Below, piece by piece: positions 1 to 60,000 of a DNA stretch of 60,000 bases. Numbering within the stretch: the stretch's first letter is position 1; each line of letters starts with the position of its first letter. Below the pieces are notes generated by a model. The model saw nothing but the letters and a program-made list of their open reading frames with translations. It did not search any database and was not told where the DNA came from. The stretch lies in the NCBI RefSeq assembly GCF_026151205.1, contig NC_087082.1, positions 12,807,865 to 12,867,864 of the forward strand, given 5' to 3'. A program made the translations under genes and the position numbers. Source of the DNA: Bolinopsis microptera (Eukaryota; Ctenophora; Tentaculata; Lobata; Bolinopsidae).

Positions 1-1204
1 ACAGGAGGGCTCTAGTACCTGGTCACAGAGGTAATTTCCGAGACAGCTTTATTTCGAGAACAGCACTTGAGTTGGACCCTGATCCATACAACATCAGACA
101 GGTCACTGATCTCTGGTTGACCGGATCGACTATCACAAAATATATCGCTGTGATTAAGGATGATTTGACTACAGAGATCGGGGGTACTACTTTGTACAAT
201 ATGGGACCTTACTGTGGTGGATATCGGAGAGAGGGTCGACGTCAGGCTGGTTTGCTCGGGGATTACATAAAGAACACATTTGGCGAAAGACCGTTCACTA
301 GACTTAGGTATAGTTTATTTTATTTTTCTTCTCATTTTATTTCGAACTCGTCAAAGTAATTGAATAATTGATTACAATGTATGCTAAAATCGAATGCATA
401 TCCTATAACGATATATTTCAGACAATACATGGTTCTTCCATTCACTATCAAGGCTCACATGGATAAATATGGAGATCCTATGATGCATGATATTATTGTG
501 ATGGTCGGCAACCCTGGTGCACATTGGTATACGATCATCATTGACAACAGAGTGCGGCAGGTTTGTACCGCTCAATGCTTTAATTTTATCAAATAAATTT
601 AAACCGGGAAGCTTCTGCTATTTAATGTAATCGCAATTTTACACATAACTGTATGTATTCATATAACATGTAATTATAAAGTACATGATTTAAATATAAA
701 CGAAAAGCTTGGAGAGGTTTTAATAATATTCCTTCGTACAGGTTGTGCACTTTGATTCCCTTGCTTGCTCGACAGCAAGAATGAAAGATCGTTGCAGCTC
801 ACATTTAAGGCTGGTTAAAGACTTTCGGCAATATCTGAGGTTCGTTTAAGCTAACCATGGACTTAAACATTAATTTTCAAATAGTTATTAGAATGATATA
901 CAAAATGTTTCTAGAGCGTTATTTGATAGTTATACAGTCTAAATTTGCACACCATTTCAGGGAAGAGCTACAAATGGAAATCAGTCAAGATTTGAATACT
1001 GATGACTATTCTTTTGTTGATGGCCAATCAAGCATTCAACGAAATAGTTATGATTGTGGCGTCTTCTCTCTAATGAACATAGAGAAATATGTCATTGGCA
1101 GACCACTAAATCATCTTATAGTACAACCGCTCATGAAACTATTTAGGCTTAGAATATTAGGGAAACTTTATCAACAAGGCGTTCAGCAAGGTTTAAGCCA
1201 TTAG
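1..1204 (+). CDS. C48 (Ulp1/SENP-like) cysteine protease, 3' part, four exons
   Basis: C48 enzymes cleave SUMO-type isopeptide bonds, and some are carried by DNA transposons. I read four exons, about 1-307, 422-560, 742-839 and 961-1204, all with GT-AG borders and compatible phases (2, 0, 2). The joined reading frame from base 3 gives about 261 residues and is still open at the left edge, so the N-terminus is missing. The catalytic set is complete: His about 136 in GAHWY (exon 2), Asp about 153 in HFDSL (exon 3), Gln about 207 and Cys about 213 in QRNSYDCGVF (exon 4). The stop is at 1202-1204. A decayed copy of the exon 3 region lies at 4.3-4.5 kb. Whether this is a host gene or transposon cargo cannot be decided here. 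The family call rests on the ordered H-D-Q-C motifs. Confidence 0.75.
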
Positions 1205-1344
1205 ATATCCTCATTATATAGTGAAATGATGTCTTAACCTTGTCAGCTTTTATAACATCCCTAATCGTTGCTGTTATATCATTTTCATGAGCCGAAGGTG
1301 ATGACGATTTGTCTTTAAACATGCAACTCATGTCTTTATCTTTA

Positions 1345-3540
1345 TGATAGTGCGGACTACTTGTAATGGCACTATGTGTCCACTTAGCTTGTAGTCTGCT
1401 ATTATATGTTATTAATTGGGTTGTGGGCTACTTGTAAGGGACACTAGGTGTCGACTTGGCTTGTGGTCTGCTATTATATGTTATTTATTGGGTGGTGGGC
1501 TACTTGTAAGGGACACTATATGTGTCTACTTGGCTTGTGGTCTGCTATTATATGTTATTAATTGGGTGGTGGGCTACTTGTAAGGGACACTATATGTGTC
1601 TACTTGGCTTGTGGTCTGCTATTATATGTTATTTATTGGGTGGTGGGCTACTTGTAAGGGACACTAGGTGTCGACTTGGCTTGTGGTCTGCTATTATATG
1701 TTATTAATTGGGTGGTGGGCTACTTGTAAGGGACACTATATGTGTCTACTTGGCTTGTAGTCAGCTATTATTTGCTATTAATTGGGTGGTGGGCTACTTG
1801 TAAGGGACACTATATGTGTCTACTTGGCTTGTAGTCAGCTATTATATGTTATTAATTGGGTGGTGGGCTACTTGTAAGGGACACTATATGTGTCTACTTG
1901 GCTTGTGGTCTGCTATTATATGTTATTAATTGGGTGGTGGGCTACTTGTAAGGGACACTAGATGTCGACTTGGCTTGTGGTCTGCTGTTATTAATTGGGT
2001 GGTGGGCTACTTGTAAGGGACACTATATGTGTCTACTTGGCTTGTGGTCTGCTATTATATGTTATTAATTGGGTGGTGGGCTACTTGTAAGGGACACTAT
2101 ATGTGTCTACTTGGCTTGTGGTCTGCTATTATATGTTATTAATTGGGTGGTGGGCTACTTGTAAGGGACACTATATGTGTCTACTTGGCTTGTGGTCTGC
2201 TATGATATGTTATTTATTGGGTGGTGGGCTACTTGTAAGGGACACTATATGTGTCTACTTGGCTTGTGGTCTGCTATTATATGTTATTAATTGGGTGGTG
2301 GGCTACTTGTAAGGGACACTATATGTGTCTACTTGGCTTGTGGTCTGCTATTATATGTTATTAATTGGGTGGTGGGCTACTTGTAAGGGACACTATATGT
2401 GTCTACTTGGCTTGTGGTCTGCTATTATATGTTATTTATTGGGTGGTGGGCTACTTGTAAGGGACACTATATGTGTCTACTTGGCTTGTGGTCTGCTATT
2501 ATATGTTATTAATTGGGTGGTGGGCTACTTGTAAGGGACACTATATGTGTCTACTTGGCTTGTGGTCTGCTATTATATGTTATTAATTGGGTGGTGGGCT
2601 ACTTGTAAGGGACACTATATGTGTCTACTTGGCTTGTGGTCTGCTATGATATGTTATTTATTGGGTGGTGGGCTACTTGTAAGGGACACTATATGTGTCT
2701 ACTTGGCTTGTGGTCTGCTATTATATGTTATTAATTGGGTGGTGGGCTACTTGTAAGGGACACTATATGTGTCTACTTGGCTTGTGGTCTGCTATTATAT
2801 GTTATTAATTTGGTGGTGGGCTACTTGTAAGGGACACTATATGTGTCTACTTGGCTTGTGGTCTGCTATTATATGTTATTAATTGGGTTGTGGGCTACTT
2901 GTAAGGGACACTATATGTGTCTACTTGGCTTGTGGTCTGCTATTATATGTTATTAATTGGGTGGTGGGCTACTTGTAAGGGACACTATATGTGTCTACTT
3001 GGCTTGTGGTCTGCTATTATATGTTATTAATTGGGTGGTGGGCTACTTGTAAGGGACACTATATGTGTCTACTTGGCTTGTGGTCTGCTATTATATGTTA
3101 TTAATTGGGTTGTGGGCTACTTGTAAGGGACACTATATGTGTCTACTTGGCTTGTGGTCTGCTATTATATGTTATTTATTGGGTGGTGGGCTACTTGTAA
3201 GGGACACTATATGTGTCTACTTGGCTTGTGGTCTGCTATTATATGTTATTAATTGGGTGGTGGGCTACTTGTAAGGGACACTATATGTGTCTACTTGGCT
3301 TGTGGTCTGCTATTATATGTTATTAATTGGGTGGTGGGCTACTTGTAAGGGACACTATATGTGTCTACTTGGCTTGTGGTCTGCTATTATATGTTATTAA
3401 TTTGGTGGTGGGCTACTTGTAAGGGACACTATATGTGTCTACTTGGCTTGTAGTCAGCTATTGTTTGTTATTAATTGGGTGGTGGGCTACTTGTAATGGC
3501 ACTAGGTGTCCACTTGGCTTGTGGTCTGCTAGTGAATGTT
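1345..3540. repeat. 74-bp satellite array with higher-order structure
   Basis: About 30 head-to-tail units of 74 bp, each containing GGGACACTATATGTGTCTAC, then GGCTTGTGGTCTGCTATTA and GGGTGGTGGGCTACTTGTAA. Variants are not random. The ATTTATTGGG form recurs every 222 bp (3 units, near 2208, 2430 and 2652) and the TATGATATG form at 444 bp (6 units), so a higher-order repeat exists in the centre. Edge units are more diverged. Open frames across it are by-products of the repeat and are not genes. Confidence 0.95.
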
Positions 3541-3658
3541 ATTTGTAATAAACTGTAAACAAATTTTTGAATTTTAAAACTTGATTGATATTTTTCTATT
3601 TTAATTCAATTTTCCCGCAGGTACAGTGACTACGGTGGTACAGTGGGGTCCGGGACTC

Positions 3659-4290
3659 AACGGTGTAAGACTCTACGGCGTGAGACTCTACCCCTAACCC
3701 TAACCCTAACCCTAACCCTAACCTTAACCCTAACCCTATCCCTAACACTAAGCCTAACCCTAACCCTGACCCTAACCCTAACCCCAACCCCAACCATAAC
3801 CATAACCATAACCATAACCATAACCATAACCATAACCATAACCATAACCATAACCATAACCATAACCATAACCATAACCATAACCATAACCATAACCATA
3901 ACCATAACCATAACCATAACCATAACCATAACCATAACCATAACCATAACCATAACCATAACCATAACCATAACCATAACCATAACCATAACCATAACCA
4001 TAACCATAACCATAACCATAACCATAACCTAACTTTACCCTAACCTAACTTAACCCTATACCTAACCCTAACCTAACCCTAACCCTAACCCTAACCCTAA
4101 CCCTAACCCTAACCCTAACCCTAACCCTAACCCTAACCCTAACCCTAACCCTAACCCTAACCCTAACCCTAACCCTAACCCTAACCCTAACCCTAACCCT
4201 TACCCTAACCCTAACCCTAACCCTAACCCTAACCCTAACCATACCTAACTTAACCCTAACCCGCCGTAGAGTCTTACGCCGTAGACTTAG
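3659..4290. repeat. Telomere-like CCCTAA/CCATAA array between inverted repeats
   Basis: Imperfect CCCTAA units (about 3690-3790) pass into about 40 near-perfect CCATAA units (3793-4029) and back to CCCTAA units (4060-4245). The array is bracketed by an inverted repeat: GTAAGACTCTACGGCG on the left (about 3664-3680) and its complement on the right (about 4263-4279). An ACAGTG direct repeat lies further out on both sides, near 3622 and 4309. The inverted flanks suggest a small mobile element whose interior expanded as telomere-like microsatellite, rather than a true chromosome end. Confidence 0.8.
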
Positions 4291-4305
4291 AGCTTCCCAA
4301 CCCCG

Positions 4306-4500
4306 GGACAGTGTACACTTTTAAAATTTTGCTTGCTCAACAGTAAAATCGGAGGTCTTGCTGCCTCGTCATTTCAGGCTAGAAGTAGTCAAGGTCTTTT
4401 AGCAATATCCGAAGTTATCTTTTTTTTTCTTTAGTGATTTAAAAACTAATCAGCTGATTAGAATAACATTCAAAATATTTTAGATTTATGTGATAGTTCA
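4306..4500 (+). pseudogene. Decayed copy of the C48 protease exon 3 region
   Basis: This stretch aligns by eye with 742-930 of the C48 gene. TTGCTTGCTCAACAGTAAAA matches the exon 3 segment TTGCTTGCTCGACAGCAAGA, and the following intron also matches (GCAATATCCGAAG, then ATTAGAATAACATTCAAAAT). The copy has in-frame stops and lacks the His and Cys exons. It shows that part of the C48 locus was duplicated before or together with the arrival of the satellite and telomere-like arrays. Confidence 0.6.
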
Positions 4501-4579
4501 GATTTATATTAATTGCTAGAAAGGAAATTGTTTTGTCCACATCGAGAGTTTAGTTTTATAATTTTGCACTATTTTCAGG

Positions 4580-5323
4580 AACCATAAGCCATTTTAGCGA
4601 GGGAAAACGAACTACACAACGAACTTTAAAACTCGCCGAATTCCACAAACATTTATAATTATACGCAATTACCGAACTTTTACAGTTCGTTTAGCCGACT
4701 AAGCAAAATAAATTATTGTATTGACTATCTTATAAATGGAATCGTGATTAATCACTCTACACTCAACTATCACGTGACTTAATTTAATAGTAACACCTTC
4801 TTTAGTTGGCCTTGGGAAGGGACTATATAATAACTTACCTGAGTAGCTTTTTAAATTTTGACATGTTTTTAGACAGATAAATAATTTTGTAAGGAACCAT
4901 CAAAAATTATTGCAACATTACCATGCACTATTTAGGTTTGATATTCATGATAAAACATTTTTACTGATGACTAATTTACAGAATTAAAATTACTATATGG
5001 TTTATTACTTTATATCATAAATTACCATTTCTCAGTTACAATAATTTTTGTGTCTAACTGCTTCTAATGTTGCCTCTTTATTACTGTTAACTGTTTGAAC
5101 AGTTTTCCATTGCCAATGAAATATGAACTGACCTGGTGCAGGCTATTATATGTTGAATAACTTTGTCTGGTGTCAACAATATTTCAAAAGAATGTTTACA
5201 AGTAATATTCGCCTATTTAAACTAATATTTTCGGTAGTAATAATCAATCTCAGTGTAAATACTAAAATTTAAGAGTGGAAAGTCATAATTTTCTCAGTCG
5301 GTTTTAGACCAAAAAAATGTGAT
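4580..5323. other. Gene-less AT-rich stretch
   Basis: I see no supportable gene or RNA. A segment of about 45 bp near 4740-4785 (ATTAATCACTCTACACTC followed by a CACGTGACTT-like stretch) recurs at 13,257-13,295, so part of this region is dispersed repeat. Confidence 0.5.
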
Positions 5324-6714
5324 ATTTTAACCAAAACCCAAACATTGGGTAGGATTGAGCGTTGTCAATGTGTGTGCATGCAGGGCAAAACTAAATTGTG
5401 ATCAAGTAACTTAATTATATTCGTTATAACTCTAGTTCCACGATACAATGTAAAATAAAGTAACTCTTTATACAAATTACATATAAAGATAGTTAATAAA
5501 ACGAATAGAAGATGTGATATAAAAAAGTGACCGTTCTTGTCCCGTCACAGCGCTCGCTTGCTTTGACCGTCATGTCACCAAATTATGAATTTAAAACGTC
5601 AGGCCTAGCCCTATCAATAATTATGAAAATAATAAAATTTACAAGTCAATTGCTAACATAAAAAAGACCGTGAAATATCCGGATCTGAAAAATATTTATT
5701 AGTCACATTATAGTCGTTCTGTTCCCAGGTCAAATTTGTATTGATCCAGTTTATTGCCACAAGGCTGTTATCATTTCCTGATAACAGCCTTTTCCTTGTT
5801 GCAATAAACGGGATCAATACAAATTTTGTTTAAGTATAGTACAGCAAATACCAATCATCATAATTTAAATAACATTTTGTTTTTCCATGTGTAACACTGA
5901 TTTATCAATTATAGCTTACCTAACCTATATTTGTGTGCTCTGGTATAAATAAATTAAAGTCGGGCTTCATAAAACTCAAAAAGTTGCATGCAGAATCGAT
6001 TTCAAAATGGACGATATAATAGCTAACTAAGCTTAAGTTTAGATACAAAATATGCATACCCGATTTTGTATGCTCAATGATCATTGTGCAGTACATAAAC
6101 TCTTTTAGTTCCTTTGGTGCCCAGTAACAATTGGTTTCACTAACTTAGTTTATAACTTTATGCAGTCAGTCTAAACTCTAGGGAAGTCTAAACTATAAGC
6201 TTTAAAGTAACTCTCAATCATCGCTTTTTTTTGAAATCGGGAATAGAATTAATTTGATTGTGATTTATAATGACAAAAATAGTTTTAATTTTATTTTGTA
6301 ACGTTTAGACAAATACACACATTTTCTATGAACATAGTTAAATTTGTAAACCGTTCGGATTAAATTTTTACTACTAGTACTATACTACAACAACAAATTT
6401 TTAATTTGCTGTAAAAATACCACTTCTTTCAAATCGAATAAATTTTCGTGAGTGATTTGGTGACATGACGGTCAAAGCAAGCGAGCGCTGTGACGGGACA
6501 AGAACGGTCACTTTTTTATATCACATCTTCTATTCGTTTTATTAACTATCTTTATATGTAATTTGTATAAAGAGTTACTTTATTTTACATTGTATCGTGG
6601 AACTAGAGTTATAACGAATATAATTAAGTTACTTGATCACAATTTAGTTTTGCCCTGCATGCACACACATTGACAACGCTCAATCCTACCCAATGTTTGG
6701 GTTTTGGTTAAAAT
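5324..6714. mobile_element. DNA transposon remnant with 260-bp terminal inverted repeats
   Basis: Bases 5324-5583 and 6455-6714 are, as far as I can read, perfect reverse complements over 260 bp. The ends begin ATTTTAACCAAAACCC. The 0.87-kb interior has no open frame of note and contains a long hairpin at 5729-5827, so this is a non-autonomous element. A shorter relative of the terminus lies at about 19,222-19,270. The near identity of the arms suggests recent activity or gene conversion between arms. I could not find a clear target duplication. Confidence 0.85.
5729..5827. repeat. Long imperfect hairpin (about 43-bp arms)
   Basis: The left arm CAAATTTGTATTGATCCAGT, then TTATTGC, pairs with the right arm GCAATAAACGGGATCAATAC, AAATTTT. 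The tip is GGCTGTTATCA-TTTCC-TGATAACAGCC, an 11-bp perfect stem with a 5-base loop. A diverged relative of the left flank lies at about 46,260-46,335. It could be a small foldback element or a precursor-microRNA-like fold. The sequence alone does not separate these. Confidence 0.7.
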
Positions 6715-6946
6715 TAGAAATAAGAAATAAGAAATTAGAAATAAGAAATAAGAAATTAGAAATTAGAAATTAGAAATTAGAAATTAGAAATTAGAAATTA
6801 GAAATTAGAAATTAGAAATTAGAAATTAGAAATTAGAAATTAGAAATTAGAAATTAGAAATTAGAAATTAGAAATTAGAAATTAGAAATTAGAAATTAGA
6901 AATTAGAAATTAGAAATTAGAAATTAGAAATTAGAAATTAGAAAGA
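6715..6946. repeat. TTAGAAA microsatellite (7-bp unit)
   Basis: About 33 tandem copies of a 7-bp unit, ATTAGAA in the register read here, directly abut the right end of the inverted-repeat element. Confidence 0.95.
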
Positions 6947-7099
6947 TCCTTTAATCCTTTAATTGTATAACAATAAACCACTACTCACAGTAGTGCATAT
7001 CATATTTCGTTATGTGGATTACATGCCTTCGCAGGCAAATATGTTTTCATCCCTTTGCGATATGGATACAAGATCTAATTGGGTTTGCAGCCAAGACCC

Positions 7100-7320
7100 T
7101 AGCTAGAACCAAATACAGCATCGCGTAAGTCGTAACGGATCACGTCACGTCTAGCTACTCGATCACGTAACGCATCTGCACATGATGCGTCTCGTAGCGT
7201 CTAGCTATAGAACGAAGACTGCATAACGTAGTCACTACTCAGGACGTCACGTCTATCTAGAAAAAATCCATCAACACGTGATGTGTCACGTACCGTCTAG
7301 CTAAGGCCTAAATTTTAAAT
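7100..7320. repeat. Degenerate CACGTCACGTCTAGCTA-type repeat
   Basis: CpG-rich variants of CACGTCACGTCTAGCTA recur about every 60 bp (near 7140, 7195, 7245 and 7290). The rest of 6947-8900 shows no gene. It includes a fragment of palindromic family A at about 7731-7840 and CGGCACTTG-like microrepeats at 8468-8560. Confidence 0.5.
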
Positions 7321-7730
7321 GTGAATGTCGTTAGCTATAAAGTCATGGGATCCTGATAATGTGAGTGTCATCTGAAATTCCGGTGTGCTTTCCATCCTTT
7401 TGGGAGATTTCCGCCACAGTTTCCTCCAGTGGCATATAACCGACACCAAAAGCACAATGCTTCAATACTTTATACCAGAATAGTTACATTCAACTTCACC
7501 CGCTTGCTTTATCCAACAGTGAAAAACCATGAGTCCCACGTGACTAATCATATGCATATTATCTTAGTCCATTTACATCTTACACGGTCCTACGACCTAC
7601 ATGTTGCAGCATAACCTTTTCTTAATTGTCTTCCCAGGCGATTCTTATCTACCTTATAATAATATGTAATGATTCCATTTGGCATATTATTGTGTAATAT
7701 GAATATTTGATTTTGAGGATAGAAAGGTTC

Positions 7731-7840
7731 ACCCTGATCTTTAGTGAAACTTGATTTCGAGATGGCAGTTGACCAAAAACTAGGGCCCGTGACTGAACTT
7801 TTGAAGGGGTTCCGGACTACTCCGGTTGCCTATAATATGC
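7731..7840 (+). mobile_element. Fragment of palindromic family A
   Basis: GTGAAACTTGATTTCGAGAT followed by GTTGACCAA and a TTTTGA..GGGGTTCCGGAC stretch matches the outer end of the element at 10,013-12,089, with substitutions. Another fragment is at about 47,824-47,861. Confidence 0.6.
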
Positions 7841-8945
7841 ATTATGAACCGGTGCTCACCCCAAGTTGTAATTTGATCCAGGTGATTTAAGTTACCATTA
7901 CTGATTACTCATTAGATGGGAGCCAGTGCAGGGAGCCCACCTGATCAGATTTCACGATCTGTTGTACGAGCATGGAACACTAGTGATTACTGTTTCCAGT
8001 ACGTTGTGACTGTGAGTGGGAGGACTGTTTGAGTATGAATGTGTCTTTTGTGGACTCGAATACTAATATCGCAGTTTAGTGATCATTGAAGTTGCCTTTT
8101 ACTACTTCCTCCTATGTTAAATTATTATTTCAGCAATTATTTCTATTTCGGTTGTTTGTACGGGAGTTAAATTTTAAGTGATTTTGTTTTAAATTTTCAT
8201 GATTCTTGAAATTCGAATTTTACTTACTCTAGATATGTTATTCATTCATGTATAGTCGAGACGATGGTGTTAGTGCCATCTCCGACAACTTTACGTTTAA
8301 TTCCGTTTAATTCCGTTTAATTCTGTGGTGCCAGAGAGGTTGCGTTCCAAAATACTATCATACCATATATCAATATTGTCAAAACTACTGCATTATAAAT
8401 TCCGATCTTTGTATAAGACTTGAGGCTGCGGTTTTCCCATATATTGAGGCGACCTTATTACGTAATTGCGGCACTGTGGCACTTGCGGCACTTGCATGCA
8501 GCACTCGCGGTACTAACATGTGGCACTTGCGGCACTATCATATGTAACCTGAGGCACTTGTAGGGACTACCGGTGGAAGATGAATAATTGAAAGTCCAAC
8601 AGTTGTCTGCATTATTCTAACATTTATTTTACCTCACTTCCGACGTTAATTATAGAAAATCTAAAGCCTTAACCAAAATTCTAAGAATGCTATCTCCTAT
8701 TCCTATCCTTTTTGTTTACAACCCTGCTAAAAATCGCGAGGTTTCAACTCCATTTGCGAGCTTAAATTGGTCACGCTGCAGAGGGTCAGTTTTTAGTCGA
8801 CTTTCAGTGTTTTTCTATGTCCCCGTTGCCGGGGGGTGGGGGCCGGGGGATTTTATCAAGTTTAAAATATAATGTAGATATATTGAGAGGGTGCAATTTA
8901 TCTTCAGTTCCTTACTTTTCAGACATAACGTAGTTCTCCTTGCAG

Positions 8946-9671
8946 ATGGGACTGTTTCCCAGTAGAAAACAAGAGCGTGCAGCCCCACGAGAACGCTTCC
9001 AACCGTCCGGGCCAACAACAGCTGATGTTTCTAAGGCCTATCCGGTTGATTTACTTTTAGAATCAAAGACATTGAGATACTTGATCCATATTGAGTTCAA
9101 CCAAAAAGCAATTTGGGCAAGGCTTTTGAATATTGTGGCAGCGTCCTTATTGCATTTGCCAAATCACTGGGCTTACATTGTTTATGGCACTGCAAAAACA
9201 ACCGACGAGATTGAAAAGAAGGAATATTATTTCATTGCACATTTCAATCCAGGCGAATTTGTCCCCTCAGATGATGCGAATGTGAACAACTATAGTTTAC
9301 TACGACAGTGGCGTTCATTTAATCCTTGGCAGTGGACTGCAAGTAAGCGGTTAAAAGCACACATTACCACAGACAAGAAGGAGGCAGCTAAGCATATTAT
9401 CCAACCTGGAAGCAACCAAGATGTCTGGGTTGAAAAAGATGTCTGGGTTGAAAAACCACTTACAAATGGAAAGAGATTTGTTCTCAGAGATACACTTTTG
9501 GTAAGCCCTTCTCATCCCAATGATTGGGAACAAATGACACGGTTCTTAACGCTGACAGAGTTGAATGAAAAAATCACAAAACTTGAATGTTCCGGTAAGA
9601 AATATGATTTGATTAATGGCTGCCACTGTCAAACTTTCGCAGAGCAAATGTATAATTCGTCTGATAGTTAG
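8946..9671 (+). CDS. Papain-like (LRAT/PPPDE-type) domain protein, copy 1
   Basis: An uninterrupted 241-residue frame starts at an ATG that directly follows a splice-acceptor-like CTCCTTGCAG, so a 5' UTR intron probably ends just before it. An H-box-like NHWAYIVYG at about residue 75 and an NC-box-like NGCHCQTF near the C-terminus give the circularly permuted His...Cys layout of LRAT, NlpC/P60 and PPPDE proteins. Those families include acyltransferases and deubiquitinases. I do not see a membrane segment. A perfect 18-bp tandem duplication (9419-9454) doubles the hexapeptide DVWVEK. The protein is paralogous to the gene at 12.4 kb (shared GTAK, YFIA.F, DVWV and SGKKYD motifs). The substrate is unknown. 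Confidence 0.6.
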   Translation: MGLFPSRKQERAAPRERFQPSGPTTADVSKAYPVDLLLESKTLRYLIHIEFNQKAIWARLLNIVAASLLHLPNHWAYIVYGTAKTTDEIEKKEYYFIAHFNPGEFVPSDDANVNNYSLLRQWRSFNPWQWTASKRLKAHITTDKKEAAKHIIQPGSNQDVWVEKDVWVEKPLTNGKRFVLRDTLLVSPSHPNDWEQMTRFLTLTELNEKITKLECSGKKYDLINGCHCQTFAEQMYNSSDS

Positions 9672-10012
9672 AAAGTTACCACTTCGGCTTCAGTGTTTAA
9701 CTTTAAGAATGAAAACTGTCCTTAATGTATCTTGTTCATTGTAAGAATTGATCGTTTTACATTTTTTCTTTTAAATTTATAAACTGAATAAAATTACTTT
9801 TAACTTCCCTTCGTCAAAAATCGGTTTACTAATTTTCGACACGAATGCTTAATGTTTATCAAGCATTAATGACAATTTTTCATTTTACACCCGAACGGTT
9901 GATCATCATCGTCCTTTATTTACAAAATAAACAAATTAAACGAATTAATTTACTGAACTCGGAGGAAATTAAAAACTTTGTGGATGTGGGATAGTTTGTA
10001 ATACTAACTATC

Positions 10013-12089
10013 CCAATGGGTATTTTTTTGTGAAACTTGATTTCGAGATAGTAGTTGACCAACAAACTACGACCAGTGACCAAACTTTTGAGGGGGTCCC
10101 GGACCCCAACCACCAAACAGTGCCCGCGGGGCAGCCACGCCCATATTTGGTCCAAATTAGGCCCAATTTAGCCAAATACCCTGAACATGCCCAAAACCCA
10201 GGTTTATGGTGTTTTACGTGTAGCTAATGGTCTCCTGAACTCGTATATGAAATTTTATCAAGATTAGACAAAAAATAACTGAGTTATGGGCCGAAAACCA
10301 TATGCCCATATTTGGGCATACGCACCAAATTTGGTAGATTTCGTCCCATAAATTGATTAATTATCAATATTTTTGGATGAGACTAACTTTATATGAAAGA
10401 AAGGCCTAAACTACATATTCTCTGTAAGTTATAGCTTTATATCTGTTTCAATGTGGAAACTAAGGCGAAAATACCCCAAAAAATGAACAAAATTGCCCGT
10501 ATCTTCGTTCGCGATATTCACGAAGTTGATTTCATTAATTTAGAAATAACTCAATCAGTTTTCAAAATTTTTGCATGAAATTTTCGGAATCGACTCTAAA
10601 TCGCATTTCCACCTTATTCTATGAAGCTGATTTTTGATTTAGGCCTCCAAAAAAATTTGGCGGCCAAATTCCAAAATTTGCATGGCAAAATTTAGAATTC
10701 GGCCGCCAAATTTTTTTGGAGGCCTAAATTAAAAATCGGCTTCTAGAATAAGGTGGAAATGCGATTTAGAGTCGATTCCGAAAATTTCATGCAAAAATTT
10801 TGAAAACTGATTGAGTTATTTCCAAATTAATGAATATCGCGAACGAAGATACGGGCAATTTTGTTCATTTTTTGGGGTATTTTCGCTGGCAGTATCGAGA
10901 TAGCCCGACCACGGTCCGCGGACCACTGTCTGCGGACCACTGTCTGCGGACCACTGTCTACCAGATCATATTACTGTATAATAACAGTATCCCCTGAATC
11001 AAGCAACAGGTGTTTGTGAATAGTTGATTGGTTACCAGATCATATGAATGGTATGTATGGTATCTTGGATGCAATTAGTTACGACTAGCATAATTAATTG
11101 TAGCGTAGTAAATTACTGGATCAAACTATTGATTACGGTCATGAGCAGCGCATGATATACCAGCATGCCTCTTGTTGCAGAAAACGCAGAAGCTTGGGTT
11201 GGCTCTGGAGACGATGAGGGTTTTACCAGCTTGAGTCCACTTGTCGAGAGGTGAGATAGGTTTGCAGATAGGGTCGCAGGGTAGGGCTGAGTTCATCCGT
11301 TTCGTTTTCTCTGAGACCATAGTTGTAGTTGTTCAAGAAGGAGTTGATGATAGAAATGATTGATGCAGTCTGATAATAGTTATTCTTTGTATTATATTGC
11401 ATGATGTGAACTGATCTCGTAAGGTTGCTTAATCGTTTAATAAGCCTTGACACCACCGCTGATTGGAATTCGCGTGCGATGATGTGAACCCTGCTTGATT
11501 CAGGGGATACTCAATACTGTTATTATACAGTAATATGATCTGGTAGACAGTGGTCCGCGGACAGTGGTCCGCAGACGGTGGTCCGCGGACAGTGGTCCGC
11601 GGACCAGTGGTCGGGCTATCTCGATACTGCCTTTTCGCTTTGGTATCCACATTTAAACAGATATAAAGCTATAACTTACGGAGAATATGTAGTTTATGCC
11701 TACCTTTCATATAAAGTTAGTCTCATCCAAACATATTGATATTTGATCAATTTATGGGACGAAATCTACCAAATTTGGTGCGTATGCCCAAATATGGGCA
11801 TATGGTTTTTGGCCCATAACTCAGTTATTTTTTGTCCAATCTTGTTGAAATTTCATATACGAGTTCAGGAGACCACTAACTACACGTAAAGCACCATAAA
11901 CCTGGGTTTTGGGCATGTTCAGGGTATTTGGCTAAATTGGGCCTAATTTGGACCAAATATGGGCGTGGCTGCCTGCGGGCACCGTTTGGCGGTTGGGGTC
12001 CGGGACCCCCTCAAAAGTTCGGTCACTGGTCTTAGTTTGTTGGTCAACTGCTATCTCGAAATCAAGTTTCACAAAAAAATACCCATTGG
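10013..12089. mobile_element. Family A: giant palindromic (foldback) element, about 1.33 kb without its insert
   Basis: The sequence from 10,013 folds back on itself at about 10,680. The left arm 10,013-10,680 pairs with 10,681-10,879 and continues, after an inserted element, to 12,089. Termini are CCAATGGGTATTTTTTTGTG on both ends. A possible 3-bp ATC duplication flanks it. No coding frame is preserved inside the arms. The palindrome is nearly perfect by eye, as expected for a foldback transposon or a MITE. Confidence 0.8.
10888..11631. mobile_element. Element B, hAT-like, inserted in family A (8-bp target duplication)
   Basis: The 744-bp element has inverted ends starting GGCAGTATCGAGATAGCCCG and extending over about 120 bp, including GGTCCGCGGACCACTGTC-like subrepeats. 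It is flanked by TTTTCGCT at 10,880-10,887 and 11,632-11,639. Removing the element and one copy of TTTTCGCT restores the arm of the surrounding palindrome, which confirms the insertion and its 8-bp duplication. The interior has no convincing transposase. Confidence 0.9.
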
Positions 12090-12416
12090 ATCAAAGGGAT
12101 TTGTATACAATATAACCATATAAAGAAACATGTACTTAATTCAATTTGTGTGTTTGATATCTAAGTATTATACTTATACTTATAGCGTTTCAATGGATTC
12201 GACATTTTCTTTATGATTGGTGAAATTTGTGTTTTTGGTGTAAAGATATTGATAGAAATTTCATATAAGCTGTTTTCTTCATTAATTTTTAAAGCCTCTT
12301 TCGACTGATAGGGAAATCTAAGTATAATTCAATTAGCTTTGCTTCGGTTTTCTTAAATTGACCTATCTATCCATATCATATTAATTACTTGACATTAATC
12401 CTTTACAGCATGGGAA

Positions 12417-13194
12417 ATGGAAATGGATCGAATTGTACAGGAAATTGGAGGAGTGATGATAAGTATGGTGGGATTTTATGCTCATTCACGCTTCCTGAGA
12501 TGGATAAACAACAACTCGGAGAAGGAGAGAAGTAGGCTCTACTACGTAGATTCGCAGTTCATCGATTTCATGGAGCACATGGGAGACTTTTATAACTTTA
12601 CTCACATGGCGATTTGGACAAGAAAGGAAATGCTTTTACCGAAGAGGTCTTCCACATTATTTCATAGAATTTGTAGCTTTCTATTTCGTAAAAGATATCT
12701 CAATACTGAACATTTGGCGTTCATCGCACGTGGAACTGCAAAATTCACTGGTGAAGAAAAGCACTCATACTTCATAGCCCAGTTTGAGTACGATGACTTT
12801 ATCTCTAACGAAGAAAAATCTATCGATAACGAAGGGACAGAGGGATATAAAGAATCCAAACCTTTCCTAGCTTTATTCACCGATGATAAGAAGATGGCAG
12901 CATTGAGCATTGTACCATCCCCTGACTTAGACGTTTGGGTCAGTCAAAAGTTCAAACTGACAAATGAGGAGAAAGGAATTAAACAGTTTGTATACAAAGA
13001 TAAAGAATTAGTCAGTGGGAAATTAATAGAAGAAGAGTGGAATAAGATGGGTAAACCGATGAAGCTTAGGGAACTCAATGACTGCATTTATAGCACTTTT
13101 TGCTCCGGTAAAAAATACGATGTGCTAGACAACAACTGCCTTCACTTTGTAAGGGAATTGTGGAAAGTAACTCTGGGCGACCCGCTGACGAACG
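12417..13194 (+). CDS. Papain-like (LRAT/PPPDE-type) domain protein, copy 2
   Basis: The first exon lies after an acceptor-like TCCTTTACAG and encodes an H-box-like EHLAFIARG and an NC-box-like NNCLHFVRELW preceded by SGKKYDVLD. The same order and linker motifs as in the 9-kb gene mark it as a paralog. A strong donor follows AACG at 13,194 (GTGAGA), so the C-terminus probably continues in a further exon that I did not find. Reading on without splicing gives a stop at 13,256. The ATG at 12,417 is used because the ATG at 12,410 leads into a 44-codon dead end. The His and Cys needed for LRAT-type chemistry are present. Confidence 0.55.
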
Positions 13195-13333
13195 GTGAGA
13201 TTTTCTATTGTTTTTTTCATTTTTGTGTCGCATCACAAGATGTGCTGCAGGGATGATGATTAATCACTCTACACTCGACTGTCGCGTGACTTTTTCAACC
13301 CGTTCTGATTCTCTAACTGGCCCTGAACGACTA

Positions 13334-14351
13334 CCTTATCGGACCTTATTTGGACGGACATTACATGAACGGACATAATAATAATTGTGAACGGACATTA
13401 ATATGAACGCTCGAAGGCATTCAAAACCATCAAAAATCCGAATTTTTTTCAATTTTTGACGTTTTTTTAATTTCAGCAAATGATTTGTTAATCCATTTTT
13501 TATACAGTAAGTAAGAATAGCAGTCATTAAGCAGTAAAAATGTTAAAATATGCGTACATGATCAGTGTCTAATATCACATATCATCTTCATTAAGTGGGT
13601 TTTCGTGCATGAAATAGTCCATGCTTAAACAAGCATCAGTGATTTCTAGCTTTGTGGAAACCTTTTTTATCAAACTACCCCGATCCTGCATTTCAGTGTT
13701 AACTTTTACAAGCCATTCGGCGTGAAGTGGTTTTACCTTAGACAACTTTAGGTTAACCTTAACATCACGTGGAGCTTTCCTAGCACTGTTTCATTACCTC
13801 CCCTCAGTAATATGAACTATAAAAACGTCGGACAATGTCCTTGGCAACACGATTTACCGTAATATCTAGAGGCTGGAACATGTTTGTCATGTTGGCGGGG
13901 ACTAGCTCATGAACTATGTTGTTGAGTGCCATGATTTCGTTGACTTTTTCCGCCAAGTGACCCTTGAAAACATCATATACTAGTAGAGTTTTCTGTGCCT
14001 CCGGCAGACCAAGGAGAACCTTTCCGTTGATACATGTTACGTATCACAAATATCAGAGATATTATGTGTATACTATTTCCGCCTTCGGCGGCGCGCGCTT
14101 CGCGCGCGAAATGTGGCATGCAACGTATGTCAACCTTTCCGTCGTTAACTTACGGCACAATAAAGTTCTCATAGTTGTCATATCCTGGATAAAAAGTTCG
14201 AAATGGAAAAATTTTTGAAAAAATTTCAACGGACTTTAACTTGGACGGACATTAATTGAACGGACTTTATTTGAACGGACATTAAGATGAACGCTAGGGC
14301 TTCCAGCGTTCAAGTAATGTCCGTCCAAATAATATAAGGTCCGATAAGGTA
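13334..14351. mobile_element. Element C: DNA transposon with TACCTTATCGGACC ends, copy 1
   Basis: The left end TACCTTATCGGACCTTATTT is matched by the complement at about 14,317-14,351. GAACGGACATTA and GGACGGACATTA subrepeats lie inside both ends. The interior holds a broken DDE transposase on the minus strand. A second copy is at about 14,912-15,845 inside the tandem duplication. Confidence 0.75.
13575..14019 (-). pseudogene. DDE transposase C-terminal part, broken (copy 1)
   Basis: Read on the minus strand, the frame gives LLVYDVFKGHLAEKV, then NNIVHELVPANMTNMFQPLD and VNRVAKDIVRRFY. The DVFKGH and VPANMT..FQPLD..VN pattern is typical of pogo/Tigger-related DDE transposases. A stop and frameshift near 13,805 break it. 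The other frame continues (KAPRDVKVNLKLSK, then AEWLVKVNTEMQDRGSLIKK) to a TGA at 13,575-13,577. The N-terminal half, with the DNA-binding domain and first catalytic Asp, is absent. Confidence 0.7.
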
Positions 14352-14421
14352 TTCGAAACCCTAACCCTCTTATCTGATCCCAATCCTAACCCAATCCCTA
14401 ACAAAAGCATATGCTGAAACC

Positions 14422-14514
14422 TTACTGGGCCGCGCTCAGCCTGTCATTCCGCCAAATCTATATTCGCCAAATCTATTATGTTAATGAACATAATAGCCTG
14501 GGGTCCTCAGGTAA
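14422..14514 (+). mobile_element. Family D ultra-short element, 9-bp target duplication GCTGAAACC
   Basis: The 93-bp element starts TTACTGGGCCGCGCTCAGCC and ends CCTCAGGTAA. The 9-mer GCTGAAACC flanks it on both sides. An internal CGCCAAATCTA is duplicated in this copy. The core TATTATGTTAATGAACATAA is palindromic. Confidence 0.9.
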
Positions 14515-14634
14515 GCTGAAACCCTAACCCTAACGAGAAATTCGACCAACTTCCTTATACAGTCATATCACGTGATCAAGACAGTTTTTCGCCAATATCT
14601 CGCCAGGGGAGCATTTTAACCCTATGTCATGGGG

Positions 14635-14714
14635 TTACTGGGCGGCGCTCAGCCTGTCATTCCGCCGAATCTCTATGTTTATGAACATATAAATAGCCTG
14701 AGGTCCCCAGGTAA
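14635..14714 (+). mobile_element. Family D ultra-short element, 9-bp target duplication GTCATGGGG
   Basis: The 80-bp element runs TTACTGGGCGGCGCTCAG to GGTCCCCAGGTAA, with GTCATGGGG directly on both sides. Confidence 0.9.
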
Positions 14715-15065
14715 GTCATGGGGGTGATTCTGAATCAGCGTCCAAAAATACATCGATTCAAGTTGGTTTCAACTGCCGGGGTCCCTTTTAGAACAATTTC
14801 GAAGATCGACTGAAGAGTGATTTAGCACGCTTGGTGCTGCAGCAAGTTACAAGTTGTAGTCGTACACTTGTGCGTGGCATACCCTGCAAGTGCAACGTTG
14901 GGCAATACCTCACAGTTATCGGACCTTATTTGGACGGAAATTAAATGAACGGACATTTTTTATTTCAGCAAATGATTTTTAAATCCATTTTTTATACAGT
15001 AAGTAAAAAAACAGTCGTTAAGCAGTAAAAATGTTAAAATATGTGTATATGATCAGTGTCTTATA

Positions 15066-15513
15066 TCACGTCATATCATCTTCATCAAATGGGTTTTTGT
15101 GCATGAAATAGTCCATGCTTAAACAAGCATCAGTGATTTCTAGCTTTGTGGAAACCTTTTTTATCAAACTACCCCGATCCTGCATTTCAGTGTTAACTTT
15201 TACAAGCCATTCGGCGTGAAGTGGTTTTACCTTAGACAACTTTAGGTTAACCTTAACATCACGTGGAGCTTTCCTAGCACTGTTTCATTACCTCCCCTCA
15301 GTAATATGAACTATAAAAACGTCGGACAATGTCCTTGGCAACACGATTTACCGTAATATCTAGAGGCTGGAACATGTTTGTCATGTTGGCGGGGACTAGC
15401 TCATGAACTATGTTGTTGAGTGCCATGATTTCGTTGACTTTTTCCGCCAAGTGACCCTTGAAAACATCATATACTAGTAGAGTTTTCTGTGCCTCCGGCA
15501 GACCAAGGAGAAC
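15066..15513 (-). pseudogene. DDE transposase C-terminal part, broken (copy 2)
   Basis: This is the duplicate of the 13,575-14,019 pseudogene, offset by 1,494 bp, with the same internal break. The end differs slightly: one extra Thr codon precedes the stop at 15,066-15,068. Confidence 0.7.
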
Positions 15514-15915
15514 CTTTCCGTTGATACATGTTACGTATCACAAATATCAGAGATATTATGTGTATACTATTTCCGCCTTCGGCGGCGCGCGCTTCGCGCG
15601 CGAAATGTGGCATGCAACGTATGTCAACCTTTCCGTCGTTAACTTACGGCACAATAAAGTTCTCATAGTTGTCATATCCTGGATAAAAAGTTCGAAATGG
15701 AAAAATTTTTGAAAAAATTTCAACGGACTTTAACTTGGACGGACATTAATTGAACGGACTTTATTTGAACGGACATTAAGATGAACGCTAGGGCTTCCAG
15801 CGTTCAAGTAATGTCCGTCCAAATAATATAAGGTCCGATAAGGTATTCGAAACCCTAACCCTCTTATCTGATCCCAATCCTAACCCAATCCCTAACAAAA
15901 GCATATGCTGAAACC

Positions 15916-16008
15916 TTACTGGGCCGCGCTCAGCCTGTCATTCCGCCAAATCTATATTCGCCAAATCTATTATGTTAATGAACATAATAGCCTGGGGTCC
16001 TCAGGTAA
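15916..16008 (+). mobile_element. Family D element (duplicate of 14,422-14,514)
   Basis: Copied by the 1,494-bp tandem duplication. It is not an independent insertion. Confidence 0.9.
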
Positions 16009-16128
16009 GCTGAAACCCTAACCCTAACGAGAAATTCGACCAACTTCCTTATACAGTCATATCACGTGATCAAGACAGTTTTTCGCCAATATCTCGCCAG
16101 GGGAGCATTTTAACCCTATGTCATGGGG

Positions 16129-16208
16129 TTACTGGGCGGCGCTCAGCCTGTCATTCCGCCGAATCTCTATGTTTATGAACATATAAATAGCCTGAGGTCC
16201 CCAGGTAA
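16129..16208 (+). mobile_element. Family D element (duplicate of 14,635-14,714)
   Basis: Copied by the 1,494-bp tandem duplication. It is not an independent insertion. Confidence 0.9.
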
Positions 16209-16559
16209 GTCATGGGGGTGATTCTGAATCAGCGTCCAAAAATACATCGATTCAAGTTGGTTTCAACTGCCGCGGTCCCTTTTAGAACAATTTCGAAGAT
16301 CGACTGAAGAGTGATTTAGCACGCTTGGTGCTGCAGCAAGTTACAAGTTGTAGTCGTACACTTGTGCGTGGCATACCCTGCAAGTGCAACGTTGGGCAAT
16401 ACCTCACAGTTATCGGACCTTATTTGGACGGAAATTAAATGAACGGACATTTTTTATTTCAGCAAATGATTTTTAAATCCATTTTTTATACAGTAAGTAA
16501 AAAAACAGTCGTTAAGCAGTAAAAATGTTAAAATATGTGTATATGATCAGTGTCTTATA

Positions 16560-16696
16560 TCACGTCATATCATCTTCATCAAATGGGTTTTTGTGCATGA
16601 AATAGTCCATGCTTAAAGCATCAGTGATTTCTAGCTTTATGGAAACCTTTTTTATCAAACTACCCCGGTCCTGCATTTCAGTGTTAGCTTTTACAA
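16560..16696 (-). pseudogene. DDE transposase C-terminal end, third truncated copy
   Basis: Only the last 45 or so codons are present, with a 4-bp deletion in the GCTTAAACAAGC segment. Homology stops near 16,696 in the word TTTTACA. Confidence 0.6.
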
Positions 16697-16910
16697 AATT
16701 TTACACAAATTTACATCATTGTATCACAAATAAAATTCGTCAAAAGACCAAAAAATGTCTAGACAAGTGACCAAGTGTAAGCAAAATTTGGGACACCGAA
16801 ACACTGCATGTGACCAACTGGTCATAGAAATTACATCAGGCCCTGAGTGCACATATAAGTGGATAAATGATGTTACCAATGCATGTTAGGTTTGTTCGAA
16901 TGGACTAGAA

Positions 16911-18971
16911 ATGTCACAGCTTAAAAATGTGGGGCTCAAATCCTCAGTTTTTTATGTTTTGTTTTTTATCGATATTAACTTTAGTATTATTACAGAAACT
17001 GTGACGACCCTAAAGGACTATGAAGAGAGGGGAAAACAAATCGCAACAAATCGTTTTTGCTCAATAGATGAGGAATATCCCCGCGTTATGTCCCTTCCTG
17101 TACCCCAAAACATATACGTCGACAATTATTCACATAAAGAATATGAAGATCCTCGTATTGGAGACAATATTCGAAAACGAGATAATATCGAGGCTGCGAT
17201 TAGGGTGTACCGTTCTTTGGAGAGATTGAAGAAGTATATGATCGTTTTGAACAAGTTTAAATGTAACCTGGACTTTGATATCAAGAAAACACCTGCTAAT
17301 GTTTGGACAGAGTGCGATTTTTTGATTATCACTGATGAACATTTTGTTGTGGTAGAGGTAAAGAACACGACAATAGACGGAAATATGGTCGATGCGTTTA
17401 AAAATTCTTTAATTCAAGGAGATAAGGTCAGAAAACTCATACAATCCATTTATCCCCAGGCATCTGTTCTTCTCTTCACCGCTTTTCCTAGCATGTCCTC
17501 CTTAACTAAAGTTACTGAAGTACAGAGAGAATCAATTATTTTCAGTGAAGATCTTGATGATTTTGCTAAATGGTGGCAGCATAATGTGCCACAAAATATT
17601 CTTCACAATATCCTTCACATCACAACTCTGAGCACGAAAGAGTGAAGCATATATTGTTAGCAATATCGTGTCCCGAGTTGAACGTACCTGACGAAACAAG
17701 ATTCAGTTTAAGAGTTTAGTAGAGAATGTGATGAAAATAGACAAAGAATTAATGGAGGGAGCAATCACTTTGGAGCAGAATCACAAAATGAAGTTAAAGC
17801 CTAAAGTTAAACAGAGCATTAATCCCGATTTGGTTAAAGCTCCTACAGACATAAGTAAATATTTGGGGGTCAAATATCTTACACATGAGCAGAACGACAT
17901 TTTTGGTTCAACGGAAAATCTTCTATTGATAAACGGTCCTGCTGGGAGTGGGAAAACGATGCTACTAGCAGGGAAGATGCTCCGACTCGCCAAGACAGAT
18001 CCAGAGAAAAAATCGCTGCATTAACTGGACCTAACAGTAGTAACATATATCAGAGTGCATGTGGTAGAGCAGGAATGAAATATGAAGTTTTTTCGACAGA
18101 CTGTAATGCTACTCCCTTGCACATGGCCGAACTTATCACAAACAGTAATAAGAATGTAGTGATAGTAGAGATGAGTGGTGTTTATATTGAAGTGTTCACT
18201 AACATACTCAGTTTACTAAACAACTGTAACGTGATTGTTGATGATATTCAACGAGTGTTAAACAATAGCAGAGATGGTATTAATAAATTATTAGACAAGC
18301 TCAACGTGTTATCAGCTGATAATACCGTTTTAGTGGCATTAGATTTAGTACAGGGATATAATTATTGTCTAAAAGACATAGTTTCCTTATTTGCAGAAAA
18401 AATATCTTCAGAGCATCTGGTGACATTAAAACATACATCACGAAATACGTTTGAAATTTCCAACGTCTTATCGGTTATTAGAAGGGAATTTGATGACATC
18501 TCACCCATTTTCGCACCCATGATGAGAATAGGGCACTATATTCATGGCCCCATGACAGTAGTGCATGTGCTTGAGAAATATGATGATGAATTAATTCGTG
18601 AAATTTTTGAAAGAGAATTGTCTTGTCTTCGTGCAAATGAAGATTTAGACTGCTCTTATGTTGCAGTTATTCATGATTTATTCAACAGTACTGATGTGTT
18701 GAAATCGACTAATTTTAGGAAATATGAGAAAAGGTACTATGGCGATTGTTATTCTGCAGAATGGCCTGCAGTAATTGCATTACATGAAATGCGGCCCAGA
18801 GAGCCTTTTGATATGAGTTTGGCCAAGATCTATCTAGCTATGTCTAGGGCACGGGTTAAGTGTTCTCTCTTGTTATACCCAGCGAAAGGTAAAAGATTTG
18901 GAGATTGTGATGACCCTTACAAACAATTGTTAAATAAATTGGAACTTCATGCTCGCATAATGTACTATTGA
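16911..18971 (+). pseudogene. NERD nuclease-superfamily 1 helicase gene, three frameshifts
   Basis: The first frame (16,911-17,645) carries a NERD-type PD-(D/E)XK signature: Asp about 136 in ECDFLII and Glu149-Val-Lys151 in VVVEVK. Homology continues out of frame past 17,645 (VKHILLAISCPEL), shifts again near 17,716, then reads the helicase: Walker A GPAGSGKT near 17,940, a shift in an A6 run at about 18,010, Walker B-like VIVDDIQ, motif IV-like SRNTFEI, AEWPAVIALHE, and motif VI-like YLAMSRARV, ending at 18,971. The order matches NERD-UvrD/DUF2075-type proteins, thought to act on nucleic acids. All helicase motifs survive, so decay is recent or the shifts are assembly errors. An acceptor-like TTATTACAG at about 16,995 could mark the true exon start. 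Confidence 0.7.
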
Positions 18972-19078
18972 TTTTGTGTTAACGTTAAAACTAAAAGTCA
19001 ACCCTACTGATTATAGATAATAACTGCATTATGCATATTTTTTACCAGATATGAATTTTTTTCAACTACGGATTAGTT

Positions 19079-19172
19079 GAATCGTTAACATATTACGTAA
19101 GCCAATTTTCGACCATTTTAGAGACACATCCCCCCCCCCCCCCTTCTCTCTACGTAATATGTTAACGATCCC
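19079..19172. mobile_element. Small palindromic MITE with TCGTTAACATATTACGTA ends
   Basis: Left TCGTTAACATATTACGTA pairs with right TACGTAATATGTTAACGA across a spacer containing a C13 run. Related ends (ACGTAAT...TCGTTYACATA, ending GACCCCT) occur at 54,106-54,278 and 58,978-59,000. Confidence 0.7.
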
Positions 19173-19221
19173 TTGCGGAATCGATAGTTATACGTACAAC
19201 TATAAATAATTTGTGTTATGT

Positions 19222-19272
19222 TTTAAACCAAAACCCGAAATTGGGTAGAGTTGACCGTCGCCAGTGTATCCT
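19222..19272 (+). mobile_element. Terminal fragment related to the 5.3-kb inverted-repeat element
   Basis: TTAAACCAAAACCCGAAATT followed by GGGTAGAGTTGACCG matches the terminus at 5325-5375, with substitutions. Confidence 0.6.
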
Positions 19273-19659
19273 TTTTCCAAACAGAAGGAAATGATATCAA
19301 TTTAATCGCCATTACCGTACCCAAACGCAAAATGATATTGATATAATCAATAATGCATGAAATCGATTGCTCGCTTTTCCCATTCACTCACAATTGATGA
19401 TAGGAGGCTATATTATATAGCATTCGGCAGTATAATATTAATAGTCGGCACTAACGATTCGTTACAGTAACGGCACTTACAGTTACGGGCGCGGCCAGAT
19501 CGTTACAATTTTCAAGCCGTGAATGGATAGGAAAACTTAAAAGCGATCAAGAGACCGATTTCATTATTTCGGTGTCATTTTAAGTTTACGTTTGGGGTGC
19601 GGTAAAAGTAATTTAAAATGATGTAACTTTTTTCCGTTTTTGTCCTATTTAGTTTTAGC

Positions 19660-19783
19660 TTGATTCACGATGTCAATCCTTCGCAGCTCGGTGAGGCACA
19701 GTGGTGCATCTCGCCGATCTACCGAAGGTTGCGAGAAGCATTATTTGATGCGCGCGCGACCCAGTAGTGCATCGCGCTACAAA
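19660..19783 (+). mobile_element. Family E short element, target duplication GTTTTAGC
   Basis: The 124-bp element starts TTGATTCACGATGTCAATCC and ends ATCGCGCTACAAA. GTTTTAGC (or AGTTTTAGC if the last A belongs to the target) flanks both sides. Internally it has two related segments, CACAGTGGTGCATCTCGC and CCCAGTAGTGCATCGCGC. Confidence 0.85.
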
Positions 19784-20047
19784 GTTTTAGCTAATTCTGC
19801 TAATTATAATACAAAATTGATTAATCAGATCTCAGTGATTGTATCGTGGATGATATTTTTACTTTTAGTCTTATTAGGCCGTGCGCCATCGACCGTAAAA
19901 CGCGCGCTGACCATTGAATGGTTTTTTAGCTCGTATTTCCAATTTCGGCCAGCACATTATTTTAGAAACTATCAAAAAGTTATAATACTTCCCATATAAC
20001 AATTTTGTTGAAAATTGGTCAACTTACGTAAACACTTATGTTCTACT

Positions 20048-20642
20048 AGGTAGTGCGCCATCGACAGTGAGCCGCGCGTGCCGACTGTAGGATTGTTTTT
20101 TAGCGCTAATTTCGGCCAGCACAATTTTCTTCAAACAAATAGATATTAAGTATCCTTCCCGACCTCCGATTGCAACAAAAATTAGTAAGCTTACTCATAG
20201 ACTTACAAGGAAGGTGTCCGAAAAGTTTAAAGCATATCCAACCATCAGACATTATGTTACAGCTAAAAGCAGCGTATTTTGCCCCATTTTGATCATTATA
20301 TCAACTCCGATATCCACCAAATTTTTCGGACAGTTGTGAAAGCCCTAATGGAAGGTCGTCGCCAATTTTCAGAATGATCTCATTCAAGGAACTGAAGATA
20401 TATCCAAATAATACGACAAAAATCAACGAATTTGGTCAAATTTGGTCAAATTACGCGACTTTTAAAGCTAATTTTGCTCCAAAAGCCGCGCACCATCAAA
20501 TATGGCACCTAGGCGAAACTCACTAATCTTTCTAAAAAGGTATGACAGATTTGGTATTGTGAAAATTCTCACAGTCTCTAGAAAACAATGGTACAAAAAT
20601 TTTTAAAATCCGAGCAAGTTTATTTTTATGGTGCACCCCCTA
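20048..20642 (+). mobile_element. Family F element, 8-bp target duplication GTTCTACT
   Basis: The 595-bp element begins AGGTAGTGCGCCATCGACAG and ends ATGGTGCACCCCCTA, flanked by GTTCTACT on both sides. The ends form an imperfect inverted repeat (TAGGNNGTGCNCCAT), which with the 8-bp duplication points to the hAT superfamily. There is no coding frame, so it is non-autonomous. A reverse copy lies at 59,186-59,817. Confidence 0.85.
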
Positions 20643-20975
20643 GTTCTACTGAACCTAAATTAGTTTGAGCAATTTTGATGGTCAGAATTTGAGTTATCAA
20701 CGAATTTATACCTATTTTGTCATTTTTAGACCTCTTAATTTAATCAAGGCCAATCTCTCCCAACTAATTTCTAAGTTCGGTAGGTAAGTATGATTGGAAG
20801 GTTCTGACAAATTTTCAGCATGATTCATGATAAAGAACCAAAGATATGACAAAATAATACGACAAAAATCAACGAATTTCGTCAAATTACGCGACTTTTA
20901 CACCTAATTTTGCTGGCTAAAGCCGCGCACCATCAAATGTGGCACCTAGGCGAAACTCACTGATCATACCAAAAA

Positions 20976-21095
20976 GTTGTAGCGCGATGCGTTACTGTGC
21001 CGCGCCGCGCACTCAATAAGGCTTCTCACTGGCTAGATCGGCGAGATGCGCTACTGTGCCGCGCCGAGCTGCCATGAATTGACATCGTCAATTAA
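20976..21095 (-). mobile_element. Family E short element, target duplication ACCAAAAA(G)
   Basis: The 120-bp reverse copy runs TTGTAGCGCGATGCG to GACATCGTCAATTAA. ACCAAAAAG flanks both sides, and removing the element restores the family F sequence (TCATACCAAAAAGGTATG). Confidence 0.9.
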
Positions 21096-21143
21096 ACCAA
21101 AAAGGTATGCCAAATTTGGTACTGTGAAAATTCTCACAGTTTT

Positions 21144-21232
21144 TTACCTGGGGACCTCAGGCTATCATGTTCATAAACATGTTCATAAACATAAAGATTA
21201 GACGGAATGACAGGCTGAGCGCGGCCCAGTAA
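21144..21232 (-). mobile_element. Family D element, target duplication ACAGTTTT(T)
   Basis: The 89-bp reverse-orientation copy runs TTACCTGGGGACCTCAGG to GCGCGGCCCAGTAA, with an internal duplication of ATGTTCATAAAC. ACAGTTTT flanks both sides, inside the older family F copy. Confidence 0.9.
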
Positions 21233-21375
21233 ACAGTTTTTAGAAATTACAATTATGGTACACAAATTTTGAAAATCCGAGCAAGTTTATTTTTTATCGT
21301 GCACCCCCCTAGTCTTATGAAAGAAAATCAAAAATCATGAACGGAAATGGCCTGGAGAATTAATTTATTTGGGTA

Positions 21376-21466
21376 TTACTGGGCCGTGCTTAGCCTGTCA
21401 TTCCGCGGCCGCCTAATCTCTAATTATGAACATGGTAGCCGGCTAGCCTGAAGTCCGGGGAGGTAA
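21376..21466 (+). mobile_element. Family D element, 9-bp target duplication ATTTGGGTA
   Basis: The 91-bp diverged copy runs TTACTGGGCCGTGCTTAGCC to CCGGGGAGGTAA, flanked by ATTTGGGTA on both sides. Confidence 0.9.
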
Positions 21467-21530
21467 ATTTGGGTAATGAGATCTTTTCAAATTCAAATCA
21501 ATTATGTGTTATGGAAATTATTACCTGGGG

Positions 21531-21560
21531 ACCCCAGGCTTTTATGTTCATAAACATAGC
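21531..21560 (-). mobile_element. Family D partial element
   Basis: Only TTACCTGGGGACCCCAGGCT and TTTATGTTCATAAACATAG remain. The GC-rich half is missing. Confidence 0.75.
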
Positions 21561-21669
21561 CCATGGCGTAATTGAACCCTCTAAAACGCGCAAATAGGCG
21601 CGTTTAAATATTCAAATTTTACAATCTAACTCAGCGCGCGGCTCTTGTAGTGCATACGTCACTTCTTTC

Positions 21670-22230
21670 TTATTGGTAGTTGGCGTGCACGTGATCTTTT
21701 GCGGGGCTGTAATAAATTGCCCAGCAGACCTTACCGGCTAGCAATATTACTACAGGGTGATCGCCTTTTCACAGCTCGTTGAACTCCGCGCGCGCTCGCT
21801 AGTTCATTGCATTTGCACGCTTCAAATGTTCCAAGAATGCAATTGTACCGCGTACCACGTGATACGATTCAGCCAATCAGAGAACAACAATCTGCAAAGT
21901 TAAAGCTGCGCAGTTTTATAAGGCCTAAAATATGACTTTTCGCAATAATTCAAAATCTACAGCGTTTTGAATTTTCCTCCTGGGGAGGAAACGTTATTTT
22001 TACAAGGCGAACATTTTGTTGAAAACCAGACGTTTCTATCTCTTTTACTTCCAAAGTTAGGCCCCTAACAGTAAGGTTTCCTGGGTGGTTCTGAACGATC
22101 ACGTGGATGCGAGTCATGTGCGCTCTAACATCCAATGAGCATTTGCACTTTTTTCAGGGCAATGGAGGTCGTAATTCACTCAGCCCGAATAAAGATTCGG
22201 CGGAATGACAGGCTGAGCGCCGCCCAGTAA
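21670..22230 (-). mobile_element. Unclassified repeat ending in a family D half-element
   Basis: Read in reverse, 22,230-22,080 matches 33,742-33,895 (family D start, then GCCCGAATAAAG, CATTGGATGT, CACGTGATCGTTCAGAACCA), and 21,682-21,712 matches 33,903-33,932 (GCAAAAGATCACGTGCACGC). The two copies share ends, but the 33-kb copy lacks the middle. A short shared frame (VTRIHVIVQN) is seen in both, but I would not call a gene. Confidence 0.55.
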
Positions 22231-22485
22231 GGAAATTAAGGAATACCATGTCATGTGATCTGGGGACCAAAGGCTGGTTAAAAATTTAAACTATTAAAGC
22301 TGCACGGGCGGAATGACAATCTGAGTTGTGAGTGCCGCGCCCCCGCCGGTCCGTCCAGTAAGCGGCAGTGAGCAGCAGTTGTATCACGTGGTGACCCTCA
22401 CTGTCGCTTCACTATAGTGTAGAGTTTCGACGATACAGGGGGAGCCGCGCACTCGTGCGTGGCGGGTCATACAACGTATGACAAA

Positions 22486-22625
22486 GCAGCAGTGAGCAGC
22501 AGTGAGCAGCAGTGAGCAGCAGTGAGCAGCAGTGAGCAGCAGTGAGCAGCAGTGAGCAGCAGTGAGCAGCAGTGAGCAGCAGTGAGCAGCAGTGAGCAGC
22601 AGTGAGCAGCAGTTAGCAGCAGTTT
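22486..22625. repeat. 10-bp microsatellite (AGTGAGCAGC)
   Basis: About 14 perfect units of AGTGAGCAGC, with a last unit changed to AGTTAGCAGC. Earlier single units occur at 22,365. Confidence 0.95.
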
Positions 22626-22779
22626 CTTTGCACTATAGTCATCCTTGTATTGAATAAAAAAGTGTTACAAAAAACCAGCGTTATTTTGCTGAAATCTGGG
22701 CTCAGCGTCGGGCTGTTTTCAAAAGCTCATAATAAATTGTATTAAAATGATGCAATCATAAAAACTTCTGGAATCTATG

Positions 22780-24748
22780 TGGACACGTTCATTTGAGTTT
22801 GAGGATATTGGTAAACAAAAATAATAGCGTTTTCGACAATAGTGGCTTAATTTTGACATCTATTAACCTAGCACGTTCAGAAGTTCTGAACATTAGCCAC
22901 GTAACCCATACTTCCATGTGCACTGCTCAGAAAGAAAATCTATTGTTGTTAAGCACTATAATATAGAAAACAATTATGTACATAATTGAAACAATTATGG
23001 CCCCTTATCGTGGGTAGAGTATGTGTCTTTATTGAATTGTCCTGATATTAAGCACTATAATATTTGAAATGTCACATTTTGTGTGACTTAGTTAACTGCA
23101 GTTGTCTAATTATCATTCCTTGGTCTGAAATATAGTAGATTAGGTCAATCTAATAATTATAATACAACATTGGTTAAAGGGCACAGATCGAACGGTTACA
23201 AGGCAATATTTGGGTAACTTTGTCACACTCAGAATACCATACCTCTATTCTACTGTGAGGTGCAGTAATCGACCGGGATTCCCGGCGCCGTGAAATCCCG
23301 GCACCGGGGGAGCTATTTCTTCCCGGCCCCGGCCCCGGCCAATTTTCGGCAACTTGGTCGTTTAGCTCCGGACAGTCTATGCAACGTCTATGCAACGTCC
23401 ATGCAACAACAGAAGAACCGTCTATGCAACGTCTATGCAACGTCCCTGCACAATGAACACTCTATGCACACTCCCTGCACGGTCAGTCTATGCAACGTCT
23501 ATGCAACGTCTATGCAACGTCTATGCAACGTCCCTGCACAGTACCATATGAACACCGGCTACTAGCCGGCTAGTAGCCACTTTTGTAATAACAGCTCCTC
23601 AACTTCACATTACCAACCGGCTACTAACCGGCACTTGAAAAGTGGTTTTTTTTTCAATTTTTGCCGGGAATTTGGCCGGGAATTTTTGATCGAAATCGGC
23701 CTAAAACTTTCATATAAATCTTAAAATGGATTTTCAATTTTGAAAGGATGATGTCCAGAGTGCCAACTTTCAACTGAAAAGTTCTAACTTGGCCGTGGAT
23801 TTATTAAATTCACGGCCCCGGCCAAATTCCAGAACGGCCAATTCCCAGCCCCGGCAAAATTTGGACATTCCCGGCCCCGGCCAAATCCTACCCCCGGTCG
23901 TTTACTGGTGAGGTGTCCTCAAAACCCTTTTAACTCATTATTTGATGGTTGATCTACCAATCATAGCCGTAAAATTGTTGTTTCGAATAGTTATCTAATG
24001 CAGGCACTTGGTTATTGGGAAATGAGGTTAATTCTGTCACAATATATGGAATTTTAAATTTTGGGCGAATTATTTATGTCTGATTTTGGTTTGAAAGGCG
24101 GGAAAACTTTATATGATGACAATGTGATGACAATGTAGTTGATGCAAGTTAAGATCAGTTGACGTTTATGTTTACATTGTGATGATACGAAATCGTAAAT
24201 AGGTTAAAAACAATGATAATAGAATGAAATAGTCTCCTATAATAACTCTTATAATAACTGATGTGACAAAGTAAACATGTCTTGCCCCTATTTTGAAGAT
24301 CTATATATTCTATAACTCTATTAGAATTCAACATTATTACAGAAAAAAATTGGTAGAATATTGTCCAGAACATCAGAGCTCAAGTTTGGCAATTTTAGGT
24401 AAAATTTTTCAAAGTCACTAAAAATGTGACAAAATGAACTTTTTCTGCCCCAACAATATCAAGATAGTGTGTTAAAATTGGCATAGGATGCTTTTTTGCC
24501 TAAATTAATCGATCCAAACTACGAAAAATATCTGTTAATCTGATGACGATTACCTAACTCATATAATAACTAATGTGACAAAGTAAATATTTCTTGCCCC
24601 TATTTTGAAGAACCATACCTCTATTAGAATACTATGTTATTTTATCATCAAAAAAATTTCAATAAACTAGTTATTTGCCAACTAGTTATTGTCGAAAACG
24701 CTATTATTTTTGTTGACCAATATCCTCAAACTCAAATGAACGTGTCCA
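22780..24748. mobile_element. Family G element, short copy (about 1.97 kb)
   Basis: Inverted ends read GGACACGTTCATTTGAGTTT followed by GAGGATATTGG, and the arms agree for about 60 bp (to CGTTTTCGACAATAG). Subterminal motifs of type GTGACAAARTRAAY followed by TTGCCCCTATTTTGAAGA recur at 24,261, 24,427 and 24,572. It has one unit of the TATA-bearing repeat that is arrayed in the 27-31 kb copy. No coding frame was found. Confidence 0.8.
23374..23540. repeat. 11-bp minisatellite (GTCTATGCAAC)
   Basis: Clusters of GTCTATGCAAC with GTCCCTGCAC variants lie inside the short G element. Flanking 23,282-23,350 and 23,810-23,900 hold CCCCGGCC-rich repeats. Confidence 0.85.
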
Positions 24749-25146
24749 TGTACAAATAACTTTTCCAAACGATAGCATAAAATATGAATTGTTTACAAAT
24801 ATCCGTGTATTTGATAAACGCAATAATATAGGACAAGTCAGAAACACGCCTACTCGCATACATTTAAAAATATAACTCGAGCCACCAATGGCGCAAAACA
24901 ACCAGTGAAAATGGAAATGGTGGCAAGAGTCTGTGGAACGCGCAGCAGGCCTATCACATGTGAGAAATGTTTGAGTCAGTTGACCTCGTTTTGCGCGTTG
25001 TTTTGTTTCCGTCAGAAACAAAACAACGCGTCAGAAATGTGTGTACGAGATTTCGTTAATATATACGCGATTTCGTCAATTTCGTCAATTCAACATGTTG
25101 CAAATTCCAAAGAGAGCTTATAATTTCTTTCCAACGCAAAGAAAAC

Positions 25147-25800
25147 ATTGAATATTTCCCTCGATCCAATCTTAACAAAAATTGTTAAGCTAACTTATAG
25201 ACTTACAAAGCTAAAGAAACTTTTGGAAAAAGTTGGAGCATATACAGTTATTAAACATTATGGCGAGATAGCTTAGTGGTTATAGCATCCGAGCGTTCAT
25301 CGGGAGGTCGTGGGTTCAATTCCCGCTCTCGGCACATCTCACCCTTACTTTTCACGAAAACGTACTACCTTACTGCCTTATTCCAGTGAGCTGCATGATT
25401 AGACTTCTGACCCAACCCAGTTAAAATATTAAACATTATGTTACACCTGGCTTCATGTCAAACTAAACTCAAAGCAACACCTTTTGCCTAATTTTCATTT
25501 CAGCTATATCAACTCCGATATCCACCAAGTTTCTTAACATAAAGTCTTATTAGAAGCTGCTTACAAATTTTCAAAATGATCCCATTCCAGGAACCAAAGA
25601 TATAACGAAATAATACAACGAAAATAAGTGAATTTCGTCAAATTACGCGAATTTAAAGCTCCAAAAGCCACGCGTTATTAATTATGGCACCAAGGTGAAA
25701 CTCACCAATCATTCCAAAAAGGTATGACAAATTTGGTAATGTGAAAAGCTCACATTCTCAAGAAAACAGTGGTACAAAAATTGCGAGGTTTGTCTTACCC
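25147..25800 (+). mobile_element. Family F-related diverged copy interrupted by a SINE
   Basis: Segments such as ATATCAACTCCGATATCCAC and AATTACGCGA and GGTATGACAAATTTGGTAAT match 20,100-20,600 in order, with many substitutions. The SINE at 25,263-25,426 interrupts it at ATTAAACATTATG. Confidence 0.7.
25263..25426 (+). mobile_element. tRNA-derived SINE with 14-bp target duplication
   Basis: The head has an A-box-like TAGCTTAGTGGTTATAGCA and a B-box GGTTCAATTCC. The TCCGA/TCGGG stem fits an anticodon arm, but the loop lacks U33, so it is not a functional tRNA. A body of about 90 bp and a short GTTAAAA tail follow. TATTAAACATTATG flanks both sides (25,249-25,262 and 25,427-25,440). Transcription by RNA polymerase III is inferred from the boxes. 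Confidence 0.8.
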
Positions 25801-27034
25801 AGGCTGATAGTGTTTATAAACATTGATTGAAGCTGCGGCGGAATGACAAGCTGCATGCAGCGTGTGGAACTGAAAGTTTTGTAAAATTTCATTCCTTCAA
25901 TCACCTTTTTTTCACTCCAAAGTTTTGAGACACATTTGGTTTAATAATGAAAGTGCTTTCCTAAAATTTTAAATTGATTGTTAAAAACTAAGCTGAGTTA
26001 GACCATTTTAAGATCTGACAGATACATGATCCCAGCACCCTCTATATTCAATGAAATGTTTACGAAACTTTCAGGAAATCTAAGTTTGACCCAGTTTTTG
26101 AGCAATTCTGACACGAATCACGTGAGTTATTAAAGGATTGCTTGTGGTTACCTTAGTCGGTAATATTATGGTGGGGAAAATTATGGGTGTTTAAAATATG
26201 GACTGCTATAAATATTCTTCTTTGGCCTGAAAAGAACCAAATTTGACCCCCACACTTATAACTGCGAAAATATTGATCAAATTTTTTTCGCAATTATAAC
26301 CACATTCGCAATTATAACCACATTGCCGCTTTCACACCAAATTTAATATTTTTTCATTAGATAACCGATCCCTATCAGATTTTTTTAATTTTTTTTTGGT
26401 GCAACACTTACTGACTTTGATAAAAGGCTCTTTTCCTTTATATTTTGTTCAGCAAGGTGACAAGGGAAAATACTTCAATTTGAATAAACCGTTAAGAATT
26501 GTAATTACAATATCTCAGTGTTCCTCAAATACTATGTCAATAATTCGAATAGCCTAGTTCTTTAACTGTAAACATTAACTGTAAACGTCTGCTGTATTCA
26601 AACCAAAAAGTGTCCTGCCATCCAACAGGCCCACTCTTGAATATCCTTAGATAGTATAAACAATCTCCCACTCGTTTTAGCAATCCCTAAACAAATCCCA
26701 AACTATCCTCCTTGTAACCAAAACAGAGGTGTTAAAATGCACCCTCTGATAATCAAAACAGAGATGTTAAAATGAACTCTCTGCTCCCCAAAACTCCCTG
26801 CTCTAAGCAATTCCTAAACTATCCTCTTTGTAACCAGAACAGAGGTGCTAAAATGCACCCTCTGATAATCAAAACTGAGATGTTAAAATGAACTCTCTGT
26901 TCCCCAAAACAGAGGTGTTAAACTGAACTCTCTGCACTACCCTGCTGTACTAAATGTCGTACACTAATAAATGCCCTAAAATACTACGGTAAAATACTGT
27001 TTAATGTCTAGTACTAAAACTGCTAAAACGAGTA
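25800..27034. other. Gene-less repeat-rich stretch
   Basis: No gene seen. At 26,145-26,260 it matches 32,040-32,142 in part (CTTAGTCGGTAATATTA, ATATGGACTG.TATAAATAT, GGCC.GAAAAG.ACCAAAT), a dispersed repeat. At 26,700-26,935 there are irregular repeats of AGAGGTGTTAAAATGCACCC and AACAGAGATGTTAAAATGAA. Confidence 0.5.
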
Positions 27035-27613
27035 TATGGACACGTTCATTGAAGTTTGAGGATATTGGTAAATTTCTAAAATAGCGTTTTCGACGATAGT
27101 GGCTTAATTTTAGCATCTATCAATCTAGCGTGTTCATAAGTTCTGAACATTAGCCACGTGACCCATACTCCCATATGCACTGCCTCAGAAATAAAATGTA
27201 TTGCTTTTAGGCACTATAATGTAAAAAATGTCACATTTTTTTTGACATTGTTTACCATAGCTGCCCAATTATCATTCCTTGGTCTGAAATATAGTAGATT
27301 AGGTCAATCTAACAATTATGATACAACATTGGTTAAATGGCACGGATCGAACAGCTTTAAGGCAATATTTCGTACACTTTGTCACACTCAGAATACGAGA
27401 CCTCTTTTCTACTGTGAGGTGTCCTCAAAACCCTTTCAACTCATTATTTGATGGTTCTTCTGCCAATCATAGCCCTAAAATATTTTGTTTTGAAAAGTTA
27501 GCAAATACATGCACTTGGTTATTGGGAAATGATGTAAATTCTGTCACATTATATGGAATTTGAAATTCTGGGTGAATTTCCGAAATCATTTATATCTGAT
27601 TTTGGTTTGGAAG

Positions 27614-28065
27614 GCGGGAAAACTCTATATAAGGACGATACACGGATACAGTTGATTCAAGTATAGGGCAGTTGATGTAAACATCGTCACAAAATGATAC
27701 GACATCGTAAATAGGTTACATTTTGCGGGGAAAATCTATATAAGGACGATACACGGATACAGTTTATTCAAGTATAGGGCAGTTGTTGTAAACATCGTCA
27801 CAAAATGATACGACATCGTAAATAGGTTACATTTTGCGGGAAAACTCTATAAGTCTATATATAAGGACGATACACGGATACAGTTGATTCAAGTATAGGG
27901 CAGTTGATGTAAACATCGTCACAAAATGATACGACATCGTAAATAAGTTAAATTTTGCGGGAAAACTCTATATAAGGACGATACACGGATACAGTTGATT
28001 CAAGTATAGGGCAGTCGATGTAAACATCGTCACAAAATGACATCGTAAATAGGTTAAATTTGGAA
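27614..28065 (+). repeat. Four tandem 111-121 bp units, each with a TATA-box-like core
   Basis: Units start GCGGGAAAACTCTATATAAG at about 27,614, 27,725, 27,836 and 27,957. Each continues with GGACGATACACGGATACAGT, then AGTATAGGGCAGT and CATCGTCACAAAATGATACG. The third unit has a small insertion doubling TCTATA. The single unit in the short G copy is at about 24,095-24,200. Confidence 0.85.
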
Positions 28066-28189
28066 AAAATGATTATAGAATGAAATAGTCTGTGGTTAAC
28101 ATATAACATACATTATAAAATGGGCAGGGGTTGTTATATTTCCTGTATCTCTGTATTAATCATTTCGGACTGTAATTAGGACTGTTCAC

Positions 28190-29200
28190 GTGAAAGAAAT
28201 TGTATCTAAATTTTACAATGACATACTCGTATGTGACGAAATTTACATTTCTTGACCCTATTTTGAAGAACCATACCTCGGTTAGAATTCAATGTTCTTC
28301 CAGGAATTATTAGTTGGTTATTGTTTAGCAAATTAGAACTCAAGTTTAACAATGCTGAGTTTAATTTTACTAAGTTACTGAAATGTGACGAAATTTACTT
28401 TTCCTGCCCCAACAGTATAATTTCAATGTGATGAAAAATTGGCATGGGTTTCTATATTTCCTGTATAAATCCATTCTAACTATGATAAGGACTAATGATA
28501 TGAAAGAAAATCTATCTAAATTTTAAAATGACGTATGTGACGAAATTTACATTTCTTGCCCCTATTTTGAAGAACCATACCTCGGTTAAAATTCAATTTT
28601 CTTCCAGGAATTATTGGTTGGTTATTGTTCAGCAAATTAGAACTCAAGTTTAACAATGCTGAGTTTAATTTTACTAAATTACTGAAATGTGACGAAATTC
28701 ACTTTTCCTGCCCCAACAGTATAGTTTCAATGTGATGAAAAATTGGCATGGGTTTCTACATTTCTTGTATAAATCCATTCCGACTATAATAAGGACTATT
28801 GGTATGAAAGAAAATCTATCTACATTTTAAATTACGTATGTGACGAAATTTACATTTCTTGCCCCTATTTTAAAGAACCATACCTCAGTTAAAATTCAAT
28901 TTTCTTCCAGGAATTATTGGTTGGTTATTGTTCAGCAAATTAGAACTCAAGTTTAACAATGTTGAGTTTAATTTTACTAAGTTACTGAAATGTGACCAAA
29001 TTTACTTTTCCTGCCCCAACAGTATAATATCAATGTGACGAAAAATTGGCATGGGTTTCTATATTTCCTGTGTAAATCCATTCTAACTATAATAAGGACT
29101 GTTGATACGAAAGAAAATCTATCTAACTAATGCAAGGGCTGATGTGACGAAATTTACATTTCTTGCCCCCTATTTTGAAGAATCATACCTCGAATAGGAT
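28190..29200. repeat. Tandem 304-bp subterminal repeats, about 3.3 copies
   Basis: GTGACGAAATTTACATTTCT begins at 28,233, 28,537, 28,840 and 29,144, spaced 303-304 bp. Each unit also carries a second, shorter GTGACGAAATTYAC motif about 150 bp downstream. Confidence 0.9.
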
Positions 29201-29830
29201 ATAATTTTACTTTATCACCATACCTATGTCGATAAACTAGTTATTTTGCCAACAAATAGCAAATAAAGTTATCATAATTTTTTGTGACGAAATTTACAAA
29301 TTTGTACCATGTTCAGGTGTTGAAATTTTGCCAATGTTAACATATCACTGCCATATAATAATTTATATGACCGGTGTGTGGTTGAAATATTGTTAATTGA
29401 TCCATAGTACGTAATATATGGTGTTTAAGTTGGTATACTAATATTTACTCAATTTCACACATGTTGAGATATCATACAAATGTATGTGACAAAGTTTACC
29501 CATTTCTGCCTTCTGTATTTGTATTTGCCTATAACAATGAAATATGTAAACAATTCAAAACACATTCAGCTCACAAAATTAATCCTAGACTATTCGGCAT
29601 TTCTTGTCAGGATGTCATAAACATCCCTCATATAAATTTCTTAAATGTGTGACAGAGTTTACATGGTGCTACCATTTAACGAAAAAAGTCGCTAAATATG
29701 TAGATAATAGTCATAGTCATATGCAACTATCCTATAAATTTGAAATTCAAAAATTTGGTCAAACACGGCAACAAGGGGTCCATATAAACTCTGTCACGTT
29801 TTTTAAGCGGCAGGTGTTCAGAAATCCAAT

Positions 29831-30576
29831 GTGTTACGTAAAGGAACGCTCAACAAGCCTCAGATCACCAAGGCTATACTGTGTGATTGGATGGAAACTT
29901 TTATCGACATTCTCGACAGTTATTGTTCACCGCTGTTGTTTTCAGCCACCAAACTACAAGATGAAATCGACCAACTGAAGGACGAAAAGATTGCAGATCA
30001 GAACACTGTGATTAAACTGCAAGGACAATTGCTTGAGAAGAAAGTGAAGATTTGACCTCTGTTCAGACGACAGTGAAAAGCGAACTCAAAGCCTGGTCGT
30101 CAGTTGTGAAGAATTCATGCAGCAAGGCGCTAGCGCCTAAGAAAATGAAAGCTGCTCTGAAAAGTGCCTCCGAGGAAGAGGATCGTAGTCAAAATCTGGT
30201 CATCTACGGTCTACCAGAAAAGAGTGAAGAAATCCTGGAAAAGAGAGTGCTTGAGGTACTAGAAAACATAGATGAGAAACCTCGAATCGTTTCTTGCTGT
30301 AGGATGGGGAGAACTGTATCAGATGGAGGACCAGCCGTTAAACCTATCAAGTTCACTCTTAGCGGCTCAGATCATGTGCGGCGAGTGTTGAGCAAAGCGA
30401 GAAAACTAAGAGAAGTGGAGGGGTATGACTCAGTGTACATCAGCCCCGACCGATCAGCCGAGCAGAGAGCTGCCTTCAGGAAGTTAGTTCTTGAAGTTAA
30501 GCAGAAAACGGGAATTGGAGCCTAAGCGAGTTCATGTTATAAGGAACAATAAGATCGTAAGCTCCGAGAAGGACTG
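29831..30576 (+). pseudogene. L1-type ORF1-like RNA-binding protein, two frameshifts
   Basis: The first part has a coiled-coil-prone stretch (LQDEIDQLKDEKIADQ). The second has an RRM-like region (SQNLVIYGLPEKSEEILE) and then VYISPDRSAEQRAAF, the pattern of non-LTR ORF1 proteins. One frameshift at about 30,050 separates the two, and one at about 30,520 separates the C-terminal RVHVIRNNKIVSSEKD, ending at the TGA near 30,576. ORF1 proteins coat retrotransposon RNA. No ORF2 follows: only about 200 bp of non-coding sequence and an A-rich tail. Confidence 0.65.
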
Positions 30577-30769
30577 ATGGGATATGATTTTTTATCAACA
30601 TATTATTTGATTGATTTTCATTTACCAGGGACTAGGCTTGTGCGGTGTGGTTTCGACTACAATTTTACTGCGTTCTGGTTTCCCTTTGAAATTTGCATAC
30701 ATCTGTCCTTTAGAGATAGCAATCAGTTATATCTCGATTTTATTTTGCGCCACATGTTATATTGTATGT

Positions 30770-30823
30770 AAAAAAATTAAAAAAATAAAAAAAAAAATAA
30801 AAAAAAAAAAAAAAAAAATTTTG
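30770..30823 (+). repeat. A-rich tail behind the ORF1-like gene
   Basis: A-runs interrupted by single T bases end in about 20 consecutive A. The position fits the 3' end of a polyadenylated retrocopy, but I could not find its target duplication. Confidence 0.7.
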
Positions 30824-31622
30824 AAAAGATTTTCATTATAGTGTGACAAAGTTTACAACTCACTGCCGGCCGCGTTTAAGCGATATCTTATCGTCTGATA
30901 AAGATATCGTTATGCGACAAAGTTTATCTAGAGGATGAAACGATTATCCTAACCATTGAGGGTTTATATAGTTTTATAGTGTGACACATTTTACATCATC
31001 GTGCCATTTAGTAGGGTCACTAATATTTACCAATATCCTCAAACTTCAATGAACGTGTCCATATAACAACTTGACTCTTGCGAGCAAGCGACCCATGAGA
31101 ACGATGGGTCCTACTGAAGCCCAGCTGATTTGCATCGAGTCCACTATTCCAGGACGAACCTGCTGGTACCATTGCTGAGCAATGGCAGTTGGGTTGGGGG
31201 CGCCCCTCCTAATAATGACTGCCGTAGATCCCGGGGATTGCATACTTATATTTGATATGCGTTTATACTCACTCTTTGCTAAGCCATTAATCTTACACAC
31301 AACCACAAGTCGATGCCGAGGAGTTAATGTTTTGGTGTATCTAGTGTAACTGGTATATATTGGTGACGTGCACAAGGCTTAGTAAGGTATTTGCTCGTCT
31401 TATCGGATGTAACGGCAATGTGTACACGTTATTATATATATTGTGTGTATTGTGTGTTTGTTGCAATTGGGGTACGTTAATTGGAAGCGTCGTCACGCTT
31501 TCTACTCACATACACCCGCCTCCGAGAGAATTATTCTTAGAACTAAGTGTAGTTTTCGATTTGTTGTAATTGGTGTGGTTTACTCTGCTGTTTCCACACA
31601 GCAGGGGGGTGGGATTAATGAT

Positions 31623-31774
31623 GCAGTGCTGGGGCTCGAACCAGCGATCTAACGATTGCTGGCCGCGCTGCCCGACACTACACCACCAAGCCCAAGGCTA
31701 GTGGCAGAGTCGGGAATCGAACCTGGCACCTCAAGCAATGCCAGGCGGAGTTACCAACTGAGCCACCAGCTCCC
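31623..31774 (-). mobile_element. Two tandem tRNA-like units (twin-headed SINE candidate)
   Basis: On the minus strand the first unit (31,774-31,697) has A-box GTGGCTCAGTTGG and B-box GGTTCGATTCC, and the second (31,695-31,623) has GTGGTGTAGTGTCGG and GGTTCGAGCCC. The stems are imperfect (mismatched T-arm in the first, shifted T-arm in the second), so neither is a credible functional tRNA. The whole looks like a dimeric tRNA-derived SINE. Its body and ends were not resolved. Confidence 0.6.
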
Positions 31775-32689
31775 CTATCCCTATCAGATGTTAAAGTTCT
31801 CAATTAAATCAATGTTTATCACAAAATGCGATCGAAACAGCTGCTGCTGAACTTGTATTATTCATCTGAAGTTGCTGATCTGAAATTGAAAAGATGGGGG
31901 ATAATAGATAAATCGGACTTTTTGAACCATAACTAGTTTCAATTCAGCAGACAATAACGTAAGCATACTTCTGGACGTGAATGAAAGAAACTTTAAGCAT
32001 TTTATGACTGATATACCAAAAGGAACACCAAAATTTGACCCGGGGGTTAAATATGGGGGGTAAAAATATGGACTGTTATAAATATGGTTCTTTGGCCCGA
32101 AAAGGACCAAATTATACCCCCTATAATATTACCGACTAAGGTAGTTACTTTTAGGCCACCCTGTACTAGGCAAAATCTTTATTCACAACATTGTTTGTTG
32201 TTACTGCGAGCTCTACAAGATATGAAATGCTGTGCTCCAAAAACGTGAATAAGTTCCGCACGTTTTCTAGATCTCATTGGCCCTAGGACAGACAATTCAA
32301 AAACCTTCACTTGGATCCTAAGCCAATCCCTTATATACTCAAACATTTACTAATTGCTAATTAAACCTGCACCCTAACTGCAGCTAACGATAAATTTCAC
32401 GTACTTTTTGGTATGGTCATGTCACGTGATCAAAACACTTTATCGCAGATAGATTTCCAGGGAAGCATTTCAAACCTATAATACGCATGGGGCGATTCGG
32501 AATCAGGGTTCACAAATATTTCTATCTAATTAGTTGATTACAACTGCCTGGATCCTTTCACCAAGTACTTGTGCCAATAAAATGAAATGAAATAATGTGC
32601 TTATATCCCGCCCATATGGTTAGCAGCCGGCACAAGTGCCAGCTACTAAACATGTCAGAGCAGCTCTAAAGGGTGAGCGAAAAAGACAT

Positions 32690-33150
32690 CTTATATAATA
32701 CTATAATAGCATCTATTAAAATCGTCCTTTGCCTTCTGTTTCATCTCCAATACGAGCAGATGGTGTCTGGCTTGCTCTTCAGGTGACCGATCCGGAGAAA
32801 TGAAAACAGTTTTGTGGTGCTGACTCAGTCTCAGGTCCTTCGATTTCAGTAATATCTTTAAACCAAAGATGACAAGATTCCTACTGCGGTCCTCTTTCGA
32901 TACAGCACTCTGAACAACCTTTTTTAAGCTCTGTTCTGTCAGTGTAGTTTCCGGTGAGACTTTTAAAACAGCTTGACTGTATGACCTGATCTCAGCTTGT
33001 ACAGTTTCTTGAACGACAGATTAGGGCTTAGGCGGTGGTCTGAACAGATTCCAACTGCTTTGATTTGCCTTCGAGAAGTTCACTCTGCAGCTTGACAACC
33101 AAATTCTGTGACCGAATAAGATTGCTCAACTCCTCAATATCTGTCGTTAT
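32690..33150 (-). pseudogene. Second ORF1-like pseudogene, internally deleted
   Basis: On the minus strand the frames give NLVVKLQSELLEGKSKQLES, then SKEDRSRNLVIFGL, and after a deletion TVFISPDRSPEEQARHH and LLVLEMKQKAKDD. These match the ORF1-like gene at 29.8-30.6 kb segment by segment. Stops and the missing middle mark it as dead. Confidence 0.65.
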
Positions 33151-33642
33151 ACTCACAGCTTCTTGACCAAATTGGTTCGTGTTACTGTACACAGTACACA
33201 CTGTACATCAACTGTGACATAACTTTCTTAAGCGGTTTTTCAATTTTTTTTTCTGCTGAAAACTCTGACTCATCACAGGTTGAGGCTTCTTCACGTTTTG
33301 TAGGGGGGGGTGCCACTGTCTATTTTATCCCTGCACAAAAAAAACTGAAAAAAGACAAAGACAAAAGGGACAAAATGGACAAGAGGGACAAAAGGGACAA
33401 AAGGGACAAAAAAGATAATAGGGACAAAAAAGACAAAAAAGACAAAAAAAGGCGGGGACAAAATGGACAAAATGGACAAAAAGGACAGAGACAAACGAGA
33501 CAAATTGACAGGGACAAATTGGACAGTAAAGAGAAGTCGCTGATTTCCGATAGGGTACAGGGTGTCGATTCTTTATGCTTCCTGTGTCTGAGGAAGCGTT
33601 CCTTCTTGTTCCACAGTTGTTTACATTTAGCTTCTTTTTCAG

Positions 33643-33733
33643 TTACTGGGCCGCGCTCAGCCTGTCATTCCGCCAAATCTTTATTCTTCATTCATAATGT
33701 TTATGAACATAATAGCCTGGGGTCCCCTGGTAA
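33643..33733 (+). mobile_element. Family D element, 9-bp target duplication CTTTTTCAG
   Basis: The 91-bp copy runs TTACTGGGCCGCGCTCAGCC to GGGTCCCCTGGTAA, flanked by CTTTTTCAG. A second, partial D element starts immediately after the right duplication at 33,743. Confidence 0.9.
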
Positions 33734-33742
33734 CTTTTTCAG

Positions 33743-33935
33743 TTACTGGGCGCGGGCTGCGCTCAGCCTGTCATTCCGCCGAATCTTTATTCGGGCTGAG
33801 TGAATTACGACCTCCATCGCCCTGAAAAAAAGTGCGAATGTTCATTGGATGTTGCAGCGCACGTGACTCGCATTCACGTGATCGTTCAGAACCAATTACA
33901 GCCGCGCAAAAGATCACGTGCACGCCAACTACTTG
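33743..33935 (+). mobile_element. Partial family D element fused to an unclassified repeat
   Basis: It begins TTACTGGGCGCGGGCTGCGC, keeps CAGCCTGTCATTCCGCC, then changes to the sequence also found in reverse at 22,230-22,080 and 21,712-21,682. Confidence 0.7.
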
Positions 33936-33936
33936 A

Positions 33937-34049
33937 AGCGCGATGCTTTACTGTGCCGCGCCGCGCACTTAATGAGGCTTCTCACAGGCTAGATCGGCGA
34001 GATGCGCTACTGTGCCGCGTCGAGCTGCCATGAATTGACATCGTCAATA
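33937..34049 (-). mobile_element. Family E element
   Basis: CTTGAAGCGCGATGCTTTAC to GAATTGACATCGTCAATATT matches the 20,976-21,095 copy closely. I see no target duplication. Confidence 0.75.
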
Positions 34050-34671
34050 TTAAATCATGTTGGTAACACTTTAATCTGTGTATCATGTTGATCCTCCTAT
34101 TGATTGACAATCATTGTATTAATGACATTCTCACTTTTCAGAACTAAGTGCCTTGCTCTATCCAGAGCCCTTGCAATTGCAGTAGCGCGCGCCCGCCTCA
34201 CGGCATTAAACAAGCGCGCCCGAAGTGGCGCAAAAGCACATGGTAAGGTGAACTAAGTGCCTAATATAATTAAGATATAACATCTAAACAGTTTTATTCC
34301 TGTTCCATATGATCGAGGATAGTCAAAGCTACAAAACCTAACGAAGTTTAGCTCAATCTAGTACTGCGCGTTCGAGATATGAGGTTAAATATTCCAAAAA
34401 TAGGGATTTTCTGGTGTGACATTTGCTATATCCAGAGCCCTTGCACCCTTGTGAAACAAGCGCGCCCGAAGTGGCGCGAAAGCACATGGTTAGGTGAAGT
34501 GTGACATCATTGTAAATTTTTTGGAGTATAACCTCAATATCTCACAAACTATACATTTGTGGTCTTTCTGAGTTACACTATCTGTTTTCTCTGGCAATTT
34601 CGGTTCAGATTCAATTAAGTTTAAAACAAAATCTCAGTATTTGTGAAAGGACTGAGGATATCATGTTTGTA

Positions 34672-34690
34672 AACGCGCGCGCGCGCGCAT
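34672..34690. repeat. CG dinucleotide run
   Basis: An alternating CGCGCG run of about 17 bases lies in otherwise AT-rich DNA, with Z-DNA-forming potential. Confidence 0.8.
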
Positions 34691-36099
34691 GGCCCAGACT
34701 ATAGCAATGGACATTGGACAAGAGGATTAAAGTACTTTCATACACACCAGCATGCTCTTTGATGGCTTAAAATGAAGATCCACCATAAGTTAAGTCACCA
34801 CCTCCCTGTACTGTATTGTGATCAGCATGAGTTTAATCAAAGTAATGTGTATCACTCGCTTCACTCCGAAATTAAAGTATATAATTCTACAACTGACAAC
34901 GCCAAGCTAGTAATTGAGTTTTATGAAAGCACTCTGGCCAGGCCAGATTACATGGAATTGGAAGTCAGTGGATTCTTTTTACCTAATTTTACCTCATCCC
35001 ATTAAGGAACGCGCGCTGGGTAAGAAAAAACCTAGCCAGAGTGGAAGTCGGCGCCCTCATTAAATTTTTGGAGAAAATCGCTCGCCAAAATTTTTTGGAC
35101 CAGGACGATGTCCTAGCCTGGCAGGATTTCATCCTTCAAGGCACATCGCGTTCACCTAGCTAACCAAGCTAACTTGTTCCACAAGTCATTTCCGCCTCCG
35201 GCGGTCGCGCGCTACTGCAAGCGAGCAGGCTATAGTTAGAGCAACACAGATCGCGTCACAAATCATATATTTATCAACATCTTGACTAGCTACGCGGTCC
35301 TTTTCCGCATGCGCTCGCGCTTTGCTCAAGTTGCGCTTTGCTCAAGTTACGCTCGCGTTAACTGCGCTAACGACCGAAATTTTCCCAATATGCAATAATT
35401 ATTTTGCTCATGCTTCTAAAATGCTGTGATAATTAATAATATATCGTGACATGTAATTGTAAGATAAAAAACCTCGCGCGCGCGGCGCTTACATCTGCAC
35501 CTGAGAATCTCTCAGCAATGTGTGGCTGTCTGCGCGGCAGGCTGTGTATTGAGTATATAGCTGAATTTAGATTTATATTTATTCATTTGGTGTTTTGTGG
35601 TAAATACAAATTTTCTTTTACTAAATTTTGTTTTACTCTACATTTGAGCTTGTCTAATTTTTTGTCTCATTTGTCCAAAATTTGTGTCCCTTTTGTCCCT
35701 TTTGTCCTTAGTATTGTCCATTTTGTCCCCAAAACACTGTCCTTCACAAAAAAATGTAAAAAAAGACAAAGACAAAATGGACAAAATGGACAGTGGCACC
35801 CCCCCTTTGTAATCCAAGTATTAAAGTCCTGATGCGCTTCAGTCAAATATATAGAGCGACAAACGTTCTAATAATTCCATATCGTCCATGATGTACTTAA
35901 CTTGTATTACAAGGCTAAAATTATTTGTTAAATAGTAGTGTTGAAAGTATTAAAATTAAGAGTGGTAGTGGGTCAACTCATACATAATTTGTTAACCAGC
36001 TGAAAATGTACTACCAGTAGGAAATTTTCACGATTTTCACTCACACTGATTTCACTTATTGGTCACTGGTTAAAAATAATATGAGACTCAACTAATCCA

Positions 36100-39000
36100 T
36101 CCAACTAGGTATCGTTGGTATCAAAAAGACAGCAGGGTATGGACCTCCTAGAGTTTGTTTCCATGTAAGTAGAGAACATAATATAATTATTTATATTAAT
36201 TACTTTTATTCGTATTCTTATTATTTGCTGGTGTTACAATACTAATTGTTATCAAACTTTCCATATCAGCTGGATACCATCTTACGATCAGGCATAACGT
36301 ATTGAATCATTTAATTTCATGGCAGATTATCAATAAAATGAAAAGCTCTGCTGGCAAGTCGAGGTCGTTCCAACGAACTAAAGTGAACCATGAGACAAGT
36401 GGTAAAATGCAGAAACATCGGTCACGTGACAAGATTTCCAGAGCTGTGAAAAGATTCGGTAAACATTTATCTAACATAAACTTTTCATGAACGTTCATTA
36501 TTCATAACGCTTCATAAGCGTGTTCATAATCTTGAAATTATGACTTTGGCGAAATATCAACTCGAGTGGATAGGACTCATTATTGAAAATAAGTGGCAAA
36601 CTTACACGTTAATAGTTAGACAAACACTTCTTGATCAGTTCTAACCAAACAGTATCCATGACTGTAATGGATACAGTATCCATGACTATATTGGAGTATG
36701 GACTGTTGTTAATGGATAAAGTATAAACACTGTGTTTTTGTTAATGTCTCACATCATATGAAGCGTTATAATATAATAATACCTTGGCTATTGAGTGCTG
36801 AGCGCGATAATTCCCGACAGCTTGCTGGAGGGAACGCGCGGGCACGAAATTGCCAAGGTGTTATGTATTATAATATTTTCCGGTTCCGAATTGGAAGGGG
36901 TGTAATCCGATACGTGCGCATGATACAATATAGTGTCTAATATATAGAACGCCAGTGTTATTTGTTTTACAACTTGCCGCCAGCCAGTCTGAGGTCTATG
37001 CTGATAATACCTTGGCTTCCTTTGCGGGATATATCGGCAAATTATCAGCTCTCAGTGTCCGAGACTTTTAGTGGATATAATTCCCGGAAGGTATTATAAG
37101 GTGAAAGTTATCAAGTTTATTATTTAGACATTAACAATAGATTATTTATATTTTTGTCCTACAATATGCACCTTTTCAGTTCTCAGCGACAAAGATAAAA
37201 ACGCTCAGTTAGGGTAAGTTTTTATGTATGATATATATGTATTTATTGTATATATATTATATAGATATGTTGAAATATTATATATAGCTATGTTATGTTG
37301 CTATATATAGCTATGGTAATATCGATATTGCAGTTAAACTTACATTGCAAGGTACCTTCCGGCGAGAGCAGATAGAATCAGATATCAAGGGAAGTATCAA
37401 ATTGAGGTTTTAAATGTACAGGAACTCAAATTAAAAAATTAGAGCATTATCTACTCAGATAACCAAGATATTTAGCATATTGTGTTTGTTCATTGCATGG
37501 GTATGTTTGTTCATTGCATAGGGATCAGGAGATTGGGTATGGTGCTGGAGGGCGTCGGGCGAAAGGTGTCGTATCACATGATTGAGTGTTTAACTCAATC
37601 AAAATGCCCTACAAAATGAACAGAATGACGGATAACATCGTTATTTCAAACTTATACCTAAATTTTATTGTTACCTAAAATAGTTTAAATTGCACGGTCC
37701 ACTTTTATTGTATTTTTATAATTTCGTAGGCTTCAAAATAAATCAACCGTTACGTATTTCAGAGATGATGAGGAGGAGGTGTGTCATGAAAACAACTCTC
37801 AATCAACTGAAATTGGTGAATTTTTAGCTTTAAAACTTGCAGATTCAATATTCACCTTTTTTATGGCGATTGACCAGCTTCCAGCAGTGACTCATTGCCT
37901 ACCCGTTATATTATTAGGCATTATTATTAGGCATTATCGACAACCCCCTGATAAAATCAGCATATTACGTGTAGTAGTTTCAAGTTAAAAGAAAACATTT
38001 CAGATTCCGGAAACGATATAGAGACTCAAAAATCGACAGAAACTAAACCGAAGAAAAATATGAAGAAGCGTGCATCGGTTGCTATTCTCGTTGGCAAGTT
38101 TGAGGTAAGCAAAGCGTTCTGTCTGTGTTCAGATACAACGCATTACGTTGTGTCTTGGTTATTAGCAATGTTTGACTGATCATTATTCCAGCACAGTGGT
38201 TTCTTAATCCTGTAACCTAATAACGTTCAGTAATCTTGTCACCACTTTGTTATTCTACATTTCTAAATTTAATGTCTGTTAGAGCGAGGTTCGAGCAGTG
38301 AGGTCTAAAGTGTCCAGAGTAAAACTCCTGAACCGAGCCAGTCTGGACTGTGGTGCTGACTCTCAAAAGGTAAGTTGCAGTTTAACAAAATCATTAAAAT
38401 GTTCTGAATGTTGCCACGTGAACATTATCAAACGAAACAGCACCAGGATCCAAGAGTCTGATCTGGATTGTTTTGGTAAGCACTGAAAATTGGTCGTCAA
38501 CATGTTCAATATGGTAACCACCCAGGTGCAGTTAGCAAGTGTATCCCTACCTCCTGCTCCTGTGCTACACAGAGCAACCCACTCCACTTCCTCTACTGAA
38601 CCAGAAGACAGAGAGGTGGAGTTCATCTTCTCTTCATCCGGATATAATCAGGTGTCACTTCAAATACTTGGGATTTGTTTGTTATTACTAATGTTTGGGA
38701 TTATCAATGTTGTTGTAATTATCAAACTAAAGTTCGTCAAACCATTTCTAGAATCTTTAAATTGGATGTTAGACTTGATACAATTCAGAATAATTCGTCA
38801 TTCGTGTTCTGCTATTGAGTAACATTTGAGTGAACGTTCTACGATTAATCTCGATTACTCTATTTTCCCAACCATCTACCCATAAGTAATTCTATGCCGT
38901 TTCAATCAGTAAATTTTACTAGGCTCCCGTAAGTGTGTATTGTATATCCAATTACCTTCTCCTGTGCCCCATTTTGTCGCATAAATGGTTCAATTGTCCA

Positions 39001-41903
39001 ATATACCCCTATCCGATTCCTCATTCCAGATTCCAACTTTAGCGATTTTACCTCGTTGTCATTTCGATATTGAGTTAGATGTCTTGGTACTGACTAGTGA
39101 TCACCACTAACCCAATCATTAATAAGGCACTAGTAGACGATGTATTTAGTAAATTATCCGTCAGAAGCTCTCACTAAACATCGTTTTTGGATAAATAATT
39201 TTAGATAACATTAATCTGGAAAGTGATACACTATTATTGTGACACGTGACCAATTGGCTTGCTGTATCCGCCCATCTAACCTCAGAATCACTGTAACATA
39301 CTGTATGAGTATCAGAGTTATTATAGACGTAGCTGTTGGTGATTTACAGAGAAAGTTCAGATAATCGATCCTGAAATCATGCTTTAAATTGGATTGGTTT
39401 CTTAGCAACTGCTAAGGTTAATATAATTTCATATCTAATTTCTTCTGGTGTCCGGGACTAACATCTCTAGAATGTAGTTTTAAACGACGTTTTAAGGGCC
39501 CAACATCTGTCTTGGGAGTAGAGTTGTTCGCTTCCCTTATCTTCTCCACTTCTTGTACAATATGATCATGATCATGTCTCCAATTGTATCTTCCCTGCTT
39601 CAAGAACAAAGGACAGCATGTAAGGATATAGTCCACACAGGGGACAGTTGCTGGACGAGTTGTAGCTCCACAACTTGAGGTTGTTAGGGGTGCTTGCAAC
39701 GTCATGAATGGCGTTGAGGTGAAACTTCGTGAGCTCAGGACTCAGATTGAACAGCACGCTCTGCCAACCTGTGAAGATATGGAGACCAAACTTTGTGCTT
39801 CAGATGTGTTATGATTCTACAAGTTTTTGTGCAAAATCTTTTGATTACTTGACATATATTAATAATGAGAATTAATTTGAGAAGATGTGGAATTAGGGTT
39901 CAAGCATTTATAACTATTATCTATTCGGAATTTTCGTGTGTTTCAGTGTTTGATATAATGAAATAATTATGTATAACATAAATTTAATATTATATTACAT
40001 CAGGGGTCTGACGAAGAGCTGTTGTTTGTACCACGAGGTTTTAACTCAAACCGGCTTTTGAGACGCAAGAAAGCTCAACGGCGAAAGGACTTTGTAAGTT
40101 CTATTACTTTCTTGTGCAGTTGTAATCACTAGTTTCATAGGTAGTTCTGTGTCTGGTTCCTACTCTCAGAGTGTCCTGTTTAATCATGACATTCTTAAAA
40201 CAGGACGCGTACTATAACCCAAAGTATCGTCAGCAACTCTCGAGTTTAAGATATTAAAGGAGCTGTTAGAACTTTAGAATACACGAAAACATGAACAATT
40301 TCAGAGGGGCTGGACAAAGTCAGAGAACGGTTCACCAAACATGCCAAGGTCGCTTCCAATTTCAATTTATTCGTGTTTGGATGATGTTTTATATTAATGC
40401 CATACAAATTCCGTAGCTTTTCATCTAGATGTGAAACAAATTCTTCATATTATGGAGCTTATAGGGTGTGGACTAGCTAAACCTTAATAAATTTTATAAC
40501 AGATTTGGACTGTTGTAATTAGTTTCGCCTAAACCTGATTTGTATGTAAAACCTTTTCATCCTTGCATTCAGTCTTGCTTAGAATCTAATCATGCTCAAA
40601 TCTAAATTATAAGCATATGCCATATTGGAAATTGCTAAAATGATTGATCTCGTTCCAGGGTGGGCATTTTTATATTCACGCGCTCACGACAAAGGATTAT
40701 TTTGTGTGATTAAGGCGCCAACTTGTGGTTGCTCGCGGGCCGCGCACACATGTTTTCTACTTCTAGTTTTTGGCGAAACTAAAACTTTGTTTAAACTTTG
40801 TTAAATAAATAAATAAAGGCATTCAGTAACGATGTGATAAAACTACTTCTAGTTTTTGGCGAAACTAAAACTTTGTTTAAACTTTGATAAATAAAAGCAT
40901 TCAGTAACGATGTGATAAAACTCAGATCGGTTCCAGATGTAATCTCTCCCTCAAAGCCCTCCCCGGATATGACGGTTTGAATATATATGTTTCTCTTGAA
41001 AGTTTTCACGGGCACCCTAAGATTTCTAATGTATTCTTTTATTGATAAAATCACAGAACTTCTATTTAATCCCACTGAAAAGTTAAAATCACAGGAGAAT
41101 AGCCCAGTATGTTACCAAAGGCGAAACATAAGCTCAAAGCAGGTGACATCACGTCCATTCTGAAAATAGAAAATCTTGTGATAATAGGAGCAGTGAGAAT
41201 ATAGCTGATCAAGGATCCGAGGTATGTTTGACGATAAATAATGTTTGATGATAAAGATGAAAACTGGAAACTGATGAGTTATCCAGTTGGGATTTGGTTG
41301 GAGGCCATATTGGTTTGATTAAATTCCGAGTAATTGTATGCTAAACTTTCCCTCTGGGTTTTCAAAGGTCCAATTTAATGGTGAAATGCCTACCCATCTC
41401 AGAGATTTGTTTGTTAGGTTGAAGTTAAGAAGATAAGCTGTGAAATAACAGTTCAAGAGCCCACTCGTCGTAGACTCCCAGAGAGACAAAGATCACAGGT
41501 CAGCATTTGTTGTGATGTGTCGTTGATTATTTTTCATTAAACTTAAACTTTACATCTTTCACTCTTAATAAACAAAATTTCAAATGCAACTTTTTGAAAC
41601 TGGTATTCCGTATTTGGTTGATTTAGTTAACGTAACTTGCAGAATGTACAGAGATTTATTTGATATTAAGTAAAATAACTGTTTTTAAGTATGTATTTCA
41701 ATACAGTTCATTTTTCTTAGAGTGAACGGGGCCACAGATTGGACAACTCTATCGTTCAGAAAATAAAGCTATCGTCTACTTCAGTAAGTGAAGAAACTTT
41801 AGAAACCATGTTATTTCGTCCTGTTATTTCGGAGGGATGTAATAGTGATGAGAATCTTGAACAAGTTGATGAAAGAGTCATTTTGAGCTTCGAAAATAAC
41901 TAA
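36100..41903 (+). CDS. Unrecognised multi-exon gene, basic and acidic protein
   Basis: I read coding exons 36,338-36,458, 37,180-37,213, 37,763-37,815, 38,004-38,104, 38,283-38,369, 38,526-38,651, 40,004-40,093, 41,418-41,498 and 41,721-41,903 (stop TAA). All have GT-AG borders, and phases agree for the first five and the last four. A likely 5' UTR intron ends at 36,270. The exons between (near 38,441-38,475, 40,305-40,348 and 41,095-41,142) look spliced, but their phases do not fit my reading. The protein starts MKSSAGKSRS, has a lysine-rich segment (KPKKNMKKRASVAIL) and an arginine-rich one (PTRRRLPERQRSQ). No domain was recognised. A nuclear role is only a guess from composition. An LTR-less retroelement remnant sits in an intron. 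Confidence 0.55.
36771..37101. repeat. Pair of small inverted-repeat units with ATAATACCTT ends
   Basis: At 36,771-36,870 and 37,004-37,101, ATAATACCTTGGC-like left ends face GCCAAGGTGTTAT and GGAAGGTATTAT right ends. They lie in an intron of the unknown gene and are probably small MITEs. Confidence 0.4.
39418..39790 (-). pseudogene. Reverse transcriptase C-terminal remnant (non-LTR)
   Basis: On the minus strand, frames alternate between FNLSPELTKFHLNAIHDVAS, then NNLKLWSYNSSSNCPLCG, and later KQGRYNWRHDHDHIVQEVEK. The CPLCG plus GRYNWRHD pattern is the zinc-knuckle and C-terminal end of LINE reverse transcriptases. At least two frameshifts break it. It lies in an intron and is antisense to the unknown gene. 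Confidence 0.6.
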
Positions 41904-42159
41904 AAACGATCAATTTAATTGTGATATCGTTATAAAAATCGTTACAAAAATTAGTCGTTGCATCCGTTTATCACTCCGATTAAATATTTACCGAGCTGGT
42001 AAATTTGGTGAATCCCAGCTTATACTGCTATATATCTGAAACCGACATTAGTCAGAATAAATGGCTACTCGAAGATGCTTACCATTAAAACAAATGATAT
42101 TCCAAATTAAAATTCTATCATTGAACTTATATCTGATTGCCACTGTGAGCTCAATGTCT

Positions 42160-43244
42160 TCAGTCATCAGTGTGGATGTACTCAGTCGCAATAGTCTTCA
42201 TTGAGTCAAACAACACCTGGTTACTCTTCAAATGTGGAGTGAAGCAGCTTGCATGACCAGCCCCTGGAATCACAACAAATTCCAGTAGCCTGCCAGCTCT
42301 GCGCAGTCTGTGAGCCAGCCTGGTGGCTTCTGTGATAGACTGGTCAAACTCACGCTCCATTATTATTGTCGGAGGGAACTTCTCCAGCAGCTCATCGCTC
42401 GCTTTGCCAGGGAACAGATGCGGGCTTGACTTCTGTTCTTCATAATTAGCGGCGATGAGATCTTTCCACACTTTCATCATAGTTCCCGCTGAATTACGTT
42501 CCTCCTTCGTCATGGCGAGGGGGTCAGAGAAACAGTAATCGTCTACCATCGGTAAACCAGGTATAGCCAGTTTGACTAAATGACTTTCATTATTCTGAGC
42601 TAGCATCACCATAGAACCAAGACAGATATAGCCTCCACCGATGTCTCCTGCGATAATAATCTTATCTGGATCCACCCCAGACGTTTAGCATTCTTGCTTA
42701 TATATTTTATGGCTTCGTAAAAATCCTTGACGTTATTTGGGCACCGAGTTTCTGGAGCAATACGATAATCAACATTGAACACAACAACTTTAAATTCCAC
42801 AGCATAATGCCGCAAAAGGGTGCCAAAATCGGCAGCGGACATCGCCACCCCAGCTCCTGCGTGAGCGTAGATATAAGCGCAGTTATTCGTGTTTCCCTGG
42901 AGATTTTTGGGGGTATAAACTTTGATTGGCAAGTCAAAATCTCCATCGTGTGAAGTTGGAATTTCTAATGAGGTGGTAATGGTTTGCTCAACACTATTTT
43001 TAAACTTAGGGCTGGCTTTGAGGGCTTCTGCGTAGGGAGCACATCCTGCTCGGAACATAGCCACAAATTCCTTGTTAGACTTATCATCGTTCTTTACTTG
43101 TAGTTCAGTAAACCGTTCAACCATTCGCTTGACTTCTGGTGACTCGAAAGCGAGTTTTTCCGCATCAGTCATCGCTTTGAAATCTTCATCAAGTTTGCCA
43201 GTCAATTTGAAGTGAAAGAGATTTTTCGACACCACCCTTGACAT
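42160..43244 (-). CDS. Carboxylesterase/HSL-type alpha/beta hydrolase with a frameshift and altered nucleophile
   Basis: The first part begins MSRVVSKNLFHF (ATG at 43,244) and contains YAHAGAGVAMS, matching the HGGG oxyanion motif, and VDYRIAPE, a hallmark of the hormone-sensitive-lipase/arylacetamide-deacetylase family. A one-base shift at about 42,671 in GGGG leads into VDPDKIIIAGDIGGG, where the family has GDSAGG. The nucleophile Ser is Ile here (codon ATC; AGC would be Ser). Asp in EFDQS and His in PGAGHASCF remain. The usual length of about 360 residues is restored if the shift is ignored. It may be a pseudogene, an inactive paralog, or may contain sequence errors. Family hydrolases act on lipid or xenobiotic esters. 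Confidence 0.7.
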
Positions 43245-43344
43245 TTTACCTATAAAGCTTTGATTGAAGATAACACATGCAAGAATTTTAATCGATAAAA
43301 CAAAAATAGTCAAGCTGTCAACAAAAAGTTTGAAGATCAATTAA

Positions 43345-45234
43345 ACTAGATAAGAGTTCGGGAACCAAATCAAACGTGAAATAATAAAGTCTTTATGAAG
43401 ACTTTATAAAGTATAAATTCTTCTGAGTTCAAAGTGAATAAAAATAATCGTTTGAAAGAGATCGTCATAAAACAAAATTTAACTTCAAGAGCAAACTGCT
43501 CAGTGTGCAGAAAGAAAAGCAGCATCAATACAATCAATACAATCAGTATACACTTACAGAATTACAGACCTGAACATCATGCACATTTAAGCTAAAGCAC
43601 TGAACAATGAATATGCACGTTGTGAAACTTCTGCAGTATTGACGATGAAATTCGGCTGCGAATGGAATGTTTACTAATACGTATTATTATTATGAAATAA
43701 AGTTATGTAAAGTTATAGTTATACAATATGCAGGGGTGGGGGGGGGGGGGGCAAAAGTCAGACGTTGGTGCGTATTTCTCAGTCACTGGATGCCCGATTG
43801 AAATAATTCTCTGCGTTCTCCACAGTATCGTATCTTGATAGCTTAGGATTTGTATCTCCCAGTTCCACCGCAGTAAATATTCACCTGATAATGACAAGAA
43901 AGGTGGTGTGAGTGGAAATGTCCTCGATACGGCAAATAAAAGAAAAATAAGTTAACCACGAAAATATGAGGCGCGAAAATTCAGTAAAAAAATTAAATTG
44001 AAAAAGAATAACCGAGATATTACATATAATTTCGTCAGGAGGGAATGTCAACAACAGAAAGATTCAAATGTGGATACATACCACATCTGTGAAACAAAAA
44101 AAACAGACTCGTGAGCTGGGAATCTATAGCAAAAGCAGATAATCGTGTAGTCGCCAAATATATTTCCTGTAGTAGCTGACCTCGTTTAAAATTTAGTATT
44201 GAGTAGTTTTAAAACATGAGAGATCACATCATATTCTGGCGTCAGTGGTAATTTCGCTTTGTAATATGAACCAGATAAGATCATTTTTGTTCTATTAATT
44301 TAAAAAAAAGTAATGTAATAGTAAAGAAGACAGTTTTATAACTTAGCTTTAATTAAATCCATTCCAATCAAGGTTAATACTATGAGTCGATGCCTGAAGT
44401 TAATCAGTTCAGTAAAGAATGAGAAGTAAACACAATTGTTTAAACCTTTTCTGATCAAAAGATAATAAATGGCTTTACTTAGACATATTATAAGACATTT
44501 AAGATTCGTATCGATTTAAAACAGACGTCATAATCTGCAGACTAGGTCCTTTCCTCTTAATACCTCATCAAATTCAGACAAAAAAGTGTTCATCATTAAA
44601 TTTACAGTCCTACAGGTGGGGATTTCCGACAAACTCAACAAATCTACATAATCATATGAAACACTAAGATTGGACGCTCTTATAATCACTGATTCAACCA
44701 GCAAGTTTTGTTGCTTTCCTGGGCCATTTTATACCGTCCCATAGTGTTTACAGCTTGCTACGCACTTTAACGAAAACAGCTCCTCTGGAATAATACCACC
44801 GAATTAGGCAGTCGTGCACATCGGCGTTCACAAACCCGATAACAAAATCTTAAGTTTTCGGCTGATTGTTCAAATTCTGCCGTTTGTTCGGATATGATTG
44901 ATTGGCGACCAGCTTTGCTTACTGGCCAATGTTTATTGTTTACTTTAAATATAATATATTATTATAGATACAAATTGATGTAAAAAAGTAGCACAAAATA
45001 CTTAGTAACTCCTAACCTCTATATGACTGATAAATGATAAATGTGATATTAATCAGGCAGTATATTAAAAGATAGAACATAACTTATTATAAACACTGTC
45101 ACAAAGATGAATTCCAACAATATGTGCAAGTTAGAAATTAACTATGCTAAATAGGCTCTCGAAAACTGTTTAGTCCTGTATGATCACTTAAAAAATCAAA
45201 AAAATGTACATTAAAAACATGTTGCAAACACTCA
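43345..45234. other. Gene-less intergenic stretch
   Basis: No gene signal was found. A G14 run at 43,738-43,751 could form a G-quadruplex on the plus strand. Confidence 0.5.
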
Positions 45235-45685
45235 AGCTAGCAACGTCAACTCAAACCAATTAATTCGCCACAAAAACATATTTGACCCATAATATCTCTC
45301 AGCCTCAGCTTCAATCTTATCTCTGCAAAGGATTTTACCAGCCTTTATGAAAAACACTTTATCCTTCTCTTCTGCCGCTCTAATGTAAAAGTGGAATATC
45401 TGTGAGTAGGAAGCCTAATTAAAAACATGTACAACTTCTTAACGGCCTACAGTAGGCCTCGACTGGTTGCAATCTGTTTTTATCAGTAGAACTTTGTACG
45501 GTTGGAGGAGAAAATCTTAAGATGGTTTAAAAAGCTAGTGGGCATTTTGGAGCGGGATGTTTATGGAGGGTTTGTAACCGCTTCCCTGGTAATCTCACTC
45601 AGAGACTTCCCCATTTTCTTGACACCAAGATAAGTTGAATAGGAAATATTGCTGTACATATTGCTGTGCATGTACGTTGCAAAAT
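45235..45685 (-). other. Two candidate minus-strand exons
   Basis: After an acceptor-like CCTACTCACAG, bases 45,404-45,235 read FHFYIRAAEEKDKVFFIKAG, then KILCRDKIEAEAERYYG, and stop at TGA. Bases 45,685-45,561 read FATYMHSNMYSNISYSTYLG, then VKKMGKSLSEITREAV, and stop at TAA. Composition is protein-like, but each ends in a stop and no linking exons were found, so these could be alternative last exons or decayed exons. The family was not recognised. Confidence 0.3.
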
Positions 45686-46010
45686 CTTGAATGTTGAGTA
45701 GGAATCACACCAGTTGAGGTGATTAATAAATCCATGAAGTTGATACATAATTACGTTTTCTGAGCTCTTATATACTCACGACAACTTTGGGGATTGGCAT
45801 CATTCTTACAAGATCTGATTCGTATCTGTTACCCCTCCAGTCTTATTTATGGACACGAGGTTAATCACGTGGTCTGTAGAATGTGATGTTAGGTACTAAA
45901 CGAACATATTATCAGCAAGATAATCTTGTACTTTCATATTGCTTTGTTGATCTACAAACTCAACCAGTTCAATAGTAATATGGCTGATTTTTACCGCTGA
46001 ACTTTATCTG

Positions 46011-47486
46011 ATGTCCTTAATAAAAGATGCTTTTCTTCTGATTGTTTTGCAGCTCTTCTCACTGGTAAGTTGACACATGTTGAACCTTTCTGATGGCAAG
46101 ATATTTATATTCAGATACATTTATTGGAATTGATGTTTCTACGGCTCTCATTTTTGGAGGTGCTGGTATTTATTTTGAAAAATAATATTGAATAGTCCAT
46201 AATTGAACTGAATAGACCAGAAAAGGCAATCTACTATTTTACCTACTTAATTATGTAATATCCGGATCGGAACATTATTTATTAGTCGCATAGTTGTAAT
46301 GTTTCTGGGGCAAAATTTATAGTGATCCCGTTAACCTACTTTACCTACTAAAGACATGTATACTTATAGTTTATACGACCTCATATATTTACCAGAATCG
46401 TATAAACTGCGGTGGAACGGGAGAGATTCAATTTTTAAATTACACGGATTCGGCAGACTGTGTGGATGTGCTCCCGGAAGTGTGTGACTTTTACTTCAAG
46501 AACATTCTAATAGAGAACGAAGATGGCAATGAGCTCCACGTTCTTCCGAAGACAGATGATATCGGTAATTCCGTTAAAGTTAACTTAAGTAGAGTAGACG
46601 AGCTTGGCGAAGCCTTTGCTGTCAATTTCACGGCAAAGAAACGTATTACGATATCGATTAAAGTGTCTGGAAATGAGGAAAGAGCAATGACTGATTTGGT
46701 GGTGCCGTTTTCAAACACGACAGTTAAAGATGGATGGGTAAAACAGGACTATAGGAGTCAAGAAAGCAAAGGAACTCTCACTATACAGTACAGGCTGACA
46801 AAATGCGATGACAACTTCACTGGTTTAGGATGTGATTCCTGTGAAGATTCCTACTTCACACCACAGTGTGACAAATACTGCAAACCAAAACCAGGCTACT
46901 TCAAGTGTAACTCATCCGGAGAGAAGGTCTGTGAGGGAAGGAGAAGAGGACAGAACTGTGACAGTTGCACGTCATTTTATTTTGGGCATGATTGCAAGAC
47001 TAACTGTGAACCTGCAGACGAATATTACATGTGCTCAGAAAGTGGACACAAGATCTGTTTTGGATACACAACGAGTGTTGCAACAACTGCAGAGCAAGTA
47101 AGAATACTAACCTTGGAATGACCGTGGTGGTAGGGTCAGGTTCACTGATCATAGTTCTTGTAATGATCACTGGATTCACTCTTCTGCTCAGAAGGCAGAG
47201 GAGAGGGAGGATGGAGGAAGGCAGCAGTAGAGAATCTGCAGCTCATGTTCGCACGGATGAGAGAGTTGATTGTAAGAAGGGTCAAGCTATTACTGACAAT
47301 ATTGAGCATCCAATACCAGCCTACAAAGAAGTAGAGAGAGAAGGAGCAAGGAGTAAGCAAGGAGATGATGAAAGTGACAAGGATGGATACGTTCCAATGA
47401 AGAATATAAGAAAAGCTCGTCTTCTTTGTGAATCTACATCGGTAAGGAATCAAGAAGGATTGAATCACGAAAATGATGATAGATAA
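46011..47486 (+). CDS. Notch-ligand-like type I membrane protein with DSL-like domain
   Basis: Exon 1 (46,011-46,064) encodes an 18-residue signal peptide, MSLIKDAFLLIVLQLFSL, and is in phase with exon 2 from 46,396 (NRINCGGTGEIQF). Exon 2 has an MNNL/C2-like N-terminal region (VCDFYFKN, VVPFSNTT) and a cysteine pattern CDDNFTGLGCDSC...C.KYC..KPGYFKC like a DSL domain, then a similar repeat. The transmembrane segment (SLIIVLVMITGFTLLL) and a charged tail follow in another frame. The shift falls at about 47,060-47,105, by indel or an unresolved small intron. The tail holds GYVPMKN, a YxxM motif that binds PI3-kinase SH2 domains when phosphorylated. Only one DSL unit and no classical EGF array are visible. 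Confidence 0.6.
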
Positions 47487-47564
47487 ACGATTCTAAGAGA
47501 AATATTCAGGATTTAAGATCAGTGTCTGGTTAAAGCAGCAGCACTCGACAGCCAAGAAAAAGAT

Positions 47565-47650
47565 TTTACTGAAACTGACAAGGATGGATACGTTCCATGA
47601 AGAACCTACGAAAATCTCGTCTCCTTTGTGAATCTAATTCGGTCAAATAC
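47565..47650 (+). pseudogene. Duplicate of the cytoplasmic-tail end of the Notch-ligand-like gene
   Basis: TGACAAGGATGGATACGTTC followed by ATGAAGAACCTACGAAAATC repeats 47,376-47,435 about 200 bp downstream of the first copy. One base missing in the VPM codons breaks the frame. Confidence 0.7.
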
Positions 47651-49558
47651 TAGAGAACTCAAAACATCATAGACGGAATTAGCCTTGGAGAAATATGAAG
47701 GATCGCCAATAGGATACTGGAGTAATGATTAATCTGAAATTCTCTCTTATCTACGAATAAAACATAATGATTAAAGATTAAATTAGTGCTTTCGTTGAAA
47801 AAACAATAACGCCTGAATTTGTATTGAAACTTGTTGCAGTTGACCAACAAACTAGAACCGTGAATTGATTTTAATATTAACTGGATTTTAATATAATTGT
47901 TAAGCTACTATTAATGATTTGATTTAATAAGAATTATTGGCTTATTGCTGAGTGCAATGTTTCATAAAAATGTTTGAAAATGTGGAAGGTTTTTCAATAT
48001 CAAATTGCCAAATCTTCCTATTAGATATTGTTAATTGTTATTATGTTTTGTTAACAAATATATTAGTTATTAGTCATTACTTATTTTCTATAACATATAC
48101 ATGTTATTGTGTTTAAGTAAAATATTTGTCTGTGAGGGTGTTGCCGTACTTTCACATTTCAGCTTCTGGATCATTCGACTTACTGGAGCAGGTTGAGATT
48201 CGAGAAAGGTCTAATTAGAAATGTTTTTTGTTTCTGGTTAACAAACCTTTATAGACTTTTCCTCCGGCTTACACTTGGTTAGAGTAGCTGAGTATGAGAT
48301 ACCTTGCCTAGAATAGAATAGAAAGTTCATGGGCAGTGAGTCTCGTGGTGAACAAGGAATTTAATCTATACATTATAACAAATTAGATCTTCTCTAATTT
48401 ATCGAATTAACACCCCAACCCACGCGTTTCTGATTAACCTAGATAGTTCCACCATTCAACTTAAACCGCTATATAATATGAATTGTCGACTCTAGATTAC
48501 AAAAAGCTTTATCCAGGTAAAGGTAAATTTAAGCTATCATATAAGTAAAAAGCCACAAACTAGACTCAATAATTAGTCCTACCCAGCCATTCAGTGCGGA
48601 GCGAGAGTAGTCGTCCCAGTATATAACAGAGTATAAATGTATAACAGAGTACGACAGCAATGAGATTGTTTGAAAATTCGATAAGTCAGAGGGCTGGGAA
48701 GCTCAATTAAATTTTACATGCTCGTTGATCCCCTAACTATAGAATCATTAATCTCTGCTGTTGCCAATCTTTCTAATTCACTGCCTTTGCCTTCTTTCAG
48801 TTTTATATTCCTTTTCTCGTGTTTGTATCCGTCTATTCTGAGATAAATTGTTGGATTAATACCGGTTTACGATATGGCTAAGCTCATGGTCCACGCGATA
48901 CAGCGAAGGCGTCAGGTTACAACTTTGACTTACATAATTTTCTCATATACAGCAGTTATGTCGTACATAAATGAAATACTATAGCATCGTAGGAGTATTA
49001 AGTAGCGACCTCAGACCAAAATTTTCTTTGTACTTTGATAATTAAGGTGGTATTAGTTTTAGGACGACCAATAAATGAGCAAAAAATTACATTTATATCT
49101 ATTATTTATTGTACATCGCTCTTTTCTGAGTTCGCGAACTGGAACATAAAGGCAACAAATCCATTCGAACCTGTATTGACTATAGATAAAGCGGTTTTAT
49201 CTACGGAGATTATGGTGGCTTTGTTCATAAATATTTAATAATATGTGATTGCACAAAAGAAAACAATATATAATACTGTAAATTAATTGCAAAATAAAGT
49301 GCCAAAGAGTTAATCAGTCCTGCATGAAGATTAACTATCGCACCGACTAAGTACAAAAATATAAAACCGTTTACTCCAAATCAAAATTATCACGATCATT
49401 AATATTAATGTACACTTACAGATCTTAATTCTGACCTATGAAAGTTCGTAATTCTTCACCTACATCTAAACTTCTAGATAGAGTTAATAAGACCTGATAA
49501 GAGATAATACAATTTAATAACCAGAATATGTCCATTACTCTTTTTTCCTGGTGTAGTT
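47650..49558. other. Gene-less stretch
   Basis: No coding signal was found. A fragment of family A (GTTGACCAACAAACTAGAAC) is at about 47,824-47,861. Confidence 0.5.
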
Positions 49559-49570
49559 AGTTTCAGGCAC

Positions 49571-52500
49571 TACTACTACTACTACTATGTCGGAGCTAAG
49601 TCCGAGCTACGCCAGACAACCCCCTCCATATATCCCTGTCCCGCATCAGGGTTCGCAGTTCTTCTTTAGAGTTTGTCCCAACTTCCTTCAGTAACATAGA
49701 CAAGTAGCCTTTGTCTTGGTCGGCCTTGCTGTGCTCTACCGTGCGTAGGTTCCCATAAGACTAAATCACTGGCAAGTAGCTCAGGATGTCGGATGCAGTG
49801 TCCCGCCATTTTTAATCTCCTGCTTCGTAACTTGTTTGACAGCCTTGGGAGGCTACCATACAAAGTATATTGCTGACCTTGTCCTTCCATGAGATACCCA
49901 GCACCATACGCAACATCTTTGTGTATGTCCCGTCCAAACTTTTCTCTTGAGCCTTTGTCAGTGTCCAGGTTTCTGATCCGTAGAGCAGTACTGATTCACA
50001 AGCCGCTATGAACAATCTAATCTTGAGGCTCTTTGAGAGTTTGGATTTCCAGATATCCTTCAGTCTATGTAGGGCACCCCACGCTTCTCCCTTTCTAACC
50101 CTTATCTCCCTATCTGTGCTCTCAATCCAGGAGCCTAAGTAGATGAAATCATCTACATTTTCTATGGCTTCCCCGGATCGACTTTGTAGGTCGCTAGATC
50201 GATCCTCCATATTCAGTGTCATGACCTTGGTCTTGCCTTCGTTTATGTGTAGTCCCACGCTTGCTGCCGCCGATTCTACTCTGAGCAGGAACTCGTTAGC
50301 CTTGTCCATGTCCTCAGATATAAGTGCTATATCATCTGCAAAGTCCACATCGGTGATGATCTTGGGCCCCACTCTTCTGCTTTTTCTACGTTCGAGGGTG
50401 AGTCCCAAGTCGCTCCGCATCATCGCCTATGGCTTGCCTCATACAGTAGTCGATGACTATTGCAAAGAGGTAAGGTGCTAAGGTATCACCCTGTAACACA
50501 CCTGCAAGTATCTCGAACAATTCAGTTTCTCCGTCTGGAGTTAGGACTTTGGCCATTGTCTTCTCGTACATGAGCCGTATAAGCTGCGCGATTTTGACTG
50601 GAATGCCGTAAGCTTCTAGAATCTTTAGCATTTTCCCACGATGTACACTGTCGAAAGCCTTCTTAAAGTCTATAAATGTCAGAACAGCTGGCAGTTTCCG
50701 ACTCTTGACACCCTCTATAAGACGTCTCAGTACCAATATCTGTTGAGTTGTTGACCTTCCTGGTCTTAATCCATTCTGGTTTCTACGCAGAATTGTCCTC
50801 GATTTCTGGCTTCAACCGGTTTAGAACCATCTTGTTTAGAGACTTGGCAACTAGGGATGACAAGCTTATTCCCCGATAGTTCATTGGTTCGCTAAGGTCG
50901 CCCTTCTTTGGAATTGGTATGATGTTGGCAGTTGACCATTGGTCTGGTTTCTCACCTTTCAATAGAGCATTGTTACAGAAGTCTAAGACAATTTGATCAA
51001 GGTCGCATCGTTTTAAGACTTCGGGGGCTATGTTGTCGTCACCCCATGCTTTCCCTTCCTTTATGCTGGACTTTGCTTTCCTGTACTCATCCAACGTAAA
51101 CGGTTCTGTTCCGATATTCAGAGGTGGGTGGACTGGATCAATATCCTCTTCCGCGTTCTCTACCGTCGGTGGTGAGCCGAGAAGAGTAGCAAAATAGTCC
51201 TTCCATTTCTGAACCCTTTCCGTTGGTGAGTTTCCCTTGATTTTGCCAGTATATGATGGAGCTTTACCTGTGATCTTGTTGATCATGGTCCAGCTTTTAG
51301 CATGTCTGCCCTGCCAACTTGCTTCCTCCAGTTCCCGGACCTGCCCCTCCAGCAGGTGCTCTTTGGCTGCTTGATAAGCATCGCCTAGCTTTTGTTTGCC
51401 CTCTTGAACAGCTATTCGGTTGTCTTCTGTAGCATCTGAGTGGTATTTTATGCTACATTCCCTCAGCTTCAGCCTGGCAATCTCAACACTTGGAGTCGCT
51501 GAGATTTTACATCTTTTCTTTTTCTCCTTTTCAGGTAGTAAAAGTCGAGAAGTTGTCCTATTCGCATCAATAAAGCATGGTACCTTTCTGTCTGATCATC
51601 CTTTTCAAGTATGGAAAAGCGGTTTTTAACTTCCACTGTGTACCTCTCTTGTAGAGCGATATCAGTTTTAAGTTTATACCAGTCCAGAACCGGAGCCCTC
51701 TTCTCCGTCTTGCTTATCCGTAGACTAAGCTTTACCCTTGCTACGACTACTCTGTGATCCGAGCCAATACTGTGGAAACTACCATATGCTTCGGAGTTTT
51801 TGACGGAGTTCCGCCATTTCTTCCGGCAAATGATGAAGTCGATTTGAGATTTACTTTGACTCATATCTGAGAGATATGTCCAAAGTTTACCTCTTCGCTT
51901 CTGAAATCTGGTGTTTGTGATTTCTAGCTGTCGCTCCAACAGCATATCCTCTAGCAGTCTACCATTTCGGTTTGCTGGACCCTTGTGGAAGGATGTCCAG
52001 TTTCCTGATGATGAGACATGCGCATTGAGGTCTCCTACAACGAATAGTAAGTTGTGGGCTGGTATCTGGTCGATGGCACCACCAAGGCTGTCGTAGTAGT
52101 TTTCTGCTTCGTCGACAGTCGCCCCCTCTGTCGGGCTATAAGTCACAATAACAGTTGTGACCGGGTTCCCTGTTTTGTTTTGAAACCCCACGGTGGAGGT
52201 TGGCGTGTGCCGCAATTTATTAATCAATGGTTATTACATAAATGAAATTATAGAAGTCACACTAAAAATATAATAATGTAAAATAAAATATATTAAAATA
52301 AATGCCCTACTAAAAGTACTATATAACTAACGGTCTGCAAAACTGGTTGAAGTCGCAATTTGTAAACATGCTAATTACTATTTAGTAATAATAGATAAAA
52401 AGTTTTGCGCGGCAGATGTAAATTCGGCAATATAAATGGCAGTGAAATTAAAATGATATGTTGTTGATAGAAGATCATAGTCATTTGTCGCGAGTGATCT

Positions 52501-52595
52501 TTCTTTACGCGTTGTCGCTTACTTATAACTCGGTGCTGTAGTCTATTTGCGAGCGCCCTTCTCTTTGAGACTTTCTTAGCCCTGTTATACTGCAA
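49571..52595 (-). mobile_element. Non-LTR retrotransposon (LINE, RTE-like) with 12-bp target duplication
   Basis: The minus-strand copy is about 3.0 kb, flanked by AGTTTCAGGCAC at 49,559-49,570 and 52,596-52,607. Its 3' end is a short trinucleotide run (plus strand TAC repeated from 49,570). It encodes endonuclease and reverse transcriptase in several broken frames. Size and the single endonuclease-RT order suggest the RTE group, but the clade was not determined. Confidence 0.85.
49640..52230 (-). pseudogene. LINE endonuclease-reverse transcriptase, multiply frameshifted
   Basis: From 52,227 downward, an APE-type endonuclease part shows FVVGDLNAHV, SQIDFIICR and GSDHRVVVARV; its N-terminal 100 or so residues are missing. 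RT follows: NIIPIPKKGD, MNYRGISLSS, motif A TFIDFKKAFDSV, motif B GVLQGDTLAPYLF, motif C DFADDIALIS, then LYGSETWTLTKAQEKSLDG and RLKMAGHCIRHPELL. At least four frame changes occur (about 51,450, 50,780, 50,430 and 49,830). The key RT motifs are intact, so inactivation is recent. Confidence 0.8.
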
Positions 52596-52619
52596 AGTTT
52601 CAGGCACATTTTTCGTAAA

Positions 52620-53570
52620 TTTTATTACTGCTTGGTATCTCTGAGGCCGGTCTTCTCGGAACCTCCATTTCCTTCTTTCACCTGTAATTTCATTTTATCG
52701 GTCTTTTTGATGTTGTTACTCGGCCTTTGGCAAAAAGTTTTGTCTTCAGAAGAGATGGTATGTTCAGGACACCTTGTACAGAAGACGAGTGCTTTCCGCT
52801 GAAATGATTTTCTTGGCACCTCTCGCCTGGTTCCCTTGTTCCAAAACGTTCCCGCAGGGCAGCTGCATATTCCGCTTCTTTACCTGGTCGATGTTTCACA
52901 ATCCACACAACCCGTCCCGTTCCACCTTAGTTCACCTGCGAAGATTGTGGTAGAGAAGTGGCTTTATCTGGACAATCTCTGCAAATGCCCTGATCTTGGT
53001 TATTGTACGCGGTTGAAGCTGGGCAAGGTTGACAAGATCCAGCAAAGTATTTGGTCCAGATCCAACCATGTCCTCTCTTACAGCTGCATCCTTCTCCATT
53101 ACTATAAGTGGGACAGGGAGACAGTGACCAGAAGAAGTCGCCCCTTCTAGCCGCACCATCCCGAGAGGACAATTGATACATTTTCCAAGATCTGAACTGA
53201 AGAATGCGTAACCCTGGCAAATGCAGTGTGAGAGACCAGTAGGGGACTGGGAGGGAGTAAGTAGTAGATGAAGGACAGTCCTGGCAGGTGTTCAGATCTT
53301 GACTCCAGTTCTGTCCAATAGAGCAGAGTTTCACACAGTGAACAGTCTGAACCATCCTTACAATATACACAGCCGTGAGTTACGCTGTCCCACATGTATC
53401 CTTCAACACATTGACAGTCTTCTGACAGAACGGGAGATGTGGCCCCGATAGGACAACGTTTGCAAATTCCTTGTTTTGTGTCTTTGTAGGTGTTCATTGA
53501 GCAAGGGTTACACTGCCCCTGGTCAGAGTTCCAGGCCCAGCAATACCCTTTCTGCTCGATTAATTGGTCA
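52620..53570 (-). pseudogene. Ephrin-receptor-like (GCC2/GCC3) cysteine-rich gene, decayed
   Basis: On the minus strand, frames alternate over repeats of the type C..CP.G: YCWAWNSDQGQCNPCSMNTY, GICKRCPIGATSP, CQCVEGYMWDSVTHGCVYC, LNTCQDCPSSTTYS, CICQGYAFF and KCINCPLG, then CQPCPASTAYNNQDQGICRD. Such repeats form extracellular cysteine-rich stalks. At least three frame changes and no obvious splice sites between them argue for a pseudogene. The LINE inserted at its 3' side. No signal peptide or membrane segment was seen. Confidence 0.6.
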
Positions 53571-54105
53571 GCTTATGAACATATTATTGGCAGAGCCGAT
53601 CCTGATTCGGTAACGTTTTTCATGAATTATTTCAAGTGATGCTTTCTATTTGTGCATCGGTACAACTGTTACAACATCCAACGAGTACTGAGCATGACGG
53701 CTAAAACCTGGAAATATCTATAGAAACCCAACGCATTACCTTCAATGAGTATAATTGGCCTTTCATCATTAACCTTTTCTCAGGATTATAATTGAGTGTT
53801 CACTATAAGCTCTGTTTATGATTTAAATATTAAATAGGTAAAAAGTAAGCTCTTAAGTCTTACTTCGAAGGTAAAGGGATTGAATTACGCAGATGGCAAG
53901 CAAAATGAGTATTGTATTTCTTGAAGGCGACTTCTACAACAGATACTGAAACGGATAGTTGAAACGGAAAACCGTCGAAAGATTTTATTACTGAGAAAAA
54001 TTCGCGAATCAACCCCATTGTTCTAAATGGTTGATAAAATGGATAATTCAATAATAAATCTAGCAACAGAAAAGGTCATCGTGACTCACTGTAATTTTTG
54101 TTCTT
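53571..54105. other. Gene-less stretch
   Basis: I see no supportable gene, repeat or RNA here. Confidence 0.4.
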
Positions 54106-54278
54106 ATGAGGTCGTTCAAATATTACGTAATCATTTTTTGGAAATTGTTTACCCCCCAACCCCTTCCGTAATCAGTTTTCCACATAGCTATTGTGCCAAA
54201 ATTGCAAGAGCGAAATCATTTGGAAACCCCCCTTCCCCCTCGGCTGATTAGTATTACATAATATGTGAACGACCCCTA
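54106..54278. mobile_element. MITE with GGTCGTTCAAATATTACGTA ends
   Basis: The left GGTCGTTCAAATATTACGTA faces the right TACATAATATGTGAACGACC. The interior holds C-rich runs. The same terminus occurs at 19,079-19,172 and 58,978-59,000. Confidence 0.7.
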
Positions 54279-54556
54279 TCTGGTATGTGCTTTATTTTAT
54301 CGGGGGCCTCAGTTCTCGATTTCTGATTTCTAATAATGGTGATTGTGAGTTTTAAAATGTGTATCTAGGACCTAGGTCATTTAGAAACATGAGCATTATG
54401 CGTGCGACCTATTTCTACCTCTCGACGATTTTTGAAGCTTGATTATTTAAACTTATGGCGAGATATGGAACCATCACCTTCGTATATTAAATGTTGTACA
54501 CTTGACTGGATAGAAATTATATTCGTTGATTCAATATCACTATTATATTATTTCAG

Positions 54557-56360
54557 TCGGCGCCATCTGCAGCTTTCTTCCTCAACAACGGCAATCCTCT
54601 ATCCTCAACATCTCAGCCAAACCTTTCTAAAGGTTCGTGAATTAATTTACACTGTTTATTCAATAGTTTGTCTAGAGTTGATAGCGCCAAACGCAAATGT
54701 TGAAATCATTCCGGGGGTCTTTGTTGAATATTAACGAATATGTGTCAGTTTTAGAGGCAGAAGGGAAGGAGGGAGAGGACCGCACGAAGGATGTGGTGTA
54801 TGAGAATAGGGAGTACAGAGACAGAGTTTCCCGTGCATCTACTCCCCCCTTGCAGCGAGTATCCCGTGCATCCACTCCCCCCTTGCAGCGACAGTTCGAG
54901 GAACCACTTCAGGGTTTCCACGTTGTCAGGCCAAGCTCATTTCAACCCAGGTATATTAACGGATAACAATTTTGATTATTATCAGTATGTTGGAGATAGT
55001 AATTAATCTTAATTCAGTGACGCTGTCCAATCTGAATAATGATGTCCTCGGCTAGGGTCCGGTCCCAGTTGTACGAGTGATTTTGCTGATTTTAGACCGT
55101 GAATCGCTGCTTTTTTAGTGAGGGTAAAACCATTTATCCTGGATTAACTCAGAGAAATATCCACCACTCCTCCACGAAGCGTGCTGGTCCCCAAAGCCAG
55201 AACCCCTGTCTCTTCTCACCACCTGGAGAAGCTGAACTCTGTAGAGACCTTGCTTTGTGAGATCATGTCCCGACTTGACAACTTGGAGTGTTGTTCCAGA
55301 AGCAGTGTCAGACCCAACAAAGTCAGACGTAAGTATTTCTGATTGTATTAGCTATGAGTCTAAGACTCTCGGTCAAATCAGTCAGACGAACAGGTGATGA
55401 TCGAGATGAATGATGTAAACTATAAGTTATAAAAAAGCTGCTGGTTGAGAATAATAAGGGTGACAGCTCATAGTTTTATACTGTTATATTACACATCATA
55501 ATCAAATACTCCGATTATTCTTTTATATGACAATAGATTATAATATGAGCTTGTTCTATGTGCTACAAAAGAAACCAGAAGCAAGACAAAAGTGTCTCTG
55601 AAAATAAGGATATTCCGGGAACAGCGTCAGATCAGAAAACACTTGTCCATGATCGACAAAAGGACTTCTCTTCTTACAAAGAAAGTAGACAGACTCAACA
55701 GGTTTCCAGTAATTAAATTTAATATTATTGATCAGGCCCTGATTATGTTATTGTTATGCTAGTAATATTTTTATGATTTCTTAAAGTAGAAAAACGATTG
55801 GTTCCAGAAAAACAAAAGGAATGTTATTGAAATTCCCATGTTGTGAAAACTCAAGACCCAGAAAATGATAATAATCGATAGTTCAACGAATTTACGATTG
55901 ATTTCGGAGTGATTATTAAGTTACTGCTGCGCCAGCATTCACGTTATTGTCGTCTTAACTGGAACCAATATGGCATGATTATAATAATATAATATTATCG
56001 AACTTCAATTAAAAACTTTTAGAACATTGTCTCTGGCTAGCTTACAGTTCACACTTAAACTTCATTTCAGTCAGACACGAATTGGAAAAGAAAGACCCCA
56101 ACAGTTAGACGAAATCCTGAAATTTCTTCAAATTGAGGTGAGTTCAACTCAATTCATGAAAATCTAATAATATTTGATAACATGAAGAAGTTATGAGTGT
56201 TTTAAAAGAGCTAAAAATGTTTATCAAGGATTTCAGAGGTATATTGGAAAGAGAACATGTATCCAGGGACGACTTTTTCCTCCTAAACAAGCCAGATCTC
56301 AAAGAGATGGGTTTTCCACTTGGTGTCAGAAGAAGAATTCTAAATTACATCCGAAACTGA
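54557..56360 (+). CDS. SAM-domain protein with coiled-coil region, six exons visible
   Basis: Exons are about 54,557-54,632, 54,685-54,950, 55,153-55,328, 55,572-55,701, 56,071-56,137 and 56,230-56,360, with GT-AG borders and phases 0, 2, 1, 2, 0 after the first. Upstream exons are probably missing. Exon 2 is acidic, then carries a doubled VSRASTPPLQR. Exons 3-4 look helical (SHHLEKLNSVETLLCEIMSR; FREQRQIRKHLSMIDKRTSL). Exons 5-6 form a SAM-like domain: QLDEILKFLQIE, then a short acceptor (TCAAG) to DFRGILEREHVSRDD, NKPDLKEMGFPLGVRRRILN and the stop. SAM domains mediate protein oligomerisation. The last exon's length should be rechecked against the raw bases. The gene itself was not recognised. 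Confidence 0.6.
54826..54891 (+). repeat. 33-bp coding tandem duplication (VSRASTPPLQR twice)
   Basis: Two near-identical 33-bp units, each with CCCGTGCATC and ACTCCCCCCTTGCAGCGA, keep the frame of the SAM gene. They encode two serine/threonine-proline sites that could be phosphorylated. Confidence 0.85.
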
Positions 56361-57170
56361 AACTGCTGACCAGTCCACCTCCAACCTGGAAGTGTAACTG
56401 TAAAGCACATAGTAAACATTGCCGATGGCTTCTGACAAGATCAAGGGAAAATGAAATGATATATGCTATCATCAGGATCAGAGATAACTATTAATTTTCA
56501 TTAGTGCAGATGTAGGCTGATAACGTTTTGAGATATTCATCCGGGTTATTGAATCATATAAAGGATGTAGCTGAGTAGATTTCATGCGGGTTATTGAATC
56601 ATATGATAGATGTAGCTGAGTAGACTTCATGCTAGGGGGATTTGAAAGAAGCCTGTGAAGCATGATGTCATGATAAATTATGGTTATGTGGATTTGGTAT
56701 GTCGCATGAGAATTATTGGATCTGGTTGGATTTTTCCATTTGCGATCGTGGTTTACGAATTAACGAAAACAGTACTGTTTTTAATAAAGACCTGTTTCAT
56801 TTGTCCCACGTAGGTTTATTTCATAAAAATAATGAACAGTCAACACCACTAAAATAAAAAGCGTCTTTTTCAAATATACTGTGGTTGTACTAGTGTCCCG
56901 TTGTTTAATATTAGATTCGTAGAATAACATAAGTCCGACGAGAAGTTGACCCCAACTGTCTTCTTATCCAAATCCAATACTCACAGTCATGCATCATCAG
57001 CAGGGGTGTAGGAGGAGGGGGCAGGGGGGGGGGGGGTGGCGACCGCCCCCCATAAAATCTGGAAAAGGGGCGAAAAGGGGCCAACTTTTTCAAGTAAATT
57101 AGCAGGATACGATCCAGCTGTGAGCTGGCATGAACCAGAAATCTGATAATTTATATTACATATTCCGATA
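56361..57170. other. Gene-less stretch with small repeats
   Basis: A doubled GGTTATTGAATCATAT..GATGTAGCTGAGTAGA unit is at 56,542-56,627. Poly-G runs (57,015-57,036) could form a G-quadruplex. No gene was found. Confidence 0.5.
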
Positions 57171-57174
57171 TTAC

Positions 57175-57745
57175 ATGTCAGGATTCATCAGAAGTTCAGG
57201 AACCTAGCGATTATAAAATTCAGATAACATTGCTGGTTACTCTTCTATGCCGTGTTCAGTATTTTCAATACCAGAATATTTCAATGAACCAGAAATCTGT
57301 TAATTTATATTACATATTCTGATATTAAACGGGTAGCTGATTTTGATAAAATAAAATCGTGATCCGGCGTGATCAATTATTTTAATAGAAGTACAACGGC
57401 TGCACCCCTGACTTTTTAACTTAATAAGAGACGTATATATTAGGACATTTGTAATTTGATAAAATTTAAAGTTTTGGTGTGTGAATTAGAGGTCTTTAAA
57501 ACAAAACATATTACATGTCAGGATTCATCAGAAGTTCAGAAGCCTAGCGATTATAAAATTCAGATAACATTACTGATTACTCTTTTATGCCGTGGGAGTA
57601 AATTAGCAGGACACAGTGGCCCTCGGGTCTTTAAAACAAAACATATTACATGTCTGGATTCATCAGAAGTTCAGAAGCCTAGCGAGTATAAAATTCAGGT
57701 AACATTACTGATTTGTGATTACTCTTTTATGCCGTGGGAGTAAAT
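57175..57745. repeat. Three copies of a repeat with TTACATGTCAGGATTCATCA core
   Basis: Copies at about 57,172, 57,507 and 57,645 share TTACATGTCWGGATTCATCA, GAAGTTCAG, AGCGATTATAAAATTCAG and ACTCTTTTATGCCGTGGGAG. The last two are about 140 bp apart. 57,746-58,385 has no recognisable feature. Confidence 0.7.
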
Positions 57746-58385
57746 TAGTAGGACACAGTTTGCCTCTTGTAGTCCGAATTTACATAACCTCATTGCTAGA
57801 ATTCGTTCCTTAAAACAAATTTTCCAAGAATTGTTCCAGTTTCTCCCTCCTTGCATGTTGTACCCTCTTTGAGAGTGAGACCTATAACTGTAAGAATATT
57901 TTTCAAAATTTGCAGGACTTTTCCTTTGACCCTTAATGCTTAGTTAAATTGGCACAACAAAATCTTTCTGGATTTATCTTTTCACATTGCTAGATTTCAA
58001 TTCTGGAAGCAAATTTCCTGAAATTATTTTCCAGAGAATACAATATGCATCCCTTTTTCGAACTACACTTATTTCGCAAGAGCTGCTTGCAGACCCTAAT
58101 AATTAATAAGCATTTAAAATCGTATTATTTTAATTATTCTTGAAACTGTGTTTGAAAATGATCTCTATATTGCCAAATTGCTCAGCTAGGCCTTTATTTA
58201 CACGTTTTGCTGTTTTTGAAATTCAGGCTGTGGCCAAAGCGCGTGCTAAATTAGAAAAACTCTAAGATTTTGGCCCCCTCATGAAGAAAATCATTCCTAC
58301 ACCCCTGATCATCAGTCCTTTAGTCATACATCCTGACTCCCAGTAATCCTGCTGCAATATCACCCCTTCCAGTTTGGTCGTTTAT

Positions 58386-58461
58386 TTACTTGAGGACCCT
58401 ACCCCAGGCTATTATGTTCATAAACATTCGGCGGAATGACAGGCTGAGCGCCGCCCAGTAA
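58386..58461 (-). mobile_element. Family D element, 9-bp target duplication GTCGTTTAT
   Basis: The 76-bp reverse copy runs TTACTTGAGGACCCTACCCC to GAGCGCCGCCCAGTAA, flanked by GTCGTTTAT on both sides. Confidence 0.9.
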
Positions 58462-58736
58462 GTCGTTTATGAGCAGAGTACGTATTCGTAATACAAATTA
58501 TATTTTTTACCCTCTAGAATAATAACAATTTGACAATATTTTAATTCAAATTCCCAATTCCACTCAATTTCACTACTCTGATAGTGATAAAATTTAGAAA
58601 TTGATCAAATATTGAAATATCCGGCTTTAATAGTAAATAGTTTAAGGTGCTTGCCTGGATATCATGCATGATGCAGATTTCGGCTAGATAATAGATATCA
58701 ATGATTTCGGCTAACATCATGATAGCATGATCAGGG

Positions 58737-58848
58737 TTGATTCACGATCGCGATTTCAATACTTCGCATCTCGCCGATCTGCATCATGCATACGATCTGT
58801 GGTTGCGAGAAGATGCGCGGCGCGGCCCAGTAGTGCATAGCGCTACAA
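58737..58848 (+). mobile_element. Family E element, target duplication GATCAGGG
   Basis: The 112-bp copy runs TTGATTCACGATCGCGATTT to CATAGCGCTACAA, with GATCAGGG (9 bp if a following T is included) on both sides. Confidence 0.88.
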
Positions 58849-59050
58849 GATCAGGGTAGCATGAAACGTAGAGGATCGCAAGTGTTTTCCAGGGAAAAAA
58901 GTCAAGGGGGGGGGGGTTGGGTCTTGATTACGGCCCGGTTGATTTCGGAGGGGGGAAAATTGCTAAAATATTGATTACGTACTATGTAAACGACCCCTAA
59001 GCGGCTAAGCTAGCAGTGTGCTGGAGTTTTGCCTGCGTCTGAAATTTAAC

Positions 59051-59115
59051 TTGTAGCAAAATGCACCACTGGGCCTCGCCGAGCTGCGAACTGAAGGATT
59101 GACATCGTGAATCAA
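59051..59115 (-). mobile_element. Family E element, internally deleted
   Basis: Only 65 bp remain (TTGTAGCAAAATGCACCACT to GACATCGTGAATCAA). Both ends are family E, but the middle is missing. No clear target duplication. Confidence 0.7.
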
Positions 59116-59185
59116 CAATTAAATAACTGTAACCAAAATGTAATTAGATCGAACGCAGAAATCGAACGCCGGCGTTCGATCTAAT

Positions 59186-59817
59186 TAGGGGGTGCACCAT
59201 AAAAATAAACTTGCTCGGATTTTAAAAATTTTTGTACCATTGTTTTCTAGAGACTGTGAGAATTTTCACAATACCAAATTTGTCATACTTTTTTGGTAAT
59301 ATCAGTGAGTTTCGCCTAAGTGCCATATTTGATGGTGCGCGGCTTTTGGAGCATAATTAGCTGTATAGTAGTAGTAAAAGTTGCGTAATTTGACCAAATT
59401 TGACCAAATTCGTTGATTTTTGTCGCGGTCGTATTATTTGGGTATATCTTCAGTTCCTTGAATGAGATCATTCTTAAAATTGGCGACGACCTTCCAATAG
59501 GGCTTTCACAACTGTCCGAAAAGTTTGGTGGATATCGGAGTTGATATAGTGATCAAAATGGGGCAAAATACGCTGCTTTTAGCTGTAACATAATATCTGA
59601 TAGTAGTATAGTTAGATATGCTTTAAACTTTTCGGACACTTGCCTTGTAAGTCTCTATGAGTAAGCTTACCAATTTTTGTTGCAATCGGAGGTCGGGAAG
59701 GATACTTAATATCTATTTGTTTGAAGAAAATTGTGCTGGCTGAAATTAGCGCTAAAAAACCATCCTACAGTCGGCACGCGCGGCTCACTGTCGATGGCGC
59801 ACTACCTAATCTAATTC
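59186..59817 (-). mobile_element. Family F element, reverse orientation, 8-bp target duplication
   Basis: The 632-bp element runs TAGGGGGTGCACCATAAAAA to GATGGCGCACTACCT and is the reverse of the 20,048-20,642 copy. GATCTAAT and AATCTAAT flank it (7 of 8 match). The target is a palindromic GATCGAACGC...GCGTTCGATC repeat seen on both sides. Confidence 0.85.
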
Positions 59818-59923
59818 CTAGATCGAACGCGTTCGATCTAATTTCTGCGCTTTCTATTTACAATCTAATTACATCTTGGTGACAGGTAAACCGATACGTA
59901 GATTAAACCGATACGTAGATCAT

Positions 59924-60000
59924 TTACCGGGGACCTCAGGCTATCATGTTCATTAACATAGAGATTCGGCGGAATGACAGGCTGAGCGCGGCCCAGTACA
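59924..60000 (-). mobile_element. Family D element at the right window edge
   Basis: TTACCGGGGACCTCAGGCTA to GCGCGGCCCAGTA reaches the last bases, so its right target duplication is outside the window. Confidence 0.85.

Follow-up and report, generated by a model that had tools for sequence, protein, structure and literature searches.

How do MITEs with almost no length originate by the thousands from few larger relatives? The window analysed here, a 60,000-nt stretch of Bolinopsis microptera DNA, raises this question through a repeat, family D, of which nine short copies can be located in both orientations, as first annotated. Two plus-strand insertions, at 14422..14514 (93 bp) and 14635..14714 (80 bp), are flanked by the 9-bp duplications GCTGAAACC and GTCATGGGG, respectively, and the empty site for each is found in L141 and at other loci. 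The centre of the former contains a 10-nt repeat of the copy's own left arm and occurs genome-wide only there and in its tandem duplicate. Both have passive duplicates on the same strand: that of the first, at 15916..16008, lies 1,494 bp downstream, and that of the second, at 16129..16208, has an identical centre. Further along lie an 89-bp copy on the minus strand (21144..21232), a diverged 91-bp copy on the plus strand (21376..21466; 9-bp duplication ATTTGGGTA), another plus-strand copy of 91 bp (33643..33733; 9-bp duplication CTTTTTCAG), a 76-bp copy on the minus strand (58386..58461; 9-bp duplication GTCGTTTAT, given on the plus strand) and, at the window end, a damaged minus-strand copy (near 59923..60000) with an unreadable duplication.

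We classify family D as a non-autonomous DNA transposon: its inverted ends are short and imperfect, and its insertion duplicates 8 bp or, less often, 9 bp of the target. That it is a real transposable element, as the initial annotation held, follows from the abundance of its conserved box together with its target duplications and empty sites. With up to two mismatches, the box CAGCCTGTCATTCCGCC occurs at 5,622 places (2,733 + 2,889) in the 264.65-Mb genome and the reversed pattern, our control, at 14 (11 + 3), an excess far above chance. In a sample with nearly all its copies in the first 7.1 Mb of C1 and a bias towards exact boxes, 79 of 82 full copies measure 69–104 bp, and one copy, in L045, measures 56 bp, which bears out the description of a MITE-like element close to the lower size limit. 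As in other MITEs, the copies are short, non-coding and very numerous, and terminal inverted repeats (TTACTGGG / CCAGGTAA, imperfect) accompany the target duplication. MITE families also have a common size and internal sequence; in family D, the arms are constant and the centres differ.

Among the sampled copies, 72 have unshifted ends, and perfect target duplications flank 57 of them, 8 bp long in 43 and 9 bp long in 14; the other 15 have neither. None of 5,112 swapped flank pairs, serving as a control, shows such a duplication, and empty sites were recovered for 16 of the 57 insertions. The five perfect 9-bp repeats reported for the window are all exactly as described. The sixth flanking repeat, around the copy at 21144..21232, is likewise a duplication, though a perfect 8-mer (AAAACTGT on the element strand) rather than a 9-mer. 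A 9-bp duplication, originally taken as the rule, therefore describes five of the six window insertions but not the wider sample, where 8 bp is the commoner length; by the refuting criterion set in the initial annotation, flanks match at 9 bp in only 14 of 72 cases, and at either 8 or 9 bp in 57.

In each short copy, a junction joins two arms, of which the left reaches 46 nt at most and the right about 40 nt. Among the 76 copies that could be parsed (six of the 82 full copies were left out: L058, L063, one of L069, one of L089, L099 and L117), the left arm is 32 nt in 73 and the right arm 21 nt in 66. In none of the 76 does the left arm extend past 46 nt, though longer members continue beyond that point. 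The palindromic ATGTTCATAAACAT, previously regarded as a constant core, turns out to be right-arm sequence, trimmed back in many copies; the true centre varies by copy, and the accompanying idea of a cruciform core overlooked a middle that differs in nearly every copy.

How different these middles are is best seen from counts. The 76 parsed copies contain 76 different centre sequences and, with arm SNPs ignored, 61 junction types, and in 53 of the 76 the junction type is found in no other sampled copy. Eighteen copies with identical arms (32-bp left, 21-bp right) have 18 centres and 17 junction types; among their 153 pairs, which are not independent, no centre sequence and only one junction type is held in common. 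Three filler centres were located genome-wide at two places (a tandem pair), one and one. Certain sequences do recur: the core TATGTT is found in 88 and TATTATGTT in 52 of 100 listed places, each in a length class of its own, and TATTATTTT in four of 100. The recurrent simple junctions, few in number, occur in at least five arm-variant combinations. All four occurrences of TATTATTTT are in a single arm background, the pattern expected of a copied lineage. Across independent insertions, the junctions are shown to be diverse.

The junctions resemble end-joining scars, a likeness supported by the pattern of trimmed arms, excess short shared sequence and some filler apparently copied from the arms. 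On a strict reading, 24 of 76 joins overlap by 1–4 shared bases. At least three bases are shared in 10 of 30 filler-free joins, three of these ten being inflated by tolerated mismatches, versus 7% of random joins. The number of copies with filler varies by reference (50, 46 or 43 of 76). With the full consensus arms as template, 9 of 23 fillers appear arm-copied at p<0.05; under a stricter test, in which only each copy's remaining arms serve as template, 4 of 28 do. The higher count arises partly because some copies have a second right-arm indel.

Larger elements with the same ends, for which the initial annotation proposed a search, do exist. In the window, a 710-bp member on the minus strand (21521..22230) is flanked by the perfect 8-bp duplication TAATTTCC, and about 366 bp of its interior (approximately 21720–22085) is a piece of another repeat. 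A second longer member begins on the plus strand at 33743, with the short copy at 33643..33733 inserted at its left edge; the left part (33743..33932) of this interrupted member is followed by other repeats, and no right end is seen. Elsewhere, copies of 353 bp and 736 bp are found, and in the former (L140) the inverted repeat is also short and imperfect. Two left-arm variants known from short copies, AAATCTT and AAATCTA, also occur in the long copies L153 and L156. These two A-type copies have about 1.37 kb in common, and L156 and L160 have 605 bp in common further in. No transposase was found in the seven reading frames scanned from L153, L157, L158 and L160; the only match, in L157, was to endonuclease and PHD-type domains and is LINE-like. 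Positions 4213–4718 of L160 are 77–89% identical to stretches of four loci that had been chosen for their MULE domains.

Membership in MuDR/MULE, suggested earlier from duplication length, is not shown: the family lacks long inverted repeats of the MULE kind, no enrichment of MULE domains is seen at the 100 listed longer left ends, and no transposase was found. Duplication lengths of other superfamilies overlap, at 8–9 bp for Merlin and 8 bp for hAT; 14 of 72 family D copies have 9 bp, which differs from the hAT length. Both observed lengths lie within the 8–10 bp range of MULEs, and a published MULE, Muta1 of Aedes aegypti, yields 8- or 9-bp duplications (PMC5225508). MULE inverted repeats are typically >100 bp, with two families <60 bp in the same paper (PMC5225508); that of family D is short and imperfect. 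Near the longer left ends (100 listed of 115), domains of none of the three superfamilies exceed chance. Of 88 MULE matches in the genome, one falls within -3 to +15 kb of a listed end, outside the element (0.6 expected); of 58 Merlin matches, none is near; and of the 150 hAT matches scored among 365 candidates, one lies 12.7 kb inside an end (1.0 expected). No paired family D ends with a duplication were found in MULE-domain loci L009–L038, within 1.5 kb on each side. Merlin-type ends (GGCAGT...) are present in 3 of 10 loci examined among the 58 matches and are unlike TTACTGGG.

What could produce a separate junction in nearly every copy? We somewhat favour the view that the two end-arms of a short copy were brought together by end joining in the course of a transposition cycle, probably via abortive gap repair of longer relatives. 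A longer relative would be excised, leaving a gap; the gap would be refilled from the sister copy only up to a subterminal hairpin on each side; and the two new ends would then be joined, so that abortive gap repair is completed by microhomology or theta-type end joining. The junction would be formed separately for nearly every insertion, within the transposition cycle. We infer the gap-repair route, and several observations count against this reading: the stricter filler test gave only 4 of 28, some junctions are common, one passively duplicated pair (L142/L143) differs in its centre, and, judged from the arm sequences, the left hairpin is imperfect in both A- and T-type arms. It may also be, though this is doubtful, that transposition in this family routinely involves breakage and rejoining of the element's middle. 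Every insertion would then have an end-joined junction of its own, in a pattern like that of V(D)J coding joints, and what spreads would be the pair of ends, not a copied sequence. Either subterminal hairpins or the footprint of the transposase would define the inner arm limits.

The junction could instead be made at the new site, if bound ends were inserted, the interior broken or lost, and the inner gap closed by end joining. The same junction data fit this scheme, the left arm may stop so sharply on its inner side because protection by the transposase ends there, and an 80-bp DNA loop is hard to bend. However, no transposase is known to insert bound ends regularly while the interior is lost, and the present data do not separate donor from target; we consider this route rather unlikely. 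Nor do we think it likely that, independently of transposition, the AT-rich palindromic centre acts as a fragile site, breaking and rejoining once the element has inserted. The palindromic right arm folds well, one passively duplicated pair (L142/L143) shows a 6-bp step difference, and for many Pack-TIRs gap filling has been reported and post-insertion breakage proposed (PMC8277862). Yet the centre is retained in six of seven passive pairs, which are few and not independent, and in three of those six the flanks are 1–9% diverged; the near absence of shared centres among identical-arm copies also argues against it. (Outside the seven are the same-flank pairs L051/L053, with no right end and the same interior, the long copies L139/L150 and a first L142/L143 pair, as well as L120/L144, whose flanks are merely similar; beyond the element's immediate edge, L054/L055 share only the left flank.) Finally, family D could be an ordinary MITE family in which numerous source copies, each having its own centre, are copied faithfully. 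This would account for centres that recur, such as TATTATTTT in its one arm background. We regard this as quite improbable, because the dominant recurrent junctions span at least five arm-variant combinations, a second independent insertion is absent for all three filler centres tested, and most sampled copies have a junction type to themselves.

Closure by end joining within the transposition cycle, our preferred reading, would make family D thousands of natural readouts of how cells close transposon-made breaks, each scar framed by its own target duplication, and with this family one can test whether such MITEs are copied or arise singly. No report of a MITE with per-copy junctions was found in the titles and abstract openings of a limited literature set. 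Abortive gap-repair derivatives of Ac/Ds and the P element are internally deleted, their joints contain filler and short stretches of shared sequence, and they keep the original target duplication. In family D, by contrast, the inner limits are nearly equal across thousands of copies, and almost every one that was sampled has a joint to itself. Muta1 and the non-autonomous elements derived from it, as described in PMC5225508, are similar in their 8- or 9-bp duplications and in the many derivatives that share only ends, with variable interiors; they differ in that the inverted repeats of Muta1 measure 145 bp and come with tandem subterminal repeats, and in that the derivatives are far larger, whereas the arms of family D reach about 46 and 40 nt at most, and its interior amounts to a junction no longer than tens of bases. 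Pack-TIRs formed by gap filling likewise combine fixed ends with interiors present in single copy, and their joints show short shared sequence, according to PMC8277862, but they capture foreign DNA, while family D filler is short and partly from its own arms. The CMITEs of Acropora, as reported in PMC2872659, are animal MITEs too, and like family D they are short, abundant and unusual in their pattern of conservation. Their link is to piggyBac-like elements, and their interior is conserved and their ends less so, the reverse of family D.

The conserved box of family D occurs at 2,733 forward and 2,889 reverse places (≤2 mismatches) in the 264.65 Mb, 232-contig genome searched; the control, the same pattern read backwards, gives 11 forward and 3 reverse places genome-wide at the same tolerance. 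The family-D copies named in the initial annotation were recovered in the window, which spans C11:12807865-12867864. Our sample comprises 104 distinct box copies from the window, the genome-search loci and fetched stretches, almost all within the first 7.1 Mb of contig C1, and favors young copies, because exact boxes come first among the matches listed. Both ends lie within ~200 bp in 82 of the 104; the right end is missing in 12, the left end in 9, and one copy lies at an edge.

Family D inserts with an 8–9 bp target duplication. Among the 72 of 82 full copies whose ends are placed unshifted, a perfect flush 8-mer is found in 43, a perfect 9-mer in 14 and neither in 15, while swapped flank pairs, used as a control, yield no perfect duplication in 5,112 cases. 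The three most frequent right ends are each seen with both lengths (8 and 9 bp: 16 and 4, 14 and 4, 7 and 3). No strong target motif was seen at the insertion sites of sampled copies with unshifted ends. For 16 of the 57 perfect-duplication copies, the other sequence compared contains, by a script criterion, an uninterrupted matching site in which the duplicated bases stand only once; among the matches listed, locus L141 provides empty sites for two window insertions. At window 33634-33760, the insertion point of a short copy coincides exactly with a longer member's left edge, and loci L139 and L150 have the same site without it.

The arms of family D are constant. Of the 76 full copies that could be parsed into arms and centre (6 of the 82 were dropped), 73 have a left arm of 32 nt, counted up to CATTCCGCC, and 66 a right arm of 21 nt, counted from TAGCCTG; column identities in these arms are 94–100% at all but three sub-family positions. 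A second variable spot lies in the right arm, between AACAT and AATAGCC, with small duplications in L001 (1486), L112 (290), L128 and the window copy at 14635. The 76 centres (16–51 nt) are all different. Eighteen copies identical in both arms have 18 centres, and the other same-arm groups give 12 centres in 12 copies, 5 in 5, 4 in 4 and 2 in 2, some of these differences being arm SNPs only. When SNPs are ignored, 61 junction types remain among the 76 copies, 53 of which have a type of their own, and the 18-copy group retains 17 types.

Extra bases are present in 43–50 of the 76 junctions, depending on the reference; two joins are flush, and the remainder overlap, by 1–4 bases in a strict reading. 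At least three bases are shared in 10 of 30 filler-free joins (three of the 10 being inflated by tolerated mismatches), versus 7% of random joins. The clearest filler is a 10-nt repeat of the copy's own left arm, at 14422; CGGCGGA, in L061 and one L084 copy, reads by eye as left-arm sequence copied by fold-back. Three filler-type centres searched genome-wide (≤2 mismatches) occur at two places (the window tandem pair), one and one. Fixed-length searches return 209 places at a 13-base gap and 323 at a 10-base gap, with none in the controls. The first 100 of the 209 hold 21 distinct cores, led by TATTATGTT (52) and TATTCGGTT (21), and the first 100 of the 323 hold 11, dominated by TATGTT (88), though some cores in both counts may be point mutants. 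Among the matches listed, each of these three leading cores occurs in at least five left/right sub-family letter combinations, and TATTATTTT has four places in a single arm background. Repeated independent joining would be expected to give short-shared-sequence joins that recur across backgrounds, though arm exchange between copies may instead account for them; the TATTATTTT core, confined to one background, has the look of a lineage that was copied.

At 115 places genome-wide, 100 of them listed, the left end continues into GGGCTGAGTGAATTACGACCTCCAT (≤2 mismatches). A clear partner end and duplication were found in 3 of 15 longer members fetched: L140 (353 bp, ATCAGTCA), L141 (736 bp, GGCGTAAT) and L147 (359 bp, one mismatch in the duplication). 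A window copy of 710 bp has the target duplication TAATTTCC; ~366 bp within it (approximately 21720-22085) belong to another repeat family, with >40 further matches at ~89–97% identity. The short-copy left-arm variants AAATCTT and AAATCTA also occur in long copies L153 and L156. No transposase was found in the portions of longer members read, and transposases near 100 of the 115 long left ends show no excess over chance. The long A-type members L153:14-1369 and L156:19-1759 have ~1.37 kb in common, and another 605 bp is shared by L156 and L160; no reading frame was recognised in either stretch. Part of L160 (4213-4718) is similar to stretches of loci that were fetched because of MULE domains.

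Junctions differ from insertion to insertion and are then nearly stable. This bears on one of two main rival explanations, breakage of the centre after insertion. Seven pairs of short copies lie in shared flanks and are therefore passive duplicates. In six of them the two centres are the same, among them L052/L057 (flanks 4–5% diverged), L001/L058 (4%) and L099/L158 (1–9%). Independent same-arm copies share a centre sequence in 0 of 153 pairs and a junction type in 1 of 153 (Fisher p = 3e-10 on centre sequences, passive versus independent pairs, the pairs themselves not being independent). In the seventh passive pair, the recently duplicated second short copy of L142 and L143, a tandem step of 6 bp separates the two centres, which shows that change after insertion occurs as well. 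In the window, 14422-16208 is a 1,494-bp tandem duplication with two family-D copies.

We infer that the middle of the element is rejoined within the transposition cycle; the other main rival would place the joining at the target site. Theta-type joining and V(D)J joints are known joining processes, and abortive gap repair is known for Ds and P. For family D, several features suggest abortive gap repair, which would halt as the new 3′ end folds back on itself: longer relatives carry the same arms, the left arm stops where the hairpin CCGAAT-ATTCGG has its far base, the right arm has its limit close to the far base of the palindrome there, and there is the fold-back filler. With longer members as reference, the left arm breaks 34–46 nt in from its outer end and in 0 of 76 copies beyond 46, while the longer members continue; right-arm breaks peak at 35–39 nt. 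Fold-back arrest is the weakest step of this proposal, because A- and T-type left arms make a poorer hairpin.

Target duplications are 8–9 bp for Merlin and 8 bp for hAT elements. A Merlin-type element at L045:1-3351 is bounded by GGCAGTATCGAGATAG ends and has GAGCACAG as its 8-bp duplication; a 56-bp family-D copy lies close by. The window also contains a NERD-domain frame (16911-17645), a DSL (Delta/Serrate ligand) domain frame (46462-47121) and, on the minus strand, LINE reverse-transcriptase and endonuclease pieces (49812-52227). The DSL domain and the reverse-transcriptase pieces would be consistent with animal DNA.

Coral CMITEs are unlike family D (PMC2872659). Work on other systems reports gap filling with short shared sequence for Pack-TIRs (PMC8277862) and frequent filler at rice excisions (PMC4423477). 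The MULE Muta1 resembles family D both in making duplications of 8 or 9 bp and in having derivatives with variable interiors (PMC5225508).
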